Below, piece by piece: positions 1-64,000 of a stretch of DNA of 64,000 nucleotides. The stretch is from Sideroxydans sp. CL21 (GTDB lineage: Bacteria > Pseudomonadota > Gammaproteobacteria > Burkholderiales > Gallionellaceae). How positions within the stretch are numbered: the stretch's first letter is position 1; each line of letters begins with the position of its first letter. The notes under the pieces are model-generated. The model ran no database searches and had not been told where the DNA came from. It saw nothing but the letters and a program-made list of their open reading frames with translations. The stretch covers positions 1,810,501 to 1,874,500 of the forward strand of contig NZ_LR699166.1 of NCBI RefSeq assembly GCF_902459525.1. Reading direction: 5' to 3'. Both the position numbers and the translations under genes were made by a program.

Positions 1-766
1 CCAGCAAACCGGAGGTCGGATCCAGTCCGATCCAACCGGCACCCGGAATATAGACTTCAGTCCACGCATGAAGATCGGTGAAGTCGTGATCGGTGCCGGA
101 AGGACCGTCGAGCGCCTTCACATCGGCCTTCAGCTGGATCAGATAACCCGAGGCAAAACGCGCAGCAAGGCCCAGGTGACGCAGGGCCTGAACCAGCAGC
201 CAAGCCGAGTCCCGGCATGAGCCGCGCTTCAGCTCCAGGGTTTGCTCGGGTGTCTGCACGCCCGCCTCAAGGCGCACGATATAGCCCACATCATCCTTGA
301 TGCGCTGGTTGATGCCGACCAGCATGTCGATAGTACGCAGCGGCTTGCCGAGCAACTCCTTCTTAGTGCGGTCAAGCCAATCGGCCAACAACGGGGAAGC
401 TGGCTCGGCTTCAAGATACGGACCGAGTTCGCGTTTCAATCCATCCGGATACTCAAATGGAAAATTTTCAGCGAACTCGTCAATGAAAAAATCGAAAGGA
501 TTGATGACCGTCATGTCCGCTACAAGATCGACCGTGATCTTCAGCGATTCCGCTTTCTCCGGAAACACCAGTCGGGCGACCCAGTTGCCGAAAGGATCCT
601 GCTGCCAGTTCAGGAAGTGACCGGCAGGTTCGATATTGAGCGAATAGCTGAGTATGGGCGTGCGGCTGTGCGCGGCAGGACGCAGCCTGACCTCGTGCGG
701 CCAGAGATTGACTGCACGGTCAAAGCTGTAGCTTGTCTGGTGGTTTAACGCAACGCGGATGGTCAT
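1..766 (-). CDS. Transglutaminase-like cysteine protease, 3' end outside window
   Basis: The reading frame starts at an ATG at 766 and stays open to base 1, giving 255 codons with the C-terminus missing. Residues 1 to about 80 match the bacterial transglutaminase N-terminal region (MTIRVALNHQTSYSFDRAV...). The transglutaminase core follows, with all three expected catalytic residues visible: Cys in GSCRDSAWLL, His in LHAWTEVYIPG and Asp in GLDPTSG. Proteins of this family are soluble, often about 300 or about 1100 residues long (the long form carries a DUF2126 tail), and are commonly encoded with circularly permuted ATP-grasp and alpha-E proteins. Those partners would lie to the left, outside the window. 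The substrate is not known. Family confidence is high; whether this is the short or the long form cannot be told. Confidence 0.88.
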   Translation of the reverse strand, partial: MTIRVALNHQTSYSFDRAVNLWPHEVRLRPAAHSRTPILSYSLNIEPAGHFLNWQQDPFGNWVARLVFPEKAESLKITVDLVADMTVINPFDFFIDEFAENFPFEYPDGLKRELGPYLEAEPASPLLADWLDRTKKELLGKPLRTIDMLVGINQRIKDDVGYIVRLEAGVQTPEQTLELKRGSCRDSAWLLVQALRHLGLAARFASGYLIQLKADVKALDGPSGTDHDFTDLHAWTEVYIPGAGWIGLDPTSGLL

Positions 767-939
767 CGAAACTCTTTCAGGATGGGATTATCGGTATCCC
801 TCCTGTATAAGCACGAAGCAAGCCACGCCAATTTTTGATGAATATTCATCACACATGGCTGGTAGGGGTGAAACTCATGCTCCTATTCAGGGCGCCGTGT
901 CATTTGCTGGTGCATTCATCTGTGCACGGGGTAGGGATA

Positions 940-1000
940 GGTCTATACCTTTTGGCATATATCCCGTAACGGTTTTTACTGATAATCTCCGGCGCGAATA
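940..1000 (+). promoter_or_regulatory. Promoter-like module, site 1 (shared box plus -10-like element)
   Basis: The block GGTCTATACCTTTTGGCATA (from 940) is followed, exactly 40 bases after its GTCTAT, by GATAATCTCCGGCGCG (from 981). The same two elements with the same spacing recur at 11831/11871, 12602/12642 and 19458/19498. The second element resembles an extended -10 (TGATAATCT), so the first would sit at a typical activator position. This copy lies about 80 bases before the outer-membrane gene at 1079. The rest of 767-1078 holds nothing else I can name. Confidence 0.5.
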
Positions 1001-1078
1001 ATTTGTGGAACGGTTCAAGCCGTTTTTGACTGCAGCTTTTCATAATCACCTTAACCTACTGAAATCGGAAACCAAATA

Positions 1079-1768
1079 ATGGCGAGACGCATCAGGACAT
1101 ATGCAATAGCATTGATTTGTTGTTTGGCAGTTTCACCCGCATTTGCTAACAACGAAACCACGAATTCATCCATTATTCTCAGCGGCGGGTACTCTAAAGC
1201 AAAAAATGCATGCGATTCACCTTGGGTTACTGTTGCTATGGGTTCGGGCAGTACTTGTAGTGAAACTCATACCGCTTTACGTCTGGCCTACAACTATCGA
1301 TTTACTCCAATATGGGGGTTTGAAGCCAGCTATGGTGACTTGGGAAATGCGACAGGAGAAGGGATATCTACCGTCTCTGGGCTCGCTGGGACACTCGCCA
1401 CATGGTCAACCAAGGCAATCGGGTGGGCATTTTCCGGAACAGCGACTGTTCCGATCACCGGCGGATTTTCTTTCTTCGGAAAAGTAGGAACCGTTCGCGC
1501 TGAATTCAGTGAAAGCTACCATGCAAATTCGAATACTACTGGCGCAGTCATGCAAGGTATCTCAGTTAACGGCGTGCCCATAAGCAGACAAATCAAAAAT
1601 TCTGTGACGTATGGAGCCGGGGTTCAATATGAATTGAGTAAGAGTTTTGCCATTCGAGCTCAATATGAAAATTTTGGTTCTTACGACATATATAGCGCTT
1701 ATGGAATTTCCAATCCCCCTCGTATAGCGCTTTCGCTGGCTTCAGTTGGGATTGTTCTCAAATTCTGA
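1079..1768 (+). CDS. OmpA-like outer-membrane beta-barrel protein
   Basis: This is a 229-residue protein with a signal peptide (about residues 1-23, cleaved after SPAFA), then alternating amphipathic strands and a terminal phenylalanine (GIVLKF), the usual signal for BAM-mediated barrel insertion. Phrases such as YNYRFTPIWGFEASYGDLG and YGAGVQYELSKSFAIRAQYENF are typical of the eight-strand OmpA/Opa-like barrel. There is no C-terminal peptidoglycan-binding OmpA domain, so it is a bare barrel. It is monocistronic and preceded by copy 1 of the shared promoter-like module. It probably has a structural or adhesive role; no substrate can be assigned. Confidence 0.75.
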   Translation: MARRIRTYAIALICCLAVSPAFANNETTNSSIILSGGYSKAKNACDSPWVTVAMGSGSTCSETHTALRLAYNYRFTPIWGFEASYGDLGNATGEGISTVSGLAGTLATWSTKAIGWAFSGTATVPITGGFSFFGKVGTVRAEFSESYHANSNTTGAVMQGISVNGVPISRQIKNSVTYGAGVQYELSKSFAIRAQYENFGSYDIYSAYGISNPPRIALSLASVGIVLKF

Positions 1769-1792
1769 CCCAGGAAAATTATCAAAAATGAC

Positions 1793-1826
1793 GGACACTT
1801 GAATCAAGTGCCCGCAATGTTTTTTC
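1793..1826 (+). terminator. Possible terminator after the barrel gene
   Basis: A hairpin (GGACACTTG / CAAGTGCCC, three-base loop, one mismatch) is followed a few bases later by TTTTTT. The gap before the T run makes it weaker than a canonical intrinsic terminator. Confidence 0.35.
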
Positions 1827-2017
1827 CGATTCAAAGCCCGGCCACTTTCTGGTTACAGTTTCGCTTCTTCAGCATGGGTGCTACTGATTTATGCCCGTTG
1901 GCTCATATAAATCGTTGAGTAGTGGCGATCTGACTTATTGTACGGTAAATTTTGAATACACAGATTACGCACGGACAAAATAAAATGGCTTACATCTCTG
2001 CAAGCCATTGTTTTGTT

Positions 2018-2093
2018 TGGCGTCCCCTACGAGATTCGAACTCGTGTTATCGCCGTGAAAGGGCGGTGTCCTAGGCCTCTAGACGAAGGGGAC
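2018..2093 (-). tRNA. tRNA-Glu(TTC)
   Basis: This is a 76-base cloverleaf on the minus strand. The acceptor stem GTCCCCT pairs with AGGGGAC, the anticodon loop CTTTCAC gives TTC, the T-arm contains GTTCGAATC and CCA is encoded. It lies next to tRNA-Ala and immediately downstream of gltX, the synthetase that charges tRNA-Glu. Confidence 0.96.
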
Positions 2094-2113
2094 TTCGTTG
2101 TTACTTTTCTTTT

Positions 2114-2189
<76 letters not shown>

Positions 2190-2246
2190 GGGGTGCCCCG
2201 AAAAGAGCGCGCATTATAGTGATGGCACCCCACCTTGTAAAGCAAG

Positions 2247-3653
2247 TCAGCCGGTTTTTTTCGAGAGGTTCTTTTCTATGCGTGCCAGAACCATCTCGCG
2301 CGTAAACAATGTCACCAAAGCATCCACAGAAGGTGTCTGGGTTTGTCCGGTGAGCATCACGCGCAGTGGCATGGCAAGCTTGGGCATCTTCAAGCCGTGT
2401 TTGACTATGATTTCCTTGATGGCGGCGCTGATTGCAGTGTTTTCCCATGCCACTGTGGCGAAAAGTTGCGACAAGTCGCGCAGTGCAGGAATGGCTTCAG
2501 CGGAAAGTTGTGCATCAAGCAGGGCTGCATCCGGGTGCAGATCGATGTAGAACACTTCCGCTGCGTCGGCCAGTTCGTTAAGCGTGGCAACACGTTCCTT
2601 ATATACGCCGACAATGGCACTCAGATCCGGGCTGGCTGACACTTTGATGCCGCGTTTTTCGAGGCGAGGGCGAACCAGTTCCACCAATTGGGCGTTATCG
2701 GTTTGTTTGAGGTAATGGTTGTTCAACCAGTTCAGTTTTTCGGTATTGAACTGCGCGGCAGAAGGCGTGATGTGGTCGAGATCGAACCACTCGCAGAATT
2801 GTGCGACCGAGAAAACCTCATTGTCGCCGTGCGACCAGCCCAGGCGCGCAAGGTAATTGATGACGGCTTCCGGCAAATAGCCGTCTTCGTCGTATTGCAT
2901 CACGCTCACCGCACCGTGGCGCTTGGAAAGCTTGGTGCCGTCGTCACCGAGGATCATGGACAGGTGGGCGTATTTCGGTATGGTGGCACCCAGCGCTTTA
3001 AGAATATTGATCTGACGCGGGGTGTTGTTGACGTGGTCGTCGCCGCGGATCACTTGCGTGATACCCATATCCCAATCGTCCACCACCACGCAGAAGTTAT
3101 AGGTTGGCGTACCGTCGGAACGGGCGATGATGAGATCGTCCAGTTCGGTGTTGCTGAATTCGATATGACCTTTGACCATATCTTTCCATGCAACGACACC
3201 GGCCATCGGGTTCTTGAAACGCACCACGGGCTTCATGTCTGCGGGGATAGACGGCAGAGACTTGCCGGGTTCGGGACGCCATGTGCCGTCGTAACGCGGC
3301 TTCTCGCCGCGAGCACGCTGCGCCTCGCGCATGGCATCCAGTTCTGCCGGGGTCGTATAGCAGTAATAGGCCTGTCCCGCCGCCAGCATCTGCTGGATGA
3401 CTTCCTTATAACGCGGCATGCGTTGCATCTGATAGAACGGGCCTTCGTCGTAGTTCAATTTAAGCCAGGCCATTCCGTCCAGAATAGCCTGCACAGCTTC
3501 GGGAGTAGAACGCTCCACATCGGTATCTTCGATACGCAGAATGAAAGTGCCGCCATGTTTGCGTGCATAGGCCCAGGAAAACAGAGCAGTTCGCGCACCA
3601 CCAATGTGTAGGTATCCGGTGGGGCTGGGTGCGAAACGGGTGCGGACGGTCAT
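2247..3653 (-). CDS. gltX: Glutamyl-tRNA synthetase
   Basis: A class I aminoacyl-tRNA synthetase that joins glutamate to tRNA-Glu. It has 468 residues, the usual length. The Rossmann-fold signature [17 protein letters not shown] (HIGH-type) is near the N-terminus and the KMSKS-type loop is KLSKRHG about residue 240, followed by the all-helical anticodon-binding domain. The ATG at 3653 is preferred to an upstream in-frame start because it begins directly at [13 protein letters not shown], as in relatives. The gene is followed on the same strand by tRNA-Ala and tRNA-Glu. Confidence 0.97.
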
Positions 3654-3720
3654 GGGGCATTCCTGTGGCATTAAACGAAGGCGCGCATTTTACGATAGAT
3701 GGGTAAAGCGGATAAAGAAA

Positions 3721-3750
3721 TTGACCGTATATATAGGGCTATGATTAAAT
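3721..3750 (+). promoter_or_regulatory. Probable sigma-70 promoter of tRNA-Val
   Basis: TTGACC at 3721 and TTAAAT at 3745 are 18 bases apart and end 14 bases before the tRNA. A GC-rich GCGCGCCC discriminator follows, typical of stable-RNA promoters. Confidence 0.5.
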
Positions 3751-3764
3751 GCGCGCCCTCTATT

Positions 3765-3839
3765 GGGCGGTTAGCTCAGCGGTAGAGCACTGCCTTCACA
3801 CGGCAGGGGTCACTGGTTCGAACCCAGTACCGCCCACCA
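3765..3839 (+). tRNA. tRNA-Val(CAC)
   Basis: A 75-base cloverleaf. The acceptor stem GGGCGGT pairs with ACCGCCC, the anticodon arm CTGCC-TTCACAC-GGCAG reads CAC, the T-arm has GGTTCGAACCC and CCA is encoded. The accessory-looking stretch to its right makes it a possible integration site, but no duplicated tRNA end was seen. Confidence 0.96.
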
Positions 3840-3865
3840 CGCAAAGCACTAATAAACAATCGCTT

Positions 3866-3893
3866 AAGCCACTCCGTCGAGTGGCTTTTGTTT
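3866..3893 (+). terminator. Intrinsic terminator of tRNA-Val
   Basis: A perfect nine-pair stem AAGCCACTC/GAGTGGCTT with loop CGTC is followed by a T-rich run (TTTTGTTTT). Confidence 0.85.
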
Positions 3894-3896
3894 TCG

Positions 3897-4420
3897 TGTG
3901 AACAATATGTGAAAACTTCAGTTTTCATTTCGACCTATCGTGACATGCCTCCGTGCCCCTGGGTTTTGTCTGAAGAGGTCCTGCGCCACTTCCATCACAC
4001 AAGTTGAATTGGTTCCGAGCTAGAGCTTGGAATTTCTTCTGCGACAACTTGCTTCTGCAAGTGACTCACTGAGTGACTCGCTGAGTGACGTCACTCTCTC
4101 AACCTATTTTCGTCACTCTCTAGCAGTCTCGGTGCAAATTTTTTCTTGACCTGGCGGATAACAAATTTGGGTGGTGATTTCCTCGTGCCAAGCAACGATT
4201 GCAATAGCGGGCATGGCTTCAAAGGGTTTGCACTACTTTATCGAAACGGTAACTCATTTGTTGGATTGGAATTGATAAAGTTACTCAGAGTGACGAGAGA
4301 GTGACGCTATACGAGGCAAAATAATTTCGGCGTAACGTCCAGGGATTAGACATGCCTAACGTCTGAATTCTCTAGCGGCTTTTCACGCAGGCAAGTGGAA
4401 TGATGGGGTGGGCACCACGT
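3897..4420. other. Gene-free stretch with short repeats
   Basis: There is no convincing reading frame here. Apart from the GTGACTC repeats at 4061-4096 and two further GAGTGACG copies near 4287-4305, I see nothing recognisable. Confidence 0.5.
4061..4096. repeat. 12-bp tandem repeat ending in a 14-bp palindrome
   Basis: The unit GTGACTC(A/G)CTGA occurs twice in tandem (4061-4072, 4073-4084), and a third partial unit merges into the perfect palindrome GAGTGACGTCACTC (4083-4096). More GAGTGAC half-sites occur around 4287-4305, before the HNH nuclease gene. The layout suits a protein-binding site cluster; the protein is unknown. Confidence 0.6.
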
Positions 4421-5068
4421 TCAAATGCGGTTGCCCTTTGAAAGATTGCAGCGCTCGCATAGCAATTGAAGGTTGCGAATCGTATTGCTGCCGCCACGAG
4501 AAAATGGAACGATGTGGTCGAAACAAAGTTTCTCTTTTGTACCGCACTCAACGCAGCGCCCACCGTCGCGCTGCCAGACTTCACGCTGAACGGCGCGAGG
4601 TATGGCCTCACGGCGGGCGGGCTTCTCCTTCACCGTGGGCATGCGGGAGACATCAACAGGCACTGGAGCTTGTGGCTCGGTGGGCTGTGACTTGACTTCG
4701 GGTAGCGGCATGGTATCGCGGAATGCCTTAATGAAGGAGATTGTGTCCTCCAGCTCGGTTTCCGTCTTTACCGCCAATTTGAGCGCGGGAAAACCGCGCC
4801 CTAAGCCGGGAGAAGGATAGGTATTGCTGTGACGCCCGGCCTCGCCGGGATATTCGAGAGCGATTTCAGGCACGGGCTGACCGTCCGGAGGATATGGCAC
4901 CCAGATGAAGGCACCTTGTTCTCGGTTGGGTTGGTCAATCTGGAGCACAACTCCAAGGTCGGGCCTTACGTTCCAGGCGATGACCTTTAGCGTTTCACGA
5001 GACGGTGAGCCGAATTCATTGGTAAGGACACTAGCGGCGCGAGACATCAGCGGATTGCCAAATTCCAT
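4421..5068 (-). CDS. HNH endonuclease domain protein
   Basis: A protein of about 215 residues with an HNH nuclease domain at the C-terminus. The motif has paired cysteines CVEC...CERC that would hold zinc, the catalytic DHIVPFSRGG and the closing N-x-L-L-C element. The first about 130 residues are unassigned and proline-rich towards the end. I prefer the ATG at 5068, which has GGAGT about ten bases upstream; a GTG at 5110 would add 14 residues but has no ribosome site. No methylase, integrase or intron structure is adjacent, so its role (restriction, mobile-element remnant or repair) is open. Confidence 0.75.
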   Translation of the reverse strand: MEFGNPLMSRAASVLTNEFGSPSRETLKVIAWNVRPDLGVVLQIDQPNREQGAFIWVPYPPDGQPVPEIALEYPGEAGRHSNTYPSPGLGRGFPALKLAVKTETELEDTISFIKAFRDTMPLPEVKSQPTEPQAPVPVDVSRMPTVKEKPARREAIPRAVQREVWQRDGGRCVECGTKEKLCFDHIVPFSRGGSNTIRNLQLLCERCNLSKGNRI

Positions 5069-5218
5069 TTGCGTTTTACTCCAGCGGGTGATTTTAGGGA
5101 GGGTATGCACTCTAACAGTTGTTACCCGGATGCGCGCGTCCGCATGATACTCGCCGTCTATCTACTCAAGAGCGTCTTGGATGTCCCTGATGCCAGCGAC
5201 AAGTTCAGTCTCTGATTC

Positions 5219-6064
5219 CTAGGTCCAGTCGCCGCCACCGACATCTGAACCACTATCAGCCACGTTAGAACTGTCATTCCAAGTCGAGTTGTCGGCCAAT
5301 CCAAAATCTGAGCCCCCCATGTCATTATTGGATGAGTTGCCCCATGTGTCAGCAACCGGAGAAGCATTGCTTGAATCGTTGCGACCACCGTCCATAAAGT
5401 GATGAGCCAATGCTTCACCAGCGACCATGCCGACCCCAACAGCAGCGCCCGTAGCGAGACCGCCCATAATTCCGCCACCAATTCCACTGCCAGAGGAACC
5501 AATCGGCCCCATCCCACCACCATAGGGCTGCATGGGCATGGGAGAAGGCGCACCATTAGGCATTCCTGGTTGATAGTTGCTTGGAAAAGTGGAAGAGTTA
5601 CGAGAATTCATTGCACGCATTATCAGCACAATGACTGCGATGGAACCAAGTCCAAGGAGCAGCATTCCCCATGGGAAGCTATTTCCTGACGGGGCTTGAT
5701 AATTGCCGGTGGAAGATTGGTTGACACTATGGCTTGCGAAAATCTGATTCCTCAAATTTTGAACAGCGACCGGCTTTGCAAATGACAAATCAGGTTGCAA
5801 CTTTTGAGCAATATTCAGTTCGTTTTCGGCGTTCGCCAATTGGCCCTGCTTGGCAAATAATTCTGCCTCAACAAAATGTGCTTTTGCACTGTTTGGATGA
5901 TCCTTAAGAACTTTCTCCATCATACTTTGCGCATCACCCAATCTGCCAGAATTGGCAGCTTGATAGACTTGATCAATGGTTGGAGAATTATCTGCAAGTG
6001 CGGGGCCAGTCGAGATCCACATAGCAAAGAAAATGGCGGAACAGTAACTTACGATTTTTAGCAT
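5219..6064 (-). CDS. TPR-containing membrane protein with Gly/Ser/Asn-rich tail
   Basis: A 281-residue protein with a signal peptide (residues 1-24, ending GPALA), two TPR-like helix pairs (about 29-95, including AKAHFVEAELFAKQGQLANAENELNIAQKL), one transmembrane helix (about 132-150) and a long low-complexity tail. The tail has a glycine-rich hydrophobic patch (GIMGGLATGAAVGVGMVAGEA) and ends GGGDWT. The TPR part would be periplasmic and could bind partner proteins. A good SD (GGAG) precedes the ATG. It appears monocistronic, with no function assignable. Confidence 0.65.
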   Translation of the reverse strand: MLKIVSYCSAIFFAMWISTGPALADNSPTIDQVYQAANSGRLGDAQSMMEKVLKDHPNSAKAHFVEAELFAKQGQLANAENELNIAQKLQPDLSFAKPVAVQNLRNQIFASHSVNQSSTGNYQAPSGNSFPWGMLLLGLGSIAVIVLIMRAMNSRNSSTFPSNYQPGMPNGAPSPMPMQPYGGGMGPIGSSGSGIGGGIMGGLATGAAVGVGMVAGEALAHHFMDGGRNDSSNASPVADTWGNSSNNDMGGSDFGLADNSTWNDSSNVADSGSDVGGGDWT

Positions 6065-6301
6065 TCAAATCTCCATTGAATTCAGACTCTAATATGTCCA
6101 ACCTACTCATATACATGAACACAGTTAAACAAGTATTACTTGTGCAACTTGTATTTGGAGTTTCCTGACCAGGAAAAATCTCACCGGCGAATAGACAGCA
6201 TCATGGCGGGTAAGTTCGATAGTTGTACTTAAGATTGTCAACAGAATGATCGTTCTCTAATATGCTCAAAACATTCATTCTGTTCGTTGATCATCAAGCT
6301 G

Positions 6302-6520
6302 CAATTCCCAATACAGATCCCGGCCATAGGCATAGCTACAATCCACCTGCCATTATTCAGCCATAAAGTCGCAGATGGATTCCCATCCCCTGCAGACGAC
6401 TTTATCCAAGGCTGACTTAGCTTGGACGAACACCTAATTCAGCACAAAGACTTGACCTTCTTCGTTCGTGCCAAAGGCAACAGCATGGTCGGGGCAGGGA
6501 TAGCTTTCAATAAGTGTTAA
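6302..6520 (+). pseudogene. umuD-like (S24 peptidase) remnant
   Basis: Reading the frame of base 6302 gives IHLPLFSHKVADGFPSPADDF, one TGA stop, then [24 protein letters not shown] and a stop soon after. This is the N-terminal half of UmuD/LexA-type self-cleaving proteins. The GFPSPADD segment and the SM of the catalytic serine box are retained. The C-terminal half with the catalytic lysine is missing and there is an internal stop, so it is not functional. No umuC is beside it. It is likely the trace of a lost plasmid, phage or SOS operon. Confidence 0.7.
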
Positions 6521-6614
6521 AGCCTGTCTCTTCCAAATTCACGGCTCAACGCGTATTTGGTATGGATGGGACATGGCTGGCGCAGCTTAAACGATGAGTG
6601 ACACTGGTTCAGGT

Positions 6615-7487
6615 TCAGGAATAGTCGATATCCTGTTCGCTGCCTGCATATTGGTCTTGCAACTCGGTAAGCACGGTTTTGATTCTGGTTTTGGAAAATA
6701 TCTTCTTGACGATAGTGCCCCTGAGTTCTTCCATCCTTTCAAGCAGGATGGGCTGAAACTCAGGCGGTATTTTTTTCAGGAAATCATTCCAGTTCATCTC
6801 GAAATCCGGCCGCATTTCTCGGGTGCGCTCGATCAGGTTCTCGATCCCCCTTTGTGCCGTTCGCGCGACAATCCTTCCATCACCCGATATTGCAAAAATA
6901 ACGGCTATTGAAATCACGGCATTGGCATCAAGCTCGGGATATTTTACGGGGCCATCGGAATTATTCTTGCGCAACCATTTTGCACAAGCGATGATCTTCT
7001 GGTTGCGCTTCCGATCGAGTAGTTCATTTTGAAAGACCGCGTCCCCTGTCCATGTCGAGACAGGATCGGCACTGCAAATTTCCAGGAAGATCGCTTTGAG
7101 ATTGCGCTGTTGAATGAAAGCGTCGTTATCAAAATCGGAAATGTAGGCCACATAGGGCAGGGAGGACAATTCCTTAATATGCCGGAATCCCATCTGGAAC
7201 ACATATTCAGCGCCGTGTTGCAGCAGAAACGAAAGCCGGGCTTCATTGCTATCGGCAATGCCGGCTTGGCTGATGCCCAGCGAGATGCATCCGACCGTCA
7301 GGTGGAACGCGTCGAGCATGCCATCCGCGGTCCTGTCATTCGTGAATTTTTTCGCGACCAGCACGGTGATTCCGCAGAGTTCGTGGAAAAGCGTGTCGGC
7401 GGCATCCCGATTGTCCGTGCGCAGTGCAAGCGCCTCCAGTGCCTGTACTAATTGGGGTGGGCGGGCGGTGAAACTGGTGATATTCAT
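6615..7487 (-). CDS. Hypothetical protein, last gene of the J-domain operon
   Basis: A 290-residue protein I do not recognise. It is predicted soluble and mainly helical, has no signal peptide or membrane segment, and has a moderately acidic C-terminus ending YAGSEQDIDYS. It starts directly after the stop of the 270-residue gene (TAAATG), so the two are almost certainly co-translated. With the J-domain protein at the head of the operon, it could be a chaperone client or a partner in one complex; that is inference only. Confidence 0.65.
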   Translation of the reverse strand: MNITSFTARPPQLVQALEALALRTDNRDAADTLFHELCGITVLVAKKFTNDRTADGMLDAFHLTVGCISLGISQAGIADSNEARLSFLLQHGAEYVFQMGFRHIKELSSLPYVAYISDFDNDAFIQQRNLKAIFLEICSADPVSTWTGDAVFQNELLDRKRNQKIIACAKWLRKNNSDGPVKYPELDANAVISIAVIFAISGDGRIVARTAQRGIENLIERTREMRPDFEMNWNDFLKKIPPEFQPILLERMEELRGTIVKKIFSKTRIKTVLTELQDQYAGSEQDIDYS

Positions 7488-8300
7488 TTAGGAGAAAATA
7501 TCCTCACCCAGGCTCGGCCGTCCACCAGCCTTTGGCGTGCTGGCCGCCTTGCTGGGCACTTGCCTGCGCAGGCGCAGCAACAGTTCCCTGGTCGTCCGGC
7601 CCATGGCATATTCATGTTCGCGATCGTCGTCTTCCGCCTCGTCGTTGTCGTCGCCGTCCTCTTCGTCAGACCCCGCGTGCAATTCGTTCTCGCCGGGGAT
7701 CCAGTCGGGAAATATCTCGAACAGCACCCGGTCCCAGGCTTCTTCATTGGTCCTGGCAATCTCCAACGCGAGCGGGATCACGTCGTGGTCCGAAGTCGTC
7801 TGGCCGCTTCTATGGGCGCCGAGATTATGGATGTCATTCGCGATCTCGATGATCTCATCGGCCGCCGTCGAGAAAAGCACGGCAAACGCAGTTGTCCCCC
7901 AGTCGGTCGCGAGCGCTTCATTGAGCAACTCGGCACGGCGCTCTTCATCATCGCTGGCATAAATCACGCCATGTATGTGCGCGAACAGCGATTCGGCCAA
8001 CACTTCCGGCTCGTCCTCGATCCAGTCTTCGTCCCAAGTGGCCGCGAAATAAGCCAGACTTTCGGCCCAGGCTTTGGGCGGAATAAGCAATGTGGCCAGC
8101 GACATCTTGCCGCCATCGAAGGCAGACAAATGCAGCGACGCCACATGCGGCTCCAGGGTGCTCAGCACTTCGACAACAGCGAGATCGCCGAACTTTTCGG
8201 CTGTTTCACTGATGGCCTCTTCCGCATGTTTGGTCGAACCGGCCAGAACCAGCTCGGTGACTTGTTGCCGGATTGCGGGAAGATTGGTTTTGTCAGACAT
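7488..8300 (-). CDS. Hypothetical acidic protein, J-domain operon
   Basis: A 270-residue unrecognised protein. The first about 200 residues look helical and globular (aromatic-rich around ESLAYFAATWDEDWIEDEPEVL). A strongly acidic stretch (SDEEDGDDNDEAEDDDREHEY) precedes a basic, proline-containing tail. It overlaps the upstream 173-residue gene by eight bases, which implies translational coupling. No catalytic motif is visible. Confidence 0.65.
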   Translation of the reverse strand: MSDKTNLPAIRQQVTELVLAGSTKHAEEAISETAEKFGDLAVVEVLSTLEPHVASLHLSAFDGGKMSLATLLIPPKAWAESLAYFAATWDEDWIEDEPEVLAESLFAHIHGVIYASDDEERRAELLNEALATDWGTTAFAVLFSTAADEIIEIANDIHNLGAHRSGQTTSDHDVIPLALEIARTNEEAWDRVLFEIFPDWIPGENELHAGSDEEDGDDNDEAEDDDREHEYAMGRTTRELLLRLRRQVPSKAASTPKAGGRPSLGEDIFS

Positions 8301-8814
8301 TTTCGTCTCCGCGTGTATCGAACAGATGTTCTATATCTTCCCCGTGCGAGATCTGATCTTCGTCATCCTCGACATTGTTTTCCTTGTCTTCCTCTTGCTG
8401 CAGTGCATCGAGAGAATGATCCTCGTCTGTCCAGCGCTTGGGGTTCTTGTACAGGAAAGCCGTAATGATGGCCTTGCGCGCCAATTCCGGATTGGCCGTA
8501 AACACAGTGGCCAAGGCATTGCCCGATGCGGCATCGCTGCACGACACCATTTTCAAGACTTTTGCGGCATCACCAGCATCATATTGGCCACCTTCTGCCA
8601 ATAGCCCCTGAGCGTTATCAAAAACCAGGTGATTGACCAATGCGAAGCTCAACAGATTCACATCGTCGATTTCCGTGCCCTTGGCAAATTCCCCGATCAA
8701 GGAATCGATGACACGGTCATAGTTCTTTCTGTCAGGCGGCTCGCCCAGCGTGTCTTCGATCTGGACACCGAGTTCACGCGATTGGTAGATAAATTCAGGA
8801 TGAATGCTTTTCAT
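8293..8814 (-). CDS. Hypothetical acidic protein, J-domain operon
   Basis: A 173-residue unrecognised protein. The helical N-terminal part (about 1-130) is followed by a very acidic tail (LQQEEDKENNVEDDEDQISHGED), like that of the next gene in the operon. It starts at an ATG 12 bases downstream of the J-domain gene. It has no signal peptide, membrane segment or known motif. The shared acidic tails of two neighbours suggest they bind a common basic partner; this is inference. Confidence 0.65.
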   Translation of the reverse strand: MKSIHPEFIYQSRELGVQIEDTLGEPPDRKNYDRVIDSLIGEFAKGTEIDDVNLLSFALVNHLVFDNAQGLLAEGGQYDAGDAAKVLKMVSCSDAASGNALATVFTANPELARKAIITAFLYKNPKRWTDEDHSLDALQQEEDKENNVEDDEDQISHGEDIEHLFDTRGDENV

Positions 8815-8826
8815 AATATTTTGTCT

Positions 8827-9135
8827 TCAAGTAGATGAACGGTCATTGCGCGGAAGTTCGATTCCGCAACGGCTGAATAGCGAACCCCACAAACTTTGCG
8901 CCTCATTCTCGGGGTCGATGATGATGCGATTATTCAGGCTGTAGTTATATTCAGCCCTCTTTTGAGGGTCGGAAAGAAGCTCATACGCCTTCTTGATGGC
9001 GTTGAACCGGACCTCGGCGCTGGAGTGGGGATTCCGATCCGGGTGATGGCGCATGGCAAGTGCGCGGTAGGCCTTCTTGATGTCTTCGGTCGAAGCGGTC
9101 GGCGAGACGCCGAGAATATTGTATGGATTTTCCAA
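8827..9135 (-). CDS. Short J-domain (DnaJ-like) protein
   Basis: About 102 residues, nearly all J-domain: [21 protein letters not shown], the essential HPD tripeptide in MRHHPDRNP, and the helix III/IV sequence [21 protein letters not shown]. There is no G/F region, zinc centre or substrate domain, so it is a type III J-protein that would recruit and stimulate an Hsp70. I chose the TTG at 9135, which has a perfect AGGAGG five bases upstream; an upstream TTG at 9168 lacks one. It heads a tight operon with three unknown genes, which points to a dedicated co-chaperone. Confidence 0.85.
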
Positions 9136-9322
9136 TGAAGCCTCCTGCAAGGCGCGCGATTTTACCAATTTACCATCCCTTACGTGCAGTTATCCCTCAT
9201 CCTTCCAAGGAATTGCCACGGAAGTGGCCGGTCTGATTGAATAGGCGAAACATGACTGGCGAATGTTTGGTGGGAAAGCGCTTTATTGCCGGTCTTGGGA
9301 TCGGCCAGTCGAAACCTCTTAC

Positions 9323-10321
9323 TTACTGAATAAGTCCCATATACAAGAACACGGCATAGCCACCGATAAGGCCGTAGCCAACAGGGCGGGGGATGCGTCC
9401 CAGGATGGCGATGGACAGGAAGTTGACTACACCCGCGCCGAGAATGATATAGGTTCCCATCTGAAAAAACGCGGGAACCTGGATGGGATTGAATACCGCA
9501 AACAGGCCGATGCACATCGGAATGCAGATATGCCCATCCCCGACCTGCGACGTCAGCACGATATCCTGTCTGCCGGTCCAGGTGTAATACAGCGCGAGGA
9601 ACGCATTGGGCACGACCATCAGCAGGCCGCTGAACCAGCCCAGTTTGGCAAAACTGAAATACGGGTTGTGTGTCGTGGAGACCCAGGTCACGAGATGATC
9701 GACCGCGTAATAGACGCCATAGGCGCTGATCCCAAGCAGTGCCAGGTCGATCACAATCGTCCAGTGAAACCCCTTGTTCTTCCTGATATTGTCCTTGAGT
9801 ACTTCGAATACGTGCAGTATCTGCCAGAACAGAAACAACCCCACCAGCACCAAGCCGTCGTAAAAGTCCAGCGTGCCATCCTTCGCCAGAGCCCAGAGTG
9901 TGCCGGTGAACAGAAACAAGGCGATCAGTGTGAACAGCAGATTAAGCTTGTTGATGCGATGGAATTCCGATTGCTTCGCTGCTTTCTGCTTTGAGCCGCC
10001 GCCTTTTTTCACGACGGCTGCCGATCCGAAGATCGCAGCCAGCCCGAGGATCAGCGTCAGGTTGGTGGCGTTGTTGACCAGGCAGTTCTCGATGACCAGA
10101 CCGCCATTGGCGGCAGAGCTGCTCATGACATAAGCGAAGATCAGATTCGCGAACCCGGAGCAATAAGGCATGATCAGCGTGCCGAGCACGGTGCCTTCAA
10201 AGCCTTTGCTTTCCATGGCATGCAGTCGCCAGATCATCACAAAACTCGCCATCACAAACAAGGCGAGCAGCATCAATGGGTTGGCAAAATAGCCCTGGAT
10301 ATTATGGATTGCGTTATTCAC
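9323..10321 (-). CDS. Sodium/calcium exchanger-family membrane protein
   Basis: A 332-residue protein with about ten hydrophobic segments. Two inverted alpha-repeats typical of the Ca2+:cation antiporter superfamily are recognisable: GTLIMPYCSGFANLIFAYVM...NNATNLTLILGLAAI near residue 45-95 and VPNAFLALYYTWTGRQD...GDGHICIPMCIGLFAV near 235-280. A charged cytoplasmic linker (KKGGGSKQKAAKQSEFHR) separates the halves. The start is GTG. The usual acidic ion-binding residue of the canonical motif is not obvious in the first repeat, so the transported ion is uncertain. Confidence 0.7.
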   Translation of the reverse strand: MNNAIHNIQGYFANPLMLLALFVMASFVMIWRLHAMESKGFEGTVLGTLIMPYCSGFANLIFAYVMSSSAANGGLVIENCLVNNATNLTLILGLAAIFGSAAVVKKGGGSKQKAAKQSEFHRINKLNLLFTLIALFLFTGTLWALAKDGTLDFYDGLVLVGLFLFWQILHVFEVLKDNIRKNKGFHWTIVIDLALLGISAYGVYYAVDHLVTWVSTTHNPYFSFAKLGWFSGLLMVVPNAFLALYYTWTGRQDIVLTSQVGDGHICIPMCIGLFAVFNPIQVPAFFQMGTYIILGAGVVNFLSIAILGRIPRPVGYGLIGGYAVFLYMGLIQ

Positions 10322-10475
10322 GAGTGACTTGAGGGATGGCTAGCCCGGATTTTACCTTGCCAGAGAAAATCTTTGACCTCCTCCGAATGAAAATCGCCCG
10401 TACCTCACCTGGAATGGGTGCGCTCCGAGTTCGCTTTGGGTACACTGAGCCCCTCTTTTATCAGGGCAGGTTTCA

Positions 10476-11018
10476 ATGAAAAACACTCACCCTTTGCAGG
10501 GAAATGAAGCAGCTGAACGCATCGTTCGATTCTTCCAGGCCAACGGGTTCGCCGGCATAACCGAGGCGCTCATCATCCGGATCAGCCTGAAAGCGGGGCA
10601 CAGGGCGGAAATTGAATCGGCGTTCGAAGATGCGCATGAACAGGAAATCACGCCGCCCGTGCGACAGTATTTCGAAATCAAGCCCTTCGGGCATTTTTCG
10701 GACTTCCGCAGCTTCGACGAGGCGAAATCAGCCATTCAAACCGACTTTACCGAAGCCCTGCGCATGGAACTTCCCCGGGTATTCTTCGACAAGGCTCCCG
10801 TCGTGATCGATGATGCGCTGGGGAGTGGCACCAAATACGATGCCCTGATAAAGATCACGGACAATGTCGATGGTTACGCCATCGCCATCCTCCTGAATGA
10901 TCCGGATGCGTCCTTCCTCGAATATCTCGGCACACATCGCGCCAACGATTGGCAACAAATCATGGGCAAACTGGAAATCACGGCATCATCCCTGGCTTCC
11001 GAAATGAATCTGCTCTGA
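10476..11018 (+). CDS. Hypothetical protein
   Basis: A 180-residue soluble protein I do not recognise, with no signal peptide. The middle (RSFDEAKSAIQTDFTEALRMELPRVFFDK) is helical and the C-terminal third contains short strands (PVVIDDALGSGTKYDALIKITDNVDGYAIAILL). It sits on the plus strand upstream of the SDR gene with a 79-base gap. No operon partner is evident. Confidence 0.55.
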   Translation: MKNTHPLQGNEAAERIVRFFQANGFAGITEALIIRISLKAGHRAEIESAFEDAHEQEITPPVRQYFEIKPFGHFSDFRSFDEAKSAIQTDFTEALRMELPRVFFDKAPVVIDDALGSGTKYDALIKITDNVDGYAIAILLNDPDASFLEYLGTHRANDWQQIMGKLEITASSLASEMNLL

Positions 11019-11097
11019 GTAATTATTGTGACGGGGGAGTTCGGCGGCAAACCAATCCGACGTTGCCCGTGCAATCCTTGAACAGAAGAGGTTGATC

Positions 11098-11796
11098 GTG
11101 AAAACATTATTGATAACCGGCGCCAGCCGCGGAATCGGATTGGAGTTCTGCAATCAATATGCAGCCGATGGCTGGCGTGTTCTGGCCTGTTGCCGCGATC
11201 CCGGCAAAGCGGATGCGCTGAACAAATTAGCGGCCCGATATCCCGAACAGATCAAGCTCCACGCGCTCGACGTGACCAACCATGCGCAGATCGAGCAACT
11301 TGCACGGACGCTGTCCGATGAAACGATAGACCTGCTCATCAACGATGCAGGCGTTTATCCGACCGCGGACAAGCACGGCTTTGGCCATACCGACTATGCG
11401 GAATGGATGACCGCTTTCAACATCAACAGCATGGCCCCGCTCAAAATGGTCGAATCGTTCGTCAAGCAGATTGCGCGCAGCGAACTGAAACTTATCGTCA
11501 CGATCACCAGTCAGATGGGCAGCGTAGCCGACAATAGCAGCGGCGGGAGTTACCTGTATCGCAGCAGCAAAGCGGCAGCCAATATGGTGGTGAAAAGTCT
11601 GGCCGTTGACCTGAAGGAGCAGGGGATCATTTCGGTGGCTTTCAATCCCGGCTGGGTCAAGACCGACATGGGCGGCCCCAACGCCATGATCCCGGTCGAG
11701 CAAAGCGTGACGGACATGCGAAAAGTGATAACCGGCCTCACCCTGGCGGACGCAGGCAAATTCATCGGCAATGACGGGGTTGTGATTCCCTGGTGA
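11098..11796 (+). CDS. Short-chain dehydrogenase/reductase
   Basis: A 232-residue classical SDR of the C-factor-like group. The NAD(P)-binding motif TGASRGIG is at residues 7-14, the NDAG element (usually NNAG) follows, the catalytic Ser lies in ITSQMGS and the active-site Tyr/Lys in YLYRSSKAA. The GTG at 11098 is preferred because AGAGG lies about seven bases upstream. The substrate is unknown; relatives are annotated as carbonyl reductases or CsgA-like signalling proteins. No metabolic neighbours narrow it down. Confidence 0.82.
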   Translation: MKTLLITGASRGIGLEFCNQYAADGWRVLACCRDPGKADALNKLAARYPEQIKLHALDVTNHAQIEQLARTLSDETIDLLINDAGVYPTADKHGFGHTDYAEWMTAFNINSMAPLKMVESFVKQIARSELKLIVTITSQMGSVADNSSGGSYLYRSSKAAANMVVKSLAVDLKEQGIISVAFNPGWVKTDMGGPNAMIPVEQSVTDMRKVITGLTLADAGKFIGNDGVVIPW

Positions 11797-11829
11797 TATC
11801 TGCGGCGGAAGATCAATCACGAAAGGGAA

Positions 11830-11890
11830 GGTCTATAACTTTCGGCATATGGTCTGGAAGGGGCTTTGCTGATAATCTCCGGCGCGGTAG
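11830..11890 (+). promoter_or_regulatory. Promoter-like module, site 2
   Basis: GGTCTATAACTTTCGGCATAT (from 11830) and GATAATCTCCGGCGCG (from 11871) have the same 40-base spacing as site 1. This copy lies about 75 bases before the gene at 11965. Confidence 0.5.
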
Positions 11891-11964
11891 AGGTAAAGCA
11901 ATACGAGTTGAGAGAGTAGGCGGAAGCGTATTTTGAGCCTGTTCCTCTTTTTCTGGGAGATCTA

Positions 11965-12453
11965 ATGGAATTCGAAGAAGATCGCACTGGTACATGGCAC
12001 GCCTATGGCAAAAGGATGTCAGAAAATTCGCGATCCCAAGCTAACCTCAATTCATTCCGCGAACTGAAAAAGCTTGCTTTCCGCAATCCATTTCCGGTAA
12101 CCGAAAATTCCCAAAATACGGACTACCTGACAAAACGTTTTCCCAAAGTGGCGGCGAGCATCAACACCGATAACTGGGCGCTGCACCTTGAAATAGGCGC
12201 CATGGCGCTTGCTACGAGAGAGGCAATGTCGAAGCAGGATTGGTCTACGTTGTCCGCGCATTTTGCTTTCATCGACAGCGTGTTGGAAGCCGCCGACACT
12301 CAACTGCACGAGGCGATCGGTGTGTCTTATCTGGTCAATCTTTTTTATGGCGAGACCACATTCGATTATGCCAAGGCACGTACCCTGATGCCCAGGCGTC
12401 TGGCGACCGCACTTGAAATCATGGAGCGCCACTACGAAGAACTGAGAAAATAA
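11965..12453 (+). CDS. Hypothetical protein
   Basis: A 162-residue soluble, mainly helical protein. Its last part (HEAIGVSYLVNLFYGETTFDYAKARTLMPRRLATALEIMERHY) resembles a small helical-bundle family of unknown function. The start ATG has GGGAG seven bases upstream. It is preceded by promoter-like site 2 and followed, after repeat copy A, by a diguanylate cyclase gene. No enzyme motif is visible. Confidence 0.6.
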   Translation: MEFEEDRTGTWHAYGKRMSENSRSQANLNSFRELKKLAFRNPFPVTENSQNTDYLTKRFPKVAASINTDNWALHLEIGAMALATREAMSKQDWSTLSAHFAFIDSVLEAADTQLHEAIGVSYLVNLFYGETTFDYAKARTLMPRRLATALEIMERHYEELRK

Positions 12454-12503
12454 AGTTTCGCCCTGCGATTTACTTTAAAAAATATCACCTTGCGAAAATT
12501 TAG

Positions 12504-12665
12504 CCCCTTGAAGACGCCCGTCTTTACCGAGCTTCAAGCCGGTTTGTATACCTCACCAGTCAAATAAAATCGGGGCCGGGCGGCTGTGACCGAAGCAAAA
12601 GGTCTATATCTTTTGGCATATATGCTAGGAGGGACTTTACTGCTAGGCTTCGACGCGTTGGAATG
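12504..12665 (+). repeat. Interspersed promoter-like repeat, copy A (includes site 3)
   Basis: This copy begins with CCCCTTGAAGACGCCCGTCT, in which GAAGACG/CGTCTTT can pair. It continues through GTGACCGAAGCAAAA into GGTCTATATCTTTTGGCATA at 12601 and the degenerate -10-like GCTAGGCTTCGACGCG at 12642. It shares its whole length with copies B (13730-13945) and C (19295-19540). It lies 65 bases upstream of the PAS-GGDEF gene. Confidence 0.65.
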
Positions 12666-12730
12666 TAGGGCTTGAAAAAGCATTTCGCCCCTCTTTCATT
12701 ACGCTTTAATTCAGGTGAGGAATTCAATAA

Positions 12731-13681
12731 TTGATTAGCCAACAAACTGACCTGGAATTTGTCCGCCGTATCCAGAATGCGATCGACATGTTGCCCAGCC
12801 CGATATTCATCAAGGACGGAGGCGGTCGCTACATTGCCTGCAATCGCGCATTTGAAAGCTATATTGGCGTCCCTCGTGCGAAGCTCTGCGGCTCCACTGT
12901 ATATGACATCGCCCCGGCGGAACTCGCCGCCATCTACGAGAAGGCCGATCTCGAATTGATGGACAAGGGCGGGACGCAAAGCTACGAGGCCAACGTACGC
13001 TATGCCGACGGCACCTACCACGATGTCGTATTCTTCAAGTCGGTTTTTTACAATGCAGAAGGAAAGACCGACGGCATTTCCGGGGTGATACTTGATATTA
13101 CCGAGCGCAAGCGCATGGAAAGTGAGCTCGCGCAGGCGGCCAGGTTAGACTTCCTGACCGGCGCTTTGAATCTGCGAACTTTCTACGATCTCGCCAATCA
13201 GCAATTCACCTCGTTCAAACGCACCGGCGAAGAATTTTCCCTGCTGATGATCGACCTTGATTACTTCAAGGAAATCAACGACACCCTCGGCCATGAGGCG
13301 GGAGACGATGCGCTGCGAAAATTTGTCCAGACAGCCAAGGCCAATCTTCGCGAGCAGGATATCTTTGCCAGGACAGGAGGAGATGAATTCCGGCTGCTAT
13401 TGCCCGGCACGCCTGAGTCCGGGGCAATGTTGCTGGCCGAAAGAATTCGCGAGGAAGTGAATCAGGTAAGGATCGGCACGCCGAATGGCAGTATCGCCCT
13501 ATCCATGAGCACCGGCTTGTGCAGCAGCCTTCCGGATGACCATAGCATCGACTGCATAGTCCGTCGGGCCGATGTTGCGCTGTATCGGGCCAAAGCGGCT
13601 GGACGCAACACTGTCAAGGCTCATGGCCATATTGATTGCAAATATCATCCTGACGTTAAAACTGACTCTGTTAACGTTTGA
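12731..13681 (+). CDS. PAS-GGDEF diguanylate cyclase
   Basis: A 316-residue cytoplasmic protein. Residues about 10-130 form a PAS sensor (FIKDGGGRYIACNRAFESYIG), joined through the usual DITERKRMESEL linker to a GGDEF domain (about 150-300) with the intact catalytic loop RTGGDEFRLLLP, which should make cyclic di-GMP from GTP. The inhibitory RxxD site five residues before GGDEF is not obvious. The start is TTG with AGGTGAGG upstream. Repeat copy A lies directly before it. A c-di-GMP-gated Pel locus lies in the same window, though 12 kb away. Confidence 0.88.
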   Translation: MISQQTDLEFVRRIQNAIDMLPSPIFIKDGGGRYIACNRAFESYIGVPRAKLCGSTVYDIAPAELAAIYEKADLELMDKGGTQSYEANVRYADGTYHDVVFFKSVFYNAEGKTDGISGVILDITERKRMESELAQAARLDFLTGALNLRTFYDLANQQFTSFKRTGEEFSLLMIDLDYFKEINDTLGHEAGDDALRKFVQTAKANLREQDIFARTGGDEFRLLLPGTPESGAMLLAERIREEVNQVRIGTPNGSIALSMSTGLCSSLPDDHSIDCIVRRADVALYRAKAAGRNTVKAHGHIDCKYHPDVKTDSVNV

Positions 13682-13729
13682 CTTCAAGTCAAAATGCAAA
13701 TCACTGCCGACAACTAATTTGCATTGATT

Positions 13730-13945
13730 AAAGAAAAATCAAAAAATCTCTGTAGCAAACAATCCGTTTATAGAATTGTCCCCTTGAAGACGCCCGTCTT
13801 TACTGGCCTGTAGGCCAACGTGAATATCGAAATAAATTCCCGAACAGGAGTGGCGCGACGGTGACTGAAGCTGAATCATTAAACCCGGGTCTTGCTTAAA
13901 TGCAAATCTTCGGCGCAGCAGATGGGGGGCGTTTAGCCTGACCTC
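13730..13945 (+). repeat. Interspersed promoter-like repeat, copy B (degenerate box)
   Basis: From about 13730 this copy aligns with copy C (AGCAAACAA...GAAT...CCCCTTGAAGACGCCCGTCT) and with copy A. The GTGACTGAAGC element and the final AAATCTTCGGCGCAG are kept. The central GGTCTATATC box has been replaced (CATTAAACCCGGGTCTTGC), so this copy may no longer respond to the same regulator. Confidence 0.6.
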
Positions 13946-14303
13946 TTTGGTTCTATAGCCCGTTTATGGCGACCGCATGATCCTCAAGATTAATTTTATC
14001 TTATTGATTATTAATTTGTATTAATAGAATTTTGCCGCCGACGCAAGATGTTTGCAATCGATACTATGGCGGTATTCCCAGTTCAAACCTGCGTCTGGAA
14101 AGGCTATTCCCGGCGCCAAATCAGACAAATCAGAAATTTCCTAGGCCATGATCAGATTCGACTGAAATACATACCGCATGTTTGCGAGCAATATGCACAC
14201 ATCGCATCACCAACACGATTCACGACGCGAATAGAAATAGCACGGTAACTGATTGATAGACGCGAATGCAATCATTAAATCATTAACTGAAAGGAAATTT
14301 GAA
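13946..14303. other. Gene-free leader before the small-peptide cluster
   Basis: An AT-rich stretch (14000-14030: TTTTATCTTATTGATTATTA) is followed by sequence in which I see no gene. It could hold the promoter of the peptide cluster; no convincing -35/-10 pair was found. Confidence 0.4.
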
Positions 14304-14534
14304 ATGGATACGAATTTGGACACCAGCGCATTGAGATTGGTACATGAAGAAAAACTCAAGGATCTTCTGAAACAACAAGGGAACCTCAAAGAACTTGAGG
14401 CGGAATTGAACAGAATCAATGCGAAGATCAACAAGAAGGAAGAATTGACAAACGATGACACGAAGTTCATCGGGAATCTGGGCTGGTTGGCGGCGCTGTC
14501 TGTCAGCATCGCGACTATTGCCGCCAGCTTGTAA
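14304..14534 (+). CDS. Small protein, coiled coil plus C-terminal membrane helix
   Basis: 76 residues. A charged amphipathic helix (about 10-50: LRLVHEEKLKDLLKQQGN, then LKELEAELNRINAKINKK) is followed by a C-terminal hydrophobic segment NLGWLAALSVSIATIAASL. The ATG at 14304 has AAAGGAAA upstream. The hydrophobic end closely matches that of the next small gene (GWLAAAAVSIAALASFA), so the two are related. It could be a tail-anchored membrane peptide. Function unknown; holin-like, bacteriocin-like or regulatory roles are all possible. Confidence 0.6.
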   Translation: MDTNLDTSALRLVHEEKLKDLLKQQGNLKELEAELNRINAKINKKEELTNDDTKFIGNLGWLAALSVSIATIAASL

Positions 14535-14575
14535 TCGTACGCAATTCATCTCATCGAAAACTTTAGGAGAACATC

Positions 14576-14689
14576 ATGAACGACAAGATCATCAACGGCG
14601 AAGACAAGGCAGATATCCAGTTCCAATCGGTTTTGGGTTGGCTTGCTGCAGCCGCGGTGTCCATCGCTGCTTTGGCCAGCTTTGCCTAA
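14576..14689 (+). CDS. 37-residue membrane peptide
   Basis: The frame begins ATGAACGACAAG after a good SD (AGGAGA, five bases before). The product has a short charged head (MNDKIINGEDKADIQFQS) and a hydrophobic tail VLGWLAAAAVSIAALASFA. The tail repeats the GWLAAxxVSIAxxAS pattern of the gene 41 bases upstream. Too short for most gene finders; the ribosome site and paralogy support it. Confidence 0.6.
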   Translation: MNDKIINGEDKADIQFQSVLGWLAAAAVSIAALASFA

Positions 14690-14763
14690 CTCAACAGTGC
14701 TGGAATGCACGACAGGAGTCGCCAAATATTGAATCAGGATCCCATTAGAATTGGAGATAACAA

Positions 14764-14868
14764 ATGAAACTCATATACAAAGAAGCAGCCAAGTACGTTC
14801 GTTGGATCGTGGCCGCTATTGCGACATTGATAGTGGCATTCCCGGCACTTTTGGCAAGTGTTGACTAA
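14764..14868 (+). CDS. 34-residue membrane peptide
   Basis: The frame begins ATGAAACTCATATAC with GGAG eight bases upstream. The product has a basic head (MKLIYKEAAKYVR) and one hydrophobic helix (WIVAAIATLIVAFPALLASVD). The W-x-x-A-x-I-A pattern loosely resembles the two preceding peptides. The three genes lie in tandem on one strand with gaps of 41 and 74 bases and probably share a transcript. Confidence 0.5.
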   Translation: MKLIYKEAAKYVRWIVAAIATLIVAFPALLASVD

Positions 14869-14966
14869 GCTGCAACAATAAAGAAACGAATGTCCAGAGG
14901 CTCTGCCGTATTGGCTGGGCCGAAATAATTTGAAACCAGAAACGCTAACACGCGACGAGGAAATTT

Positions 14967-15293
14967 ATGTCTAAGAATATGGTTGTACTAACCAGTTTTC
15001 TGCTGGCGGCTATTGCCGCCCCCGCTTTTGCACATGATGCTGAATATGCTAAAGAATGCTCTAAAGAAGGTGCGAAGATTTCCAATAAACATCAAAGAGA
15101 TATTTTCTTGAAGTCATGCTTGAAGAGAATCGACATGACAGCTTTTCAATTTAGTGAAAAAGCGGAGCAATGCGATCAGAATGCAAAAAACATGAAGTTG
15201 GATGGAATGAAGAAAGATGAGTATTTGAAGCACTGCTATTTGGAAGATGACACTCATCCCAATCCAGACCAAACACCGCATCCGAAAATGTAA
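14967..15293 (+). CDS. PsiF-repeat secreted protein
   Basis: 108 residues with a signal peptide (cleaved after APAFA, about residue 22). Two related cysteine-containing segments follow: CSKEGAKISNKHQRDIFLKSCL and CDQNAKNMKLDGMKKDEYLKHC. These match the PsiF repeat (C-x-x-x-A..K..x-R-x-x-F-x-x-x-C-L), known from the E. coli phosphate-starvation protein PsiF, whose function is not established. It should be periplasmic, with a disulfide possible within each repeat. It is the last plus-strand gene after the small-peptide run. Confidence 0.7.
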   Translation: MSKNMVVLTSFLLAAIAAPAFAHDAEYAKECSKEGAKISNKHQRDIFLKSCLKRIDMTAFQFSEKAEQCDQNAKNMKLDGMKKDEYLKHCYLEDDTHPNPDQTPHPKM

Positions 15294-15342
15294 TTTGTTA
15301 TTTGTCTCGTTAGTTATTGATTCTGCACTATGAAGTAATACC

Positions 15343-15401
15343 GTTCGTGTTGGGCCTGTGGAAACCCATTCATCTCTCCACAAGCTCAAGGCGAACGGGC
15401 T
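15343..15401. repeat. REP-like inverted repeat
   Basis: CCGTTCGTGTTGGGCCTGTGG and CCACAAGCTCAAGGCGAACGG are imperfect inverted arms of the family also seen at 18526-18618 and 23987-24172. It lies between the convergent PsiF-like and pepN genes and could act as a bidirectional terminator. Confidence 0.6.
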
Positions 15402-15440
15402 TCAAACTTCAATCGAACAAGATTGTTGCTAACAATCGAT

Positions 15441-18086
15441 TCAAGATATCCCCAGCGACCTCTCCACAATCTCAAACACATCGCGCGACAGTCCCTTATG
15501 GTTGCGTAGCATTTCCAGTGCGGCGCGGGCGTGTGTCTGGCGAGCGGAATCGAACCTGCGCCAGCGGTCGAAACAGCGTGCCAGACGCGCCGCGACTTGG
15601 GGGTTGATGCCGTCGAGCTTGCGTGTTTGTTCGGCCAGGAAGCGGTAACCGCTGCCGTCGGCGGCGTGGAAGCGCACATGGTTGCTGCCAAAGGCGCGCA
15701 GCAGGGCGTAGACCTTGTTCGGGTTGCGCAGATCGAAGGCGGGATGTGCGACCAGCCGTTCGACTTCCACCAGCGTGCCGGGGCGGCGGCTGGTGGACTG
15801 CACCTGCAGCCATTTGTCGATCACCAGCGCCTCGTCTTTCCAGCGCGCATAGAACGCAGCCATCGCCTGCACGCGTTCTTCGCCTTCGCTCTGTGCCAGC
15901 ACACTCAACGCGGCGAACTGGTCGGTCATGTTGTCAGCCGTATCGAACTGCTTCTTCGCCAGTGCGCGCGTCTCTGCGCTGTCCGTTTCGCACAAATAGC
16001 CGAGACATACATTGCGCAAGGCGCGGCGGGCGGCATCCTGCGAATCGGGCCGATAGATGCCAGTTGGCGCAAGCGACTCATAGCAGGCCCTGAATTCTGC
16101 ACCGAGTTGTTCTGCGAGGTGGCGGCGCAGGCCGTTGCGGGCGGCGTGCAGGGCGTCGGGATCGACTACGTCCAATTGCTCCGCCAAGGTTGCCTCGCCG
16201 GGTAGTGTCAACGCTTCAGCGGCGAAGGCTGGGTCGGTGGCGGATTCGGCCAGTACTCGCGCCGCCGCTTTGGCGAAGTCTGCCGACCAGCTTGGCGTGC
16301 GGCCCGCGCTGATGGCGGCGGTGGCTCCAATGATCAGCTGGCTGGCGAGTCGTTGGCCGGCTTCGCAGCGATTGAATGGATCGCGGTCATGCGCCAGCAA
16401 GTGGGCGAGTTCTGCTGCCGAATAATCGAACCCGAGTACGACCGGTGCCGAGAAATCGCGCAGCAGCGAGGGCGCGGGTGCAACGGAAACTTTTTCAAAG
16501 ACGAATTCCTGCGATGCGGTTTGCAGCGACAGCACGCGCTCGGTGGGCATGTTGCTGTCGACGGCCATATGCAAGGGCAGGTCTTCTCCGTTTGGGCCCA
16601 CCAGCCCCACGGTGACGGGGATGTGGAACGGCTGTTTCTCTGGCTGGCCGGGCGTGGCGGCGCAGGACTGGCTCAGGCGCAACACGTAGCGTTGCTTTGC
16701 CGCATCGTAACTGCCGGTGGCGCGCACGTGCGGCAAACCTGCCTGGTCGTACCAGCGCATGAACTGCTTCAGGTCGACGCCGGACGCATCGGCCATGGCG
16801 GCGACAAAGTCGTCGCAAGTCACGGCCTGGCCATCGTGACGCTTGAAGTAAAGATCCATGCCGCGACGGAAGGCGGGCTTGCCAATCAGGGTCTGGATCA
16901 TGCGCACCACCTCGGCACCTTTTTGATAGACCGTGGCGGTATAGAAGTTGTTGATCTCGATATACGACGCAGGCCGCACCGGATGCACCATGGGGCCGTT
17001 ATCTTCGGGGAATTGCGAGGCTCGCAGGCCGCGCACTTCGCGGATGCGCGCCACCGAGCGGTTATGCACATCGGCGCCGAATTGCTGGTCGCGGAAGACG
17101 GTCAGTCCTTCCTTGAGCGAGAGCTGGAACCAGTCGCGGCAGGTCACGCGGTTGCCGGTCCAGTTGTGGAAATACTCATGCGCCACCACGCGGTCGATGT
17201 TTTCGTAATCGACATCGGTGGCAACGTCCGGCCGGGCCAGCACGTACTTGGTGTTGAAGATGTTCAGCCCCTTGTTCTCCATCGCCCCCATGTTGAAGTC
17301 GCCCACCGCCACGATCATGTAAATGTCGAGATCGCATTCCAGACCGAAGGTCTGCTCGTCCCATTGCATGGCCTTCTTGAGTGCGGACATGGCGTGTTCG
17401 CATTGGTCGAGCTTGCCGTGCTCGACGTAGATCGCCAGCTTCACGTCGCGGCCCGACAGGGTGCGATAGCTGTCGCTCAGCACATCGAGCTTGGCGGCCA
17501 CCACCGCGAACAGGTAGCAAGGCTTGGGGAAGGGGTCTTGCCACCTGGCCCAGTGACGGCCGCCAGCTTCGTCGCCGCTGGCCACCGGATTGCCGTTGGC
17601 CAGCAACTGCGGCAACGCCGCCTTGTCGGCATGCAGCGTAACGGTGTAGCGCGACATGACATCCGGCCTGTCCTGGAACCAGGTAATGCGGCGAAAGCCC
17701 TGCGCTTCGCACTGGGTGAAATAGCCGTTGGCCGAGCGGTAGAGACCGGACAGGCGCGTGTTGCCATCGGGGTGGATGCGCGTCCGCGTTTCCAGGCGGA
17801 AGGCATCGGGAAGGGCAGCCAGCGTCAACCGGTCCGGGCTCAAACGATAACGATCGGCGGCCAGCTCCACGCCGTCGAGGCTGATGCCAAGCAATTCCAG
17901 TTCCTCGCCGTCCAGCACCAACGGCGCATCTGGCGTGTGTGCCGCCGGATTGCGGCGCACCGCCAACTGCGCAGTCACAATGGCTTCGCCGCTGCGGAAA
18001 TCGATGTCGACATCGACGGTGTCGATCAGGAAGGGGGGCGGGGTGTAGTCGGCCAGGAGTGTGGTATGGGGAGTATGTTGGGTCAT
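15441..18086 (-). CDS. pepN: Aminopeptidase N (M1 metallopeptidase)
   Basis: 881 residues, the normal length. It removes N-terminal amino acids from peptides in the cytoplasm. The substrate-binding GAMENKG motif and the zinc site HEYFHNWTGNR (HExxH, with the third ligand Glu in SLKEGLTVFRDQQF about 18 residues later) are intact. The C-terminal helical domain of E. coli-type PepN follows. It is monocistronic and starts at ATG 18086. Confidence 0.96.
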   Translation of the reverse strand: MTQHTPHTTLLADYTPPPFLIDTVDVDIDFRSGEAIVTAQLAVRRNPAAHTPDAPLVLDGEELELLGISLDGVELAADRYRLSPDRLTLAALPDAFRLETRTRIHPDGNTRLSGLYRSANGYFTQCEAQGFRRITWFQDRPDVMSRYTVTLHADKAALPQLLANGNPVASGDEAGGRHWARWQDPFPKPCYLFAVVAAKLDVLSDSYRTLSGRDVKLAIYVEHGKLDQCEHAMSALKKAMQWDEQTFGLECDLDIYMIVAVGDFNMGAMENKGLNIFNTKYVLARPDVATDVDYENIDRVVAHEYFHNWTGNRVTCRDWFQLSLKEGLTVFRDQQFGADVHNRSVARIREVRGLRASQFPEDNGPMVHPVRPASYIEINNFYTATVYQKGAEVVRMIQTLIGKPAFRRGMDLYFKRHDGQAVTCDDFVAAMADASGVDLKQFMRWYDQAGLPHVRATGSYDAAKQRYVLRLSQSCAATPGQPEKQPFHIPVTVGLVGPNGEDLPLHMAVDSNMPTERVLSLQTASQEFVFEKVSVAPAPSLLRDFSAPVVLGFDYSAAELAHLLAHDRDPFNRCEAGQRLASQLIIGATAAISAGRTPSWSADFAKAAARVLAESATDPAFAAEALTLPGEATLAEQLDVVDPDALHAARNGLRRHLAEQLGAEFRACYESLAPTGIYRPDSQDAARRALRNVCLGYLCETDSAETRALAKKQFDTADNMTDQFAALSVLAQSEGEERVQAMAAFYARWKDEALVIDKWLQVQSTSRRPGTLVEVERLVAHPAFDLRNPNKVYALLRAFGSNHVRFHAADGSGYRFLAEQTRKLDGINPQVAARLARCFDRWRRFDSARQTHARAALEMLRNHKGLSRDVFEIVERSLGIS

Positions 18087-18258
18087 GATGGGTTTACTTT
18101 ACGGGAATGGGCGTAGTGTGACAGCAAAGCGCGGTGCAAGCCATCCTGGGCGAGCTGCAGCAGGGAATATTGCACTCCGTCACGCGGCATCAATTCAGGG
18201 ATTGTCATGAGACCATTAAAAGACTATATTCGGTTCGAGTAATTCAAGGGATGAAATC

Positions 18259-18561
18259 ATGCGCTCAACCAACATCAAACCCATCAGCTATCTCAAGGCC
18301 AATGCAGCCGAGGTGCTAAAAGAACTGACCGAAAAACGCGAGCCCTATCTGATCACCCAAAATGGCGAAGCCAGGGCCGTCATGCAAGACATTGCTTCCT
18401 ACGAAAACACCCAGGAAACGCTGGCATTGCTCAAGATACTGGCACTGGGCAAACAGGAGATCGAAGCAGGCAAAGTCACCCCGGTGGCCGAAGTGGTGCG
18501 TCGTCTTAAGGCCAAAAATAATCCTTCCGTTCGTGGTGCACCCGCAAGGGGTAGGCCGTGA
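18259..18561 (+). CDS. YefM/Phd-type antitoxin
   Basis: 100 residues. The N-terminal half (STNIKPISYLKANAAEVLKEL..REPYLITQNGEARAVM) is the Phd/YefM DNA-binding and dimerisation fold; the C-terminal half should wrap the toxin. The last about 12 residues (NPSVRGAPARGRP) are encoded by the start of an inserted REP-like repeat, so the original stop was probably lost and the tail is recent. It precedes the ParE-type toxin gene by 67 bases. Autorepression of the pair is expected from the family. Confidence 0.85.
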   Translation: MRSTNIKPISYLKANAAEVLKELTEKREPYLITQNGEARAVMQDIASYENTQETLALLKILALGKQEIEAGKVTPVAEVVRRLKAKNNPSVRGAPARGRP

Positions 18562-18618
18562 CTGTAAGGGGCATGTGCCCCAACAGCACACGCACAGCCT
18601 GTCGAACCATGAATGGAA
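18526..18618. repeat. REP-like repeat between antitoxin and toxin
   Basis: CCGTTCGTGGTG (18526) and CCTGTCGAACCATGAATGG (18600) match the contiguous copy at 23990-24021, with about 60 extra bases between the halves here. It occupies the whole gap between the two genes and supplies the antitoxin's C-terminal codons. Confidence 0.6.
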
Positions 18619-18628
18619 GTCGTTCAAT

Positions 18629-18955
18629 ATGAATTTCAAGGTTCTGCTCACCCAAGGTGCAGAGCGTGATCTGGAGAGCATCTACGACTACATCGCCGAG
18701 CACGACAGCCAGAAAAACGCAGACTTCGTGCTGGATAAGCTCCTGGAAGTTGTCGAAACACTGTCCACTTTTCCCGAGCGCGGCACCCACCCAAAAGAAC
18801 TGCTCGCGCTGGGTATCCGCGAATACCGCCAGGTACATTTCAAACCCTACCGCCTCATCTACCGGGTGACCGGCAAACAGGTAATCATCTACATCATTGC
18901 CGACGGACGGCGCGACATGCAGGCACTGTTGTCGCGCAGGATGCTGGGCGTATAG
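18629..18955 (+). CDS. ParE/RelE-superfamily toxin
   Basis: 108 residues. The fold signature AERDLESIYDYIAEHDS, then FPERGTHPKEL, FKPYRLIYRVTGKQVIIYIIADGRRDMQALL is typical of the ParE/RelE plasmid-stabilisation family. Family members either poison gyrase (ParE) or cut mRNA on the ribosome (RelE); sequence reading alone cannot tell which, though the YDYIAEHDS helix hairpin favours ParE. It is paired with the antitoxin immediately upstream. The two genes normally touch or overlap; here a repeat separates them. Confidence 0.85.
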   Translation: MNFKVLLTQGAERDLESIYDYIAEHDSQKNADFVLDKLLEVVETLSTFPERGTHPKELLALGIREYRQVHFKPYRLIYRVTGKQVIIYIIADGRRDMQALLSRRMLGV

Positions 18956-19294
18956 CCAGCCTGGAGTCGAGAGGTCTATATAATATTCTTGCTGGTGGTA
19001 AAGAGTTGCCGTGGCTGATAGATTGCGCGGGATTAAACGGCGTCTGGAAGGGGGCGATGGGGCAGGTGGAAAAATATTGCGAACCCGACCCCATTAATTC
19101 ACTCACCACCCGTCGAAACGCCCCCATCTCATACCTACACCTGTGATGGCCTAACTTACTGCTCGCAAATGCACTCCTGCGAAGAAGCAACATTTTTCCT
19201 GCGCAACTGTCCAGGCGTGAAGATGGATGTAAACCACGATGGTGTGCCGTGCGAAACGCAATGGTGCAAATAGCGCTCTAAAATTAATTTCATT

Positions 19295-19540
19295 TGTTAA
19301 GAAAACGTCAAACTTTATTCTGCAGGTCATTGCAACAAACAACCCATTTCGAGAATCATATCCCCTGAAGACGCCTGTCTTTACTGGGCTGCAGACGAAT
19401 TCAAATATCAAGATAAATTGTTGGGGCGGAATAGTTCAGCTGTGACTGAAGCAAGTGATCTATATCTTTTGGCATATATGCTTGAGGGTTCTTTGCTGCT
19501 AATCTTCGGCGCAGTAAATGGAAAGCAATGCGGGGGGTAG
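19295..19540 (+). repeat. Interspersed promoter-like repeat, copy C (includes site 4)
   Basis: This is the fullest copy. It has CCCCTGAAGACGCCTGTCTT at 19362, CTGTGACTGAAGCAAGTGATC, the box CTATATCTTTTGGCATATATG at 19460 and GCTAATCTTCGGCGCAG at 19498. The perfect palindrome GCATATATGC is present in this copy and in copy A. It lies about 80 bases upstream of the 107-residue gene of the DUF5343/HEPN cluster. The rest of 18956-19622 holds a short partial copy (GGTCTATATAATATT, 18972) and nothing else recognised. Confidence 0.65.
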
Positions 19541-19622
19541 GCGTGGGTGGGGAAAACAATTCGACCCAGCCCCCTTTAATTTCTGACGACCCACATAATT
19601 TACGATCAATGAGGAGAACTCC

Positions 19623-19946
19623 GTGAAACGCTCAGAACGTGCTATGCAAGTTTGGCAAATTCTTATAGCAGCAGCTCACAATCGACAGTCACTTACTTAC
19701 ACACATGTCGCCAATCACCTTGAGTTTGAAGGGGCAGGTGTGTTATCTCAAATCCTCGACAGAATCATGAGGTACTGCGATACCAATGAGTTGCCCCCCC
19801 TGACTTGTATAGTCGTTAACCAGGAAACAGGCATCCCGGGTTCCGGACTTTCTACGGTTCAAGATTTACCGCGCGATAGAGAGGCCGTATACAACAAAAA
19901 CTGGTTCGCATTGTATCCAGTTCAAATAGGTGACTTTGAGTCGTAA
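19623..19946 (+). CDS. Conserved hypothetical protein next to DUF5343/HEPN genes
   Basis: 107 residues, GTG start with AGGAGA upstream. The sequence (RAMQVWQILIAAAHNRQSLTYTHVANHLEF..., LPPLTCIVVNQETGIPGSG) resembles a family of small proteins, common beside restriction and other accessory genes, that has a winged-helix-like N-terminus. I know of no assigned function. It is 139 bases upstream of the DUF5343 gene and, with repeat copy C before it, may be the first gene of the cluster. Confidence 0.6.
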   Translation: MKRSERAMQVWQILIAAAHNRQSLTYTHVANHLEFEGAGVLSQILDRIMRYCDTNELPPLTCIVVNQETGIPGSGLSTVQDLPRDREAVYNKNWFALYPVQIGDFES

Positions 19947-20085
19947 GTCTCAACGGGACTAAAGAATACACTCGGGGATACCGGTGTCGAATTACTTTAG
20001 ACATTGGATGAGTTGAAAAGGAAGTCGACTTCGGTAACTTTAGTCAAATAAATTCATTCATTCATGCATTCATAAGGAGAGTACC

Positions 20086-20712
20086 TTGCTTACCAATCGA
20101 TACATGACGAGTGTCAAGAATCTCCCAACGATCTTCAACAAGATCGTCGAAGGTACTGCGCCTGACAAGTTCACAGTGGCCCATCTTAAAAGTATCGGTT
20201 TCAAGAGCAGTAACGATCAAGGCGTTATACCACTCTTAAAAGACCTAGGATTTCTATCTGCAGATGGTGCTCCAACTCAGAGATATCACGCATACCGCGA
20301 TCGATCAAACTCAAAAATTGTCCTTGGTGAGGCATTGCATGAGGCATATGGAGATCTTTTTCATGTAAACGAAAAACCCACTGAGTCGGATAGAACGGCA
20401 ATAGAAGGTAAGTTCAAATCAGTGCACAACACAACAGATCGTGTTTCAAAAGAGCAAGCAAAGACTTTTTATGCGCTTTTGGACATTTCTGACATTGACT
20501 CTAAACACACTGTAAAGGTTACTCAAAAGAAGGCAGAAGAAAAAGCCGAACCTAAGGATAGGACTACGACAGAAAGGTACGACGAAAAAATTCCTCCGTA
20601 TGCATTCGGAGGCCTCAGATACAACATCGAAATACATCTGCCGGCCACGAAAGATCCAGAAGTCTATAACGCCATTTTCAAGTCGCTAAAGGAGCATCTC
20701 CTTGAAAATTAG
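20086..20712 (+). CDS. DUF5343-family protein
   Basis: 208 residues starting at a TTG with AAGGAG eight bases upstream. The N-terminal part (FNKIVEGTAPDKFTVAHLKSIGFKSSNDQGVIPLLKDLGFLSADGAPTQRYHAYRD) is the DUF5343 signature, which looks like a winged-helix DNA-binding fold. A charged Lys/Glu linker (about 145-170) and a C-terminal strand-helix unit (YNIEIHLPATKDPEVYNAIFKSLKEHL) follow. It overlaps the HEPN gene by 11 bases, so the products are made together. It could be the regulator or antitoxin partner of the HEPN protein; this is inference. Confidence 0.75.
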   Translation: MLTNRYMTSVKNLPTIFNKIVEGTAPDKFTVAHLKSIGFKSSNDQGVIPLLKDLGFLSADGAPTQRYHAYRDRSNSKIVLGEALHEAYGDLFHVNEKPTESDRTAIEGKFKSVHNTTDRVSKEQAKTFYALLDISDIDSKHTVKVTQKKAEEKAEPKDRTTTERYDEKIPPYAFGGLRYNIEIHLPATKDPEVYNAIFKSLKEHLLEN

Positions 20713-21292
20713 CAAACCACAAGTAAGAGATTGGCTTTTCCGAGGACTAATGTTTGAAGCTGATGCCGAGCGATTTCGAGCTGCCGGCATCCGCGTTGGT
20801 GCCGATTTATTTGAGGCAGAGCGCAATTTGCTTGAAGAGACGCTAAGTCCATTTAGCATTGATATGCGTAACGAGGCGCTGGAGATGGGGCGCCTTTATA
20901 CTTTGCTCTATTGTTTTGAAAACTCTGTTAGGAATCTCGTAAGAGAACGACTCCAAGAAACCTATGGTAGTAATTGGTGGGAAGACAAAGTACCCAAGAA
21001 GATAAAAGAGTTCGCGCTTGGAAGACAAAAGGACGCAATAGAAAACTCTTGGCTGGAAGGGCAAAAGCGCGACCTACTTGGTTTTATTCAGTTCGGACAT
21101 TTAGCCGATATTATTATTGCTAATTGGGATGACTTCTCGGATCTTGTCCCAACTCAACATTGGATCAAACAGCGTATGGATGAACTTGAGCAGGCTAGAA
21201 ATTACGTGGCTCACAATAGGCTGCTATTACCCGCAGAGTTTCAACGAATAGAGATGTATGTTAACGATTGGAACAGAATGGTTGGCCTGTAG
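20702..21292 (+). CDS. Swt1-type HEPN domain protein, probable RNase
   Basis: 196 residues, TTG start with AAGGAG upstream. The fold is all-helical. The late segment contains ARNYVAHNRLLL, an R-x4-H motif (about R166/H171) that is the catalytic signature of HEPN ribonucleases. The stretch ENSVRNLVRERLQETYGSNWWEDKVPKKI is typical of the Swt1-like HEPN group. In known systems HEPN RNases act as toxins or abortive-infection effectors held in check by a partner. Here the partner candidate is the overlapping DUF5343 protein. A terminator follows at 21393. Confidence 0.75.
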   Translation: MKISKPQVRDWLFRGLMFEADAERFRAAGIRVGADLFEAERNLLEETLSPFSIDMRNEALEMGRLYTLLYCFENSVRNLVRERLQETYGSNWWEDKVPKKIKEFALGRQKDAIENSWLEGQKRDLLGFIQFGHLADIIIANWDDFSDLVPTQHWIKQRMDELEQARNYVAHNRLLLPAEFQRIEMYVNDWNRMVGL

Positions 21293-21392
21293 TTGTGCAA
21301 ACAGGGTCAGCGTCGAAATAGTTTTCGACGAGAATATTCTTCCTGTCGCTCGTTCATCTTGGCATAATCCGCCCCTCGTAAATTTCACCCAT

Positions 21393-21419
21393 AGCCCTCT
21401 GCACTCCGAGGGCTTTTTA
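21393..21419 (+). terminator. Intrinsic terminator after the HEPN gene
   Basis: AGCCCTC and GAGGGCT form a seven-pair stem with an eight-base loop, followed by TTTTT. It closes the DUF5343/HEPN unit before tex. Confidence 0.8.
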
Positions 21420-21443
21420 ATCCAGTAACTCGTAAACCAATCC

Positions 21444-23978
21444 ATGCTTCCTTCAATCGAACAACGCCTTGCCGCCGAGATCGCGGCCAAACCTGCTCAA
21501 ATCGCTACTGCCATTGCCTTGCTGGACGAGGGGGCGACCGTTCCCTTTATCTCGCGCTATCGCAAAGAGGCGACGGGCGGCCTGGACGATACGCAGCTGC
21601 GTTTGCTGGAAGACCGGCTGCGTTATCTGCGCGAGCTGGAAGAGCGGCGCGCGGCCATCATTGCCTCGATCACCGAGCAGTGCAAGATGACGCCGGAGTT
21701 GTTGAAGGCGGTTTCGCTGGCCACGGACAAGACGCATCTGGAAGATTTGTATCTGCCGTACAAGCCGAAGCGCCGTACCAAGGCGCAGATCGCGCTGGAG
21801 GCGGGGCTGGAGCCGTTGGCGGATGCGTTGCTCGCGAACACGACGCTGAATCCGGAAGAGGAGGCGGCCAAGTATCTGCGCGATCCGTTCACCAGCGAGG
21901 CGGGCGATGCCAACCCCGGCGTGGCAGATACCAAGGCGGCGCTGGATGGCGCGCGGCAGATACTGATGGAGCGCTTTGCCGAGGATGCAGTTTTGCTGCA
22001 ATCGCTGCGCGAATACGTGCAGGAGCACGGCGTGGTGCAGTCCAAGGTGCTCGAAGGCAAGAACGACGCGGCGGAAAAGTATGCCGACTATTTCGATTAT
22101 TCCGAATCCATCAACACCATTCCTTCGCACCGCGCGCTGGCGGTGTTGCGCGGTCGCCGCGAAGAGATGCTGGATGTGCAGCTGCGCCTGGATAGCGAAG
22201 AAGAGAAGCCGACCTGGGCTTCGCCGCACAACCCGTGCGAGATGCGCATTGCCAGCCGTTTCAACATCAAGGACATGAACCGACCGGCCGACCGCTGGCT
22301 GATGGATACCGCGCGCTGGACCTGGCGCGTGAAGAGCTTCATGCATCTGGAATCGGAACTGATGGGCGCGCTGCGCACCAAGGCCGAGACCGAGGCCATC
22401 AACGTGTTCGCGCGCAACCTGAAAGCGCTGCTGCTGGCCGCACCCGCCGGGCCGCGCGTGACCATGGGGCTGGACCCCGGCATCCGCACCGGCGTGAAAG
22501 TGGCGGTGGTGGACGAGACCGGCAAGGTGGTGGATACCGCCACCATCTATCCGCACCAGCCGCGGAATGATTGGGATGGGTCGCTGCACACGCTGTCGCA
22601 GTTGGCGAAGAAGCATAGGGTGACGTTGATTGCGATTGGGAATGGGACGGCTTCGCGGGAGACGGATAAGTTGGCGCATGAGCTGATCAAGATGTGCGGG
22701 AGCGCCGACGCTTCATCAGGCCGTCATTCCGGCGAAGGCCGGAATCCAGCAATCAAGACGGGCTGCGAAGCAGACAACACCAAAGACGTTGTCCCCCTTG
22801 CAGGGGGAGCTGTTAATCAACTGGATTCCGGCCTTCGCCGGAATGACGGGCTTCCTGAATCCGGTTTGAAGATGACCAGCATCGTTGTTTCTGAAGCTGG
22901 GGCGTCGGTATATTCCGCCTCCGAATTCGCCTCCAAGGAATTGCCGGAACTGGATGTCAGCTTGCGCGGGGCAGTGTCCATCGCGCGCCGCCTGCAGGAC
23001 CCGCTGGCCGAGCTGGTGAAGATCGATCCCAAGTCGATTGGTGTTGGCCAATACCAGCACGACGTGAGCCAGTTCCAGTTGGCGCGTTCGCTGGATGCGG
23101 TGGTGGAAGATTGCGTCAACGCCGTGGGTGTGGACGTGAACACGGCGTCGGTGCCTTTGCTGGCGCGCGTTTCCGGCTTGAGTAGCAGCGTGGCGCAGGC
23201 CATCGTGAACCAGCGCGACCTGAAAGGCCGCTTCAGCAGCCGTGCCGAACTGCGCGAAGTGCCTCGTCTGGGCGACAAGACCTTCGAGCAGGCGGCTGGC
23301 TTTTTGCGCATCATGGGCGGCAACGATCCGCTTGATACCTCCTCCGTTCACCCCGAATCGTATCCGCTGGTGCAGCGCATCCTGGCCGACATCAAGCAGG
23401 ACATCAAAGCCGTGATCGGCAACAGCAACCTGCTGAAGTCGCTCAGTCCTTCCAAATATCAGGACGAGAAGTTCGGCATCCCCACCATCAGCGACATCCT
23501 CAAGGAACTCGAAAAACCCGGCCGCGACCCGCGCCCCGAATTCGTCGCTGCAGTTTTCAAGGAAGGCGTGGAAGCATTGTCCGATTTGAAGCCGGACATG
23601 ATCCTGGAAGGCGTGGTTACCAACGTGGCCGCGTTCGGCGCGTTCGTGGATATCGGCGTGCATCAGGATGGGCTGGTGCATATCTCGGCGCTGTCGAATA
23701 ACTTCGTCAAGGATCCGCACACCGTGGTCAAGGCCGGGCAGATCGTGAAGGTGAAAGTGCTGGAAGTGGACGAGAAACGCAAGCGGATTGCGCTGACGAT
23801 GCGGTTGACGGACGCGGCGGCTCAGGCGGGCGGCAACAAGCCTGAAGCATCGGGACAACGCGAGCCGCGAGACAATCGCGGGCAGGGTAAACCTTCTGGC
23901 AAGCCTGCCAACCGTGCTCCGGCGCAAGCCCCGATGGGCGGAGCGATGGCGGCGGCGTTTGCGAAACTGAAGGGTTAA
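21444..23978 (+). CDS. tex: Tex transcription accessory protein with inserted repeat segment
   Basis: 844 residues, against about 770 in E. coli. Visible parts are the N-terminal helix-turn-helix/YqgF-like core ([24 protein letters not shown]), helix-hairpin-helix modules ([20 protein letters not shown]) and a C-terminal S1 RNA-binding domain ([32 protein letters not shown]). Tex binds nucleic acid and acts in transcription and stress tolerance. Between LAHELIKM and [17 protein letters not shown], where relatives have a short linker, about 50 extra residues are encoded by an inverted-repeat element (22723-22847) that keeps the frame open. The protein may still fold, as the insert lies in a loop. 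Confidence 0.93.
22723..22847. repeat. Inverted-repeat element inserted in tex
   Basis: Two perfectly complementary 27-base arms (22723-22749, starting GTCATTCCGGCG, and 22821-22847, ending GCCGGAATGAC) flank 71 bases. Each arm also contains its own small hairpin (CCGGCGAAGGCCGG). Such arms are familiar as intergenic repeats in proteobacteria; here the unit is inside a gene. Confidence 0.85.
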
Positions 23979-23986
23979 TAAAAAAC

Positions 23987-24172
23987 ATCCGTTCGTGGTG
24001 AGCTTGTCGAACCATGAATGGATAGCAGTCAGGGTGAATGTCCATCGGTCTGAGCGCCGTTCAACCCTTCGACAGGCTCAGGGCGAACGGAGAGATGTTG
24101 TGGTTAGGCTGCGGGATGAAAACGACCATGGTCTGAGCGCCGTTCCTTCCTTCGACCGGCTCAGGACGAACG
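23987..24172. repeat. Cluster of three REP-like units
   Basis: One unit reads CCGTTCGTGGTGAGCTTGTC (from 23990). Two direct units in the opposite orientation (from about 24047 and 24131) share GTCTGAGCGCCGTTC followed by CTTCGAC(A/C)GGCTCAG and end in CGAACGG. They fill most of the gap after tex; 24173-24421 shows nothing else, apart from the region that must hold the desaturase promoter. Confidence 0.7.
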
Positions 24173-24421
24173 GGATTGGGGGCTTAGGTATTTGTGAAAT
24201 GGACAGTCCAATAATCAGTGAGTTAACCAACTTTCTTGCCAAACTTCTGGTACTGAATTCAACCCATTCGAGTTCCCTGAATAAACAAAATAAATGAATA
24301 GACAGGAAATTTAGTCAGGCATACGATGTTGGTACGTTTCACCATTTAATCTATTCGCCGCTGCCTCTCCGAGGATCTTGTAGTCAGCAACGTGCGGAGT
24401 TTTTGCAAAGGCAGCATCAAT

Positions 24422-25606
24422 ATGCAATTCAATCTACTTCATCTGCAATGGTGGGGGTACGTCCTGTTCACCTTGGCCTTCACCCACATCACCATCGCCG
24501 CAGTCACGATCTTTCTGCACAGGCACCAGTCGCATCATTCGCTGGAATTGCACCCGATCACCAGTCATTTCTTCCGGTTCTGGCTATGGCTCACGACCGG
24601 TATTGTCACCAAGGAATGGGTGGCAATCCACCGCAAGCATCACGTCAAGGTGGAAACGCCGGAAGACCCGCACAGCCCCCAAATCTATGGCATCCGTAGC
24701 GTGTTGTTTGGCGGTTATGAGTTGTATCGCAAGGAAGCCGTGAATTGCGCCACCCTGGAAACCTACGGGAACGGCACACCGGATGACTGGATCGAGCGCA
24801 ATCTCTACACGAAGCGCCCCAGCTTGGGCATAACGATCATGCTGTTCTTGGATGTCATCCTGTTCGGCCCGATCGGCATCACGATCTGGGCGGTTCAGAT
24901 GCTGTGGATTCCGTTCTTTGCAGCCGGTGTCATCAACGGCGTCGGGCATTTCTGGGGTTATCGCAGCTTTGTGACGAACGATACTTCGCGCAATATTGTC
25001 GGTTGGGGACTGCTGGTCGGCGGCGAGGAGTTGCATAACAACCACCACGCCTACAGCGCATCGGCCAAGCTTTCCGTCAGATGGTGGGAGTTCGACATCG
25101 GCTGGATGTATATCCGCATCCTCTCGATGCTCGGTCTGGCCAGGGTGAGAAAGGTCGCTCCCAAGGTGCGCACGAATCCGGCCAAGGTTCAATGCGATAC
25201 GGAAACATTGCAATCCATCGTTTATCACCAATACGAAGTGATGGGCAGGTTTGCAAGATCGTTGCGGGAAACGGCGAATAACGAGATTCACAGGTTGCAG
25301 CGTGCCCGCGCGATCCACGCAAAGAACGCCAGGGGAATGCGCAGTGCGATCAAGCTATGGCTGAAAGTAGACGAAAATTATCTGCCCGAAAAACAGCGTT
25401 TGGTGCTGAAGCAGGCGGTCCAGTCCAGCGCTGTATTTCAAACCATCTATTCGATGCGCCAGGAATTGGCCTTGTTGGCAAACAGGTCCAATGAGTCGAA
25501 GGAGCTGTTGGCGCAGAAACTGGAAAACTGGTGTCGCCGCGCGGAAGAAAGCGGCATCAATGCCCTGCGGGAATTCTCCCAGCAACTCCGTTGCTATAGT
25601 CACTGA
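24422..25606 (+). CDS. Membrane fatty-acid desaturase (delta-9 acyl-CoA type)
   Basis: 394 residues. The three histidine boxes that hold the di-iron centre are intact: HRHQSHH near residue 35, HRKHH near 72 and HNNHH near 210. Four hydrophobic segments lie around them. The enzyme inserts a double bond into long-chain acyl groups and so adjusts membrane fluidity. The last about 120 residues are a charged helical extension (TANNEIHRLQRARAIHAKNARG...) found in some bacterial desaturases and of unknown role. The ATG at 24422 starts MQFNLLHLQWWGY; earlier in-frame codons add only a non-conserved leader. Confidence 0.88.
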   Translation: MQFNLLHLQWWGYVLFTLAFTHITIAAVTIFLHRHQSHHSLELHPITSHFFRFWLWLTTGIVTKEWVAIHRKHHVKVETPEDPHSPQIYGIRSVLFGGYELYRKEAVNCATLETYGNGTPDDWIERNLYTKRPSLGITIMLFLDVILFGPIGITIWAVQMLWIPFFAAGVINGVGHFWGYRSFVTNDTSRNIVGWGLLVGGEELHNNHHAYSASAKLSVRWWEFDIGWMYIRILSMLGLARVRKVAPKVRTNPAKVQCDTETLQSIVYHQYEVMGRFARSLRETANNEIHRLQRARAIHAKNARGMRSAIKLWLKVDENYLPEKQRLVLKQAVQSSAVFQTIYSMRQELALLANRSNESKELLAQKLENWCRRAEESGINALREFSQQLRCYSH

Positions 25607-25913
25607 AAGATGGAGCGGTAGAGGCGGCATCCTTCGAAAAGAGAAGCGATGCCGTTTCAAGTCAGTCGGCTAATAGTCATCCTGCGTCAGGAATTTGTCA
25701 CCTACCCGGGATTACTTGCAAAAAATAGCGGAATTCCCTCTGCTGGCAATAGGTTGTTACAACCACCAATCGATGGCATGGTCATTGCTATTAATCTTTA
25801 AGTCAATTAAATTTGCGGGGAAATGACGCCGAAAATTCTGCCAAGTGAGAGGTCCCGGCACGAAGACGGCGTTATCCGAAAGCTGCAAGGCATACTTAAC
25901 GGGTTAATGATCG
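25607..25913 (+). promoter_or_regulatory. Presumed pel operon control region with a perfect inverted repeat
   Basis: This gap precedes the whole pel locus. It contains GGTTGTTACAACC (25752-25764), a perfect six-base inverted repeat around one T, a plausible operator. An AT-rich stretch follows (TTGCTATTAATCTTTAAG). No FleQ-like or sigma-54 site could be identified with confidence. Confidence 0.35.
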
Positions 25914-26837
25914 ATGTCACAGATGCGTGTTCTGGTTACAGGTGGTGCAGGCTTTATCGGCTCGCATAGTGTTGAAGCGTTATTGGCTGACGGGGCGCAG
26001 GTCAGCGTGCTGGATAATTTTACTTCCGGCAAACGAACGAATCTGCCGCAACATCCCAATCTGAAAGTGATCAACGGCGATATCCGCGACACGTCGGCGG
26101 TCGACCTGGCGCTCGTCGGCATCAGCCATGTACTGCATCTGGCGGCGCAGGTTTCGGTGCCTGCTTCCGTGACCGATCCGCTCGGCTCAAGCCAGCACAA
26201 TATCAGTGGCTTCCTTAAAGTGCTCGACGGGGCGCGTCGCGCCAAGGTGAGCCGGTTCGTCTATGCTTCCAGCGCGGCGGTGTACGGCGCTCCCGAACAT
26301 CTGCCGCTGGATGAAACATCCCCGGTTGCACCGCTGTCTCCCTACGGACTGGAGAAGAGCATCAACGACCAGTATGCGGCGCTGTATCACACGCTGTACT
26401 CGCTTTCTTCCCTCGGGTTACGCTATTTCAATGTGTACGGGCCGCGCCAGGATCCTTCCTCCGCCTATGCCGGCGTGATCAGCCGGTTTGCTTCCGCGAT
26501 GACCAAAGGTGACCCGCTGCGCGTGTACGGCGACGGCGGGCAGACGCGGGATTTCATCTTCGTGAAGGATGTTGCGCGCCTCAACGTGAATGCGCTGAAA
26601 AGTACCGCCACGGGCGTAAGCAATATCGCCACCGGGCACAGCGTGACATTGCTGGAATTGATCGACGCGCTGGCGAAATGCGCGGCGCGCACGCCCGTCA
26701 TTGAGCATGCGCCGCCTGCGATGGGCGATATCCGCCATTCCAGCGCATCGCCGCGCAAGATGCTCGAACTGCTTGATCCTCCCGCCATGACCCCGTTGGC
26801 TGAGGGACTTAAGCAACTCCTCGAATACTCAGCGTGA
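25914..26837 (+). CDS. pelX: UDP-sugar C4-epimerase of the pel locus (PelX-like)
   Basis: 307 residues, extended SDR fold. The NAD-binding GGAGFIGSH is near residue 10, the catalytic Ser/Thr region reads ASSAAVYGAPEHLP, the active-site pair YGLEK has the Y-x3-K spacing and the conserved RYFNVYGPRQDPSSAYAGVISRF follows. Family knowledge: PelX in pel clusters of other bacteria interconverts UDP-GlcNAc and UDP-GalNAc, the Pel building block. Its stop overlaps the pelA GTG start (GTGA), so it is part of the operon. Another epimerase of the GalE/WbpP family cannot be excluded on sequence alone, but position strongly supports PelX. Confidence 0.82.
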   Translation: MSQMRVLVTGGAGFIGSHSVEALLADGAQVSVLDNFTSGKRTNLPQHPNLKVINGDIRDTSAVDLALVGISHVLHLAAQVSVPASVTDPLGSSQHNISGFLKVLDGARRAKVSRFVYASSAAVYGAPEHLPLDETSPVAPLSPYGLEKSINDQYAALYHTLYSLSSLGLRYFNVYGPRQDPSSAYAGVISRFASAMTKGDPLRVYGDGGQTRDFIFVKDVARLNVNALKSTATGVSNIATGHSVTLLELIDALAKCAARTPVIEHAPPAMGDIRHSSASPRKMLELLDPPAMTPLAEGLKQLLEYSA

Positions 26838-29656
26838 GCCGTTTGAGTTTGATCTTTGCGCGGTGCCGGTTGGGAATTTTCCATGTGCTGATGCTGACGT
26901 CCTCCCTGGCGTTCGCTTCCCAGCCGAACGTCGCCATGTTCTACGGGGACAACCCGCCGTGGGACGAGTTGCACGCCTTCGATGTGGTGGTGGTGGAGCC
27001 GCTGCATGTGCCCGATCCGAAGCCGTACGCCAATGACAAGACGGCCTTGTTCGCCTATGTCTCCCTGGGGGAAGCGTCTCCGGACCGTAGCTATCTGAAG
27101 GATATTCCGGATGCCTGGAAGCTGGGGCAGGACGCCGAGTGGGGCAGTGTGGTGCTCGACCAGTCGCGCCCGGAGTGGCCCGCGTTCTTCCTCGAGCACG
27201 CCATCAAGCCTTTGTGGGATGCGGGTTATCGCGGATTTTTCCTGGATACGCTCGATTCCTACCAGCGTTTTGCCAAAACGGATGCCGCCAGGACAAAGCA
27301 GGAAGCTGGCATGGTTGCGGTTATCAGCGAGCTGAAAAAGCGTTACCCGCAGGCCCGGCTGATTTTCAATCGCGGGTTCGAGATCCTGCCGCAGGTTCAC
27401 CAGGACGTGTTTGCGGTGGCCGTCGAGTCGCTGTTCCAGCAATGGAACCAGACGCAGCAAAAATACGGAACCGTGCTTGCCGCCGACCGGGAATGGTTGC
27501 TGGGGCAACTGAAGCGCGTCACACAGGAATACAGGCTGCCCGTCATCTCCATCGACTATGTACCGCCAGGAAAGCGATATCTCGCACGCGAGACGGCGGC
27601 AAAGATCAGCGACCTGGGATTCATTCCCTGGGTGACGAATCCGGAACTGAACATGCTGGGCGTCGGCAAGATCGAGGTCATGCCGCGCAAGATCCTGATG
27701 GTTCACGACAATGCGAACACCGAGTATGACCTGATCAATACCAGCGGATTGAATTACGGCACCATGCCGCTCAACTATCTGGGATACAGCGTCGAATACC
27801 TGGACGGCCGCGGCGCGCTTCCTGTCGAACTGCTGGCGGGGCGCTACGCCGGCATCGTGGTGTGGCTGGACAATGCGATAGGCAAACAGGGCAGCGTTCT
27901 GGCTGCCTGGCTGAAGAAGCAGATCGATGCCGACGTGCCGGTTGTCCTTTTGGGCGAGTGCGAATTCCTGTTTGACAACGTCGATGTCGGACAGCTCGGC
28001 GTGCAGTTCACGTCGGCGACCACTGAACGCACGCGCCTGCATGTCGTACAGCAAGATCCCCTGGTCGGTTTTGAAACACAGCCTATCCTGGATCGCGCGG
28101 CCTTCTTTCCGCTGCATGTCCAGACCGGGAAGTCCCTGTTGAGGCTGGCGAACGATCGCGGCGAAACCCAGGACGCAGTCGCGCTGACCCCGTGGGGCGG
28201 CTATGCCCTGAACCCGTATGTCATCATCGAGCTGACCAGCATCAGCAACAACACCGGCCCGAAAGACACCAGCAACAACCAGCGCTGGGTGATCAATCCG
28301 ATCGAGTTCCTGAAGCGCGCGCTCAAGCTGCCGGAAATGCCCGTGCCGAACGTGACGACCGAGAGCGGCAGGCGGATGCTGATGGTGCACATGGACGGCG
28401 ACGGCTTTGTAAGCAAGGGCGAGTTCCCCGGCTCTCCCTATTCGGGCGAAGTGCTGCTCCGGGAGATACTGAAGAAATATCCCTTGCCCTCGACCATCTC
28501 GGTCATTCAGGGGGAGGTCGCGCCGGACGGCCTTTATCCGGCCCAGTCGGCCGCCCTGGAAAAGGTCGCGCGCGCGATCTTCGCGCTGCCGCAGGTGGAA
28601 ATAGGCAGCCATTCCTACTCGCATCCTTTCCAGTGGCGAAAGGCCGCAAGCAATCCGGAAGACGAGGACTATCACCTCAATATGCCGAATTACACCTTCG
28701 ACCTGCAGAAGGAAATTCCGGGCTCGATCTCCTATATCGAATCCCGGCTGGCCCCGCCCGGCAAGAAGGTGATGACGTTTCTCTGGACCGGCGACTGCAA
28801 CGTGGGTACGGATGCGCTTGAACTCGCAAATCGGATCGGCATCCTGAGCATGAACGGCGGCGAAACGACGATCACCCGCAGTTTCCCAACGTTGTCCCTG
28901 GTGGGGCCGCTGGGAGTTGCGAAAGGCAAATACTTCCAGGTGTATGCGCCGAACCAGAACGAGAACGTCTATACCAACAACTGGCTGGGGCCGTTCTATG
29001 GTTTCGAGCGGGTCATCGAGACCTTCGAGTTGACCGATGCACCGTATCGGCTGAAGCCGATCGATATCTATTTCCACTCCTATTCGGCCAGCAAGCCGGC
29101 ATCGCTGCGCGCACTCGACAGGGTCTTCAAGTGGGCCATGGCGCAGGAGACCACGCCGGTCCATGTCTCCGACTACATCCGCAAGGTGCTGGATTTCAAC
29201 AGCATGGTGGTGGCACACACCCGCGACGGCTGGCTGGTGCGAGGCACAGGGGACGTGCACGAACTGCGTGCGCCACTTGCACTCGGGCAGCCGTTGCTTG
29301 ACGGCAATTCCGGAGTGGCCGGCTTCAATCGATTTCAGGACGGCCAGTACCTGCATCTCGCCGGCAGCGAAGCATATGTCCGTTTCGGCAAATCTGCAGC
29401 GCCCCCGCTGCCTTATCTGGTGTCCGCCAATGCACGCGTCACGCGCCTGACGTCGACCGCCGCTGCGGACGGCAAGATAATGGTGCTGGCACTCGACGGA
29501 CAGGTTCCCCTGAAGTTCGACCTGGCACTGGGCACGCGGTGCACGGTGCGTGCCGACGGCCTGGCGATCAAGGCGGATTCCAGGGGCAACGGCGTCAGCC
29601 ATTTTTCCATGCAGAACCATGCAATCGACGAGCTACGAATTTACTGCCCGCGGTAA
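26834..29656 (+). CDS. pelA: PelA, periplasmic Pel hydrolase/deacetylase
   Basis: 940 residues, GTG start. After a signal peptide (ending LAFAS) comes a GH114-type alpha-1,4-N-acetylgalactosaminidase domain (about 30-290: NVAMFYGDNPPWDELHAFDVVVVEP, GYRGFFLDTLDSY), then a reductase/amidotransferase-like middle domain (about 290-500), the polysaccharide deacetylase domain (about 510-800, metal site MVHMDGDGF and the histidines of EIGSHSYSHPFQW) and a beta-sandwich end. It trims and partly de-N-acetylates Pel so that the polymer becomes cationic and can be exported. All key motifs are present. Confidence 0.95.
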   Translation: MSRLSLIFARCRLGIFHVLMLTSSLAFASQPNVAMFYGDNPPWDELHAFDVVVVEPLHVPDPKPYANDKTALFAYVSLGEASPDRSYLKDIPDAWKLGQDAEWGSVVLDQSRPEWPAFFLEHAIKPLWDAGYRGFFLDTLDSYQRFAKTDAARTKQEAGMVAVISELKKRYPQARLIFNRGFEILPQVHQDVFAVAVESLFQQWNQTQQKYGTVLAADREWLLGQLKRVTQEYRLPVISIDYVPPGKRYLARETAAKISDLGFIPWVTNPELNMLGVGKIEVMPRKILMVHDNANTEYDLINTSGLNYGTMPLNYLGYSVEYLDGRGALPVELLAGRYAGIVVWLDNAIGKQGSVLAAWLKKQIDADVPVVLLGECEFLFDNVDVGQLGVQFTSATTERTRLHVVQQDPLVGFETQPILDRAAFFPLHVQTGKSLLRLANDRGETQDAVALTPWGGYALNPYVIIELTSISNNTGPKDTSNNQRWVINPIEFLKRALKLPEMPVPNVTTESGRRMLMVHMDGDGFVSKGEFPGSPYSGEVLLREILKKYPLPSTISVIQGEVAPDGLYPAQSAALEKVARAIFALPQVEIGSHSYSHPFQWRKAASNPEDEDYHLNMPNYTFDLQKEIPGSISYIESRLAPPGKKVMTFLWTGDCNVGTDALELANRIGILSMNGGETTITRSFPTLSLVGPLGVAKGKYFQVYAPNQNENVYTNNWLGPFYGFERVIETFELTDAPYRLKPIDIYFHSYSASKPASLRALDRVFKWAMAQETTPVHVSDYIRKVLDFNSMVVAHTRDGWLVRGTGDVHELRAPLALGQPLLDGNSGVAGFNRFQDGQYLHLAGSEAYVRFGKSAAPPLPYLVSANARVTRLTSTAAADGKIMVLALDGQVPLKFDLALGTRCTVRADGLAIKADSRGNGVSHFSMQNHAIDELRIYCPR

Positions 29657-32600
29657 GCTCGGCATCGAGCGGCCGCGCCTGATGTCCAACTGGGCATTGG
29701 CCGGTTTCGCCGTGGTCGTGCTGATCCCGCTGGTGATGATCTTTCCGAAGCAGGACTTGTTGCGGCAGGCTGCGCAGCAGCGGCTGGGCGACCCATTGAC
29801 GGTCGAATACCTCACCAACCTGCTGAAGGCCGATCCGCACAATCTGGAACTGCGCATCCTGCTTGCTGAGCACAGGATATTTCTCGGCGACACTGATGGA
29901 ATTGCCAAACTCATCGAACCGGCATTGAAAAGTGACTTTCCCGTCTGGCAGTCGAAAGGCCTGCTGATCCAGTACAAATACCTGACCATGCTATATCTGC
30001 AGAGCCCGAAGGACTCTCCGCAGCGGGCGGAACTGGCGCAACGACGCACCGCGGCATTCATGAAACTGCTCGGGCGGGACTGGCCGGTTCCGACGCTGGC
30101 CTACCTTGCCGGACAAGCCGACCAATTGCACGAGAACGGCATCGCTGCGCTGCTTTACCGCAACCTTGCGGATGCTTCCGCGACGATGCCGGCAGACTGG
30201 TTTGCGGAGACTGCAGCGCGCTCGCGCGGCGATGGAGACTTTGAGCTTGCGGCCCATTTGTATTTCATTGCGCGCCACAAGGAGAGTTCGCTGGCGAAAC
30301 AGCGCAGGTTCCTGATGTCCGGCATACGTGCACTGATGGCCGGAGGCCTGTACAGCCAGGCGATGCAGGCAATCGACCAGCACCTCGGCAACCTCGAGGA
30401 CGATACCGAGACGCTCTATTTTCTGGTCCAGACTGCACGCGCCGCCAACGATCAGCCGCGGGCCGTCCATTATGCCAAGAAGCTGTTGCACCTCTCCTGG
30501 CTGGAGCCAGTCCTGGCCTGGCTGCAGAAGATCGATCTGGGCTTGATCGGGATAGCGAACGCGAATGCGGATGATTCTGTGCAACCGCAGGACGGCATCG
30601 ACGGTATCCGCCCTTACAACCAGAGGAATTATCAGCTCGCTTACGATGTTTTTGTGGGTAACAACAATCTGGCCGAGGCGTTTCGAGTGGCTGCGGCTGC
30701 CGTGCGCCAGGTGCCCAAGGACAGGGTATGGCACAAACGTTTGGCGCAGGTGGCGGAATGGACCAACAAGCCGGACATCGCGCTGCGCGAATGGAAATGG
30801 TTGCTGCATCACGACGACAGCCGGGAAGCGTTGCTGGCCGTATTGAGGCTGGCGCCCGGCCAGAACGATTACGACGCACTGCTGGACGCCTGGAAGCTCA
30901 TGGCCACGAGGCAGCAGCCGGATGCCGCGCAGTGGCATTACATCGCCGATATGTTCGAGCAGACCGGACGGCAACAGGAAGGCATCAAGTATTTCGAAGC
31001 GCGTTATGCCGTCGATCATCTTCCGCTGCAACTTGAGATCGCCGCGCGCCTGGCGGAACGGAGCGGGGATGACGAGCGTGCCGGTGTCCTGTATGCGCGC
31101 CTGCTCAAGATCCAGGGCTCACATTCCGAGTGGGCGATGAAAGTCGCCAACCTGTACCTGAGGAAAGGCGAATACCGGAAGGCCTATGAGCTGCTGCAGC
31201 AGAACCATGCCAATGTCGATGAAAAGGATTATTCCTACTGGAAACTGCTGGCCGATCTTGCCTGGCAGTTGCAGCAGGACAGCGATGCCACGCAAGATTA
31301 TCGTCGTCTCGCATCGGCCGGAAAGCTCGCAAGGGACGACATCAGCCGCCTGATCTATCTGCTCGGCGATACCCGGCAGGAAGAGCAGGCGGCCCTGGCG
31401 GAACTGGGTTACCAGCGGTTCGGCGACCGCGACCTGTTGTTGCGGGCACTGGAAATCTACGCCGCACGGGGCGATCTGGTGGCGCAAAAGCGGCTGTTTG
31501 CGCTGGTTGCGGCCGACCCCAAAGTCGATCTCTCCGGCAACTCGCGTTTTTATGTGCTGCGAGCGCAGTTCTTCCAGGCGACGGGAGCCTTCCAGGATGC
31601 GCGCGCGGATTTTCGCCACGCTGCCGCGATCGCGCCTAACGATGCCAATACCACCAACGCCGTTCTCTGGTTCTTTATCGACTCGCACGACCGGCCCGCC
31701 CTGCGCGAGATGGTGGTGCAAGTCGAAGCGCACGGAGGCCGGCAGAATCCGGCCTATTGGGGAGCGCTGGCCGCCGCATACCAGGTGCTCGACCAGCCGT
31801 CGCGCGCGGTGGCCTACTACGGCCGCCAGTTCAGGCAGGGCGGGCAGGATTTCCTCTGGCTCGTGAATTTTGCCGATGCGCTCGAGCAGGACCGGCAAAC
31901 CGGCATGGCCGATCGCGTGCGCAGGCAGGCATGGTTGCAGTTGCGCGCCGCCTTGTCCGCAAAGCCGGTGAAACTTCCATTCTCGAATGACATGCTGGCG
32001 GCGGCACGCTTGTCGATGCTGAATCATCCCGGCGATCCCGATTTCGCTCTGGTGCGTTCGGTATTGCGCCAGGACAGGTTGCTTGATCGCGATGTCGTGA
32101 CGGATCGCAAAGCCGACGAGATGACGCTGGAATGGGCAAACTCGCTGAACAAGCACGATGCAGCCGCGGACCGCATGACCGACGAACTGGTGCTGGGATG
32201 GGCGATATCGAAGGAACAGTCCGCAAACGCCAAGGCCTGGTTGTGGCAGCGCTACGGCCAGGCGCTCAGCCGACCGTTATGGGCCGACGTTTCCGTTGCC
32301 GCGGCGGAAAACGATGCCGGGCGCCTTGCCGGCTTTCTTGCGGAACAGCCTGACGGCATGCCGATGCTGGTCCGCCACGATGCGGCGATCGCGACAGAAC
32401 AGATCCGCTATGCGCAATCCATCGTCTTCCGGGGACTGGAGGACGATCCGGGCAATGACGATGCCTATCAGCACCTGGTTGAAGACGTGCTGCCTGCCGC
32501 GAGTTTTATCGACATGGAATTGCAGGACAATCAGTTTGGCGGCTTGCATCGCTACGTTCAGAGCAGCCGGTTCGAGACTGCCATCGCCCAGGGCACGCGT

Positions 32601-33377
32601 TTTGCAGTCGAATACCAGAAGATGCGCGAGTCGAACGATCCCGACTCGGTCATGCCCAATGATCCGCACAATGAAAAGGTCACCGGCATTGCGCTGAGCA
32701 ACCACGGTGCCTTTGGCGATACCGAGATCGCAGTGCGGCGCAGGAACGAATACGCGAACATCACCGAATCGCAAGTGAAGCATGAAATGACCGTTCTGCC
32801 GCGCCTCCATCTGCAGCTCGGCCTGGAGGTCAACGCTACTGCCGACGAGTCCAACGATCTGATGGTCTTCGGCATGCGCGACCAGGTCAGCACCGGTCTG
32901 CTTTATGATTTCAGCAAGCGCGATTATTTCAACGTCGAGCCGGGCTGGGCGCGTTACTACAGCCAGACCGGGGATTTTCTCGGGAGCGGCAACCATCTCT
33001 CCATGGAGCTCGGCCACCAAATCCGTACCGAATACCCGAACTGGAAGGTGAGGGTGATCGGCATTCATACCAACTTCAACCCGGTTCCCAATGCCATGCT
33101 TCCGTTGCCGGACAACATGAATATCTACGGGGTGTGCTTCGGCACCGGCGAACTCAACCGGCGTGTCTATACCTACGCATGGCGTTCCTATGTGGACGGC
33201 TGTGCGACCAATAATGACCTGAGCGGGCAGGGCTATAATGCAATGCTTGGTCTGGCAGGTTCGGTTGCCGGTCGCGACCAGCTCTCCCTGACCCTCAGCC
33301 AGGTACGCGGTGGCGCAAATCTCGTCAATGGCTTGATACGTGAATTCAAATTGAACTACCGGTATTTTATCGACTGA
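29619..33377 (+). CDS. pelB: PelB, outer-membrane Pel export protein
   Basis: About 1252 residues. One N-terminal membrane anchor (WALAGFAVVVLIPLVMIF), a very long periplasmic TPR array (about 70-900) and a C-terminal beta-barrel of about 300 residues ending FKLNYRYFID. The TPRs guide PelA and the polymer; the barrel is the exit pore. The ATG at 29619 overlaps the end of pelA by 38 bases; an ATG at 29682 just before the anchor is an alternative start. Length and architecture match PelB of Pseudomonas (about 1190 residues). Confidence 0.93.
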   Translation: MQSTSYEFTARGKLGIERPRLMSNWALAGFAVVVLIPLVMIFPKQDLLRQAAQQRLGDPLTVEYLTNLLKADPHNLELRILLAEHRIFLGDTDGIAKLIEPALKSDFPVWQSKGLLIQYKYLTMLYLQSPKDSPQRAELAQRRTAAFMKLLGRDWPVPTLAYLAGQADQLHENGIAALLYRNLADASATMPADWFAETAARSRGDGDFELAAHLYFIARHKESSLAKQRRFLMSGIRALMAGGLYSQAMQAIDQHLGNLEDDTETLYFLVQTARAANDQPRAVHYAKKLLHLSWLEPVLAWLQKIDLGLIGIANANADDSVQPQDGIDGIRPYNQRNYQLAYDVFVGNNNLAEAFRVAAAAVRQVPKDRVWHKRLAQVAEWTNKPDIALREWKWLLHHDDSREALLAVLRLAPGQNDYDALLDAWKLMATRQQPDAAQWHYIADMFEQTGRQQEGIKYFEARYAVDHLPLQLEIAARLAERSGDDERAGVLYARLLKIQGSHSEWAMKVANLYLRKGEYRKAYELLQQNHANVDEKDYSYWKLLADLAWQLQQDSDATQDYRRLASAGKLARDDISRLIYLLGDTRQEEQAALAELGYQRFGDRDLLLRALEIYAARGDLVAQKRLFALVAADPKVDLSGNSRFYVLRAQFFQATGAFQDARADFRHAAAIAPNDANTTNAVLWFFIDSHDRPALREMVVQVEAHGGRQNPAYWGALAAAYQVLDQPSRAVAYYGRQFRQGGQDFLWLVNFADALEQDRQTGMADRVRRQAWLQLRAALSAKPVKLPFSNDMLAAARLSMLNHPGDPDFALVRSVLRQDRLLDRDVVTDRKADEMTLEWANSLNKHDAAADRMTDELVLGWAISKEQSANAKAWLWQRYGQALSRPLWADVSVAAAENDAGRLAGFLAEQPDGMPMLVRHDAAIATEQIRYAQSIVFRGLEDDPGNDDAYQHLVEDVLPAASFIDMELQDNQFGGLHRYVQSSRFETAIAQGTRFAVEYQKMRESNDPDSVMPNDPHNEKVTGIALSNHGAFGDTEIAVRRRNEYANITESQVKHEMTVLPRLHLQLGLEVNATADESNDLMVFGMRDQVSTGLLYDFSKRDYFNVEPGWARYYSQTGDFLGSGNHLSMELGHQIRTEYPNWKVRVIGIHTNFNPVPNAMLPLPDNMNIYGVCFGTGELNRRVYTYAWRSYVDGCATNNDLSGQGYNAMLGLAGSVAGRDQLSLTLSQVRGGANLVNGLIREFKLNYRYFID

Positions 33378-33416
33378 TTATTATTACTATTGGAAACTCA
33401 CCCAGGGGGAAATGAA

Positions 33417-33944
33417 ATGAAAGCTATAAAACTTGGCATCCTGCTCATGGCGTTCATGCTCGCATCCTGCGCGGTCATGGATCAGAACCACAACTCCAAA
33501 CCGCTGGAACGCGATGCGAAATGGGCATTGCTGCCTGTCGCCAATCATACTGATGTGCCGCAGGCGGGCTTGCGCGCGGAAGCGCTGATCGAAGTGCTGT
33601 TGCGTGCCCGCGGTATCGCCAATCTGCGGAGCTACCCGCCGGCGTTGAACCAGGACAGCCTGTTCGAACCCGCCGAGCGCAAGGTGGTGATCGATGCGAT
33701 GAATTGGGCGCGCGAGCAGGGCGTGCGCTATGCGGTGACGGGTGCGGTGGAAGAGTGGCACTATAAAGTGGGAGTCGACGGGGAACCCGCTGTTGGCATG
33801 ACGCTGCAGATCGTCGACCTCAAGGATGGGGACCGCGTTGTGTGGAGCTCTGCCGGCAGCAAGAGCGGCTGGAGCCGCGATGCATTGAGTGCCGTCGCGC
33901 AGGAGTTGATCAGGAAGATGTTATCCGACGCGTCCATAGAGTGA
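33417..33944 (+). CDS. pelC: PelC, outer-membrane lipoprotein of the Pel exporter
   Basis: 175 residues with a lipoprotein signal: hydrophobic stretch then the lipobox LASC, with the modified cysteine at about residue 18. The rest (KWALLPVANHTDVPQAGLRAEALIEVLLRARGI...) is the PelC fold, which in other bacteria forms a dodecameric ring under the PelB pore and funnels the charged polymer. GGGGGAAATGA precedes the ATG. It lies 39 bases after pelB and 7 before pelD. Confidence 0.92.
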   Translation: MKAIKLGILLMAFMLASCAVMDQNHNSKPLERDAKWALLPVANHTDVPQAGLRAEALIEVLLRARGIANLRSYPPALNQDSLFEPAERKVVIDAMNWAREQGVRYAVTGAVEEWHYKVGVDGEPAVGMTLQIVDLKDGDRVVWSSAGSKSGWSRDALSAVAQELIRKMLSDASIE

Positions 33945-33951
33945 TCATCCC

Positions 33952-35298
33952 GTGGCATTCCGAAACATGCTAGACAAGTTCTTTGCGCATTTCCATACCG
34001 CATTGGCCCCCGTGCATCAAAGGCGGGTGATGTGGCTGGAAGTGGTAGTGATCACGCTGGGCGTCATCGCTGCGGGGATTTTCTTCGAGCACGACAATCC
34101 GTTCCAGATCAACGGCGAATTCCCGTGGATATGGATTGCCCCGGTATTGATCGCGCTACGCTATGGCGTGCCACCGGGACTGGTTTCATCGCTTATCCTG
34201 ATCGCCGCATGGAAATTGATGGACCATTTGTCGGAGACCCATGAGAGCTTTCCCGAGCAGTTTTTTCTGGGTGGCCTGATTATGGTGATGCTATGCGGTG
34301 AGTTCAGTGCCGCTTGGGGCGCACGCCTGCGTCGGGCGGAAGAAACCAACAATTACCTGGACGAGCGATTGAGCAGAATGACGCTTCGTCATTTGCTGCT
34401 CAGGCTCTCGCATGACCGCATGGAGCAGGAAATCCTGACCAAGCCAGTCACGCTACGCGATGCCTTGGGCGGTCTGAGGCAATTGACTTCCGGACAGGTC
34501 GATTCGAGCTTGCCCGCATCGCTTCCTTTGCTTCAGTTGTTGACGCAGTATTGCCAGCTGGAATCCGCGGCGATTTTTGTTTTATCCGAAGACGGAGACT
34601 ATGTGCGGACAAGCCAGATAGGTTCCGCTCCCGGCTTGTCTGCCAGCGATCCGTTGCTGCTTCATGCACTGGAACATCAGTCGCTGTCTCACCTGCTTAT
34701 CGAGGGTTTGGCCGACCTGGAACTTCCCTCGCCGTTCCTGGTGGTCGCGCCCATTCTGACCAGCGACAAGAAAGTATTGGGCGTGCTGGCAATCGATCGT
34801 ATGCCTTTTCTTGCGCTGAACGAAGAAAACCTGCAGATGCTTTCGGTTATGCTCGGTTACTATGCGGACTGCGTGAACGAAGCCGAGGGGGCGCGTCAAT
34901 TCTTCAGGCTCTTTCCCGACGCGCCGCATGACTTTGCCGCAGAATTTTCGAGACTGCTGCACCTGCAACGCTCCAATAACATCATCAGCCATGTCGTCGT
35001 GCTGTCCTTCGCCAACGACGAGAAGGGGCGCCAGGCCGTTAACCAGCTGACCCACATTCGGCGAGGCCTGGACATTCCATGGCTAACCCAGGCCGGGGAT
35101 CGTACGTTGCTGGTCAATCTGATGCCGCTGGCCAATGAATCGGCAGTAGATGGATATTTGCTTCGTATCGAAACCATGCTGAAGGAATACATGGGAGCCG
35201 ATTATGACCAATGGAGCCTGACACCGATCAGAATCAGTCTGGCCGAAAGCGATCCGATGGTATCCCTGAAACGAATTTTTGATACACGCCATGATTAA
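33952..35298 (+). CDS. pelD: PelD, c-di-GMP receptor of the Pel synthase complex
   Basis: 448 residues, GTG start. Four membrane helices in about the first 120 residues, then a short coiled region, a GAF domain (about 180-310) and a degenerate GGDEF domain without a catalytic loop. The sequence HIRRGLDIPWL contains R-G-L-D, matching the RxxD inhibitory-site motif by which Pseudomonas PelD binds dimeric c-di-GMP. Binding switches polymerisation on after translation. The last bases overlap the pelE start. Control by c-di-GMP is therefore expected to be conserved here. Confidence 0.93.
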   Translation: MAFRNMLDKFFAHFHTALAPVHQRRVMWLEVVVITLGVIAAGIFFEHDNPFQINGEFPWIWIAPVLIALRYGVPPGLVSSLILIAAWKLMDHLSETHESFPEQFFLGGLIMVMLCGEFSAAWGARLRRAEETNNYLDERLSRMTLRHLLLRLSHDRMEQEILTKPVTLRDALGGLRQLTSGQVDSSLPASLPLLQLLTQYCQLESAAIFVLSEDGDYVRTSQIGSAPGLSASDPLLLHALEHQSLSHLLIEGLADLELPSPFLVVAPILTSDKKVLGVLAIDRMPFLALNEENLQMLSVMLGYYADCVNEAEGARQFFRLFPDAPHDFAAEFSRLLHLQRSNNIISHVVVLSFANDEKGRQAVNQLTHIRRGLDIPWLTQAGDRTLLVNLMPLANESAVDGYLLRIETMLKEYMGADYDQWSLTPIRISLAESDPMVSLKRIFDTRHD

Positions 35299-36327
35299 AT
35301 TCCTGCTGGCAACGCTGGGGCTGGTACTGGAAATAACCGCCATCGCCACGATCTCGCTGAAGAACGGCAGTGACGGGATTTTGTTTTTGTGTCTGTTTCA
35401 ACATGCCTTGGCCAGCCTGTTATTGGCCCTGTCCGGCTGGCATTTTATGCCCGAAAAATTTCGCCATCCGCGCAGACCGGTCACGCTGCTGCTGTTCAAC
35501 GTTGCATTCTTCATTCCGCTACTGGGCCTGCCCGGGGCATATGCCGCTGCAATGCTTTCCATGTACCGTCGGCACGATCGTGTTTTGCCACCCTTTGCCC
35601 ATCTGGTTCTGCCGGAGTTCGTTCTGTCTCTCCGCGAGCCGGAAATCAAGTTCAGCCAGGGTGGAATCAAGTCCCGTTTGGCACATACTTCCATCCCTAC
35701 CCAGCGACGTCTGCAATCGTTGCTGGCGCTGCAGGGAATCCCGGCGCGTGTTTCAAGTCCTTTGTTGCAAGATATGCTGGGCGATGCATCCGACGATATT
35801 CGACTGGTTGCTTATGGCTTGCTCGATAGCCGGGAAAAAAAATCACGGCACAGATTCATGCCGAACTTGTCAATTTGAGAAGCGCGGAAAGCAGGGAGCT
35901 TCGCCTGGTAGGGCTCAGGCATTTGGCCGAGCTGTACTGGGAAATGATCTATGCCGGACTTGCACAGGGGGATCTGCGTACCCACGCATTGAACCAGGCG
36001 CTTTACTACGCGGATGCTGTATTGAATATCGAACAGCAGGACACGGGACTGCTCTTCCTTAAAGGACGCATTCTGCTTGAATCCAAAAGATACGAAGAAG
36101 CCCAACTGATATTGGGATTGGCAATATCGCATGGCTTGCCCGAATCACGCGCGATACCGTATATCGTCGAGATTGCGTTTAACCGGCGCGATTATAGTAC
36201 GGTGCAAAGTCTGCTCTCGCGCCTTTCTATTTCTCAGGTAACACCGATCATGAAAAGCGCAATCAATTTTTGGGTGCACAAATCCGAGCGTCAGGGGTTT
36301 ATTTCTGCCAAAGAGAATGCCGTATGA
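35291..36327 (+). pseudogene. pelE: PelE, frameshifted at an A8 run (possibly intact in the cell)
   Basis: From ATG 35291 (overlapping the pelD stop) the frame encodes three membrane helices and the first TPR part, then runs out of frame after LDSREKK and stops at 35878. Stepping back one base at the eight-A run (35835-35842) gives an uninterrupted continuation KKITAQIHAELVNLRSAESRELRLVGLRHLAELYWEM... to the stop at 36327, about 345 residues in total, close to PelE elsewhere (about 330). The A-run reads A-AAA-AAA in frame, a slippery heptamer, so slippage, a real mutation or a homopolymer sequencing error are all possible. PelE links PelD to the polymerase PelF at the inner membrane. Confidence 0.85.
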
Positions 36328-37844
36328 ATTTTCCGCGCGCTGAACGTGCCGACATCGGACTGCTGCTGGAAGGCACATTTCCTTATGTTTCCGGCGGAGT
36401 GTCGAGCTGGGTCAACCAGATCATCCACGGTTTCCCCCAATATACGTTTGCCCTGGTTTTCATCGGCAGCAGGGCTGAAGATTACGGCGATGCAAAGTAT
36501 GTCCTGCCGGATAACGTCGTTCATCTGGAAACCCATTATCTGCATAATCACCATGCGGTACCGCAAGTGCGCCCGATGCACGGAGATCCGGCGGTCTTCG
36601 GGGATATCAAGCATCTGCACGAATGTTTCCGTTTCCCCGAGACCAATCCCGATGGCAGGGAGACCTTCAAGAAACTCATTCCAGAACTTTCAGCCAATGG
36701 CGGCGCCAGTCTTGACACCTTTCTGTACAGCCAGACGGCTTGGGAATTCGTCAAGGAAAAATACCAGAAACACTGCACCGATCCTTCGTTCGTCGATTAT
36801 TTCTGGACGGTGCGCTCGATGCATGCGCCGATCTGGTTGCTGGCCGATATCGCCGAGAATTTCATTCCGGTGCGCGCATATCACTCGGTTTCAACCGGTT
36901 ATGCCGGATTGCTCGGCGCATTGCTGAAGGAAAAAAACGGATGTCCGCTGGTTCTTTCCGAGCATGGCATTTACACCAAGGAACGCAAGATCGATTTGTT
37001 CCAGGCTCAATGGGTCAGGGACAATCGCAATGTTTTTCAGCGCGATCCCACCGAAATCAGTTATTTCCGCCAGTTGTGGATACGGTTTTTTCAGGCGCTC
37101 GGTACACGTTGCTACGACAGCGCAGACCATATCGTCGCCCTGTTCGAGGCCAACCGCTTGCGACAAATCGAAGATGGCGCGCCGGCAGAACGTACCCGCA
37201 ACATTCCAAATGGCGTCAATGTGGCCCGTTTCGCCGCACTGCGCGCTGAGCGCCCGGCTTCGCCACCGCCTATCCTTTGCCTGATCGGCCGCGTCGTGCC
37301 GATCAAGGACATCAAGACCTACATCCGTGCGATGCGCACAGTGGTCAACCGGATGCCCGAAGCGCAGGGCTGGATCGCCGGGCCGGAGGATGAAGATCCG
37401 GACTATGTGGACGAATGCCGCGATCTGGTCAATGGCCTGGGTCTTGACGGCAGCATCAAATTTCTCGGCTTTCAGCAGATGACTGAACTGTTGCCCAGGA
37501 TCGGTCTGGTCGTGCTCAGTTCGATCAGCGAAGGATTGCCGCTCGTGCTCCTGGAGGGTTTTGCCGCAGGCGTTCCCGCTGTCACTACGGATGTCGGCTC
37601 CTGCCGCCAGCTGATCTACGGATTGGATGAGCAGGATCAGGCGTTCGGTGCTGCCGGACGAATCGTTAACATTGCCGATCCGCAGGCCCTGGCGGAAGCC
37701 GCGCTGGAATTGCTGACCGACGAGGCAGCCTGGCACGCGGCGAGCGAGGCTGGCATTCGGCGGGTCGAAGCCTATTACACACAGGAGCAGATGTTTGCCA
37801 GCTATCGGGCCATTTATGAAGTGGTGACCACATGGCGGGCATAG
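36324..37844 (+). CDS. pelF: PelF, Pel polysaccharide glycosyltransferase
   Basis: 506 residues, GT4-type GT-B fold. The N-terminal Rossmann domain opens ADIGLLLEGTFPYVSGGVSSWVNQI. The C-terminal donor-binding domain has PPPILCLIGRVVPIKDIKTYIRAM and the SSISEGLPLVLLEGFAAGVPAVTTDVG signature with E-x7-E spacing. It is the cytoplasmic polymerase of the Pel chain. The ATG at 36324 overlaps the pelE stop (ATGA), and its own end overlaps pelG. Confidence 0.95.
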   Translation: MNFPRAERADIGLLLEGTFPYVSGGVSSWVNQIIHGFPQYTFALVFIGSRAEDYGDAKYVLPDNVVHLETHYLHNHHAVPQVRPMHGDPAVFGDIKHLHECFRFPETNPDGRETFKKLIPELSANGGASLDTFLYSQTAWEFVKEKYQKHCTDPSFVDYFWTVRSMHAPIWLLADIAENFIPVRAYHSVSTGYAGLLGALLKEKNGCPLVLSEHGIYTKERKIDLFQAQWVRDNRNVFQRDPTEISYFRQLWIRFFQALGTRCYDSADHIVALFEANRLRQIEDGAPAERTRNIPNGVNVARFAALRAERPASPPPILCLIGRVVPIKDIKTYIRAMRTVVNRMPEAQGWIAGPEDEDPDYVDECRDLVNGLGLDGSIKFLGFQQMTELLPRIGLVVLSSISEGLPLVLLEGFAAGVPAVTTDVGSCRQLIYGLDEQDQAFGAAGRIVNIADPQALAEAALELLTDEAAWHAASEAGIRRVEAYYTQEQMFASYRAIYEVVTTWRA

Positions 37845-39205
37845 GCTTCGAGCTGCGCAAGCTGCTGGAGAAGGACAGCTATTTCGGGCTGTTCCAGGCC
37901 TATGCCTATGCCGGCATCATCAGCTCCGGGCCATGGGTGCTGTCTATCGTCGGGATTTTATTTGTCGGCTTTCTGAGTCTGGGCGTGGTGTTCCCGCATT
38001 TTTTGATCGTCCAGTTTCAGGTCTCCGTTACCTATTTGATACTCAGTTCATTGATCCTGACCGGCTTTATCCAGCTCGGTTTTACGCGCTTCATCGCGGA
38101 CAACTTGTTCAGAAAACTGGATAAGGAGGTGCTGCCGAATTTCAATGGCATGCTGCTGGTCGTGACGAGTGTCAGCGGCATTGTCGGGCTACTTGCGATA
38201 TTCCTGTTCTTTTCCGGCATGAGCGTGCCATACCGCATACTCATGCTTTCCGGTTTTGTCATCCTGTGTGCGATCTGGGTGGCCACGATTTTTCTGTCCG
38301 GTATGAAGCAGTACAAGGAGATCGTGGTTCTTTTCGCAATTGGCTACACCGTTACCGTGTTTGGTGCACTACTTTTGCGGTCGCATGGAATGGAAGGTTT
38401 GCTGCTCGGTTTTGTCATCGGGCATTTCGTGCTCCTGATCGGCATGGTGACATTGACGCTGCGCACTTTTCCCCTGGTTGATTCATTTATCTCCTTCGAT
38501 TTCATGCGTCCGGGAGCGATGTACACCAGTCTGGTATGGGCGGGGTTTCTCTACAATCTCGCGGTTTGGGCCGACAAGTTGATGTTCTGGTTCTACCCGG
38601 ATACCAGCCAGAACATCATCGGGCCGTTGCGGGCCTCGCTGATTTACGATTTTCCGATCTTCCTCGCCTATCTGGCGATCATTCCCGGCATGGCGGTATT
38701 TCTGGTGCGGATAGAAACCGATTTTGTGGAGTATTACGAGAAATTCTATGACGCGGTGCGCGAAGGGGGATCGCTCGATCATATCGAAACCATGCGCGAC
38801 AACATGTTGTTCACGGTACGGCAGGGGCTGTTCGAGATCGTCAAGATACAGGCTATCGCCGTATTGCTGGTTTTTGTGCTCGGCGAAAAACTGCTCAAAT
38901 GGCTCGGCATCTCCACCCTGTATCTGCCGCTGCTCGATGTGGATGTGGTCGCGGCCGGCCTGCAGGTGGTGCTGCTCGGCATCCTGAATATTTTTTTCTA
39001 TCTCGACAAGCGCCGCATCGTGGTTTTTCTTTGCGTCCTGTTTCTGTTCGCCAACATTGCCCTGACGTCACTGAGCCTTTATCTCGGTGCCAGCTATTAC
39101 GGCTACGGTTTCGCACTGTCGCTGCTGATCACTGTGCTGACGGGGATGCAGTTGCTCTCGCGCAAGCTGGATACGCTGGAGTACGAGACGTTCATGTTGC
39201 AATGA
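37832..39205 (+). CDS. pelG: PelG, inner-membrane Pel transporter
   Basis: 457 residues with about twelve transmembrane helices, of the MOP/Wzx-like flippase group. It begins MAGIGFELRKLLEKDSYFGL, the highly conserved PelG N-terminus. It moves the growing polymer across the inner membrane with PelD and PelE. The start overlaps the pelF end by 13 bases. It is the last gene of the locus; the next gene lies convergently 22 bases away. Confidence 0.94.
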   Translation: MAGIGFELRKLLEKDSYFGLFQAYAYAGIISSGPWVLSIVGILFVGFLSLGVVFPHFLIVQFQVSVTYLILSSLILTGFIQLGFTRFIADNLFRKLDKEVLPNFNGMLLVVTSVSGIVGLLAIFLFFSGMSVPYRILMLSGFVILCAIWVATIFLSGMKQYKEIVVLFAIGYTVTVFGALLLRSHGMEGLLLGFVIGHFVLLIGMVTLTLRTFPLVDSFISFDFMRPGAMYTSLVWAGFLYNLAVWADKLMFWFYPDTSQNIIGPLRASLIYDFPIFLAYLAIIPGMAVFLVRIETDFVEYYEKFYDAVREGGSLDHIETMRDNMLFTVRQGLFEIVKIQAIAVLLVFVLGEKLLKWLGISTLYLPLLDVDVVAAGLQVVLLGILNIFFYLDKRRIVVFLCVLFLFANIALTSLSLYLGASYYGYGFALSLLITVLTGMQLLSRKLDTLEYETFMLQ

Positions 39206-39227
39206 CCCGAACTTCCGGAAGCGTGAG

Positions 39228-41919
39228 TTAAAGTTCTTTGCTGACTTTCATCACACCCGGATCGTCCTCGCTGGATTTGAGGGTAAAACCGAGGCGGGTC
39301 ATCAGTTTGAGCATCCTGTGGTTGTTGTTCAGGACTTCGCCTTCGATGATCGAAAGCCCATGCGAGCGTGCGGCATCCATCAAGGTGACCATGAGTTTTT
39401 GCCCCAGCCCCTTGCCAGCGATGTTGTCCGCGATCACGAGAGCGAACTCGCATGTTTTTCCGTCCGGATTGATCGCGTAGCGCGATACACCAAGTCCCAC
39501 ATCTTGCCCCGCTTCTTCAACCATCGCGAGCAACGCCATTTCGCGGCTGTAGTCGAGTTGTGTCAATCGCGCCAGCATTTCCTCGGTCAATTCCTGCACG
39601 CTGTTCATGTAGCGGAAGTATTTGGATTCGTCCGACAGGTCATGCACGAACTTTTTGACCAGCATGGCATCTTCAGGACGGAGTGGACGGATGGTGATGT
39701 CGGTGCCGTCGGTCATTTGCCACTGGCAGACCAGATGAGTCGGGTAGGGGTAGATCGCCATGTGCGAGTAACGATCGGCGCTGGGTTGGCGGAATTCGAC
39801 CACGACGCGTGCATCGACTGCCAATACACCGTTCTCATCCAGGATCAGCGGATTAATATCCATTTCCTTCAGCAGCGGCAGTTCGCACACCATTTCCGAC
39901 ACGCGCAGCAGCACGTCTTCCAACGCTTCAATGTTGGCCGCAGCCAGATTGCGGAATTGGCCAAGCATCTTGGATACATGCGTGCCCTGGATCAGATCCT
40001 TGACCAGGAAGTGGTTCAGGGGGGGGCAGCGCAACCGCTCGATCGCCCATGATTTCGACGGAGGTACCGCCGGCGCCGAAGGTGATCACCGGACCAAACA
40101 CCGGGTCGGTAGTCACGCCTATCATGAGCTCGCGGCCGTTCGGTTTGACGACCATCGGTTCGATGGAGATGCCGTCGATCTTGGCTTCTGGCCGGTTTAG
40201 ATGCACGGTGTCCATAATGTGTTGATAGGAAGCCAGGACGCCGTGTGAACTATGCAGATTGAGTACCACCCCGCCGGCATCGGACTTGTGCGAAATGTCG
40301 TGGGAGTTGATCTTCATCGCCACGGGGAAACCGAGTTGCTGCGCGATCAGCAGTGCCTCGCTCGGCGAGTGCGCAACCATGGTGTGCGCCACGGGAATGT
40401 GAAAGGCGGAAAGCAATGCTTTCGATTCCATCTCGGTCAGGACTTTGCGGTGTTCCTGCATCGCACCTTCGATGATGAGGCGGGCGCCGTCCACATCCGG
40501 TTCGATATGGTGCGACAGCGGGCCAGGCATCTGCATCAACATCTTCTGGTTGCGGTAATACGCGTACAAATGCGAGAACACTTCGACCGCGGGTTCCGGT
40601 GTGCGGAAATGCGGTCGGTGCGCTTTGGTGAATGCTTTGCGCGACTCGGCAACCTGCGTCTCGCCCATCCAGCAAGTTAGCAGCGGTTTGCTGCGATGGC
40701 TGGTGCTTTCGTTAGCCAGTTCGATCAACACGTTTGCTGATTCCAGCGGTTTGGTCATCGCCTGCGGCGTAAGGATGGCCAGTACGCCGTCCACATTCTC
40801 GTCATTCAGACAGGCTTTGACCGCGTGGTAGTAACGATCCGACTGAGCATCCCCGATGATGTCCACCGGATTGCAATGCGGCCAGTTTGGCGGCAGATGC
40901 TGATTCAGATATTCGATCGTGGTATCCGACAGTTCGGCCATGACCAGTCCCAGGTCGGCGGCACGGTCGGCGGCCATCACGGCGGGACCGCCGCCATTGG
41001 TGACGATGGCGAGACGGTTGCCCACCGGGCGAAAACCACAGGACAAGGAGCGGGCGGCGGTGAACAATTGGGTGACGTTATCCACACGCACCACGCCGAC
41101 GCGCCGGATGGCGGCATCGAACACATCGTCCGCACCCACCAGCGAGGCTGTGTGCGACATTGCGGCTTTGGAACCGGCGGGATGGCGCCCGACCTTGACC
41201 AGAATCACCGGCTTGATGCGGGCGGCGGCACGCAAAGCACTCATGAAACTGCGCGCATTGCGGATGCCTTCGATGTACATCAGGATGCTGTGCGTGTTGG
41301 AGTCGGACACCAGATAGTCGAGAATTTCGCCGAAATCCACATCGGTCGAGGAGCCCATCGATACGACACTGGAAAAACCGACATCATTGAGGGTCGCCCA
41401 GTCGAGGATGGCGGTGCACAGCGCGCCCGATTGCGATATGAGCGCGATGTTGCCGACGTTCGCAACGCCCTTGTTGAAAGTGGCGTTCAACCCGATCGAG
41501 GGACGCATGATGCCGAGGCAGTTCGGCCCGATCAGTCGGATGTTGTACTGGTGCGCAGCTTCCATCATTTTGCGTTCCAGCGTGGCGCCGTCCGCACCTG
41601 TCTCGCCAAAACCGGCGGTGATAATGACCGCCGCCTTCACGCCGTGTATGCCGCATTCCTCAATGATGCCGGGCACGGTCTGCGCCGGTGTGGCGATGAC
41701 TGCCAGTTCTACCGGTTCATCGATCTTTGCGATGGAAGGATAGGCTGTTTGGCCTTGTACTTGCGGATTCTTGGGGTTGATAGCGTAGAGCTTGCCCTGA
41801 AAACCGCTATTCAACATGTTCTTGAATACGATCTGCCCGACCGAATCGATGCGGTCGCTGGCACCGAATACGGCCACAGATTTAGGTGCGAACAAGGGAT
41901 TGAGGTAGTGCTTGCCCAT
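39228..41919 (-). pseudogene. Pat-type ADP-forming acyl-CoA synthetase/GNAT acetyltransferase, frameshifted
   Basis: From ATG 41919 the frame encodes the CoA-binding domain (LFAPKSVAVFGASDRIDSVGQIVF), the ligase domain and the ATP-grasp start (KINSHDISHKSDAGGVVLNL) but shifts at a run of eight Cs (plus-strand G run 40019-40026) after GDRAVALPP. With seven Cs the reading becomes ALPPLNHFLVKDLIQGTHVS and continues through a C-terminal GNAT domain (ITIRPLRPEDAMLVKKF...NIAGKGLGQKLM) to 39228, about 896 residues. That is the size and layout of Salmonella Pat, which acetylates and so inactivates acetyl-CoA synthetase. A homopolymer sequencing error is as likely as a true lesion. It is divergent from a deacetylase-like gene. 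Confidence 0.85.
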
Positions 41920-41985
41920 GATATTGCGCTCCCGCGTAAGACTCGATTCGGTATGATAGCACCGTACCGTTACCGCTTCGATACC

Positions 41986-42909
41986 ATGCAGACCGCTTAC
42001 ATCAGTCATCCGCTCTGTCTCAGGCACGACATGGGCTCGGATCATCCGGAATGTCCGGCTCGTATCCATGCCATCGAGGATCAATTGATTGCATCCGGAT
42101 TGTTCGGCTATCTTCAGCATCACGATGCACCAGAGGTGTCGCGCGAACAATTGCTGCGCGTACATGATGGCGACTATATTGACAGCATTGCAGCCACTGC
42201 GCCAAAAGAGGGCAGAGTGATGCTCGACGGCGATACCGAGATGAATCCCTTCACCTATCCGGCTGCACTGCGTGCAGCCGGTGCCGTTGTGATGGGTGTG
42301 GACCTGGTGATGGAAGGAAAAACGGAGAATGCCTTCTGTAATATTCGCCCGCCCGGGCATCATGCAGAAAGAGCCCGGGCCATGGGGTTCTGTATCTTTA
42401 ATAATGTCGCCATCGGTGCGGCGCATGCGCTTGCCGCGCATGGCTTGAGCCGGGTAGCGATAGCGGATTTCGACGTGCATCACGGCAACGGAACAGAACA
42501 CATTTTTCACGAAAATCCGCGCGTGATGTTGTGCTCGACTTTCCAGCATCCGTTCTATCCCTATGGTGGTGCGGACAGCGGAAATGAACACATTATCAAT
42601 GTACCGCTGGCGGCGGGCGCCGGTAGCGAAGAGTTTCGTGCCGCTGTCACCAATATATGGTTACCCGCTTTGGAAGCTTTCAAGCCTGAATTCCTGTTGA
42701 TCTCTGCCGGATTCGATGCTCACCGGGAAGATGACATGTCCATGCTAAGACTGGTTGATGGAGATTACGGCTGGGTGACGCAGCATTTAAAGCAAGTTGC
42801 GGAAAAGCACTGCCAAGGGCGCATCGTTTCGGCGCTGGAAGGTGGATATGCATTGCATGCGCTGGGGCGCAGCGCAATGGCTCATATCAAAATATTAAGC
42901 GGGCTGTGA
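41986..42909 (+). CDS. Histone-deacetylase-family (class II/AcuC-like) amidohydrolase
   Basis: 307 residues. Zinc and active-site motifs are complete: RPPGHHAERARAMGFCIFNN (the two catalytic histidines), DFDVHHGNGTEHIF and GFDAHREDD. Family members remove acetyl or longer acyl groups from lysines, polyamines or acetoin-pathway enzymes. The gene is divergent from the Pat-like acetyltransferase, 66 bases away, recalling the acuA/acuC pairing of Bacillus. The ATG at 41986 starts MQTAYISHP as in relatives; an ATG at 41953 is possible. Confidence 0.88.
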   Translation: MQTAYISHPLCLRHDMGSDHPECPARIHAIEDQLIASGLFGYLQHHDAPEVSREQLLRVHDGDYIDSIAATAPKEGRVMLDGDTEMNPFTYPAALRAAGAVVMGVDLVMEGKTENAFCNIRPPGHHAERARAMGFCIFNNVAIGAAHALAAHGLSRVAIADFDVHHGNGTEHIFHENPRVMLCSTFQHPFYPYGGADSGNEHIINVPLAAGAGSEEFRAAVTNIWLPALEAFKPEFLLISAGFDAHREDDMSMLRLVDGDYGWVTQHLKQVAEKHCQGRIVSALEGGYALHALGRSAMAHIKILSGL

Positions 42910-43052
42910 CTCGGACTTAATCGGAGTAAGAGGCCCATGGGGGGGCATTATTGTCCCGATCTGCCGGATGTTTTGCAGCGTCCTGAACGTCAACGCGCAA
43001 GGTAGGGTAATGCAAGGTAATGACGGTATTCCTGCGGCCGCCATTTCAAAGC

Positions 43053-43081
43053 AAAAAGGGCTGGCGGTTACGCCAACCCTT
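43053..43081 (-). terminator. Intrinsic terminator of the 39-residue gene
   Basis: On the minus strand AAGGGTTGGCG and CGCCAGCCCTT form an 11-base stem (one G-T pair) with a short loop, followed by TTTTT. Confidence 0.75.
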
Positions 43082-43102
43082 CGTCTCAATCAACCAAACA
43101 GA

Positions 43103-43222
43103 TCAATGTCTGTGCATCAAATCTTCATGATGAGTCGTTCTGTGTATTGATGCATCATCAAACCAAATCACAATTCCGGCAAATACAACCAATCCAAAAA
43201 TAATAAACGGTACTAGAGACAT
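43103..43222 (-). CDS. 39-residue single-helix membrane protein
   Basis: The frame begins ATGTCTCTAGTACCG with a near-perfect AAGGAGAG seven bases upstream and ends 22 bases before an intrinsic terminator, a complete small transcription unit. The product has one hydrophobic helix (VPFIIFGLVVFAGIVIWF) and a short His/Asp/Glu-rich tail (DDASIHRTTHHEDLMHRH) that could bind a metal ion. I do not recognise a family. Confidence 0.65.
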   Translation of the reverse strand: MSLVPFIIFGLVVFAGIVIWFDDASIHRTTHHEDLMHRH

Positions 43223-43756
43223 TTTAACTCTCCTTAGAAAATTAAAAATCTACTCAGGATTAATTAATGTATTTATCCTACCTAATGCATTGTTGCTTGT
43301 CCTACCTAAAAACGGAAAGCGCGAACCAGACAATTTACTTGTTACTTGGCGCCTGCCTTGGTTATCAGCAAACCGCATGAAAATACTTGCATTGCCGACC
43401 ACATTTGTCAAGAATTATGTTGCCTAACTACAGTCTGGAGCCTGGCTAAAGCGATGTAGCCGGTTGGTTGTCTTGGTCTTGCGCCGCAAATTATTCTGTC
43501 CATCACGTTATCGAATTTGATTACAGCTTCGTATTCTCGAAGCAAGACTGGATGCCTCGCCGTGCAGCAAGTTGAGATCGGATGGGGCACGGGTTTATTT
43601 GGTCAGGTATTGCGTAACGGGTTGGTTACTATCAATGCAGCGAGGGCTAGGAGCGGCAAGTAATTAGCTAGCAATGATTTTACATAATATACATTATGCG
43701 AATAATTGAGATATCGAGCCAAAACAATAAATCAAGGATATTTGTTGTATTTCAAC
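43223..43756. other. Gene-free stretch
   Basis: An AT-rich region upstream of the 39-residue gene and downstream of tatD. I see no gene, RNA or repeat that I can support. Confidence 0.4.
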
Positions 43757-44527
43757 TTATTGCACTTGGTTCAGAAACAATCGTCTGAAATTGCGGCTGG
43801 TCGTTTCGCCAACTTCTTCAAGCGAGATACCGCGCAATAATGCTATTTCTTCCGCAACATGTTTCACAAAGGCCGGTTGGTTAGTTTTACCCCGGTGCGG
43901 AGTCGGCGCCAGATAAGGTGAATCAGTTTCGATCAGGATCTTTTCAAGCGGAATGCTCCGGGCGACCTCTTTGATGATTGCTGCATTCTTGAAAGTCACG
44001 ATTCCGGAAAAAGAAATATAGAATCCAAGATCGATTGCTGCCTGGGCGATTTGCAGATTCTCGGTGAAACAATGCATCACGCCGCCGACATTTCCGGCAT
44101 CTTCCTCGGTCATGATGCGCAAAGTATCTGCCGCCGCAGAACGGGTGTGCACGATCAAAGGCTTTCCGCTTTCCTTGGAAGCTCGAATATGGATGCGAAA
44201 TCTTTCACGCTGCCAGTCCAGATTGCCAGTCAAACGAAAATAATCCAGCCCGGTCTCGCCAATGGCAACAACCTTTGGATGTTGCGCCAGACGAACCAAC
44301 TCGGCTTGAGTCGGCTCAGTCTCAAGTTCGTAATCAGGATGTACACCGACCGATGCAAAGAGATTATCGTGCTGTTCCGCCAGTTCCAATACTTTGGGAA
44401 ATCCTTCCAGCCGGACGGAGACGCACAAGGCATGAGAGACCCGGTTGGCGCGCATATTGCCCAGGATTCCGTCAATATCTTTGATCAAATCCGGAAAATC
44501 AAGGTGGCAATGTGAGTCGATAAACAT
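43757..44527 (-). CDS. tatD: TatD-family metal-dependent DNase
   Basis: 256 residues, TIM-barrel amidohydrolase. Metal ligands are visible: MFIDSHCHLDFPD at the start (HxH), the conserved Glu in VAIGETGLDYF, His in LIVHTRSA and GVMHCFTE, and Asp in LIETDSPYLAPTPHRGK. It is the YcfH-type member that usually follows holB, as here. It acts as a 3'-5' exonuclease or on damaged DNA; the precise substrate of this subgroup is not settled. Confidence 0.92.
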   Translation of the reverse strand: MFIDSHCHLDFPDLIKDIDGILGNMRANRVSHALCVSVRLEGFPKVLELAEQHDNLFASVGVHPDYELETEPTQAELVRLAQHPKVVAIGETGLDYFRLTGNLDWQRERFRIHIRASKESGKPLIVHTRSAAADTLRIMTEEDAGNVGGVMHCFTENLQIAQAAIDLGFYISFSGIVTFKNAAIIKEVARSIPLEKILIETDSPYLAPTPHRGKTNQPAFVKHVAEEIALLRGISLEEVGETTSRNFRRLFLNQVQ

Positions 44528-44537
44528 GGGTTTGCGT

Positions 44538-45545
44538 TCAAACAGAGAATAGTTGACGGTATGACAATAACAGGGATTCCATGACTAATCTGGGATTGAG
44601 CGGATGGAATGCGGCACGCCTGGCTGCCAGCAATTCCTTCTGGAACCGCATCAACGCTGCTGACGGGACGTTGTCAGCCAGTTTGCCGATCTCAACAGCT
44701 TGCTCCGGGAAATATCTTACCGAGCCAGCCAATTTGGCACTGGTTAAATCGTGGCACCATTGCTGCAGGCAATGAATGACATGAACCGGGGCACTGCGTT
44801 GCAAGCTGTCTGCCAGTGCCAAGGCATCCAGTTTTGCCGGTTGGCAAATAGCGGCCAACAGCATACTGCGCTCTTCAGAGCCCTCTCCCGATTCCGCCCA
44901 ACCCAGCGCCTGCAAAGGCGCGAATCCAGTCTGAGCCAGCGCCTGTTCAGGGTTCGCCACGCCTTGTTGGGCAAGCCAGGCAGCTCCGACTTCTCGCGTC
45001 GGAGTATGTACGGCAAAACTAAGGCAGCGACTCAGTATGGTAGGCAGCAATTGTTGCGGCTTGTGCGTAACCAACAAAAACAGTAACTTATCGGTTGGTT
45101 CTTCCAGAGTTTTTAGCAAGGAATTGGCAGCATTGTTGTTCAATGCTTCAGCTGGATGAATGACAACTACGCGAAATCCGCCGCAATGGGCGGACAGATT
45201 GGCAAAGCTGGACAGGTCGCGTATTTGATCCACGGATATCTCACGCGACGGCTTTTTTGCGCCGGCCTTTTCTTCACCATCTTCGGCTGCAGACATCGCA
45301 TCGGGTTGAATCAGGCGAAAATCAGGGTGGCTGTCTTGTTCGAACCAGTGGCATGAGCTGCATTCCTGGCAAGCCATACCGTCGGCATTTGGCTTTTCAC
45401 ACAATAATGACTGGGCAAAATTCAGAGCCAGATCCAGCTTGCCTATCCCTTGCGCGCCCTTAAGCAGCAGCGCATGCGGCAGCCGGGCACGCAATCCTTG
45501 CAAGGCTTGCCATGATTCAGTTTGCCATGGATAGAGTGATTTCAT
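44538..45545 (-). CDS. holB: DNA polymerase III delta-prime subunit
   Basis: 335 residues, AAA+ clamp-loader fold. It has the P-loop-like KGAQGIGKLDLAL, a four-cysteine zinc module (CEKPNADGMACQECSSCHWF) and the SRC motif (TILSRCLSF) that supplies the arginine finger. With gamma/tau and delta it loads the beta clamp. The start at 45545 gives MKSLYPWQTESWQAL, as in relatives. It follows tmk after one base. Confidence 0.93.
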   Translation of the reverse strand: MKSLYPWQTESWQALQGLRARLPHALLLKGAQGIGKLDLALNFAQSLLCEKPNADGMACQECSSCHWFEQDSHPDFRLIQPDAMSAAEDGEEKAGAKKPSREISVDQIRDLSSFANLSAHCGGFRVVVIHPAEALNNNAANSLLKTLEEPTDKLLFLLVTHKPQQLLPTILSRCLSFAVHTPTREVGAAWLAQQGVANPEQALAQTGFAPLQALGWAESGEGSEERSMLLAAICQPAKLDALALADSLQRSAPVHVIHCLQQWCHDLTSAKLAGSVRYFPEQAVEIGKLADNVPSAALMRFQKELLAARRAAFHPLNPRLVMESLLLSYRQLFSV

Positions 45546-45546
45546 T

Positions 45547-46155
45547 TCAAAATGTTGCAACGATTTTCGCCAATTCCTGATGAACTTCAGGTATGGCATT
45601 TTCGGCACGAATAACGGCGAATCGTTGCGGTGTTTTGGCAGCTCTGACCAGATAAGCCTGGCGCACGCGCTCAAAGAATTCGCCGCGTTCCTGCTCGAAA
45701 CGGTCCAAACTCACATTATTGGACAATCGTTGGCGTGCAACTTCAATGGGAATATCGAACAACAAGGTCAGGTCTGGCTGAAGGTCGGCGTGTACCCATT
45801 GTTCCAGTTGTTCCAGTTTGGCCAGCGGTACGCCCCTGCCCCCGCCTTGATAAGCAAAGCTTGCGTCGCTGAATCGGTCGGAGATGACCCAGGTTCCGCT
45901 TTTTAGTGCAGGGCGAATGACTTGCTCAACATGCTCGCGGCGTGCAGCAAACATCAGCAGTGCCTCGGTTTCGGCGTGCATGGGCTGGTTCAGCAATATC
46001 TCGCGCAGACGTTCGCCCAGCGGCGTACCGCCCGGTTCACGCGTCACCAGCAGGTTGATGCCGCGCTGGCGCAGTGCATTGGCGAACCATTCCAGATGGG
46101 TGCTTTTCCCTGCCCCGTCCACGCCTTCAAAAGTGATGAATTTAGCTGAGCTCAT
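45547..46155 (-). CDS. tmk: Thymidylate kinase
   Basis: 202 residues. The P-loop [16 protein letters not shown], the DR-x motif ([16 protein letters not shown]) and the lid region ([17 protein letters not shown]) are intact. It phosphorylates dTMP to dTDP. Its ATG overlaps the mltG stop (ATGA). Confidence 0.95.
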
Positions 46156-47159
46156 TTTTTTTGCTTAAATGGTTTGATCTGGTACTGGTTGACAGCGTTA
46201 TTGTGCTCGATCAGCGTGCTGGAAAACTGCGAGCTGCCGTCGCCGCGTGCCACAAAATACAAGGCGGCACTCGGTGCCGGGTGCAGCGTTGCCTGCAGAG
46301 CTGCCAATCCTGGCAGGGCAATCGGTGTGGGAGTCAATCCGTTACGGGTATAGGTATTGAACGGAGTGTCCTGGGTCAGGTCGCGTTTGCGCAGATTGCC
46401 GTCGAACTTGTCACCCATGCCGTAAATCACCGTCGGATCGGTCTGCAAGCGCATATGTTTTTTCAAGCGGTTGATAAAGACCGAAGCGATCATGGGACGG
46501 TCGCCGGGTTGGCCCGTTTCCTTTTCCACGATGGATGCCAAAGTCAGCGCTTCATAAGGGGTGCTGAATGGCAGGTCGCTGTCGCGTTTCTTCCAATTAT
46601 CCTGCAGGTTGCGCTGCATCAGTTGATACGCGCGTTTCAACACGATCAGGTCGCTGCTGCCGGTGGAATAGTTATAGGTGTCGGGAAAAAACAGCCCTTC
46701 AGCAGCCGACTCCGTTGCGCCGATCCGCTTGAGTATTTCCGCTTCCGATAAGGTAGCGCTGTCGTGGCGCAGCGTCGACTCAGCGTTCAATGTTGTGCGC
46801 AACTCCTTGAACGTAGTGCCTTCTATGATGGTCAATGAGCTGTGTTCGAACTGACCTTTGCTGATCATGTTCAACAGTTGCAGCGGAGTGACTTCATGTT
46901 CCAGTTGGTAATTTCCCGGCTTGATCTGATTTGCCTTGCGCAGACTTCTCGCCAGCAAAACGAAAAGCAATTCGTTATTCAGTCCACCTGATTGTTGAAT
47001 CTGGTGTGCAGCACTTTTGAGGCTGCTTCCCTGTTTCAGGGAAAATTCAAAGGGGGTATGTTCCAGCGGAATCGGAGTACGCGCATAGTAGGTAAACAGA
47101 CCTCCCACGATGATCAGGATGAATAACAGCCACAACAGCAATTCTTTAATGACGCTCAT
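46152..47159 (-). CDS. mltG: Endolytic murein transglycosylase
   Basis: 335 residues: one N-terminal membrane helix (about residues 6-25), then a periplasmic YceG domain with the LysM-like part, and the catalytic glutamate in [26 protein letters not shown]. The [18 protein letters not shown]-type element is present as [18 protein letters not shown]. It cuts nascent glycan strands and so sets their length. It sits between pabC and tmk, as in many proteobacteria. Confidence 0.94.
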
Positions 47160-47955
47160 CGTTCAACCATTCCTGTATCTTCCAGGCACCGGGATGCAGT
47201 GTGCGCCGGTACGCGCCAAGATCGCACACTGGCCACAGGCCAAACACACTATTGACCAGAAATATCTCATCTGCAAGCATCAACTCTTCCATGCGGATAT
47301 CCGCCACGTTGCAGGTCACACCATGCTGCTTGGCCCAGTCCAGCACACGGGCTCGCTGTACACCTGCTACACCGCAACGCGACAGGTTCGGGGTATACAG
47401 AATATTGCCGCGCAACATGAACAAGTTGGATCGAGTTCCACCAATGACATTACCAGAGATGTCATTCAACAGGCCTTCCTGCACATCCTGTCCCTGCCAT
47501 TCACTTGAGGCAAGCACGTTTTCCAGGCGGTTAAGATGCTTGATCCCGGCCAGCAATGGCTGATGTCCCAAACGCAGCTTGCAGACATACAAGCGCACCC
47601 CCTGTTTGGCATAGTCCGTCGGATAAGGCGCTGCGGGCATGACACTGAGGACGCGGGTCGTTTCTGATTGAGCTGATGGGGCGTAGCCCCTGGTTGAAAC
47701 GCCGCGCGTGATGATGATTTTGGCAACGCCCTCGGCTTGGGTCTTGCCCAGATGCTGCAGCTCGCTGAACAGGACCAGCGCGGAAGGGCAGGAAATCTTC
47801 AGTGCGTTGCAGTCTTGCTGCAGTTTGGCGTACTGGCGTTCCCAGCAGACTGGGCGCCCTGCTTGCATACGCAGGGTGCGGAACACCCCGTCGCCGTATG
47901 ACAAACCACGATCTTCCGCGTTGATTGTGTTACCTGAGGCGCCGTTGATCAGCAT
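47146..47955 (-). CDS. pabC: Aminodeoxychorismate lyase
   Basis: About 269 residues, PLP-dependent fold type IV. The PLP lysine lies in LAGIKHLNRLENVLA and the cofactor-binding stretch EIFLVNSVFGLWPV is present. It splits aminodeoxychorismate into pyruvate and p-aminobenzoate for folate. ATG 47955 or the adjacent GTG 47958 could start it. It overlaps mltG by 14 bases. Confidence 0.9.
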   Translation of the reverse strand: MLINGASGNTINAEDRGLSYGDGVFRTLRMQAGRPVCWERQYAKLQQDCNALKISCPSALVLFSELQHLGKTQAEGVAKIIITRGVSTRGYAPSAQSETTRVLSVMPAAPYPTDYAKQGVRLYVCKLRLGHQPLLAGIKHLNRLENVLASSEWQGQDVQEGLLNDISGNVIGGTRSNLFMLRGNILYTPNLSRCGVAGVQRARVLDWAKQHGVTCNVADIRMEELMLADEIFLVNSVFGLWPVCDLGAYRRTLHPGAWKIQEWLNDERH

Positions 47956-47967
47956 CACGGCGCGAGA

Positions 47968-49200
47968 TCAGACCTTGCGGAATACCAAGGAGCCGTTGGT
48001 TCCGCCGAAGCCGAAATTGTTGTTCACTGCGACATCAATCTTCATCTGGCGTGCTGTATTGGCGCAAAAGTCAAGATCGCACTCCGGATCCTGCTCAAAG
48101 ATGTTGATCGTGGGCGGTGCAATTTGATGATGAATCGCCAGCACGCAAAACAGGGACTCGATACCCCCCGCGCCACCCAGCAGGTGACCAGTCATCGATT
48201 TTGTGGAGCTCACTACCAGTTTTTTGGCATGGTCGCCAAAAGCCAGCTTGATGGCTTCGGTCTCGTTCTTGTCGCCCAATGGGGTCGAAGTACCGTGCGC
48301 ATTGACGTATTGCACTTGATCCGGAGTGATACCTGCATTACGCAAGGCATTGACCATGCTGCGTTTTGGTCCGTCCGTACTAGGGGCCGTCATGTGGTAG
48401 GCATCGGCGCTCATGCCATAGCCAGATAGCTCGGCATAGATCTTTGCTCCGCGTGCTTTTGCGTGCTCATACTCTTCGAGCACCAGAACACCGGCACCTT
48501 CTCCCATCACAAAACCGTCCCTGTCCTTGTCCCAAGGACGACTAGAAGTTTCAGGATCGTCGTTGCGAGTGGACAGCGCCTTGGCGGAAGAAAAGCCACC
48601 AATCGCCAGGGGCGAGATGGTTGATTCAGAACCACCGGCGATCATGACATCGGCATCGCCGTATTCGATGATGCGCGCCGATTCGCCGATACTGTGCGTA
48701 CCGGTGGTACAGGCGGTCACAACGGAGAAATTCGGCCCCTTCAATCCATACATGATGGACAGGTTGCCGGAAATCATGTTGATGATGGTGCCGGGAATGA
48801 AGAATGGCGAAATCTTGCGCGGACCACCTGCCAGAAAATCGCTATGGGTATCTTCGATCATCGGCAGACCGCCGATGCCGGAACTGATGCAAACGCCGAT
48901 ACGTTCGGCGTTCTGTTCCGTTACCACAAGTCCCGAGTCCTTTAACGCTTCCATTCCGGCTACGAGGCCGAAATGGACAAATCGATCCATACGACGCGCA
49001 TCCTTGGCGGGGAGATATTCGGTTACTTCGAACCCTTTGACCTCACCCGCCACCTGGCAGGCGAAGGCACTGGGATCGAAGCGAGTGATACGCCCGATAC
49101 CGGATTTGCCTGCCACGATATTTTGCCATGTTTCGGCAACCCCGACACCGACGGGCGTAATTGCGCCCAATCCGGTCACTACCACTCTGCGCCTAGCCAA
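47968..49200 (-). CDS. fabF: 3-oxoacyl-ACP synthase II
   Basis: 410 residues, TTG start. The catalytic triad is complete: Cys in VVTACTTGTHSIGESARII, His in VNAHGTSTPLGD and His in KSMTGHLLGGAGG. It elongates acyl-ACP with malonyl-ACP, including the temperature-sensitive step to cis-vaccenate. It follows acpP in the fab cluster. Confidence 0.97.
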   Translation of the reverse strand: MARRRVVVTGLGAITPVGVGVAETWQNIVAGKSGIGRITRFDPSAFACQVAGEVKGFEVTEYLPAKDARRMDRFVHFGLVAGMEALKDSGLVVTEQNAERIGVCISSGIGGLPMIEDTHSDFLAGGPRKISPFFIPGTIINMISGNLSIMYGLKGPNFSVVTACTTGTHSIGESARIIEYGDADVMIAGGSESTISPLAIGGFSSAKALSTRNDDPETSSRPWDKDRDGFVMGEGAGVLVLEEYEHAKARGAKIYAELSGYGMSADAYHMTAPSTDGPKRSMVNALRNAGITPDQVQYVNAHGTSTPLGDKNETEAIKLAFGDHAKKLVVSSTKSMTGHLLGGAGGIESLFCVLAIHHQIAPPTINIFEQDPECDLDFCANTARQMKIDVAVNNNFGFGGTNGSLVFRKV

Positions 49201-49242
49201 ACTGGACTCCGCTACGGAAAGAAACGATTAGATTCAGACGTA

Positions 49243-49476
49243 TTACTTGGAATGCGTGTTGACGTAGTCAAGCGCTTGTTGAACGGTCGTGATCTTCTCT
49301 GCATCTTCGTCAGGAATCTCAACGCCGAATTCTTCTTCCAAGGCCATAACCAGTTCTACGGTATCCAGAGAGTCGGCACCCAAGTCGTTCACAAAAGAAG
49401 ACTCGTTCTTGACTTCGGACTCGTTCACACCCAGTTGCTCAGCTACGATTTTTTTTACGCGTTGTTCGTTAGACAT
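49243..49476 (-). CDS. acpP: Acyl carrier protein
   Basis: 77 residues, strongly acidic four-helix carrier. The phosphopantetheine site is the Ser in [31 protein letters not shown] precedes the ATG. It carries growing acyl chains for the surrounding fab enzymes. Confidence 0.98.
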
Positions 49477-49555
49477 CCCTGATTCTCCTACTCTGATTAA
49501 AGTTCAAAAAGCGCGTGTATTCTACCAAACAAGCGCCAAATTCCAAAACGCCACG

Positions 49556-50299
49556 TTACTCCATGTACATCCCGCCGTTCACATGCAAGGTCACGCCGGT
49601 GATGTAGGCCGCGCCCGGACTGGCGAGGAATGCGACGGCAGCAGCGATATCGGCAGGTTGACCGAGTCGTTTCAACGGCACATGTTCAACCAATTTTGCA
49701 CGTTGTTCCTCGCCAAGGGCGTGCGTCATGTCGGTATCAATGAATCCCGGAGCCACACAATTTACGGTGATGTTGCGGCTGCCTATCTCCTGTGCGAGAG
49801 ATTTTGTAAAGCCGACCATACCGGCCTTGGAAGCCGCGTAGTTGGCCTGGCCGGGGTTGCCCATGCTGCCGACCACCGAGGAAATACTGATGATGCGCCC
49901 GCCTCTGGCTTTCATCATGGCGCGCAATACGGCGCGACTCAGGCGGAACACGGATTTGAGGTTGGTTGCCAGAACGTCATCCCACTCTTCGTCGGTCATG
50001 CGTGCCAACAAGTTATCCTTGGTGATGCCGGCGTTGTTTACCAGAATGGATATTTCGCCAAATTGTTCGCGGATGACAGCCAACACCTGTTCTGTCTGGG
50101 CCACGTCATTGACGTTCAGCGCAAAGCCCTTGCCCTTGATACCCGCACCGTCCAGATAGGCACTGATGGCTTGCGCGCCACTTTCGCTGGTGGCGGTACC
50201 GATCACAGTCGCGCCCTGTTTTCCCAGTTCCAGGGCGATGGCTTGGCCGATCCCGCGTGAAGCGCCGGTAACCAGCGCGATTTGTCCTTGCAGCATCAT
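49556..50299 (-). CDS. fabG: 3-oxoacyl-ACP reductase
   Basis: 247 residues, classical SDR. TGASRGIG, NNAG, Ser in ISISSVVGSMGNPGQ and the YAASKAG catalytic pair are all present, with the FabG-type end ITGVTLHVNGGMYM. It reduces 3-oxoacyl-ACP with NADPH. Two tandem ATGs (50299, 50296) follow a GGA-rich ribosome site. Confidence 0.97.
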   Translation of the reverse strand: MMLQGQIALVTGASRGIGQAIALELGKQGATVIGTATSESGAQAISAYLDGAGIKGKGFALNVNDVAQTEQVLAVIREQFGEISILVNNAGITKDNLLARMTDEEWDDVLATNLKSVFRLSRAVLRAMMKARGGRIISISSVVGSMGNPGQANYAASKAGMVGFTKSLAQEIGSRNITVNCVAPGFIDTDMTHALGEEQRAKLVEHVPLKRLGQPADIAAAVAFLASPGAAYITGVTLHVNGGMYME

Positions 50300-50314
50300 A
50301 AATGTCCTTTCCTT

Positions 50315-51247
50315 TTATGCGAGCGCAGCCAAGGCTGCTTTCAATGCTTCGCCGTCATTGATGGTCATTGCCTGCTGGTTGGTATCAATGCGTTTGTTCA
50401 ATCCTGCCAGTACCTTGCCCGGTGCGCATTCTACGTTATGCGTGATGCCTTGCTTGCCGAATGCCTGTATGGTTTCCACCCAGCGAACCGGTAAATACAG
50501 CTGGCGTACCAGTGCATCCTTGATTCTGGCCGGATCGCTGTAAGCAGCGACATCGGCATTGTGCATCACAAGTATGTCCGGGGTTCTAACCGGGACATTA
50601 TTCAGGTATGCATGCAACTGCTCAGCCGCATCTTTCATCATGATGCAATGCGACGGCACACTCATCGGCAGCATGATGGCGCGTTTTGCGCCTTTGGCCT
50701 TGGCCAGCTCCATGCCCCGCTCGACCGCTGCACGATTCCCGGCAATGACCACTTGTCCGGGAGAATTGTAGTTTACCGCTTCCAAGACTTCGCCCTGCGC
50801 GCCTTCGGCACATACGGCTCGCACCAGATCATCGTCCAGGCCGAGGATCGCGGCGATCGCGCCGACTCCTTCCGGTACGGCTTGCTGCATGCATTGTGCG
50901 CGATAGCGCACTAGCGGCAACGCATCGGCGAAATTCAATGCGCCCGAGGCAACCACCGCAGTGTATTCACCCAGACTATGCCCGGCCATGATGGCTGGTT
51001 TCGCTCCACTTTGCGATTGCCAGGCGCGGTAGACCGCAATGCCCGCAGTCAGCATGATGGGCTGCGTGTTAACTGTGGCGTTCAGGTCGGCATCGCTGCC
51101 TTCGGCAACCAGTTGCCACAGGTCCTGTTTCAATACATCCGAAGCTTCAGTGAAGGTGTCGCGCACTGCAGGAAAATCGGCATAGCCGTTCATCATGCCG
51201 CGCGATTGAGAACCCTGGCCGGGAAATACGAATGCGAACTTTGTCAT
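50315..51247 (-). CDS. fabD: Malonyl-CoA:ACP transacylase
   Basis: 310 residues. The nucleophile motif GHSLGEYTA, the FPGQGSQ N-terminus and the catalytic His in SVPSHCIMM are present. It moves malonyl from CoA to AcpP. It lies seven bases after fabH and 15 before fabG. Confidence 0.97.
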   Translation of the reverse strand: MTKFAFVFPGQGSQSRGMMNGYADFPAVRDTFTEASDVLKQDLWQLVAEGSDADLNATVNTQPIMLTAGIAVYRAWQSQSGAKPAIMAGHSLGEYTAVVASGALNFADALPLVRYRAQCMQQAVPEGVGAIAAILGLDDDLVRAVCAEGAQGEVLEAVNYNSPGQVVIAGNRAAVERGMELAKAKGAKRAIMLPMSVPSHCIMMKDAAEQLHAYLNNVPVRTPDILVMHNADVAAYSDPARIKDALVRQLYLPVRWVETIQAFGKQGITHNVECAPGKVLAGLNKRIDTNQQAMTINDGEALKAALAALA

Positions 51248-51254
51248 ATTGAAC

Positions 51255-52184
51255 TTACCACTTGATTAGGATTGCGCCCCAGGTGAAGCCCCCGCCTACG
51301 GCTTCCAGCAGGATATTTTGCCCGGGCTTGATACGTCCATCGCGCACGGCCGTGTCCAATGCCAGCGGAATCGACGCGGCCGACGTGTTGCCGTGCTTGG
51401 CGACGGTCACCACGACGTTGTCCATTTCCAGCCCAAGTTTCTTGGCCGTAGCTTCGATGATCCGGATGTTCGCTTGGTGCGGCACGAGCCAATCGATGTC
51501 AGTGCCGACCATTTTTTGATCCTCCAGCACCTCTTCAACTACTTCGCTTAACACTTTGACTGCAAACTTGAATACGGCCTTGCCGTCCATCGAGACCAAT
51601 GGGTCGGACTTCAACATGTGGCGATGGACACCATCGGCATGCAGCTTGGCTGCAACGACGCCGGGTTCATCGGAAGCGCGCAGTACGACAGCGCCCGCAC
51701 CGTCGCCGAACAGCACGCAAGTGGTACGGTCGTTCCAGTCCAGCAAGCGGGAAAATATTTCCGCACCCACCACCAACGCCGTTTTGGCTTGTCCGCCGCG
51801 AATATAAAGGTCTGCCGTGTTCAGTGCATAGACGAAACCGCCACACACAGCCTGCATGTCAAAGGCCGCCCCGCCGTTCTTGATGCCAAGTTTGTCCTGC
51901 AAGATACAGGCAGTACTGGGGAACGGCATATCCGGAGTCGTAGTCGCCACGATGATCAGATCGATCTCGTCGACGCTGATACCTGCGGCTTCGATCGCGT
52001 TGCGGCTGGCTTTCAGGGCCAAGTCGCTGGTCATCTCGTCATCCGCGGCGAAACGCCGTTCGACGATACCGCTCCGGGTGAATATCCAGTCATGTGAGGT
52101 TTCGACCATCTTTTCAAGGTCGTAGTTGGTCAGTACCCTGGCTGGCAGATAACTGCCGGTGCCGATGATCCTGGAAAAAGTCAA
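51255..52184 (-). CDS. fabH: 3-oxoacyl-ACP synthase III
   Basis: 309 residues. The catalytic Cys ([10 protein letters not shown]), His (VPHQANIRI) and Asn ([14 protein letters not shown]) are present. It starts fatty-acid synthesis by condensing acetyl-CoA with malonyl-ACP. The TTG at 52184 has AGGAGAGG upstream and overlaps the plsX stop (TTGA), which supports it over longer readings inside plsX. Confidence 0.95.
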
Positions 52185-53218
52185 ATCGCCTCTCCTGCAG
52201 TTTGTTGGCGTGCGTGATGCCATTTTTCGACGTGTTCGCTGATGTGATTCAGCATCCCTCCGCGTGCTTCTTCGGCTGCGCGTTCGATGGCACACAGGAA
52301 GGCAAAGGAATCGGCGGAACCGTGGCTTTTCACCACAATACCTTTCAAGCCCAGAAAACTGGCGCCGTTATAGCGGCGGTGATCCAGTCTGTGCTTGAAG
52401 GCTTTGAGTACCGGCATGGAGACCAGCGCCCCCAGTTTGGTGAACCAGTTCTGGCTGAAACCCTCTTTCAGGAAACCGCCCATCATCTTGGCCACGCCTT
52501 CGGCCGTTTTCAGAGCGACGTTGCCCACGAATCCATCGCATACCACCACGTCGGTAACACCCTTGAAGATGTCGTCTCCTTCCACGTTGCCGTAGAAATT
52601 GAGGTCGCTGGCCTGCAACAATTCGCCAGCCTGTTTCACCACCTCATTGCCCTTGATGTCCTCGCTGCCGATATTCAGCAGACCAACCGTGGGCTGGTCC
52701 TTGTGTTCCAAGGCGGATACCAAAGTACTACCCATGAGAGCGAACTGCAACAGATGTTCGGCAGTGCAATCCACATTAGCGCCCAAGTCCAGCATACAGA
52801 CCTGGCCGTTGACGGTGGGCAAAAAGGAAGCAATAGCGGGACGGTCGATACCTGGCAAGGTTTTCAGCACATAACGCGCGGTCGCCATCAATGCACCGGT
52901 GTTGCCGGCGCTCACGCAAGCCGACGCCTCGCCATTCTTGACGAGATTGATGGAAACACGCATGGAAGAGTCTTTTTTGCCGCGCAAGGCAGACTGCGGC
53001 GATTCATCCATGCCTACAACTTCGGTCGTGGCATGAATACGCAGACGTGCACGATCAGCAAAGCCAAGTTTGCTCAACTCAGCTTCGATAGCTTCGGTCA
53101 GGCCGACCAGTACCACTGTATCGTCAAGATGTTTCTTCAGGTAAGCGACAGCCGCAGGAACGGTTACCCGTGTCCCGTGGTCGCCGCCCATGGCATCAAT
53201 AGCTATCGTGATATCCAC
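52181..53218 (-). CDS. plsX: Phosphate acyltransferase
   Basis: 345 residues. [11 protein letters not shown] opens the protein and [18 protein letters not shown] follows. It makes acyl-phosphate from acyl-ACP for phospholipid synthesis. The GTG at 53218 with AGAGGA upstream fits relatives better than the longer frame to 53263. Confidence 0.95.
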
Positions 53219-53293
53219 TGGGCGATCCTCTTGGGCGAGAAATGGAGAGTTCGGCTCCCGCAAGATGGAGAGCCTCGCAAAGTGCCGAAGGAC

Positions 53294-53473
53294 TTATTCG
53301 CCCTTGGTCTTGACGACTTTCTTGCCGCGGTAGTAGCCGCTGGGGCTGATGTGGTGACGCAGGTGCGGTTCGCCAGTGGCAGGCTCAATAGCCAGTGCCG
53401 GATTGGTCAAGAAATCATGCGCGCGGTGCATCCCACGTTTGGACGGGGACTTCTTATTCTGCTGAACAGCCAT
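53294..53473 (-). CDS. rpmF: Ribosomal protein L32
   Basis: 59 residues: [20 protein letters not shown], then [16 protein letters not shown]. Its length and both conserved blocks are diagnostic. The zinc cysteines present in some L32 proteins are absent, as is normal in this group. It lies between yceD and plsX, the standard order. Confidence 0.97.
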
Positions 53474-53495
53474 TATCTACTCCTCAAAAAACTGA

Positions 53496-53978
53496 TTATT
53501 TCTTTAATCCAGCCAGTACCGCGAACGGATTGACTTTCTGTTGTAAATTACTCGCTGCCGGAACACATTCTCCTTCAGGATGCCTGGGGGCGAATGGCAA
53601 ATCCAACAACAACTCTTCTTCGATCAATGCCAGCACATCCAGCCTGGGTTCGGCTTCAATGGCATCCATCTCATCATCATCTTCTTCAGCCTCATCCAGC
53701 TTGTCTGCCGGAAGCAACCAAAGCTTCGAGACCAAGCTAACCGGGTATTCCAGTTCACTCAGGCAACGCTGACATTTCAAGGTACACGTCCCTTGCAGGG
53801 CAACCTCAAGCATGTCTCGCCCCTCTTCTTGGTAGCCGCGTACTATATAAGTCAGCAACCCGTCCGAATTCGCCAGCCTATCGGCCAGCCTGGACAGCGC
53901 TGACACCGCTATCTCGCCGCGCATTTCCTTGCCGTTTCGGGCAAAGTCCACGCTGTCTATGAAAGGCCGTGCAAACAT
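53496..53978 (-). CDS. yceD: YceD/DUF177 protein, 23S rRNA-associated
   Basis: 160 residues. The paired cysteines in GTCTLKCQRCLSELEYPV and the acidic region DEAEEDDDEMDAIEAEPRLDVLALIEEELLLDLPFAP are typical of the family, whose members are linked to large-subunit rRNA accumulation. It is the first gene of the rpmF-plsX-fab transcript and is divergent from maf. Confidence 0.92.
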   Translation of the reverse strand: MFARPFIDSVDFARNGKEMRGEIAVSALSRLADRLANSDGLLTYIVRGYQEEGRDMLEVALQGTCTLKCQRCLSELEYPVSLVSKLWLLPADKLDEAEEDDDEMDAIEAEPRLDVLALIEEELLLDLPFAPRHPEGECVPAASNLQQKVNPFAVLAGLKK

Positions 53979-54036
53979 GAGGCGCGCATGATATATATTC
54001 CGACCTCCCCTGTCAAAGAAGCCGTAAAGGAACATC

Positions 54037-54621
54037 TTGAATTCACAGCTGCTTGTCCTAGCATCAACCTCTATATATAGGAGCGAACTGCTTACCACCC
54101 TGCAAATCCCGTTCCAGACCGCAGCTCCCGATGTCGATGAAACTCCCCTTCCCGGCGAAAGCGCCGAACAGACATCGTGGCGTCTATCGCAGACCAAAGC
54201 GCAAGTTGTAGCCAAGCGCTTTCCCGGCGCCCTGATCATCGGTTCAGACCAGGTAGCCTTGCTGGATGGGCAACAGATAGGCAAGCCGCTGAGCCACGAC
54301 AATGCCGTACGCCAATTGAGTGCAATGCGCGGCAAGACCGTGACCTTCTACACTGCGCTGACCTTGTTGAACACCGCCAACGGTGAGATGCAGACCGATG
54401 TCGCCATTACGAATGTCGGTTTTCGCAACGTGAGCGACGGAGAAATCGAGCGTTATCTCAAGAAGGAACAACCCTACCACTGCGCAGGGAGCGCTAAATC
54501 CGAAGGCTTGGGTATCGCCCTGATCAGCCGGATACAGGGCGATGATCCAAATGCACTGATCGGACTGCCCTTAATCCTGCTGGTTGGTATGCTTGAAAAA
54601 CAAGGAGTTAGAGTATTGTAA
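54037..54621 (+). CDS. Maf-family nucleotide pyrophosphatase (YceF type)
   Basis: 194 residues. The start LVLASTSIYRSELL, the catalytic region IIGSDQVALLDGQQIGKP and the YCCAG-like QPYHCAGSAKSEG are those of the YceF/m7GTP pyrophosphatase subgroup. It removes modified nucleotides from the pool. The TTG start has AAAGGA upstream. It is 58 bases from the divergent yceD. Confidence 0.92.
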   Translation: MNSQLLVLASTSIYRSELLTTLQIPFQTAAPDVDETPLPGESAEQTSWRLSQTKAQVVAKRFPGALIIGSDQVALLDGQQIGKPLSHDNAVRQLSAMRGKTVTFYTALTLLNTANGEMQTDVAITNVGFRNVSDGEIERYLKKEQPYHCAGSAKSEGLGIALISRIQGDDPNALIGLPLILLVGMLEKQGVRVL

Positions 54622-54713
54622 CCATTAGCAAAAATATTTTTGTTGCGACTGAAATTTCTTTCTGGTATTAAAGCGCGCTTGAAAAATTTAGTACTACCTT
54701 GGAGATCGACTTA

Positions 54714-55136
54714 ATGCCTGTACAAGCTACCAAAACATCTGCGCCTTATAAGGTCAAAAAAGGCGAGGAGTACATGAGCCCCGACCAGCTTGAACACTTC
54801 CGCGGTGTTCTGAATGGAATCAAGCTGGGGCTGAGCCAGGATATCGACCGTACCGTTCACACCATGCAGGACGAAGCAACAGTGTTCGCCGACCCGAATG
54901 ATCGCGCCAGCCAGGAATCGGATATGAGCCTGGAATTGCGCAACCGTGATCGCGAACGCAAACTGATCAAGAATATCGACAAGATGTTGGGCCGGATTGA
55001 TGCTGGCGATTATGGCTACTGCGACAAGTGCGGAGTTGAAATCGGCCTTAGCCGTCTGGAAGCCCGCCCTACTGCAACTTTATGCATCGACTGCAAGACC
55101 CTGGATGAAATCAGAGAACGGCAAGTCGCGAAATAA
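54714..55136 (+). CDS. dksA: RNA polymerase-binding transcription factor DksA
   Basis: 140 residues. Coiled-coil arms with the tip DPNDRASQESD (the DxxDxA element) and the C4 zinc finger CDKCGVEIG...CIDCK. It works with ppGpp at the RNA polymerase secondary channel to control rRNA and amino-acid promoters. The ATG at 54714 has GGAG upstream. A terminator follows. Confidence 0.96.
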   Translation: MPVQATKTSAPYKVKKGEEYMSPDQLEHFRGVLNGIKLGLSQDIDRTVHTMQDEATVFADPNDRASQESDMSLELRNRDRERKLIKNIDKMLGRIDAGDYGYCDKCGVEIGLSRLEARPTATLCIDCKTLDEIRERQVAK

Positions 55137-55160
55137 GACCCCAAGGAATCAGAAAACAAA

Positions 55161-55189
55161 AATCCCTGCCATTGCGCAGGGATTTTTTT
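55161..55189 (+). terminator. Intrinsic terminator of dksA
   Basis: AATCCCTGC and GCAGGGATT form a perfect nine-base stem, followed by a run of seven Ts. Confidence 0.9.
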
Positions 55190-55206
55190 GTGCTATGCGA
55201 AAACTT

Positions 55207-55280
55207 TGGAGGCGCGACCCAGAGTCGAACTGGGCTAAATGGATTTGCAATCCACTGCATAACCGATTTGCTATCGCGCC
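55207..55280 (-). tRNA. tRNA-Cys(GCA)
   Basis: A 74-base cloverleaf, GGCGCGATAGCAAATCGG start, anticodon loop ATTGCAA reading GCA, T-arm GGTTCGACTC-like (AGTTCGACTCT) and encoded CCA. Confidence 0.96.
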
Positions 55281-55341
55281 GTTTGGCAATTTGCATACTA
55301 GCAAAAATTATGGGAAAGCCTGAAGGCTTTCCCAAGTTATT

Positions 55342-55417
55342 TGGAGCGGGAAAAGAGACTCGAACTCTCGACCTATACCTTGGCAAGGTATCGCTCTACC
55401 AACTGAGCTATTCCCGC
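55342..55417 (-). tRNA. tRNA-Gly(GCC)
   Basis: A 76-base cloverleaf, GCGGGAATAGCTCAGTTGG start, anticodon arm ATACC-TTGCCAA-GGTAT reading GCC, T-arm AGTTCGAGTCT and encoded CCA. It is upstream of tRNA-Cys on the same strand. Confidence 0.96.
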
Positions 55418-55562
55418 AAAAAACGAAGTCCGCATTATAAGGATATCGAACTTTGTGTCAAGAAAATCTGCAAGGATATTTTGTTTTGTTCCATCTTCGT
55501 CGGCGTCTGTATAATGCGCCGCTCATCAATTTCGGAACCAGTATACCGAAATGCGCCTATCA

Positions 55563-55651
55563 GCCCGAGTGGTGAAATTGGTAGACACAACAGACTTAAA
55601 ATCTGTCGACTTGAAAAGGTCGTACCGGTTCAATTCCGGTCTCGGGCACCA
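55563..55651 (+). tRNA. tRNA-Leu(TAA)
   Basis: An 89-base class II tRNA with a long variable arm (CGACTTGAAAAGGTCG). The acceptor stem GCCCGAG pairs with CTCGGGC, the anticodon arm ACAGA-CTTAAAA-TCTGT reads TAA, and CCA is encoded. Confidence 0.96.
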
Positions 55652-55687
55652 AATATCAAGCAAATACGCGAGTGACACTCCCATCCG

Positions 55688-56938
55688 CTAAAGCGAATGG
55701 GTTTCCTCATCAGGGAACGGCCAGACTGGCTCTGGCGGAGCCAACGCGGCTTTCCTCGCGGTAGCCTCGGCTTTTTTTAGCGCTGCTGCAGTCTTCCTCG
55801 CCGCAGCTTCTTCCTGCGCAATCTGCTTTGCCTGAGCAGTTGCCGCCTTGCGTGCATCAACTTCTGCTTTTCTGGCAGCTGCCAGTTCCCGCGCAGCTAA
55901 TTTTGTCTGTTCTGCAGCCAGTTTGCTTGCCGCTGCAGCCTCTTGTGCGGCGACCTTTTTAATTGCTGCTTCAGCCTTCCTGATTGCCGCAGCATTCAGG
56001 GCGGCCTGTTTTCTGGCTTCTGCTTCAGCTTTTTTCTCGGCAGCGACTTGTTGTGCAATCAGCTTGTGCGTTTCGATTTCTGCCTTTTTCAATGCAGCAG
56101 CTTCTGCTGCGGCCTTGGCTCTTGTTTCCGCCTCAGCCTTTTTGGCCTCAGCCTGAGCTTTTTTAAGGGCCACGGCTTCTGCGGCAGTTTGCTTCCTTGC
56201 TTCTGCTTCGATTTTCTTGGCCGCAGCAGCTCGTTGCATGGCAAGCTTCTTGGCTTCAGCTTCTGCTTTCTTCAGTGCAGCGGCTTCTTCGGTGGCCTTC
56301 TTCTTGGCATCAGCTTCAGCTTTTTTGACTGCTGCAGTTTGCTGCGCAGCCAATTTGCGTGCTTCGGCCTCACTTTTTTTCAACGCAGCAACTTCTGTTG
56401 CAACTTGTTTCTTTACTTCTGCTTGAGCCTTCTTGGCCGCTATTGCCTGTTGCATATCCAACTTTTTAACCTCAGCTTCTGCTTTCTTTATGGCAGCGGC
56501 TTCTTCTGCCTCTTTTTTTCTGGTTTCCGCCTCGGCTAATCTGGCCGCAGCTGCCTCCTCTGCGCGCTGCTTTGCCTGTATTTTTGCCAACTCTTTTGCT
56601 GCCGCGACTTCATGTGCTGCTAGGAATTTAGCAATTCTGGCTGCTTCTGAATCCGCACGAACCTTTTCACCGGCTTCCTGGGCGGTGTGCATTGCCTGCT
56701 CGGTCATGGATCGATTTTCAACAGCCGCCTTATAAGCGGCTCGTGCCTGGTTTGCAGACTCTTCTTTTTCAGTAGCGATAACCTGTTTTTCTTCCAGTGT
56801 GTGTTTGGCTTGCGCTGCCGCCTGATCGGCGGCGAGCATGAGCTTATTAGCCAGAGTTAATTTCTTTTCTGCAGCCACTGCATCTCTGGCGGCGCGAATC
56901 TCATCTGGTGTCAATTTAATCTTCTTCACCTCTAACAT
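55688..56938 (-). CDS. Ala/Lys/Glu-rich coiled-coil repeat protein
   Basis: 416 residues, almost entirely alanine, lysine and glutamate after the first 100. A loose repeat of about 17-18 residues (AAAxKKAEAEARKxA) runs from about residue 120 to 390. The unit is helical throughout, so a long rod is expected. It has no signal peptide and no membrane segment, unlike TolA. The composition recalls TolA domain II and histone-H1-like bacterial proteins. The ordinary N-terminus (MLEVKKIKLTPDEIRAARDAV) argues for a real gene. Function unknown. Confidence 0.65.
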   Translation of the reverse strand: MLEVKKIKLTPDEIRAARDAVAAEKKLTLANKLMLAADQAAAQAKHTLEEKQVIATEKEESANQARAAYKAAVENRSMTEQAMHTAQEAGEKVRADSEAARIAKFLAAHEVAAAKELAKIQAKQRAEEAAAARLAEAETRKKEAEEAAAIKKAEAEVKKLDMQQAIAAKKAQAEVKKQVATEVAALKKSEAEARKLAAQQTAAVKKAEADAKKKATEEAAALKKAEAEAKKLAMQRAAAAKKIEAEARKQTAAEAVALKKAQAEAKKAEAETRAKAAAEAAALKKAEIETHKLIAQQVAAEKKAEAEARKQAALNAAAIRKAEAAIKKVAAQEAAAASKLAAEQTKLAARELAAARKAEVDARKAATAQAKQIAQEEAAARKTAAALKKAEATARKAALAPPEPVWPFPDEETHSL

Positions 56939-57215
56939 CTAAATCTCCTCAATTAAAACATTAATAAGCTCAGGCACATACCGGGATAATTCAATTGAAT
57001 TTCAAATAATTCCGTTGAGTCAAAATCCATCACTTGCGATGCGCTCGTGACGATGCATTCATTATTGTTCAAGTATTGGTGAAGATACAGAACGAACGTT
57101 CTGTTGTCAATTTTGGCTACATATTTTGGCTAAAAAAACTGGCTGCAAAATATTATCCGGCTGATATGTAGTTCATGATCCCGATATCGCATTTTGGGAA
57201 AGATCCGATTTTTTG

Positions 57216-58181
57216 CTATTCGCGCTTCAATTTCTCACGGTGCATTCGTTCGGGATTGCGGCGCCTTTTTTCTTCACCAACCCTTTTTTCCTGCACCCTC
57301 TCTCTGCGTCGTTCAATGCGCGCATTACTGCTTTTACGATTACGTTCGCTCTCCATATTACGCAAAGGCTGCCTGGTGCGTTCCAATTGATTCTGGTGCA
57401 TATCGTTGCGCTTTTCCAGTAACGTACTGCGCCCTTGCCCGCCTGCATTTCCGCGTTTTTCACGGATTTGTTTGAAGCGGTTGCCTTGAGTCTTGATGCG
57501 ATTTTCGCGCATGGTCTCAAGGCGACTGCGCATGTATTCTTTTCTGGGCTGGATACGTTCCTCGATCTTCAACCTTCGCATCGCCAGAAAGCGCGGGTGT
57601 TGCGCCAGAAAGAAGGGGGCAACCGCTCTGCCTTTCGGAGCAAAGGCAAATTTTCCCGGTGTCACTTCGGCCACGCCTTGGGGGGTTTTCAGTACCGTAG
57701 CGCCTTCATTGACATTATCGTAGGTTCCGGGTTCATCGCCATTGCCGTTGTCGATCACAGTAGTCTCATGGTCGGTGCCGCGGATGCCAATCGTGGCGGT
57801 AGGGGTGGTGATGCGATAAGCAGAGTTATTATATTTTCCGACCCAGCCGGTAATCGAGCGAACTGCCCCTTTGAGCAGCGACATGAATATCTTGTCCGAG
57901 GAATTTCCATCGGCCTTGTATTCATCCACGCGAAATACTGTATTAGGACGGATGGCAATGATTCCGCCATCCTCCGTAACCAGATGAACCTCGCCTTCAG
58001 GGCCTGAAGTAATGGTTTGTCCTTCGTAGATACTTAGTCCGACAGTCACGGCGGCAGATTTGCCGGACTGATCATCTACATTAGCGCTACCGGAAAGCGC
58101 ATCAACAGTGCCAAACAGTTCCGCGGAATATGCGGTACTGCAAATGACTAGTGTTGCCAGGAATACTAAAGATTTTCTCAA
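57216..58181 (-). CDS. FecR-domain periplasmic protein with basic C-terminal tail
   Basis: 321 residues. A signal peptide (LRKSLVFLATLVICSTAYSA) is followed by a FecR domain (about 22-165: VGLSIYEGQTITSGPEGEVHLVTEDGGIIAIRPNTVFRVDEY, then GVRGTDHE-type IGIRGTDHETTV). The last about 120 residues are extremely Arg/Lys/Glu/Gln-rich (MRENRIKTQGNRFKQIREKR...) and probably form a long charged helix. The TTG at 58181 is chosen for its perfect AGGAGG six bases upstream. No sigma factor or TonB receptor is adjacent, so it is not a classical iron-signalling FecR. Confidence 0.78.
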   Translation of the reverse strand: MRKSLVFLATLVICSTAYSAELFGTVDALSGSANVDDQSGKSAAVTVGLSIYEGQTITSGPEGEVHLVTEDGGIIAIRPNTVFRVDEYKADGNSSDKIFMSLLKGAVRSITGWVGKYNNSAYRITTPTATIGIRGTDHETTVIDNGNGDEPGTYDNVNEGATVLKTPQGVAEVTPGKFAFAPKGRAVAPFFLAQHPRFLAMRRLKIEERIQPRKEYMRSRLETMRENRIKTQGNRFKQIREKRGNAGGQGRSTLLEKRNDMHQNQLERTRQPLRNMESERNRKSSNARIERRRERVQEKRVGEEKRRRNPERMHREKLKRE

Positions 58182-58334
58182 GGATACCCTCCTCCTGCTA
58201 TCCCGATTGATCGAGTCTTGACCTGGATATTCTAATCGAAACCCGGTCATGCCTGGCTAACCGGCCATTCTGACACTAACCAATCAGGCCAATACTTAAC
58301 CAACCTTTTACATAAGTACGGCAGATCCAATGGC

Positions 58335-58991
58335 TCACGATCCCACCAGACTGGCTGCAATATTGATCGTCATGCCCAGGATGGCCGCATTGAACAGAAA
58401 ACTGAGTATCGATTGTGCAAGTACAGTTTTGCGCGTTGATCGCGTCATCACCGAGACATCCGATGTTTGCGCGGCTACCGCAATGGTGAAAGAGAAATAC
58501 AGAAAATCCCAATAATCCGGGTTCTCTTCGTTATCGGGAAAACGAAGTGCCCGATGTTCTGCGGGTGACCGGTAAAATATACGTGCATAGTGAAATGTGA
58601 AAAGAATCGCTACGAGGCACCATGAACCGAGTATGGTCGCGCCGGTAAATGCGTAGTGAATCATACGACTGGAAAGAGCCAGATCCTTGACAGTTGAAAG
58701 CTCCAGAACAATTGCAGCAAGACTGACTACCGCCGCGACCGACATGATGGCCAGAATAACAACCGCGCTTTTATCCTCCTGCTCTGCAAGCATCCGGACC
58801 CTGGCATGGCTTGCGCGCATCATCAGCCACCCAGTCAGGCAAAGATAAAACCAGACCGTCACATTCCAACCTACCAGTATCCGCGCAACAGCACTCCATT
58901 GCGAAGGGATGATCGATCCGACACTGATGCCAGCAATGATCGAAATAATCAGTCGCGGGCGATTGCGGACAATTTGATGAACAGTATGCAT
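58335..58991 (-). CDS. DUF1345 membrane protein
   Basis: 218 residues with six hydrophobic segments. The family signature [26 protein letters not shown] is near residue 160, followed by the last two helices ([18 protein letters not shown]). The family has no firm function. The ATG at 58991 ([14 protein letters not shown]) is preferred; a longer frame to 59042 adds a Ser/Arg-rich leader. It is on the same strand as the FecR gene, 153 bases away. Confidence 0.82.
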
Positions 58992-59229
58992 GGGGTGACT
59001 GCTCCTACGGCTGAGACGCAGGCTGCCCACTACGCGAGCCACAACCAGTTCTGTACGATCTGGGTTTGCATGGCCACGATGGGCTGGGACGAACAGTCCT
59101 GCCGCCTTGGGTTTTAAAATGACTTCGTTACGGATATTGACGCAGCATCGATATCGCGATCATGCCTTGTTCCGCAGACTGTGGATAGTCAATACCTGTC
59201 TGAAAGCGACAAATTTTTTTAACCATTAT

Positions 59230-59340
59230 TCAACAAGAGCAGGGTTTTCTGGATGAATCCCCAAATGGGGAAATGCGCGGGCATGCGTTCAATCACGGCA
59301 ATCAGTCGTTGCCAAGGTACGATGCCTTCCATCTTGATGG
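59230..59340 (-). pseudogene. Possible IS5-like transposase fragment
   Basis: On the minus strand the frame reads KMEGIVPWQRLIAVIERMPA, which resembles the N-terminal VPW-x-x-L-x-x-(V/L)-I-E element of IS5-family transposases, then loses similarity and stops. No terminal repeats were seen. The rest of 58992-59538 holds nothing else recognised. Confidence 0.25.
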
Positions 59341-59538
59341 GAAATATGTCTCTTAGCGTGCGTTTCTACTTGCTTGATAAAAACCCAAGCCAGCTTTGCT
59401 TCTTGGATTCGCTCGCAATTCGGACGAAAAATCTGCGCTTCGTTAGAAGTCAGCGAACGTGTTTGATATCGCAAATTCAAAATGCAGAATCAAAGAAGTG
59501 ATGATTATCCGTTTGATTATTGGCAGAAAAATAACGCC

Positions 59539-61308
<1,770 letters not shown>

Positions 61309-61318
61309 GTCGTGTTCC

Positions 61319-61765
61319 TCAAACGTTCAAAAATTCCGCCAGAATGCGGTATTGCGCTGCGCTTTCGGCGTTGTCGGTGCCGCGACCGGCAGCGATGTTC
61401 TCGCTGGTTCGCGCCATGCGCGCATGCATCGCGGCATTCCACGCCGGGCTGTTCCCGGGTTCGACAGGCTTGAGGCTGGCTAACGCCGCTTGCGCAACAA
61501 AATGTCCGGCCTGACTATTCCAGTCGCACTCTTTTCCGCACTGGGTAAAACTGTCCACGCTGGCTTTTTTGGCTGCCTGAGATGCAGCCGCGAGCTCGTC
61601 TTCGGTAATATCCGCGCGCTTGGCTGCATTGATTGCGCTTTTAACCCTGACGTCGTTGCTCAGCACCTGCACGTTTTCTGCAAAACGCGCCGCGACCAGG
61701 CGCTGCCCTGCCCTGGACAGTTTGCTCAAGGCGTCCTTGAAATCGCTGTCGTTATCGATGGCCAT
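61319..61765 (-). CDS. Unknown protein within the Isp hydrogenase operon
   Basis: 148 residues, soluble and mainly helical with two cysteines (CGKEC). It starts three bases after isp2 ends and finishes ten bases before the large-subunit start, so it is surely co-expressed. I do not recognise a family. It is not a maturation protease (no DxGxxx motif) nor a HypC/HybE protein. A chaperone or assembly role for the large subunit is a reasonable guess from position only. Confidence 0.7.
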   Translation of the reverse strand: MAIDNDSDFKDALSKLSRAGQRLVAARFAENVQVLSNDVRVKSAINAAKRADITEDELAAASQAAKKASVDSFTQCGKECDWNSQAGHFVAQAALASLKPVEPGNSPAWNAAMHARMARTSENIAAGRGTDNAESAAQYRILAEFLNV

Positions 61766-61768
61766 CGT

Positions 61769-63031
61769 CTATTCTCCTTCCGTCAGGTGATCGGCGATCA
61801 TCTCGGTAAGCCCTACCACTGGAATATTCATGTGGTAGTGCTCCAATCCTTCCTCCAGCACGATGCGGCAATTGGCACAGGCAGTCACCAGAGTCTTCGC
61901 GCCGGTCTCTTCCAGTTGCGATTTCTTCTTCTTGAACGCCTGCAGTCGTAATGGTTCTGCTTCTTCGATAGCACTCACGCCACCTCCGCCTCCGCAGCAC
62001 CAGTTCATCTGTCCGTGGTCGGTCGTATCCACAAAATTCTTCGCCACCATCTTCAGCAGGTTGCGCGGTTGCTCCAGTACGCCTCCGCGCCGCACCAATT
62101 GGCAAGGGTCGTGGAAGGTGAGCAGCGCATCCTCGAAACCCGTGGTCTTCAGCAGCCCGGCGCTGCGAAAGCCGTCCAGCACTTCCAGGATATGCAGTAC
62201 GTCGAAGGTATACGGACGCCCCACCAGATTGGGGCCTTCCCAGCGCAATGCCGTATAGGCGTGGCCGCACTCTGGGCTGATCACCGTTTTGACCTTGAGC
62301 TTTTCCGCACCGTCGACGATGCGCTGCACGAGTATCTTCGCAATGTCGGAAACACCGATCTGAATTCCGCTGTTTGTGGCTTCGAATGCGTCAGAGCACA
62401 GCGTCCAGGTCTTGCCGGCCTGCTTCATGATCTTGGCTACCGCGGCAAGGTATTCCGGGAAGTTGATGATCTCCATCGAGGACATCAGTACCAGGTATTC
62501 CGCCCCCGCCACATCCAGCGGGATCTCGATGCCGGTGTCCGCCTGCACATGCTTCATCTGCGCCTTCACCGCAGGCAGGCGTATGCCCATGGGACTGCCG
62601 ATCTCTACAGAACGCGTGCTTGCCCCGATCAAATCGGCCGGAGCGTGGCCTGAAGCGGCCATGCCTTCACGCATCTTGCGGATCATGTAAGTCATGTCGT
62701 TGCCTACCGGGCACACCATGGCGCAACGTGAGCACATGGTGCAACTGTTGTAAACGAGTGGTTTCCATTCCTCAAGTTCTGCATCGGTGACCGGCTTGGA
62801 CAGGCCGAGCATTTTTCCCAGCTTGCCCAGCAAAGTATATTCCTGCTTCCAGACGCGGCGCAGCGGCTCAAGTTTGTGGATGGGCGTGTATTGCGGGTCG
62901 CCGGTTTCCGTGTAGAACAGACAAGCTTCTGCACACAGTCCGCAATGCACGCAGCTTGAAAAAAAACTGGCGATCGGTGCATCGATCACTTCCTTGAAGG
63001 CATTGATGCCTTTGGCGAGGTTCACATTCAT
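61769..63031 (-). CDS. isp2: Isp2, HdrD/DsrK-like iron-sulfur protein
   Basis: 420 residues. Two 4Fe-4S ferredoxin motifs (CVHCGLCAEACLFY and CTMCSRCAMVCP) in the N-terminal third, then two cysteine-rich CCG domains (HDPCQLVRRGG and WCCGGGGGVSAIEEAE). It should pass electrons between the hydrogenase and the membrane cytochrome Isp1, in the manner of heterodisulfide-reductase HdrD and DsrK. The ATG at 63031 has a perfect AGGAGG and overlaps the stop of the repeat ORF (ATGA). Confidence 0.9.
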   Translation of the reverse strand: MNVNLAKGINAFKEVIDAPIASFFSSCVHCGLCAEACLFYTETGDPQYTPIHKLEPLRRVWKQEYTLLGKLGKMLGLSKPVTDAELEEWKPLVYNSCTMCSRCAMVCPVGNDMTYMIRKMREGMAASGHAPADLIGASTRSVEIGSPMGIRLPAVKAQMKHVQADTGIEIPLDVAGAEYLVLMSSMEIINFPEYLAAVAKIMKQAGKTWTLCSDAFEATNSGIQIGVSDIAKILVQRIVDGAEKLKVKTVISPECGHAYTALRWEGPNLVGRPYTFDVLHILEVLDGFRSAGLLKTTGFEDALLTFHDPCQLVRRGGVLEQPRNLLKMVAKNFVDTTDHGQMNWCCGGGGGVSAIEEAEPLRLQAFKKKKSQLEETGAKTLVTACANCRIVLEEGLEHYHMNIPVVGLTEMIADHLTEGE

Positions 63032-63363
63032 ATTGATGCCTCCTTTCGACCGGCAGTGCTCCACGAACTTGAGAGTCGGCCTCCGGCGTCACTCGCGGAC
63101 GCTCTCATCCCCACTACGCGGGGCCCCTGATCGCTGCTCATGACTCGGCCTCTTGTCGTTTCGGCTGTGATCCTCAATTTCGGGCGTCGGCCTCTGGCGT
63201 CACTCGCGGACGCTCTCATCCCCACTACGCGGGGCCCCTGATCGCTGCTCATGACTCGGCCTCTTGTCGTTTCGGCTGTGATCCTCAATTTCAAGCGTCG
63301 GCCTCCGGCGCCACTCGCGGACGCTCTCATCCCCACTACGCGGGGCCCCTGATCGCTGCTCAT
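63028..63363 (-). CDS. ORF of three 37-residue tandem repeats in the hydrogenase operon
   Basis: A 111-residue frame. Each of three units begins MSSDQGPRVVGMRASAS and is 37 residues (111 bases) long; the third diverges after residue 22 and ends GRKEASI. The start ATG overlaps the isp1 stop and its stop overlaps the isp2 ATG, both as ATGA, so the frame fits the operon exactly. It has no known domain and is very basic. It may be a real translated linker gene or a repeat expansion that keeps coupling between isp1 and isp2 open. Confidence 0.45.
   Translation of the reverse strand: MSSDQGPRVVGMRASASGAGGRRLKLRITAETTRGRVMSSDQGPRVVGMRASASDARGRRPKLRITAETTRGRVMSSDQGPRVVGMRASASDAGGRLSSSWSTAGRKEASI
63031..63363. 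repeat. 111-bp tandem repeat, three units
   Basis: Units begin (minus strand) at 63363, 63252 and 63141. Units one and two differ at a few bases; the third matches for about 65 bases and then runs into the isp2 leader. Each contains GCGGACGCTCTCATCCCCAC and GGGGCCCCTGATCGCTGCTC on the plus strand. Confidence 0.9.
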
Positions 63364-64000
63364 GACGCCACCCCCTTTCGTCCGAAAATATCGCCGTTGT
63401 ACCAGCGCGAAATGAACAAAGAAAAGGTGTGGAACAGTTTGGTGAATGGCAGCAGTACGAGCAGCAACTCGACCGAGAATAGATGCAGCGACAACATCAG
63501 GGTGTATTCCACAAACAGGTGGTGGTAAGCCATGTAGCCGGTCAACAGGGGGAGGAATGTCACCGCCCAGGCAACATAATCACCAATGCCTGACAGCATA
63601 CGTTTCACCGGATTGTTGAGCCGGTGCGCCAGCAGTACCCCTAAAGCCACCATCGCCGCCACTACCGATGCATCGACCAGCGGTGTCGGAAGATTCGGCC
63701 AGCGCAGTCCCGTCATGCTGCGGAAGAATTCGATATGCGGAGCCAGGAAGAAGATGACCAAAAACAGTCCCAAGTGAAAAGCATAACCGCTGATATAGGT
63801 CACCGGATCGCGTTTCAACATCCCTTCCGCCGGTAATGACCGGGTAAATACGGTGCGCCAACCGCTGCCGGGCGAGTTGGCGCGAGGCTTGGAAAGATCG
63901 GCTTTGCGACCGAGGCTGAATATCTCGAACAGGCGCAATACGACACCAGCTGCAAACAACATCAACGCCCAGTTCAACGCATTACCGCGCGCGAAAGTCA
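63360..64000 (-). CDS. isp1: Isp1, NarI-like cytochrome b subunit, 5' end outside window
   Basis: The frame is open to the window edge (…TFARGNALNWALMLFAAG), so the true start lies beyond 64000; internal TTG/ATG codons near 63977 are not the likely start. About 213 residues are visible with five membrane helices, resembling the NarI/DsrM di-heme cytochrome b fold; histidines in AFHLGLF, HRLNN, YMAYHHLF and SLHLFSVEL are candidate heme ligands. It should carry electrons from H2 to the quinone pool. The small-subunit gene hynS is expected next upstream. Confidence 0.85.
   Translation of the reverse strand, partial: TFARGNALNWALMLFAAGVVLRLFEIFSLGRKADLSKPRANSPGSGWRTVFTRSLPAEGMLKRDPVTYISGYAFHLGLFLVIFFLAPHIEFFRSMTGLRWPNLPTPLVDASVVAAMVALGVLLAHRLNNPVKRMLSGIGDYVAWAVTFLPLLTGYMAYHHLFVEYTLMLSLHLFSVELLLVLLPFTKLFHTFSLFISRWYNGDIFGRKGVAS

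Follow-up and report, generated by a model that had tools for sequence, protein, structure and literature searches.

Promoter-like sites with a fixed box-to-hexamer spacing recur before unrelated genes near dif and may belong to a Gallionellaceae-wide regulon

Why should closely similar promoter-like sequences stand before unrelated genes? The question is raised by a 64-kb stretch of DNA (the window) from a genome of 3.77 Mb in one contig, for which an earlier note had proposed a mobile promoter or regulon module. From sequence comparison, we think it likely that these sites serve as promoters under the control of an activator, that they form one regulon extending over the Gallionellaceae, and that they have been copied near dif before unrelated genes. 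The wiring of foreign or newborn genes into regulation has so far been argued largely from models; here many species show, in one chromosomal zone, an apparent series that runs from an old conserved site through copies in front of unrelated genes to decaying ones. If this reading is true, the module would show how new genes join an existing control circuit, and the iron-oxidising Gallionellaceae would gain a global regulon open to testing and, in addition, a family of small RNAs absent from Rfam.

Sites and repeat copies in the window

The box CTATAnCTTTTGGCATAT has four matches in the window against 0.07 expected, and none of 100 shuffles reached four. All of them (at 943, 11833, 12604 and 19460) lie on the plus strand, and a -10-like hexamer of the form TAnnnT starts 40 bases past the start of each box (4/4), just as the earlier note had it (Table 1). 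Its statements on the boxes, their spacing and the long repeat hold, while those on the consensus and on copy B had to be revised: the proposed common element GATAATCTCCGGCGCG is exact at 943 and 11833 only, has three mismatches at copy C, and at copy A is beyond the reach of a three-mismatch scan. Among the downstream genes, Pfam recognises an outer-membrane beta-barrel (PF13505) behind site 1, DUF7674 in the 162-aa protein behind site 2, and PAS-GGDEF behind copy A; the first ORF behind copy C (107 aa) has no Pfam family and is followed by a DUF5343 gene and then a Swt1-like HEPN gene. Two putative ORFs behind copy B, of 97 and 108 aa, are both without a Pfam family.

Table 1. Positions of the sites, repeat elements and dif in the window
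Feature	Position	Strand	Observation
Activator box, site 1 (binding predicted)	943..960	+	0 mismatches to CTATANCTTTTGGCATAT
Extended -10, site 1 (TGATAATCT)	980..988	+	upstream of gene 1079-1768
Activator box, site 2 (binding predicted)	11833..11850	+	1 mismatch
Extended -10, site 2	11870..11878	+	upstream of gene 11965-12453
Upstream hairpin element, copy A (GAAGACGCCCGTCTTTAC)	12510..12527	+	0 mismatches; 94 bp before box
Activator box, copy A (binding predicted)	12604..12621	+	0 mismatches
-10, copy A (TAGGCT)	12644..12649	+	upstream of gene 12731-13681
Copy B, decayed module	13786..13925	+	hairpin and spacer retained, box lost (alignment)
Copy D, decayed module	18975..19100 (about)	+	partial box, -10 displaced by 4, leader retained (shuffle test)
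Upstream hairpin element, copy C	19367..19384	+	93 bp before box
Activator box, copy C (binding predicted)	19460..19477	+	0 mismatches
-10, copy C (TAATCT)	19500..19505	+	upstream of ORF 19623-19946, then DUF5343/HEPN genes
Shared leader element, copy C	19558..19581	+	3 mismatches to AATTCGAACCTGACCCCTTTAATT, 0.00 expected
dif site	43677..43700	-	1 mismatch to dif core; four window sites point to dif

The longer repeat in copies A, B and C is real. Pairwise alignments cover 253-284 letters with 71-76% identity, and none of 200 shuffles does as well. The spacer that separates the hairpin from the box likewise aligns above chance (1, 0 and 0 of 500 shuffles reach the scores of A-B, A-C and B-C, respectively). 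Copy B cannot be counted as a complete copy, as it had been: its hairpin is present at 13786 and the box is absent, with GTGACTGAAGC and a trace of TGCAAATCTTCGGCGC as remnants. A boxless copy of the same kind occurs in a second genome (L206, G029). The window also contains an additional decayed copy, D, which is absent from the earlier note. When copy D is compared with seven modules, none of 300 shuffles reaches the scores for L111, copy C and L058, 4-5 of 300 do so for two further modules, and 46 and 149 of 300 for the other two.

The hairpin and the leader are present at a minority of sites. Of 91 sites, 13 have the hairpin element at a distance of 71-96 bp upstream of the box, as compared with 20 of 6480 control windows. 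Its distances to the box (71, 81-83, 89 and 93-96 bp, with a fourteenth match at 129 bp) are suggestive of helical phasing, although the copies are related to each other. The leader behind the box (core ATTnCGAACCyGmCCCC) is found with a loose pattern at 16 of 91 sites and 127 of 7080 controls, some of the matches being weak (up to 4 mismatches); a strict pattern has 16 occurrences in the examined loci, seven of them with an upstream box, and the reversed pattern has none.

Sister genomes contain many copies of a related hairpin element, with 39, 27 and 11 matches (up to 3 mismatches) in G017, G021 and G025. There it often forms a two-hairpin unit, and next to the box a single element is seen. 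Together with the spacer common to copies A-C, which has no known function, this abundance could mean that the long repeat is a mere REP- or MITE-like mobile repeat between genes, whose promoter look is incidental. We consider this unlikely, because 78 of the 91 sites with box and -10 are without the hairpin element at 71-96 bp (up to 4 mismatches), and because the fixed spacing, the start codons close behind, and the position of the most conserved site before a conserved RNA (see below) argue against it. As a short intergenic hairpin repeat that is abundant in sister genomes, the upstream hairpin resembles REP/REPIN sequences, but the resemblance ends there, box, -10 and leader being unlike them. 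Terminal inverted repeats such as a MITE has would be shared by copies A, B and C; no such inverted pair was found, and a MITE was rejected on this ground.

Anatomy and distribution of the sites

To examine the spacing, publicly available genomes were scanned with the box as the only pattern (CTAKAYCKTTTGGCATAT), which gave 118 stretches. Counted as distinct exact box matches, TAnnnT follows the box at offset 22 in 53 of 64 of Gallionellaceae type (assigned by record title, with vague titles such as "Gammaproteobacteria bacterium" assigned by matching contigs of same-genus genomes) and in 2 of 58 from other taxa. Since the -10 is not part of the search pattern, this control is independent of it. 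The earlier note had named a lack of further copies with the 40-base spacing as a finding that would refute it; in related genomes such copies exist. Eleven of the 64 matches are without a -10 at that offset, which is a contrary point.

Seventy-nine sites have the -10 at the exact offset, 69 of them CTATA-type and 10 CTAGA-type. Logo and profile left out 14 loci judged to be non-Gallionellaceae (L096, L122, L165, L068, L095, L100, L123, L124, L133, L146, L161, L180, L092 and L130), including L165 despite its Gallionellales title. In the logo of the 69 CTATA-type sites TTTGCTGCTAGnCTTCG is visible and there is no TTGACA at -35. The layout is GGT-CTATAYCTTTTGGCATAT, 15 bases of weak conservation, and then TTTGCTGCTAGnCTTCGg, without a -35 consensus; TAGGC, a part of the outer half-site, is weakly kept in register (TAGG 56-66% per base, C 38%). 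The box itself is an imperfect palindrome with TATAKGCC as its best half-site and 4 bp between the halves, and a third half-site often lies 12 bp upstream. The start codon follows at a median distance of 78 nt, and within 200 nt at 72 of 80 sites, as measured by a script that took the longest ORF starting no more than 450 nt away and is biased to short gaps.

If transcription starts 5-7 nt past the -10, the centre of the palindrome is predicted to lie at -41.5 to -43.5. A palindrome at a fixed position near -42, together with a -10, is the arrangement of class II activator promoters, here with a predicted start site. Class II promoters with an extended -10 are served by Crp/Fnr or NarL/FixJ activators; the present sites share with them a palindrome centred some 42 bp upstream of the start, which is here a predicted one, and the absence of a -35, and differ in a half-site, TATAKGCC, for which we know of no regulator. 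A putative dimeric activator would bind the two half-sites and touch RNA polymerase in class II geometry at an extended -10 promoter (TGnTAnnnT) without a -35. The long and strongly conserved -10 block might instead suggest that an alternative sigma factor reads these promoters and that the box takes the place of a -35 element. That we hold to be highly improbable: the gap between -35 and -10 elements of sigma factors is about 16-19 bp, whereas here the -10 hexamer begins 22 bp past the end of a box that is, moreover, a palindrome. A sigma-54 promoter was rejected by eye, the GG/GC spacing being unfitting.

In the window's own genome a search with up to 3 mismatches gave 25 matches, versus 7 with the reversed pattern. 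A stricter pattern matched in 23 of 61 genomes, with one control match; 22 of the 23 (own genome included) are of the same genus and one is of another genus of the family. Records of this genus are titled partly Sideroxydans, Sideroxyarcus or Gallionellaceae. A sequence-only profile was built from 65 sites, after removal of 14 of the 79 that were at least 88% identical to another; the training sites had been picked by box and -10 and so score highly by construction. At E ≤ 0.1 it finds matches in 33 of 34 genomes of the genus (13 in the own genome, 25 in G011), and at E ≤ 1e-4, in a search with stricter filters, in 71 of 158 genomes of the family and 10 of its 15 genera, 28 of the 34 among them. 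The window's genus has a longer version of the promoter, with a TTTGCTGCTAGnCTTCGG block and sometimes the REP-like hairpin and the common leader.

A conserved small RNA and the candidate regulators

The most conserved target of the putative regulon is predicted to be a small RNA that pairs with ribosome-binding sites. At its locus, between genes that by eye we take to be prmC and argH, there is no evident gene on the box strand, and the unannotated candidate RNA of about 95 nt has a GC hairpin followed by a run of T at its 3' end. When promoter and RNA together were used as the query of a DNA search, 33 of 34 genomes of the genus gave matches: promoter and RNA in 28, RNA only in 2, and the box part only in 3, possibly at other sites. 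Many genomes have TATAGGCC-GATA-TATAGGCC-GTTT-GGCATATA as the operator. The central GTTT is replaced by its reverse complement AAAC in 10 of the 28, an exchange that would be allowed at a site for a symmetric dimer.

Twenty-two consecutive bases are invariant in 26 distinct copies of the RNA; their reverse complement, GAATAGGAGGAGAGTATGAAAG, consists of a Shine-Dalgarno sequence and a start codon (ATG). None of 200 shuffles folds as well as the RNA (z -4.08), against which stands a modest covariation, with a double change in 5 of 21 pairs. The RNA of L014 and L038 matches no Rfam family at E up to 0.5. Of 399 genomes of the order, a covariance model finds the RNA in 10, which are all members of the family and make up 10 of the 13 listed from it. 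In the six of these that are of other genera, an upstream box similar to this one is, by eye, clear in four and weak in two. Among 402 records, including the window, a search for targets outside the RNA loci gave four partial matches only, with three mismatches in 17 bases; two of these lie before a gene that is presumably hemN. GacA-activated regulatory RNAs are likewise short RNAs behind a conserved regulator-type site that may act on ribosome-binding sites, and the present RNA differs from them in its other site, the invariant CUCUCCUCC, the predicted direct pairing and the absence of an Rfam match. In titles and abstract openings, the literature matches listed contain no description of the module or the small RNA.

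A symmetric site at -42 would fit the LuxR/NarL/FixJ and Crp/Fnr superfamilies alike. We compared GerE-domain proteins in ten genomes (covering 3 of the 7 matches in G025, 7 of the 10 in G030 and 8 of the 9 in G028) and Crp/Fnr-type proteins in nine (28 among the 46 HTH_Crp_2 matches listed). Three GerE response-regulator groups occur in 10, 9 and 8 of the ten genomes, with NarL, ErdR and UvrY/GacA as their nearest NCBIfam models, all below cut-off; two Crp/Fnr-type groups occur in 9 of 9 and 8 of 9. None of these groups follows the CTATA-type sites across the compared genomes, and the widespread ones are also found, as a contrary point, in genomes with few or no such sites. Because box and small RNA occur together in 28 of 34 genomes, presence and absence cannot decide the regulator. 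By our judgement, LuxR/NarL/FixJ is the leading though tentative choice, Crp/Fnr a possible one, and some other superfamily slightly less probable again. EpsA, present in 3 of 34 genomes only, is excluded. The LuxR/FixJ proposal of the earlier note is still a guess, since NarL-type and Crp/Fnr-type proteins are both conserved and neither could be tied to the box.

Position near dif, downstream genes and spread of the sites

Copies of the promoter have accumulated near dif in several species, and the window is one of these clusters. GC skew changes sign near 46 kb in the window, and the dif found there agrees with that of Methylobacillus flagellatus given in PMC2731167. In the stretches examined, dif was found for G000, G028, G004, G007, G014 and G008; in these six genomes, the nearest cluster copy is 12-73 kb from dif and all cluster copies point to it. 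In G011, no dif was found in the 87 kb that follow the last copy, nor was one found in the short stretches examined of G003, G029, G030 and G013. In each of 11 regions with several sites, all sites face the same way (41 of 41 in total), but the regions were chosen for clusters and are partly homologous, so the polarity counts are not independent events. Five box and -10 sites of the own genome lie far from dif (about 165, 182, 410, 2970 and 3387 kb), four of them directed towards it and one away.

Such polarity, shared by clusters and four of the five distant sites, is what a motif of replication-terminus architecture (like KOPS, matS or Ter sites) would have, and the box would then be no promoter element. 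We regard this as very unlikely. Five sites are far from the terminus and one faces away, the fixed -10 spacing and the start codons behind the sites would not be expected, the common polarity of the clusters may be a single inherited fact, and leading-strand gene bias would yield a similar excess outside them. No XerD-like arm is seen by eye in the module, so that a Xer-type site within it was rejected.

The activator-dependent promoters that we favour stand before very different genes. BLAST groups the script-picked ORFs behind 81 sites into 51 families (L096 and L122 omitted, the small-RNA locus taken as one family, and some ORFs not being real genes). Among 30 downstream proteins scanned with Pfam, 12 have no family; the others include GGDEF, receiver-domain, MCP, PAS, Cache/HAMP, cytochrome c, HEPN, GmrSD_N, lipoprotein and DUF types, and no common pathway is evident among the 30. 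With the fixed spacing in relatives and the family-wide spread, this diversity supports the "regulon module" of the earlier note well.

The co-orientation of all 41 sites is also what tandem duplication gives, and genes may have been duplicated with their promoters and later diverged or been replaced, the promoter itself never having moved. We give this account a minor share of probability; against it stand the 51 families at 81 sites and the presence and absence of the box before orthologous genes. The latter is clear in one case, gene F5, whose proteins are 84-88% identical: the box is upstream in G004 and absent in G000, G029 and G013. Strong homology between the upstream regions of G004 and G000 starts directly behind the leader. 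The difference coincides with a rearrangement breakpoint, and insertion is therefore not proven. Among the orthologue sets in which some members have the box and others lack it, F5 alone is close; in the other four, carriers and non-carriers are 22-67% identical. Integron cassettes were rejected by judgement, opposite-strand ORFs lying between the copies.

What the word "mobile" rests on is the duplicated spacer, the decayed copies and the single clear case of F5; no signature of transposition was seen. That promoters were duplicated, decayed and were gained in front of unrelated genes speaks for that part of the earlier reading and the lack of a common inverted repeat speaks against it, which leaves the reading as a whole partly supported. 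The longer promoter has probably been copied to positions in front of unrelated genes where gene content turns over near dif, so that newcomers would join the regulon, and some copies have decayed afterwards. More tentatively, a regulon built around an RNA that pairs with ribosome-binding sites might recruit new arrivals by promoter copying, its growth being coupled to gene acquisition near the terminus; we would not put this at even chances.

Matus-Garcia et al. and van Passel et al. reportedly describe mobile promoters as similar promoters before non-homologous genes, gained and decaying, and the present sites resemble them in all these respects. Both reports (2012 and 2014, respectively) are cited on mobile promoters and promoter propagation in PMC8049555 and PMC9208149. 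The present module differs in having a regulator-type box at a fixed spacing, a family-wide set of sites and clusters near dif.

Small RNA and receiver-domain gene

The predicted small RNA, located behind the most conserved box site (the putative activator site), is conserved in Gallionellaceae, and contains the invariant stretch CUCUCCUCC and an intrinsic terminator; it matches no family in Rfam. In three genomes, a 183-aa receiver-domain protein (assigned by Pfam for locus L097, and by BLAST for L045 and L105) is encoded downstream of the box, and is possibly a feedback member of the regulon.

Features and their coordinates
Feature	Coordinates	Location
Predicted small RNA (L014/L362/L395)	~165328-165422	CL21 genome, outside window
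dif site	43677-43700	window
Inverted repeat	22718-22852	window
Tex-like ORF	21444-23978	window
ORF with ParE-type toxin domain	18362-18955	window

Repeats and other features

A REP-like two-hairpin repeat, GCCCGTCAATAGGC...GCCCGTATTTACTGGCTTGCGGGC, occurs in three sister genomes (G017, G021 and G025; 11-39 matches per genome) at L330, L334, L337 and further loci, with gene ends seemingly a frequent location. The inverted repeat within the Tex-like ORF has 32-nt arms that are 97% complementary and 71 nt apart, and the ParE-type domain ORF adjoins copy D, a decayed copy of the longer putative promoter module. Within the window, the sign of the GC skew flips at about 46 kb.
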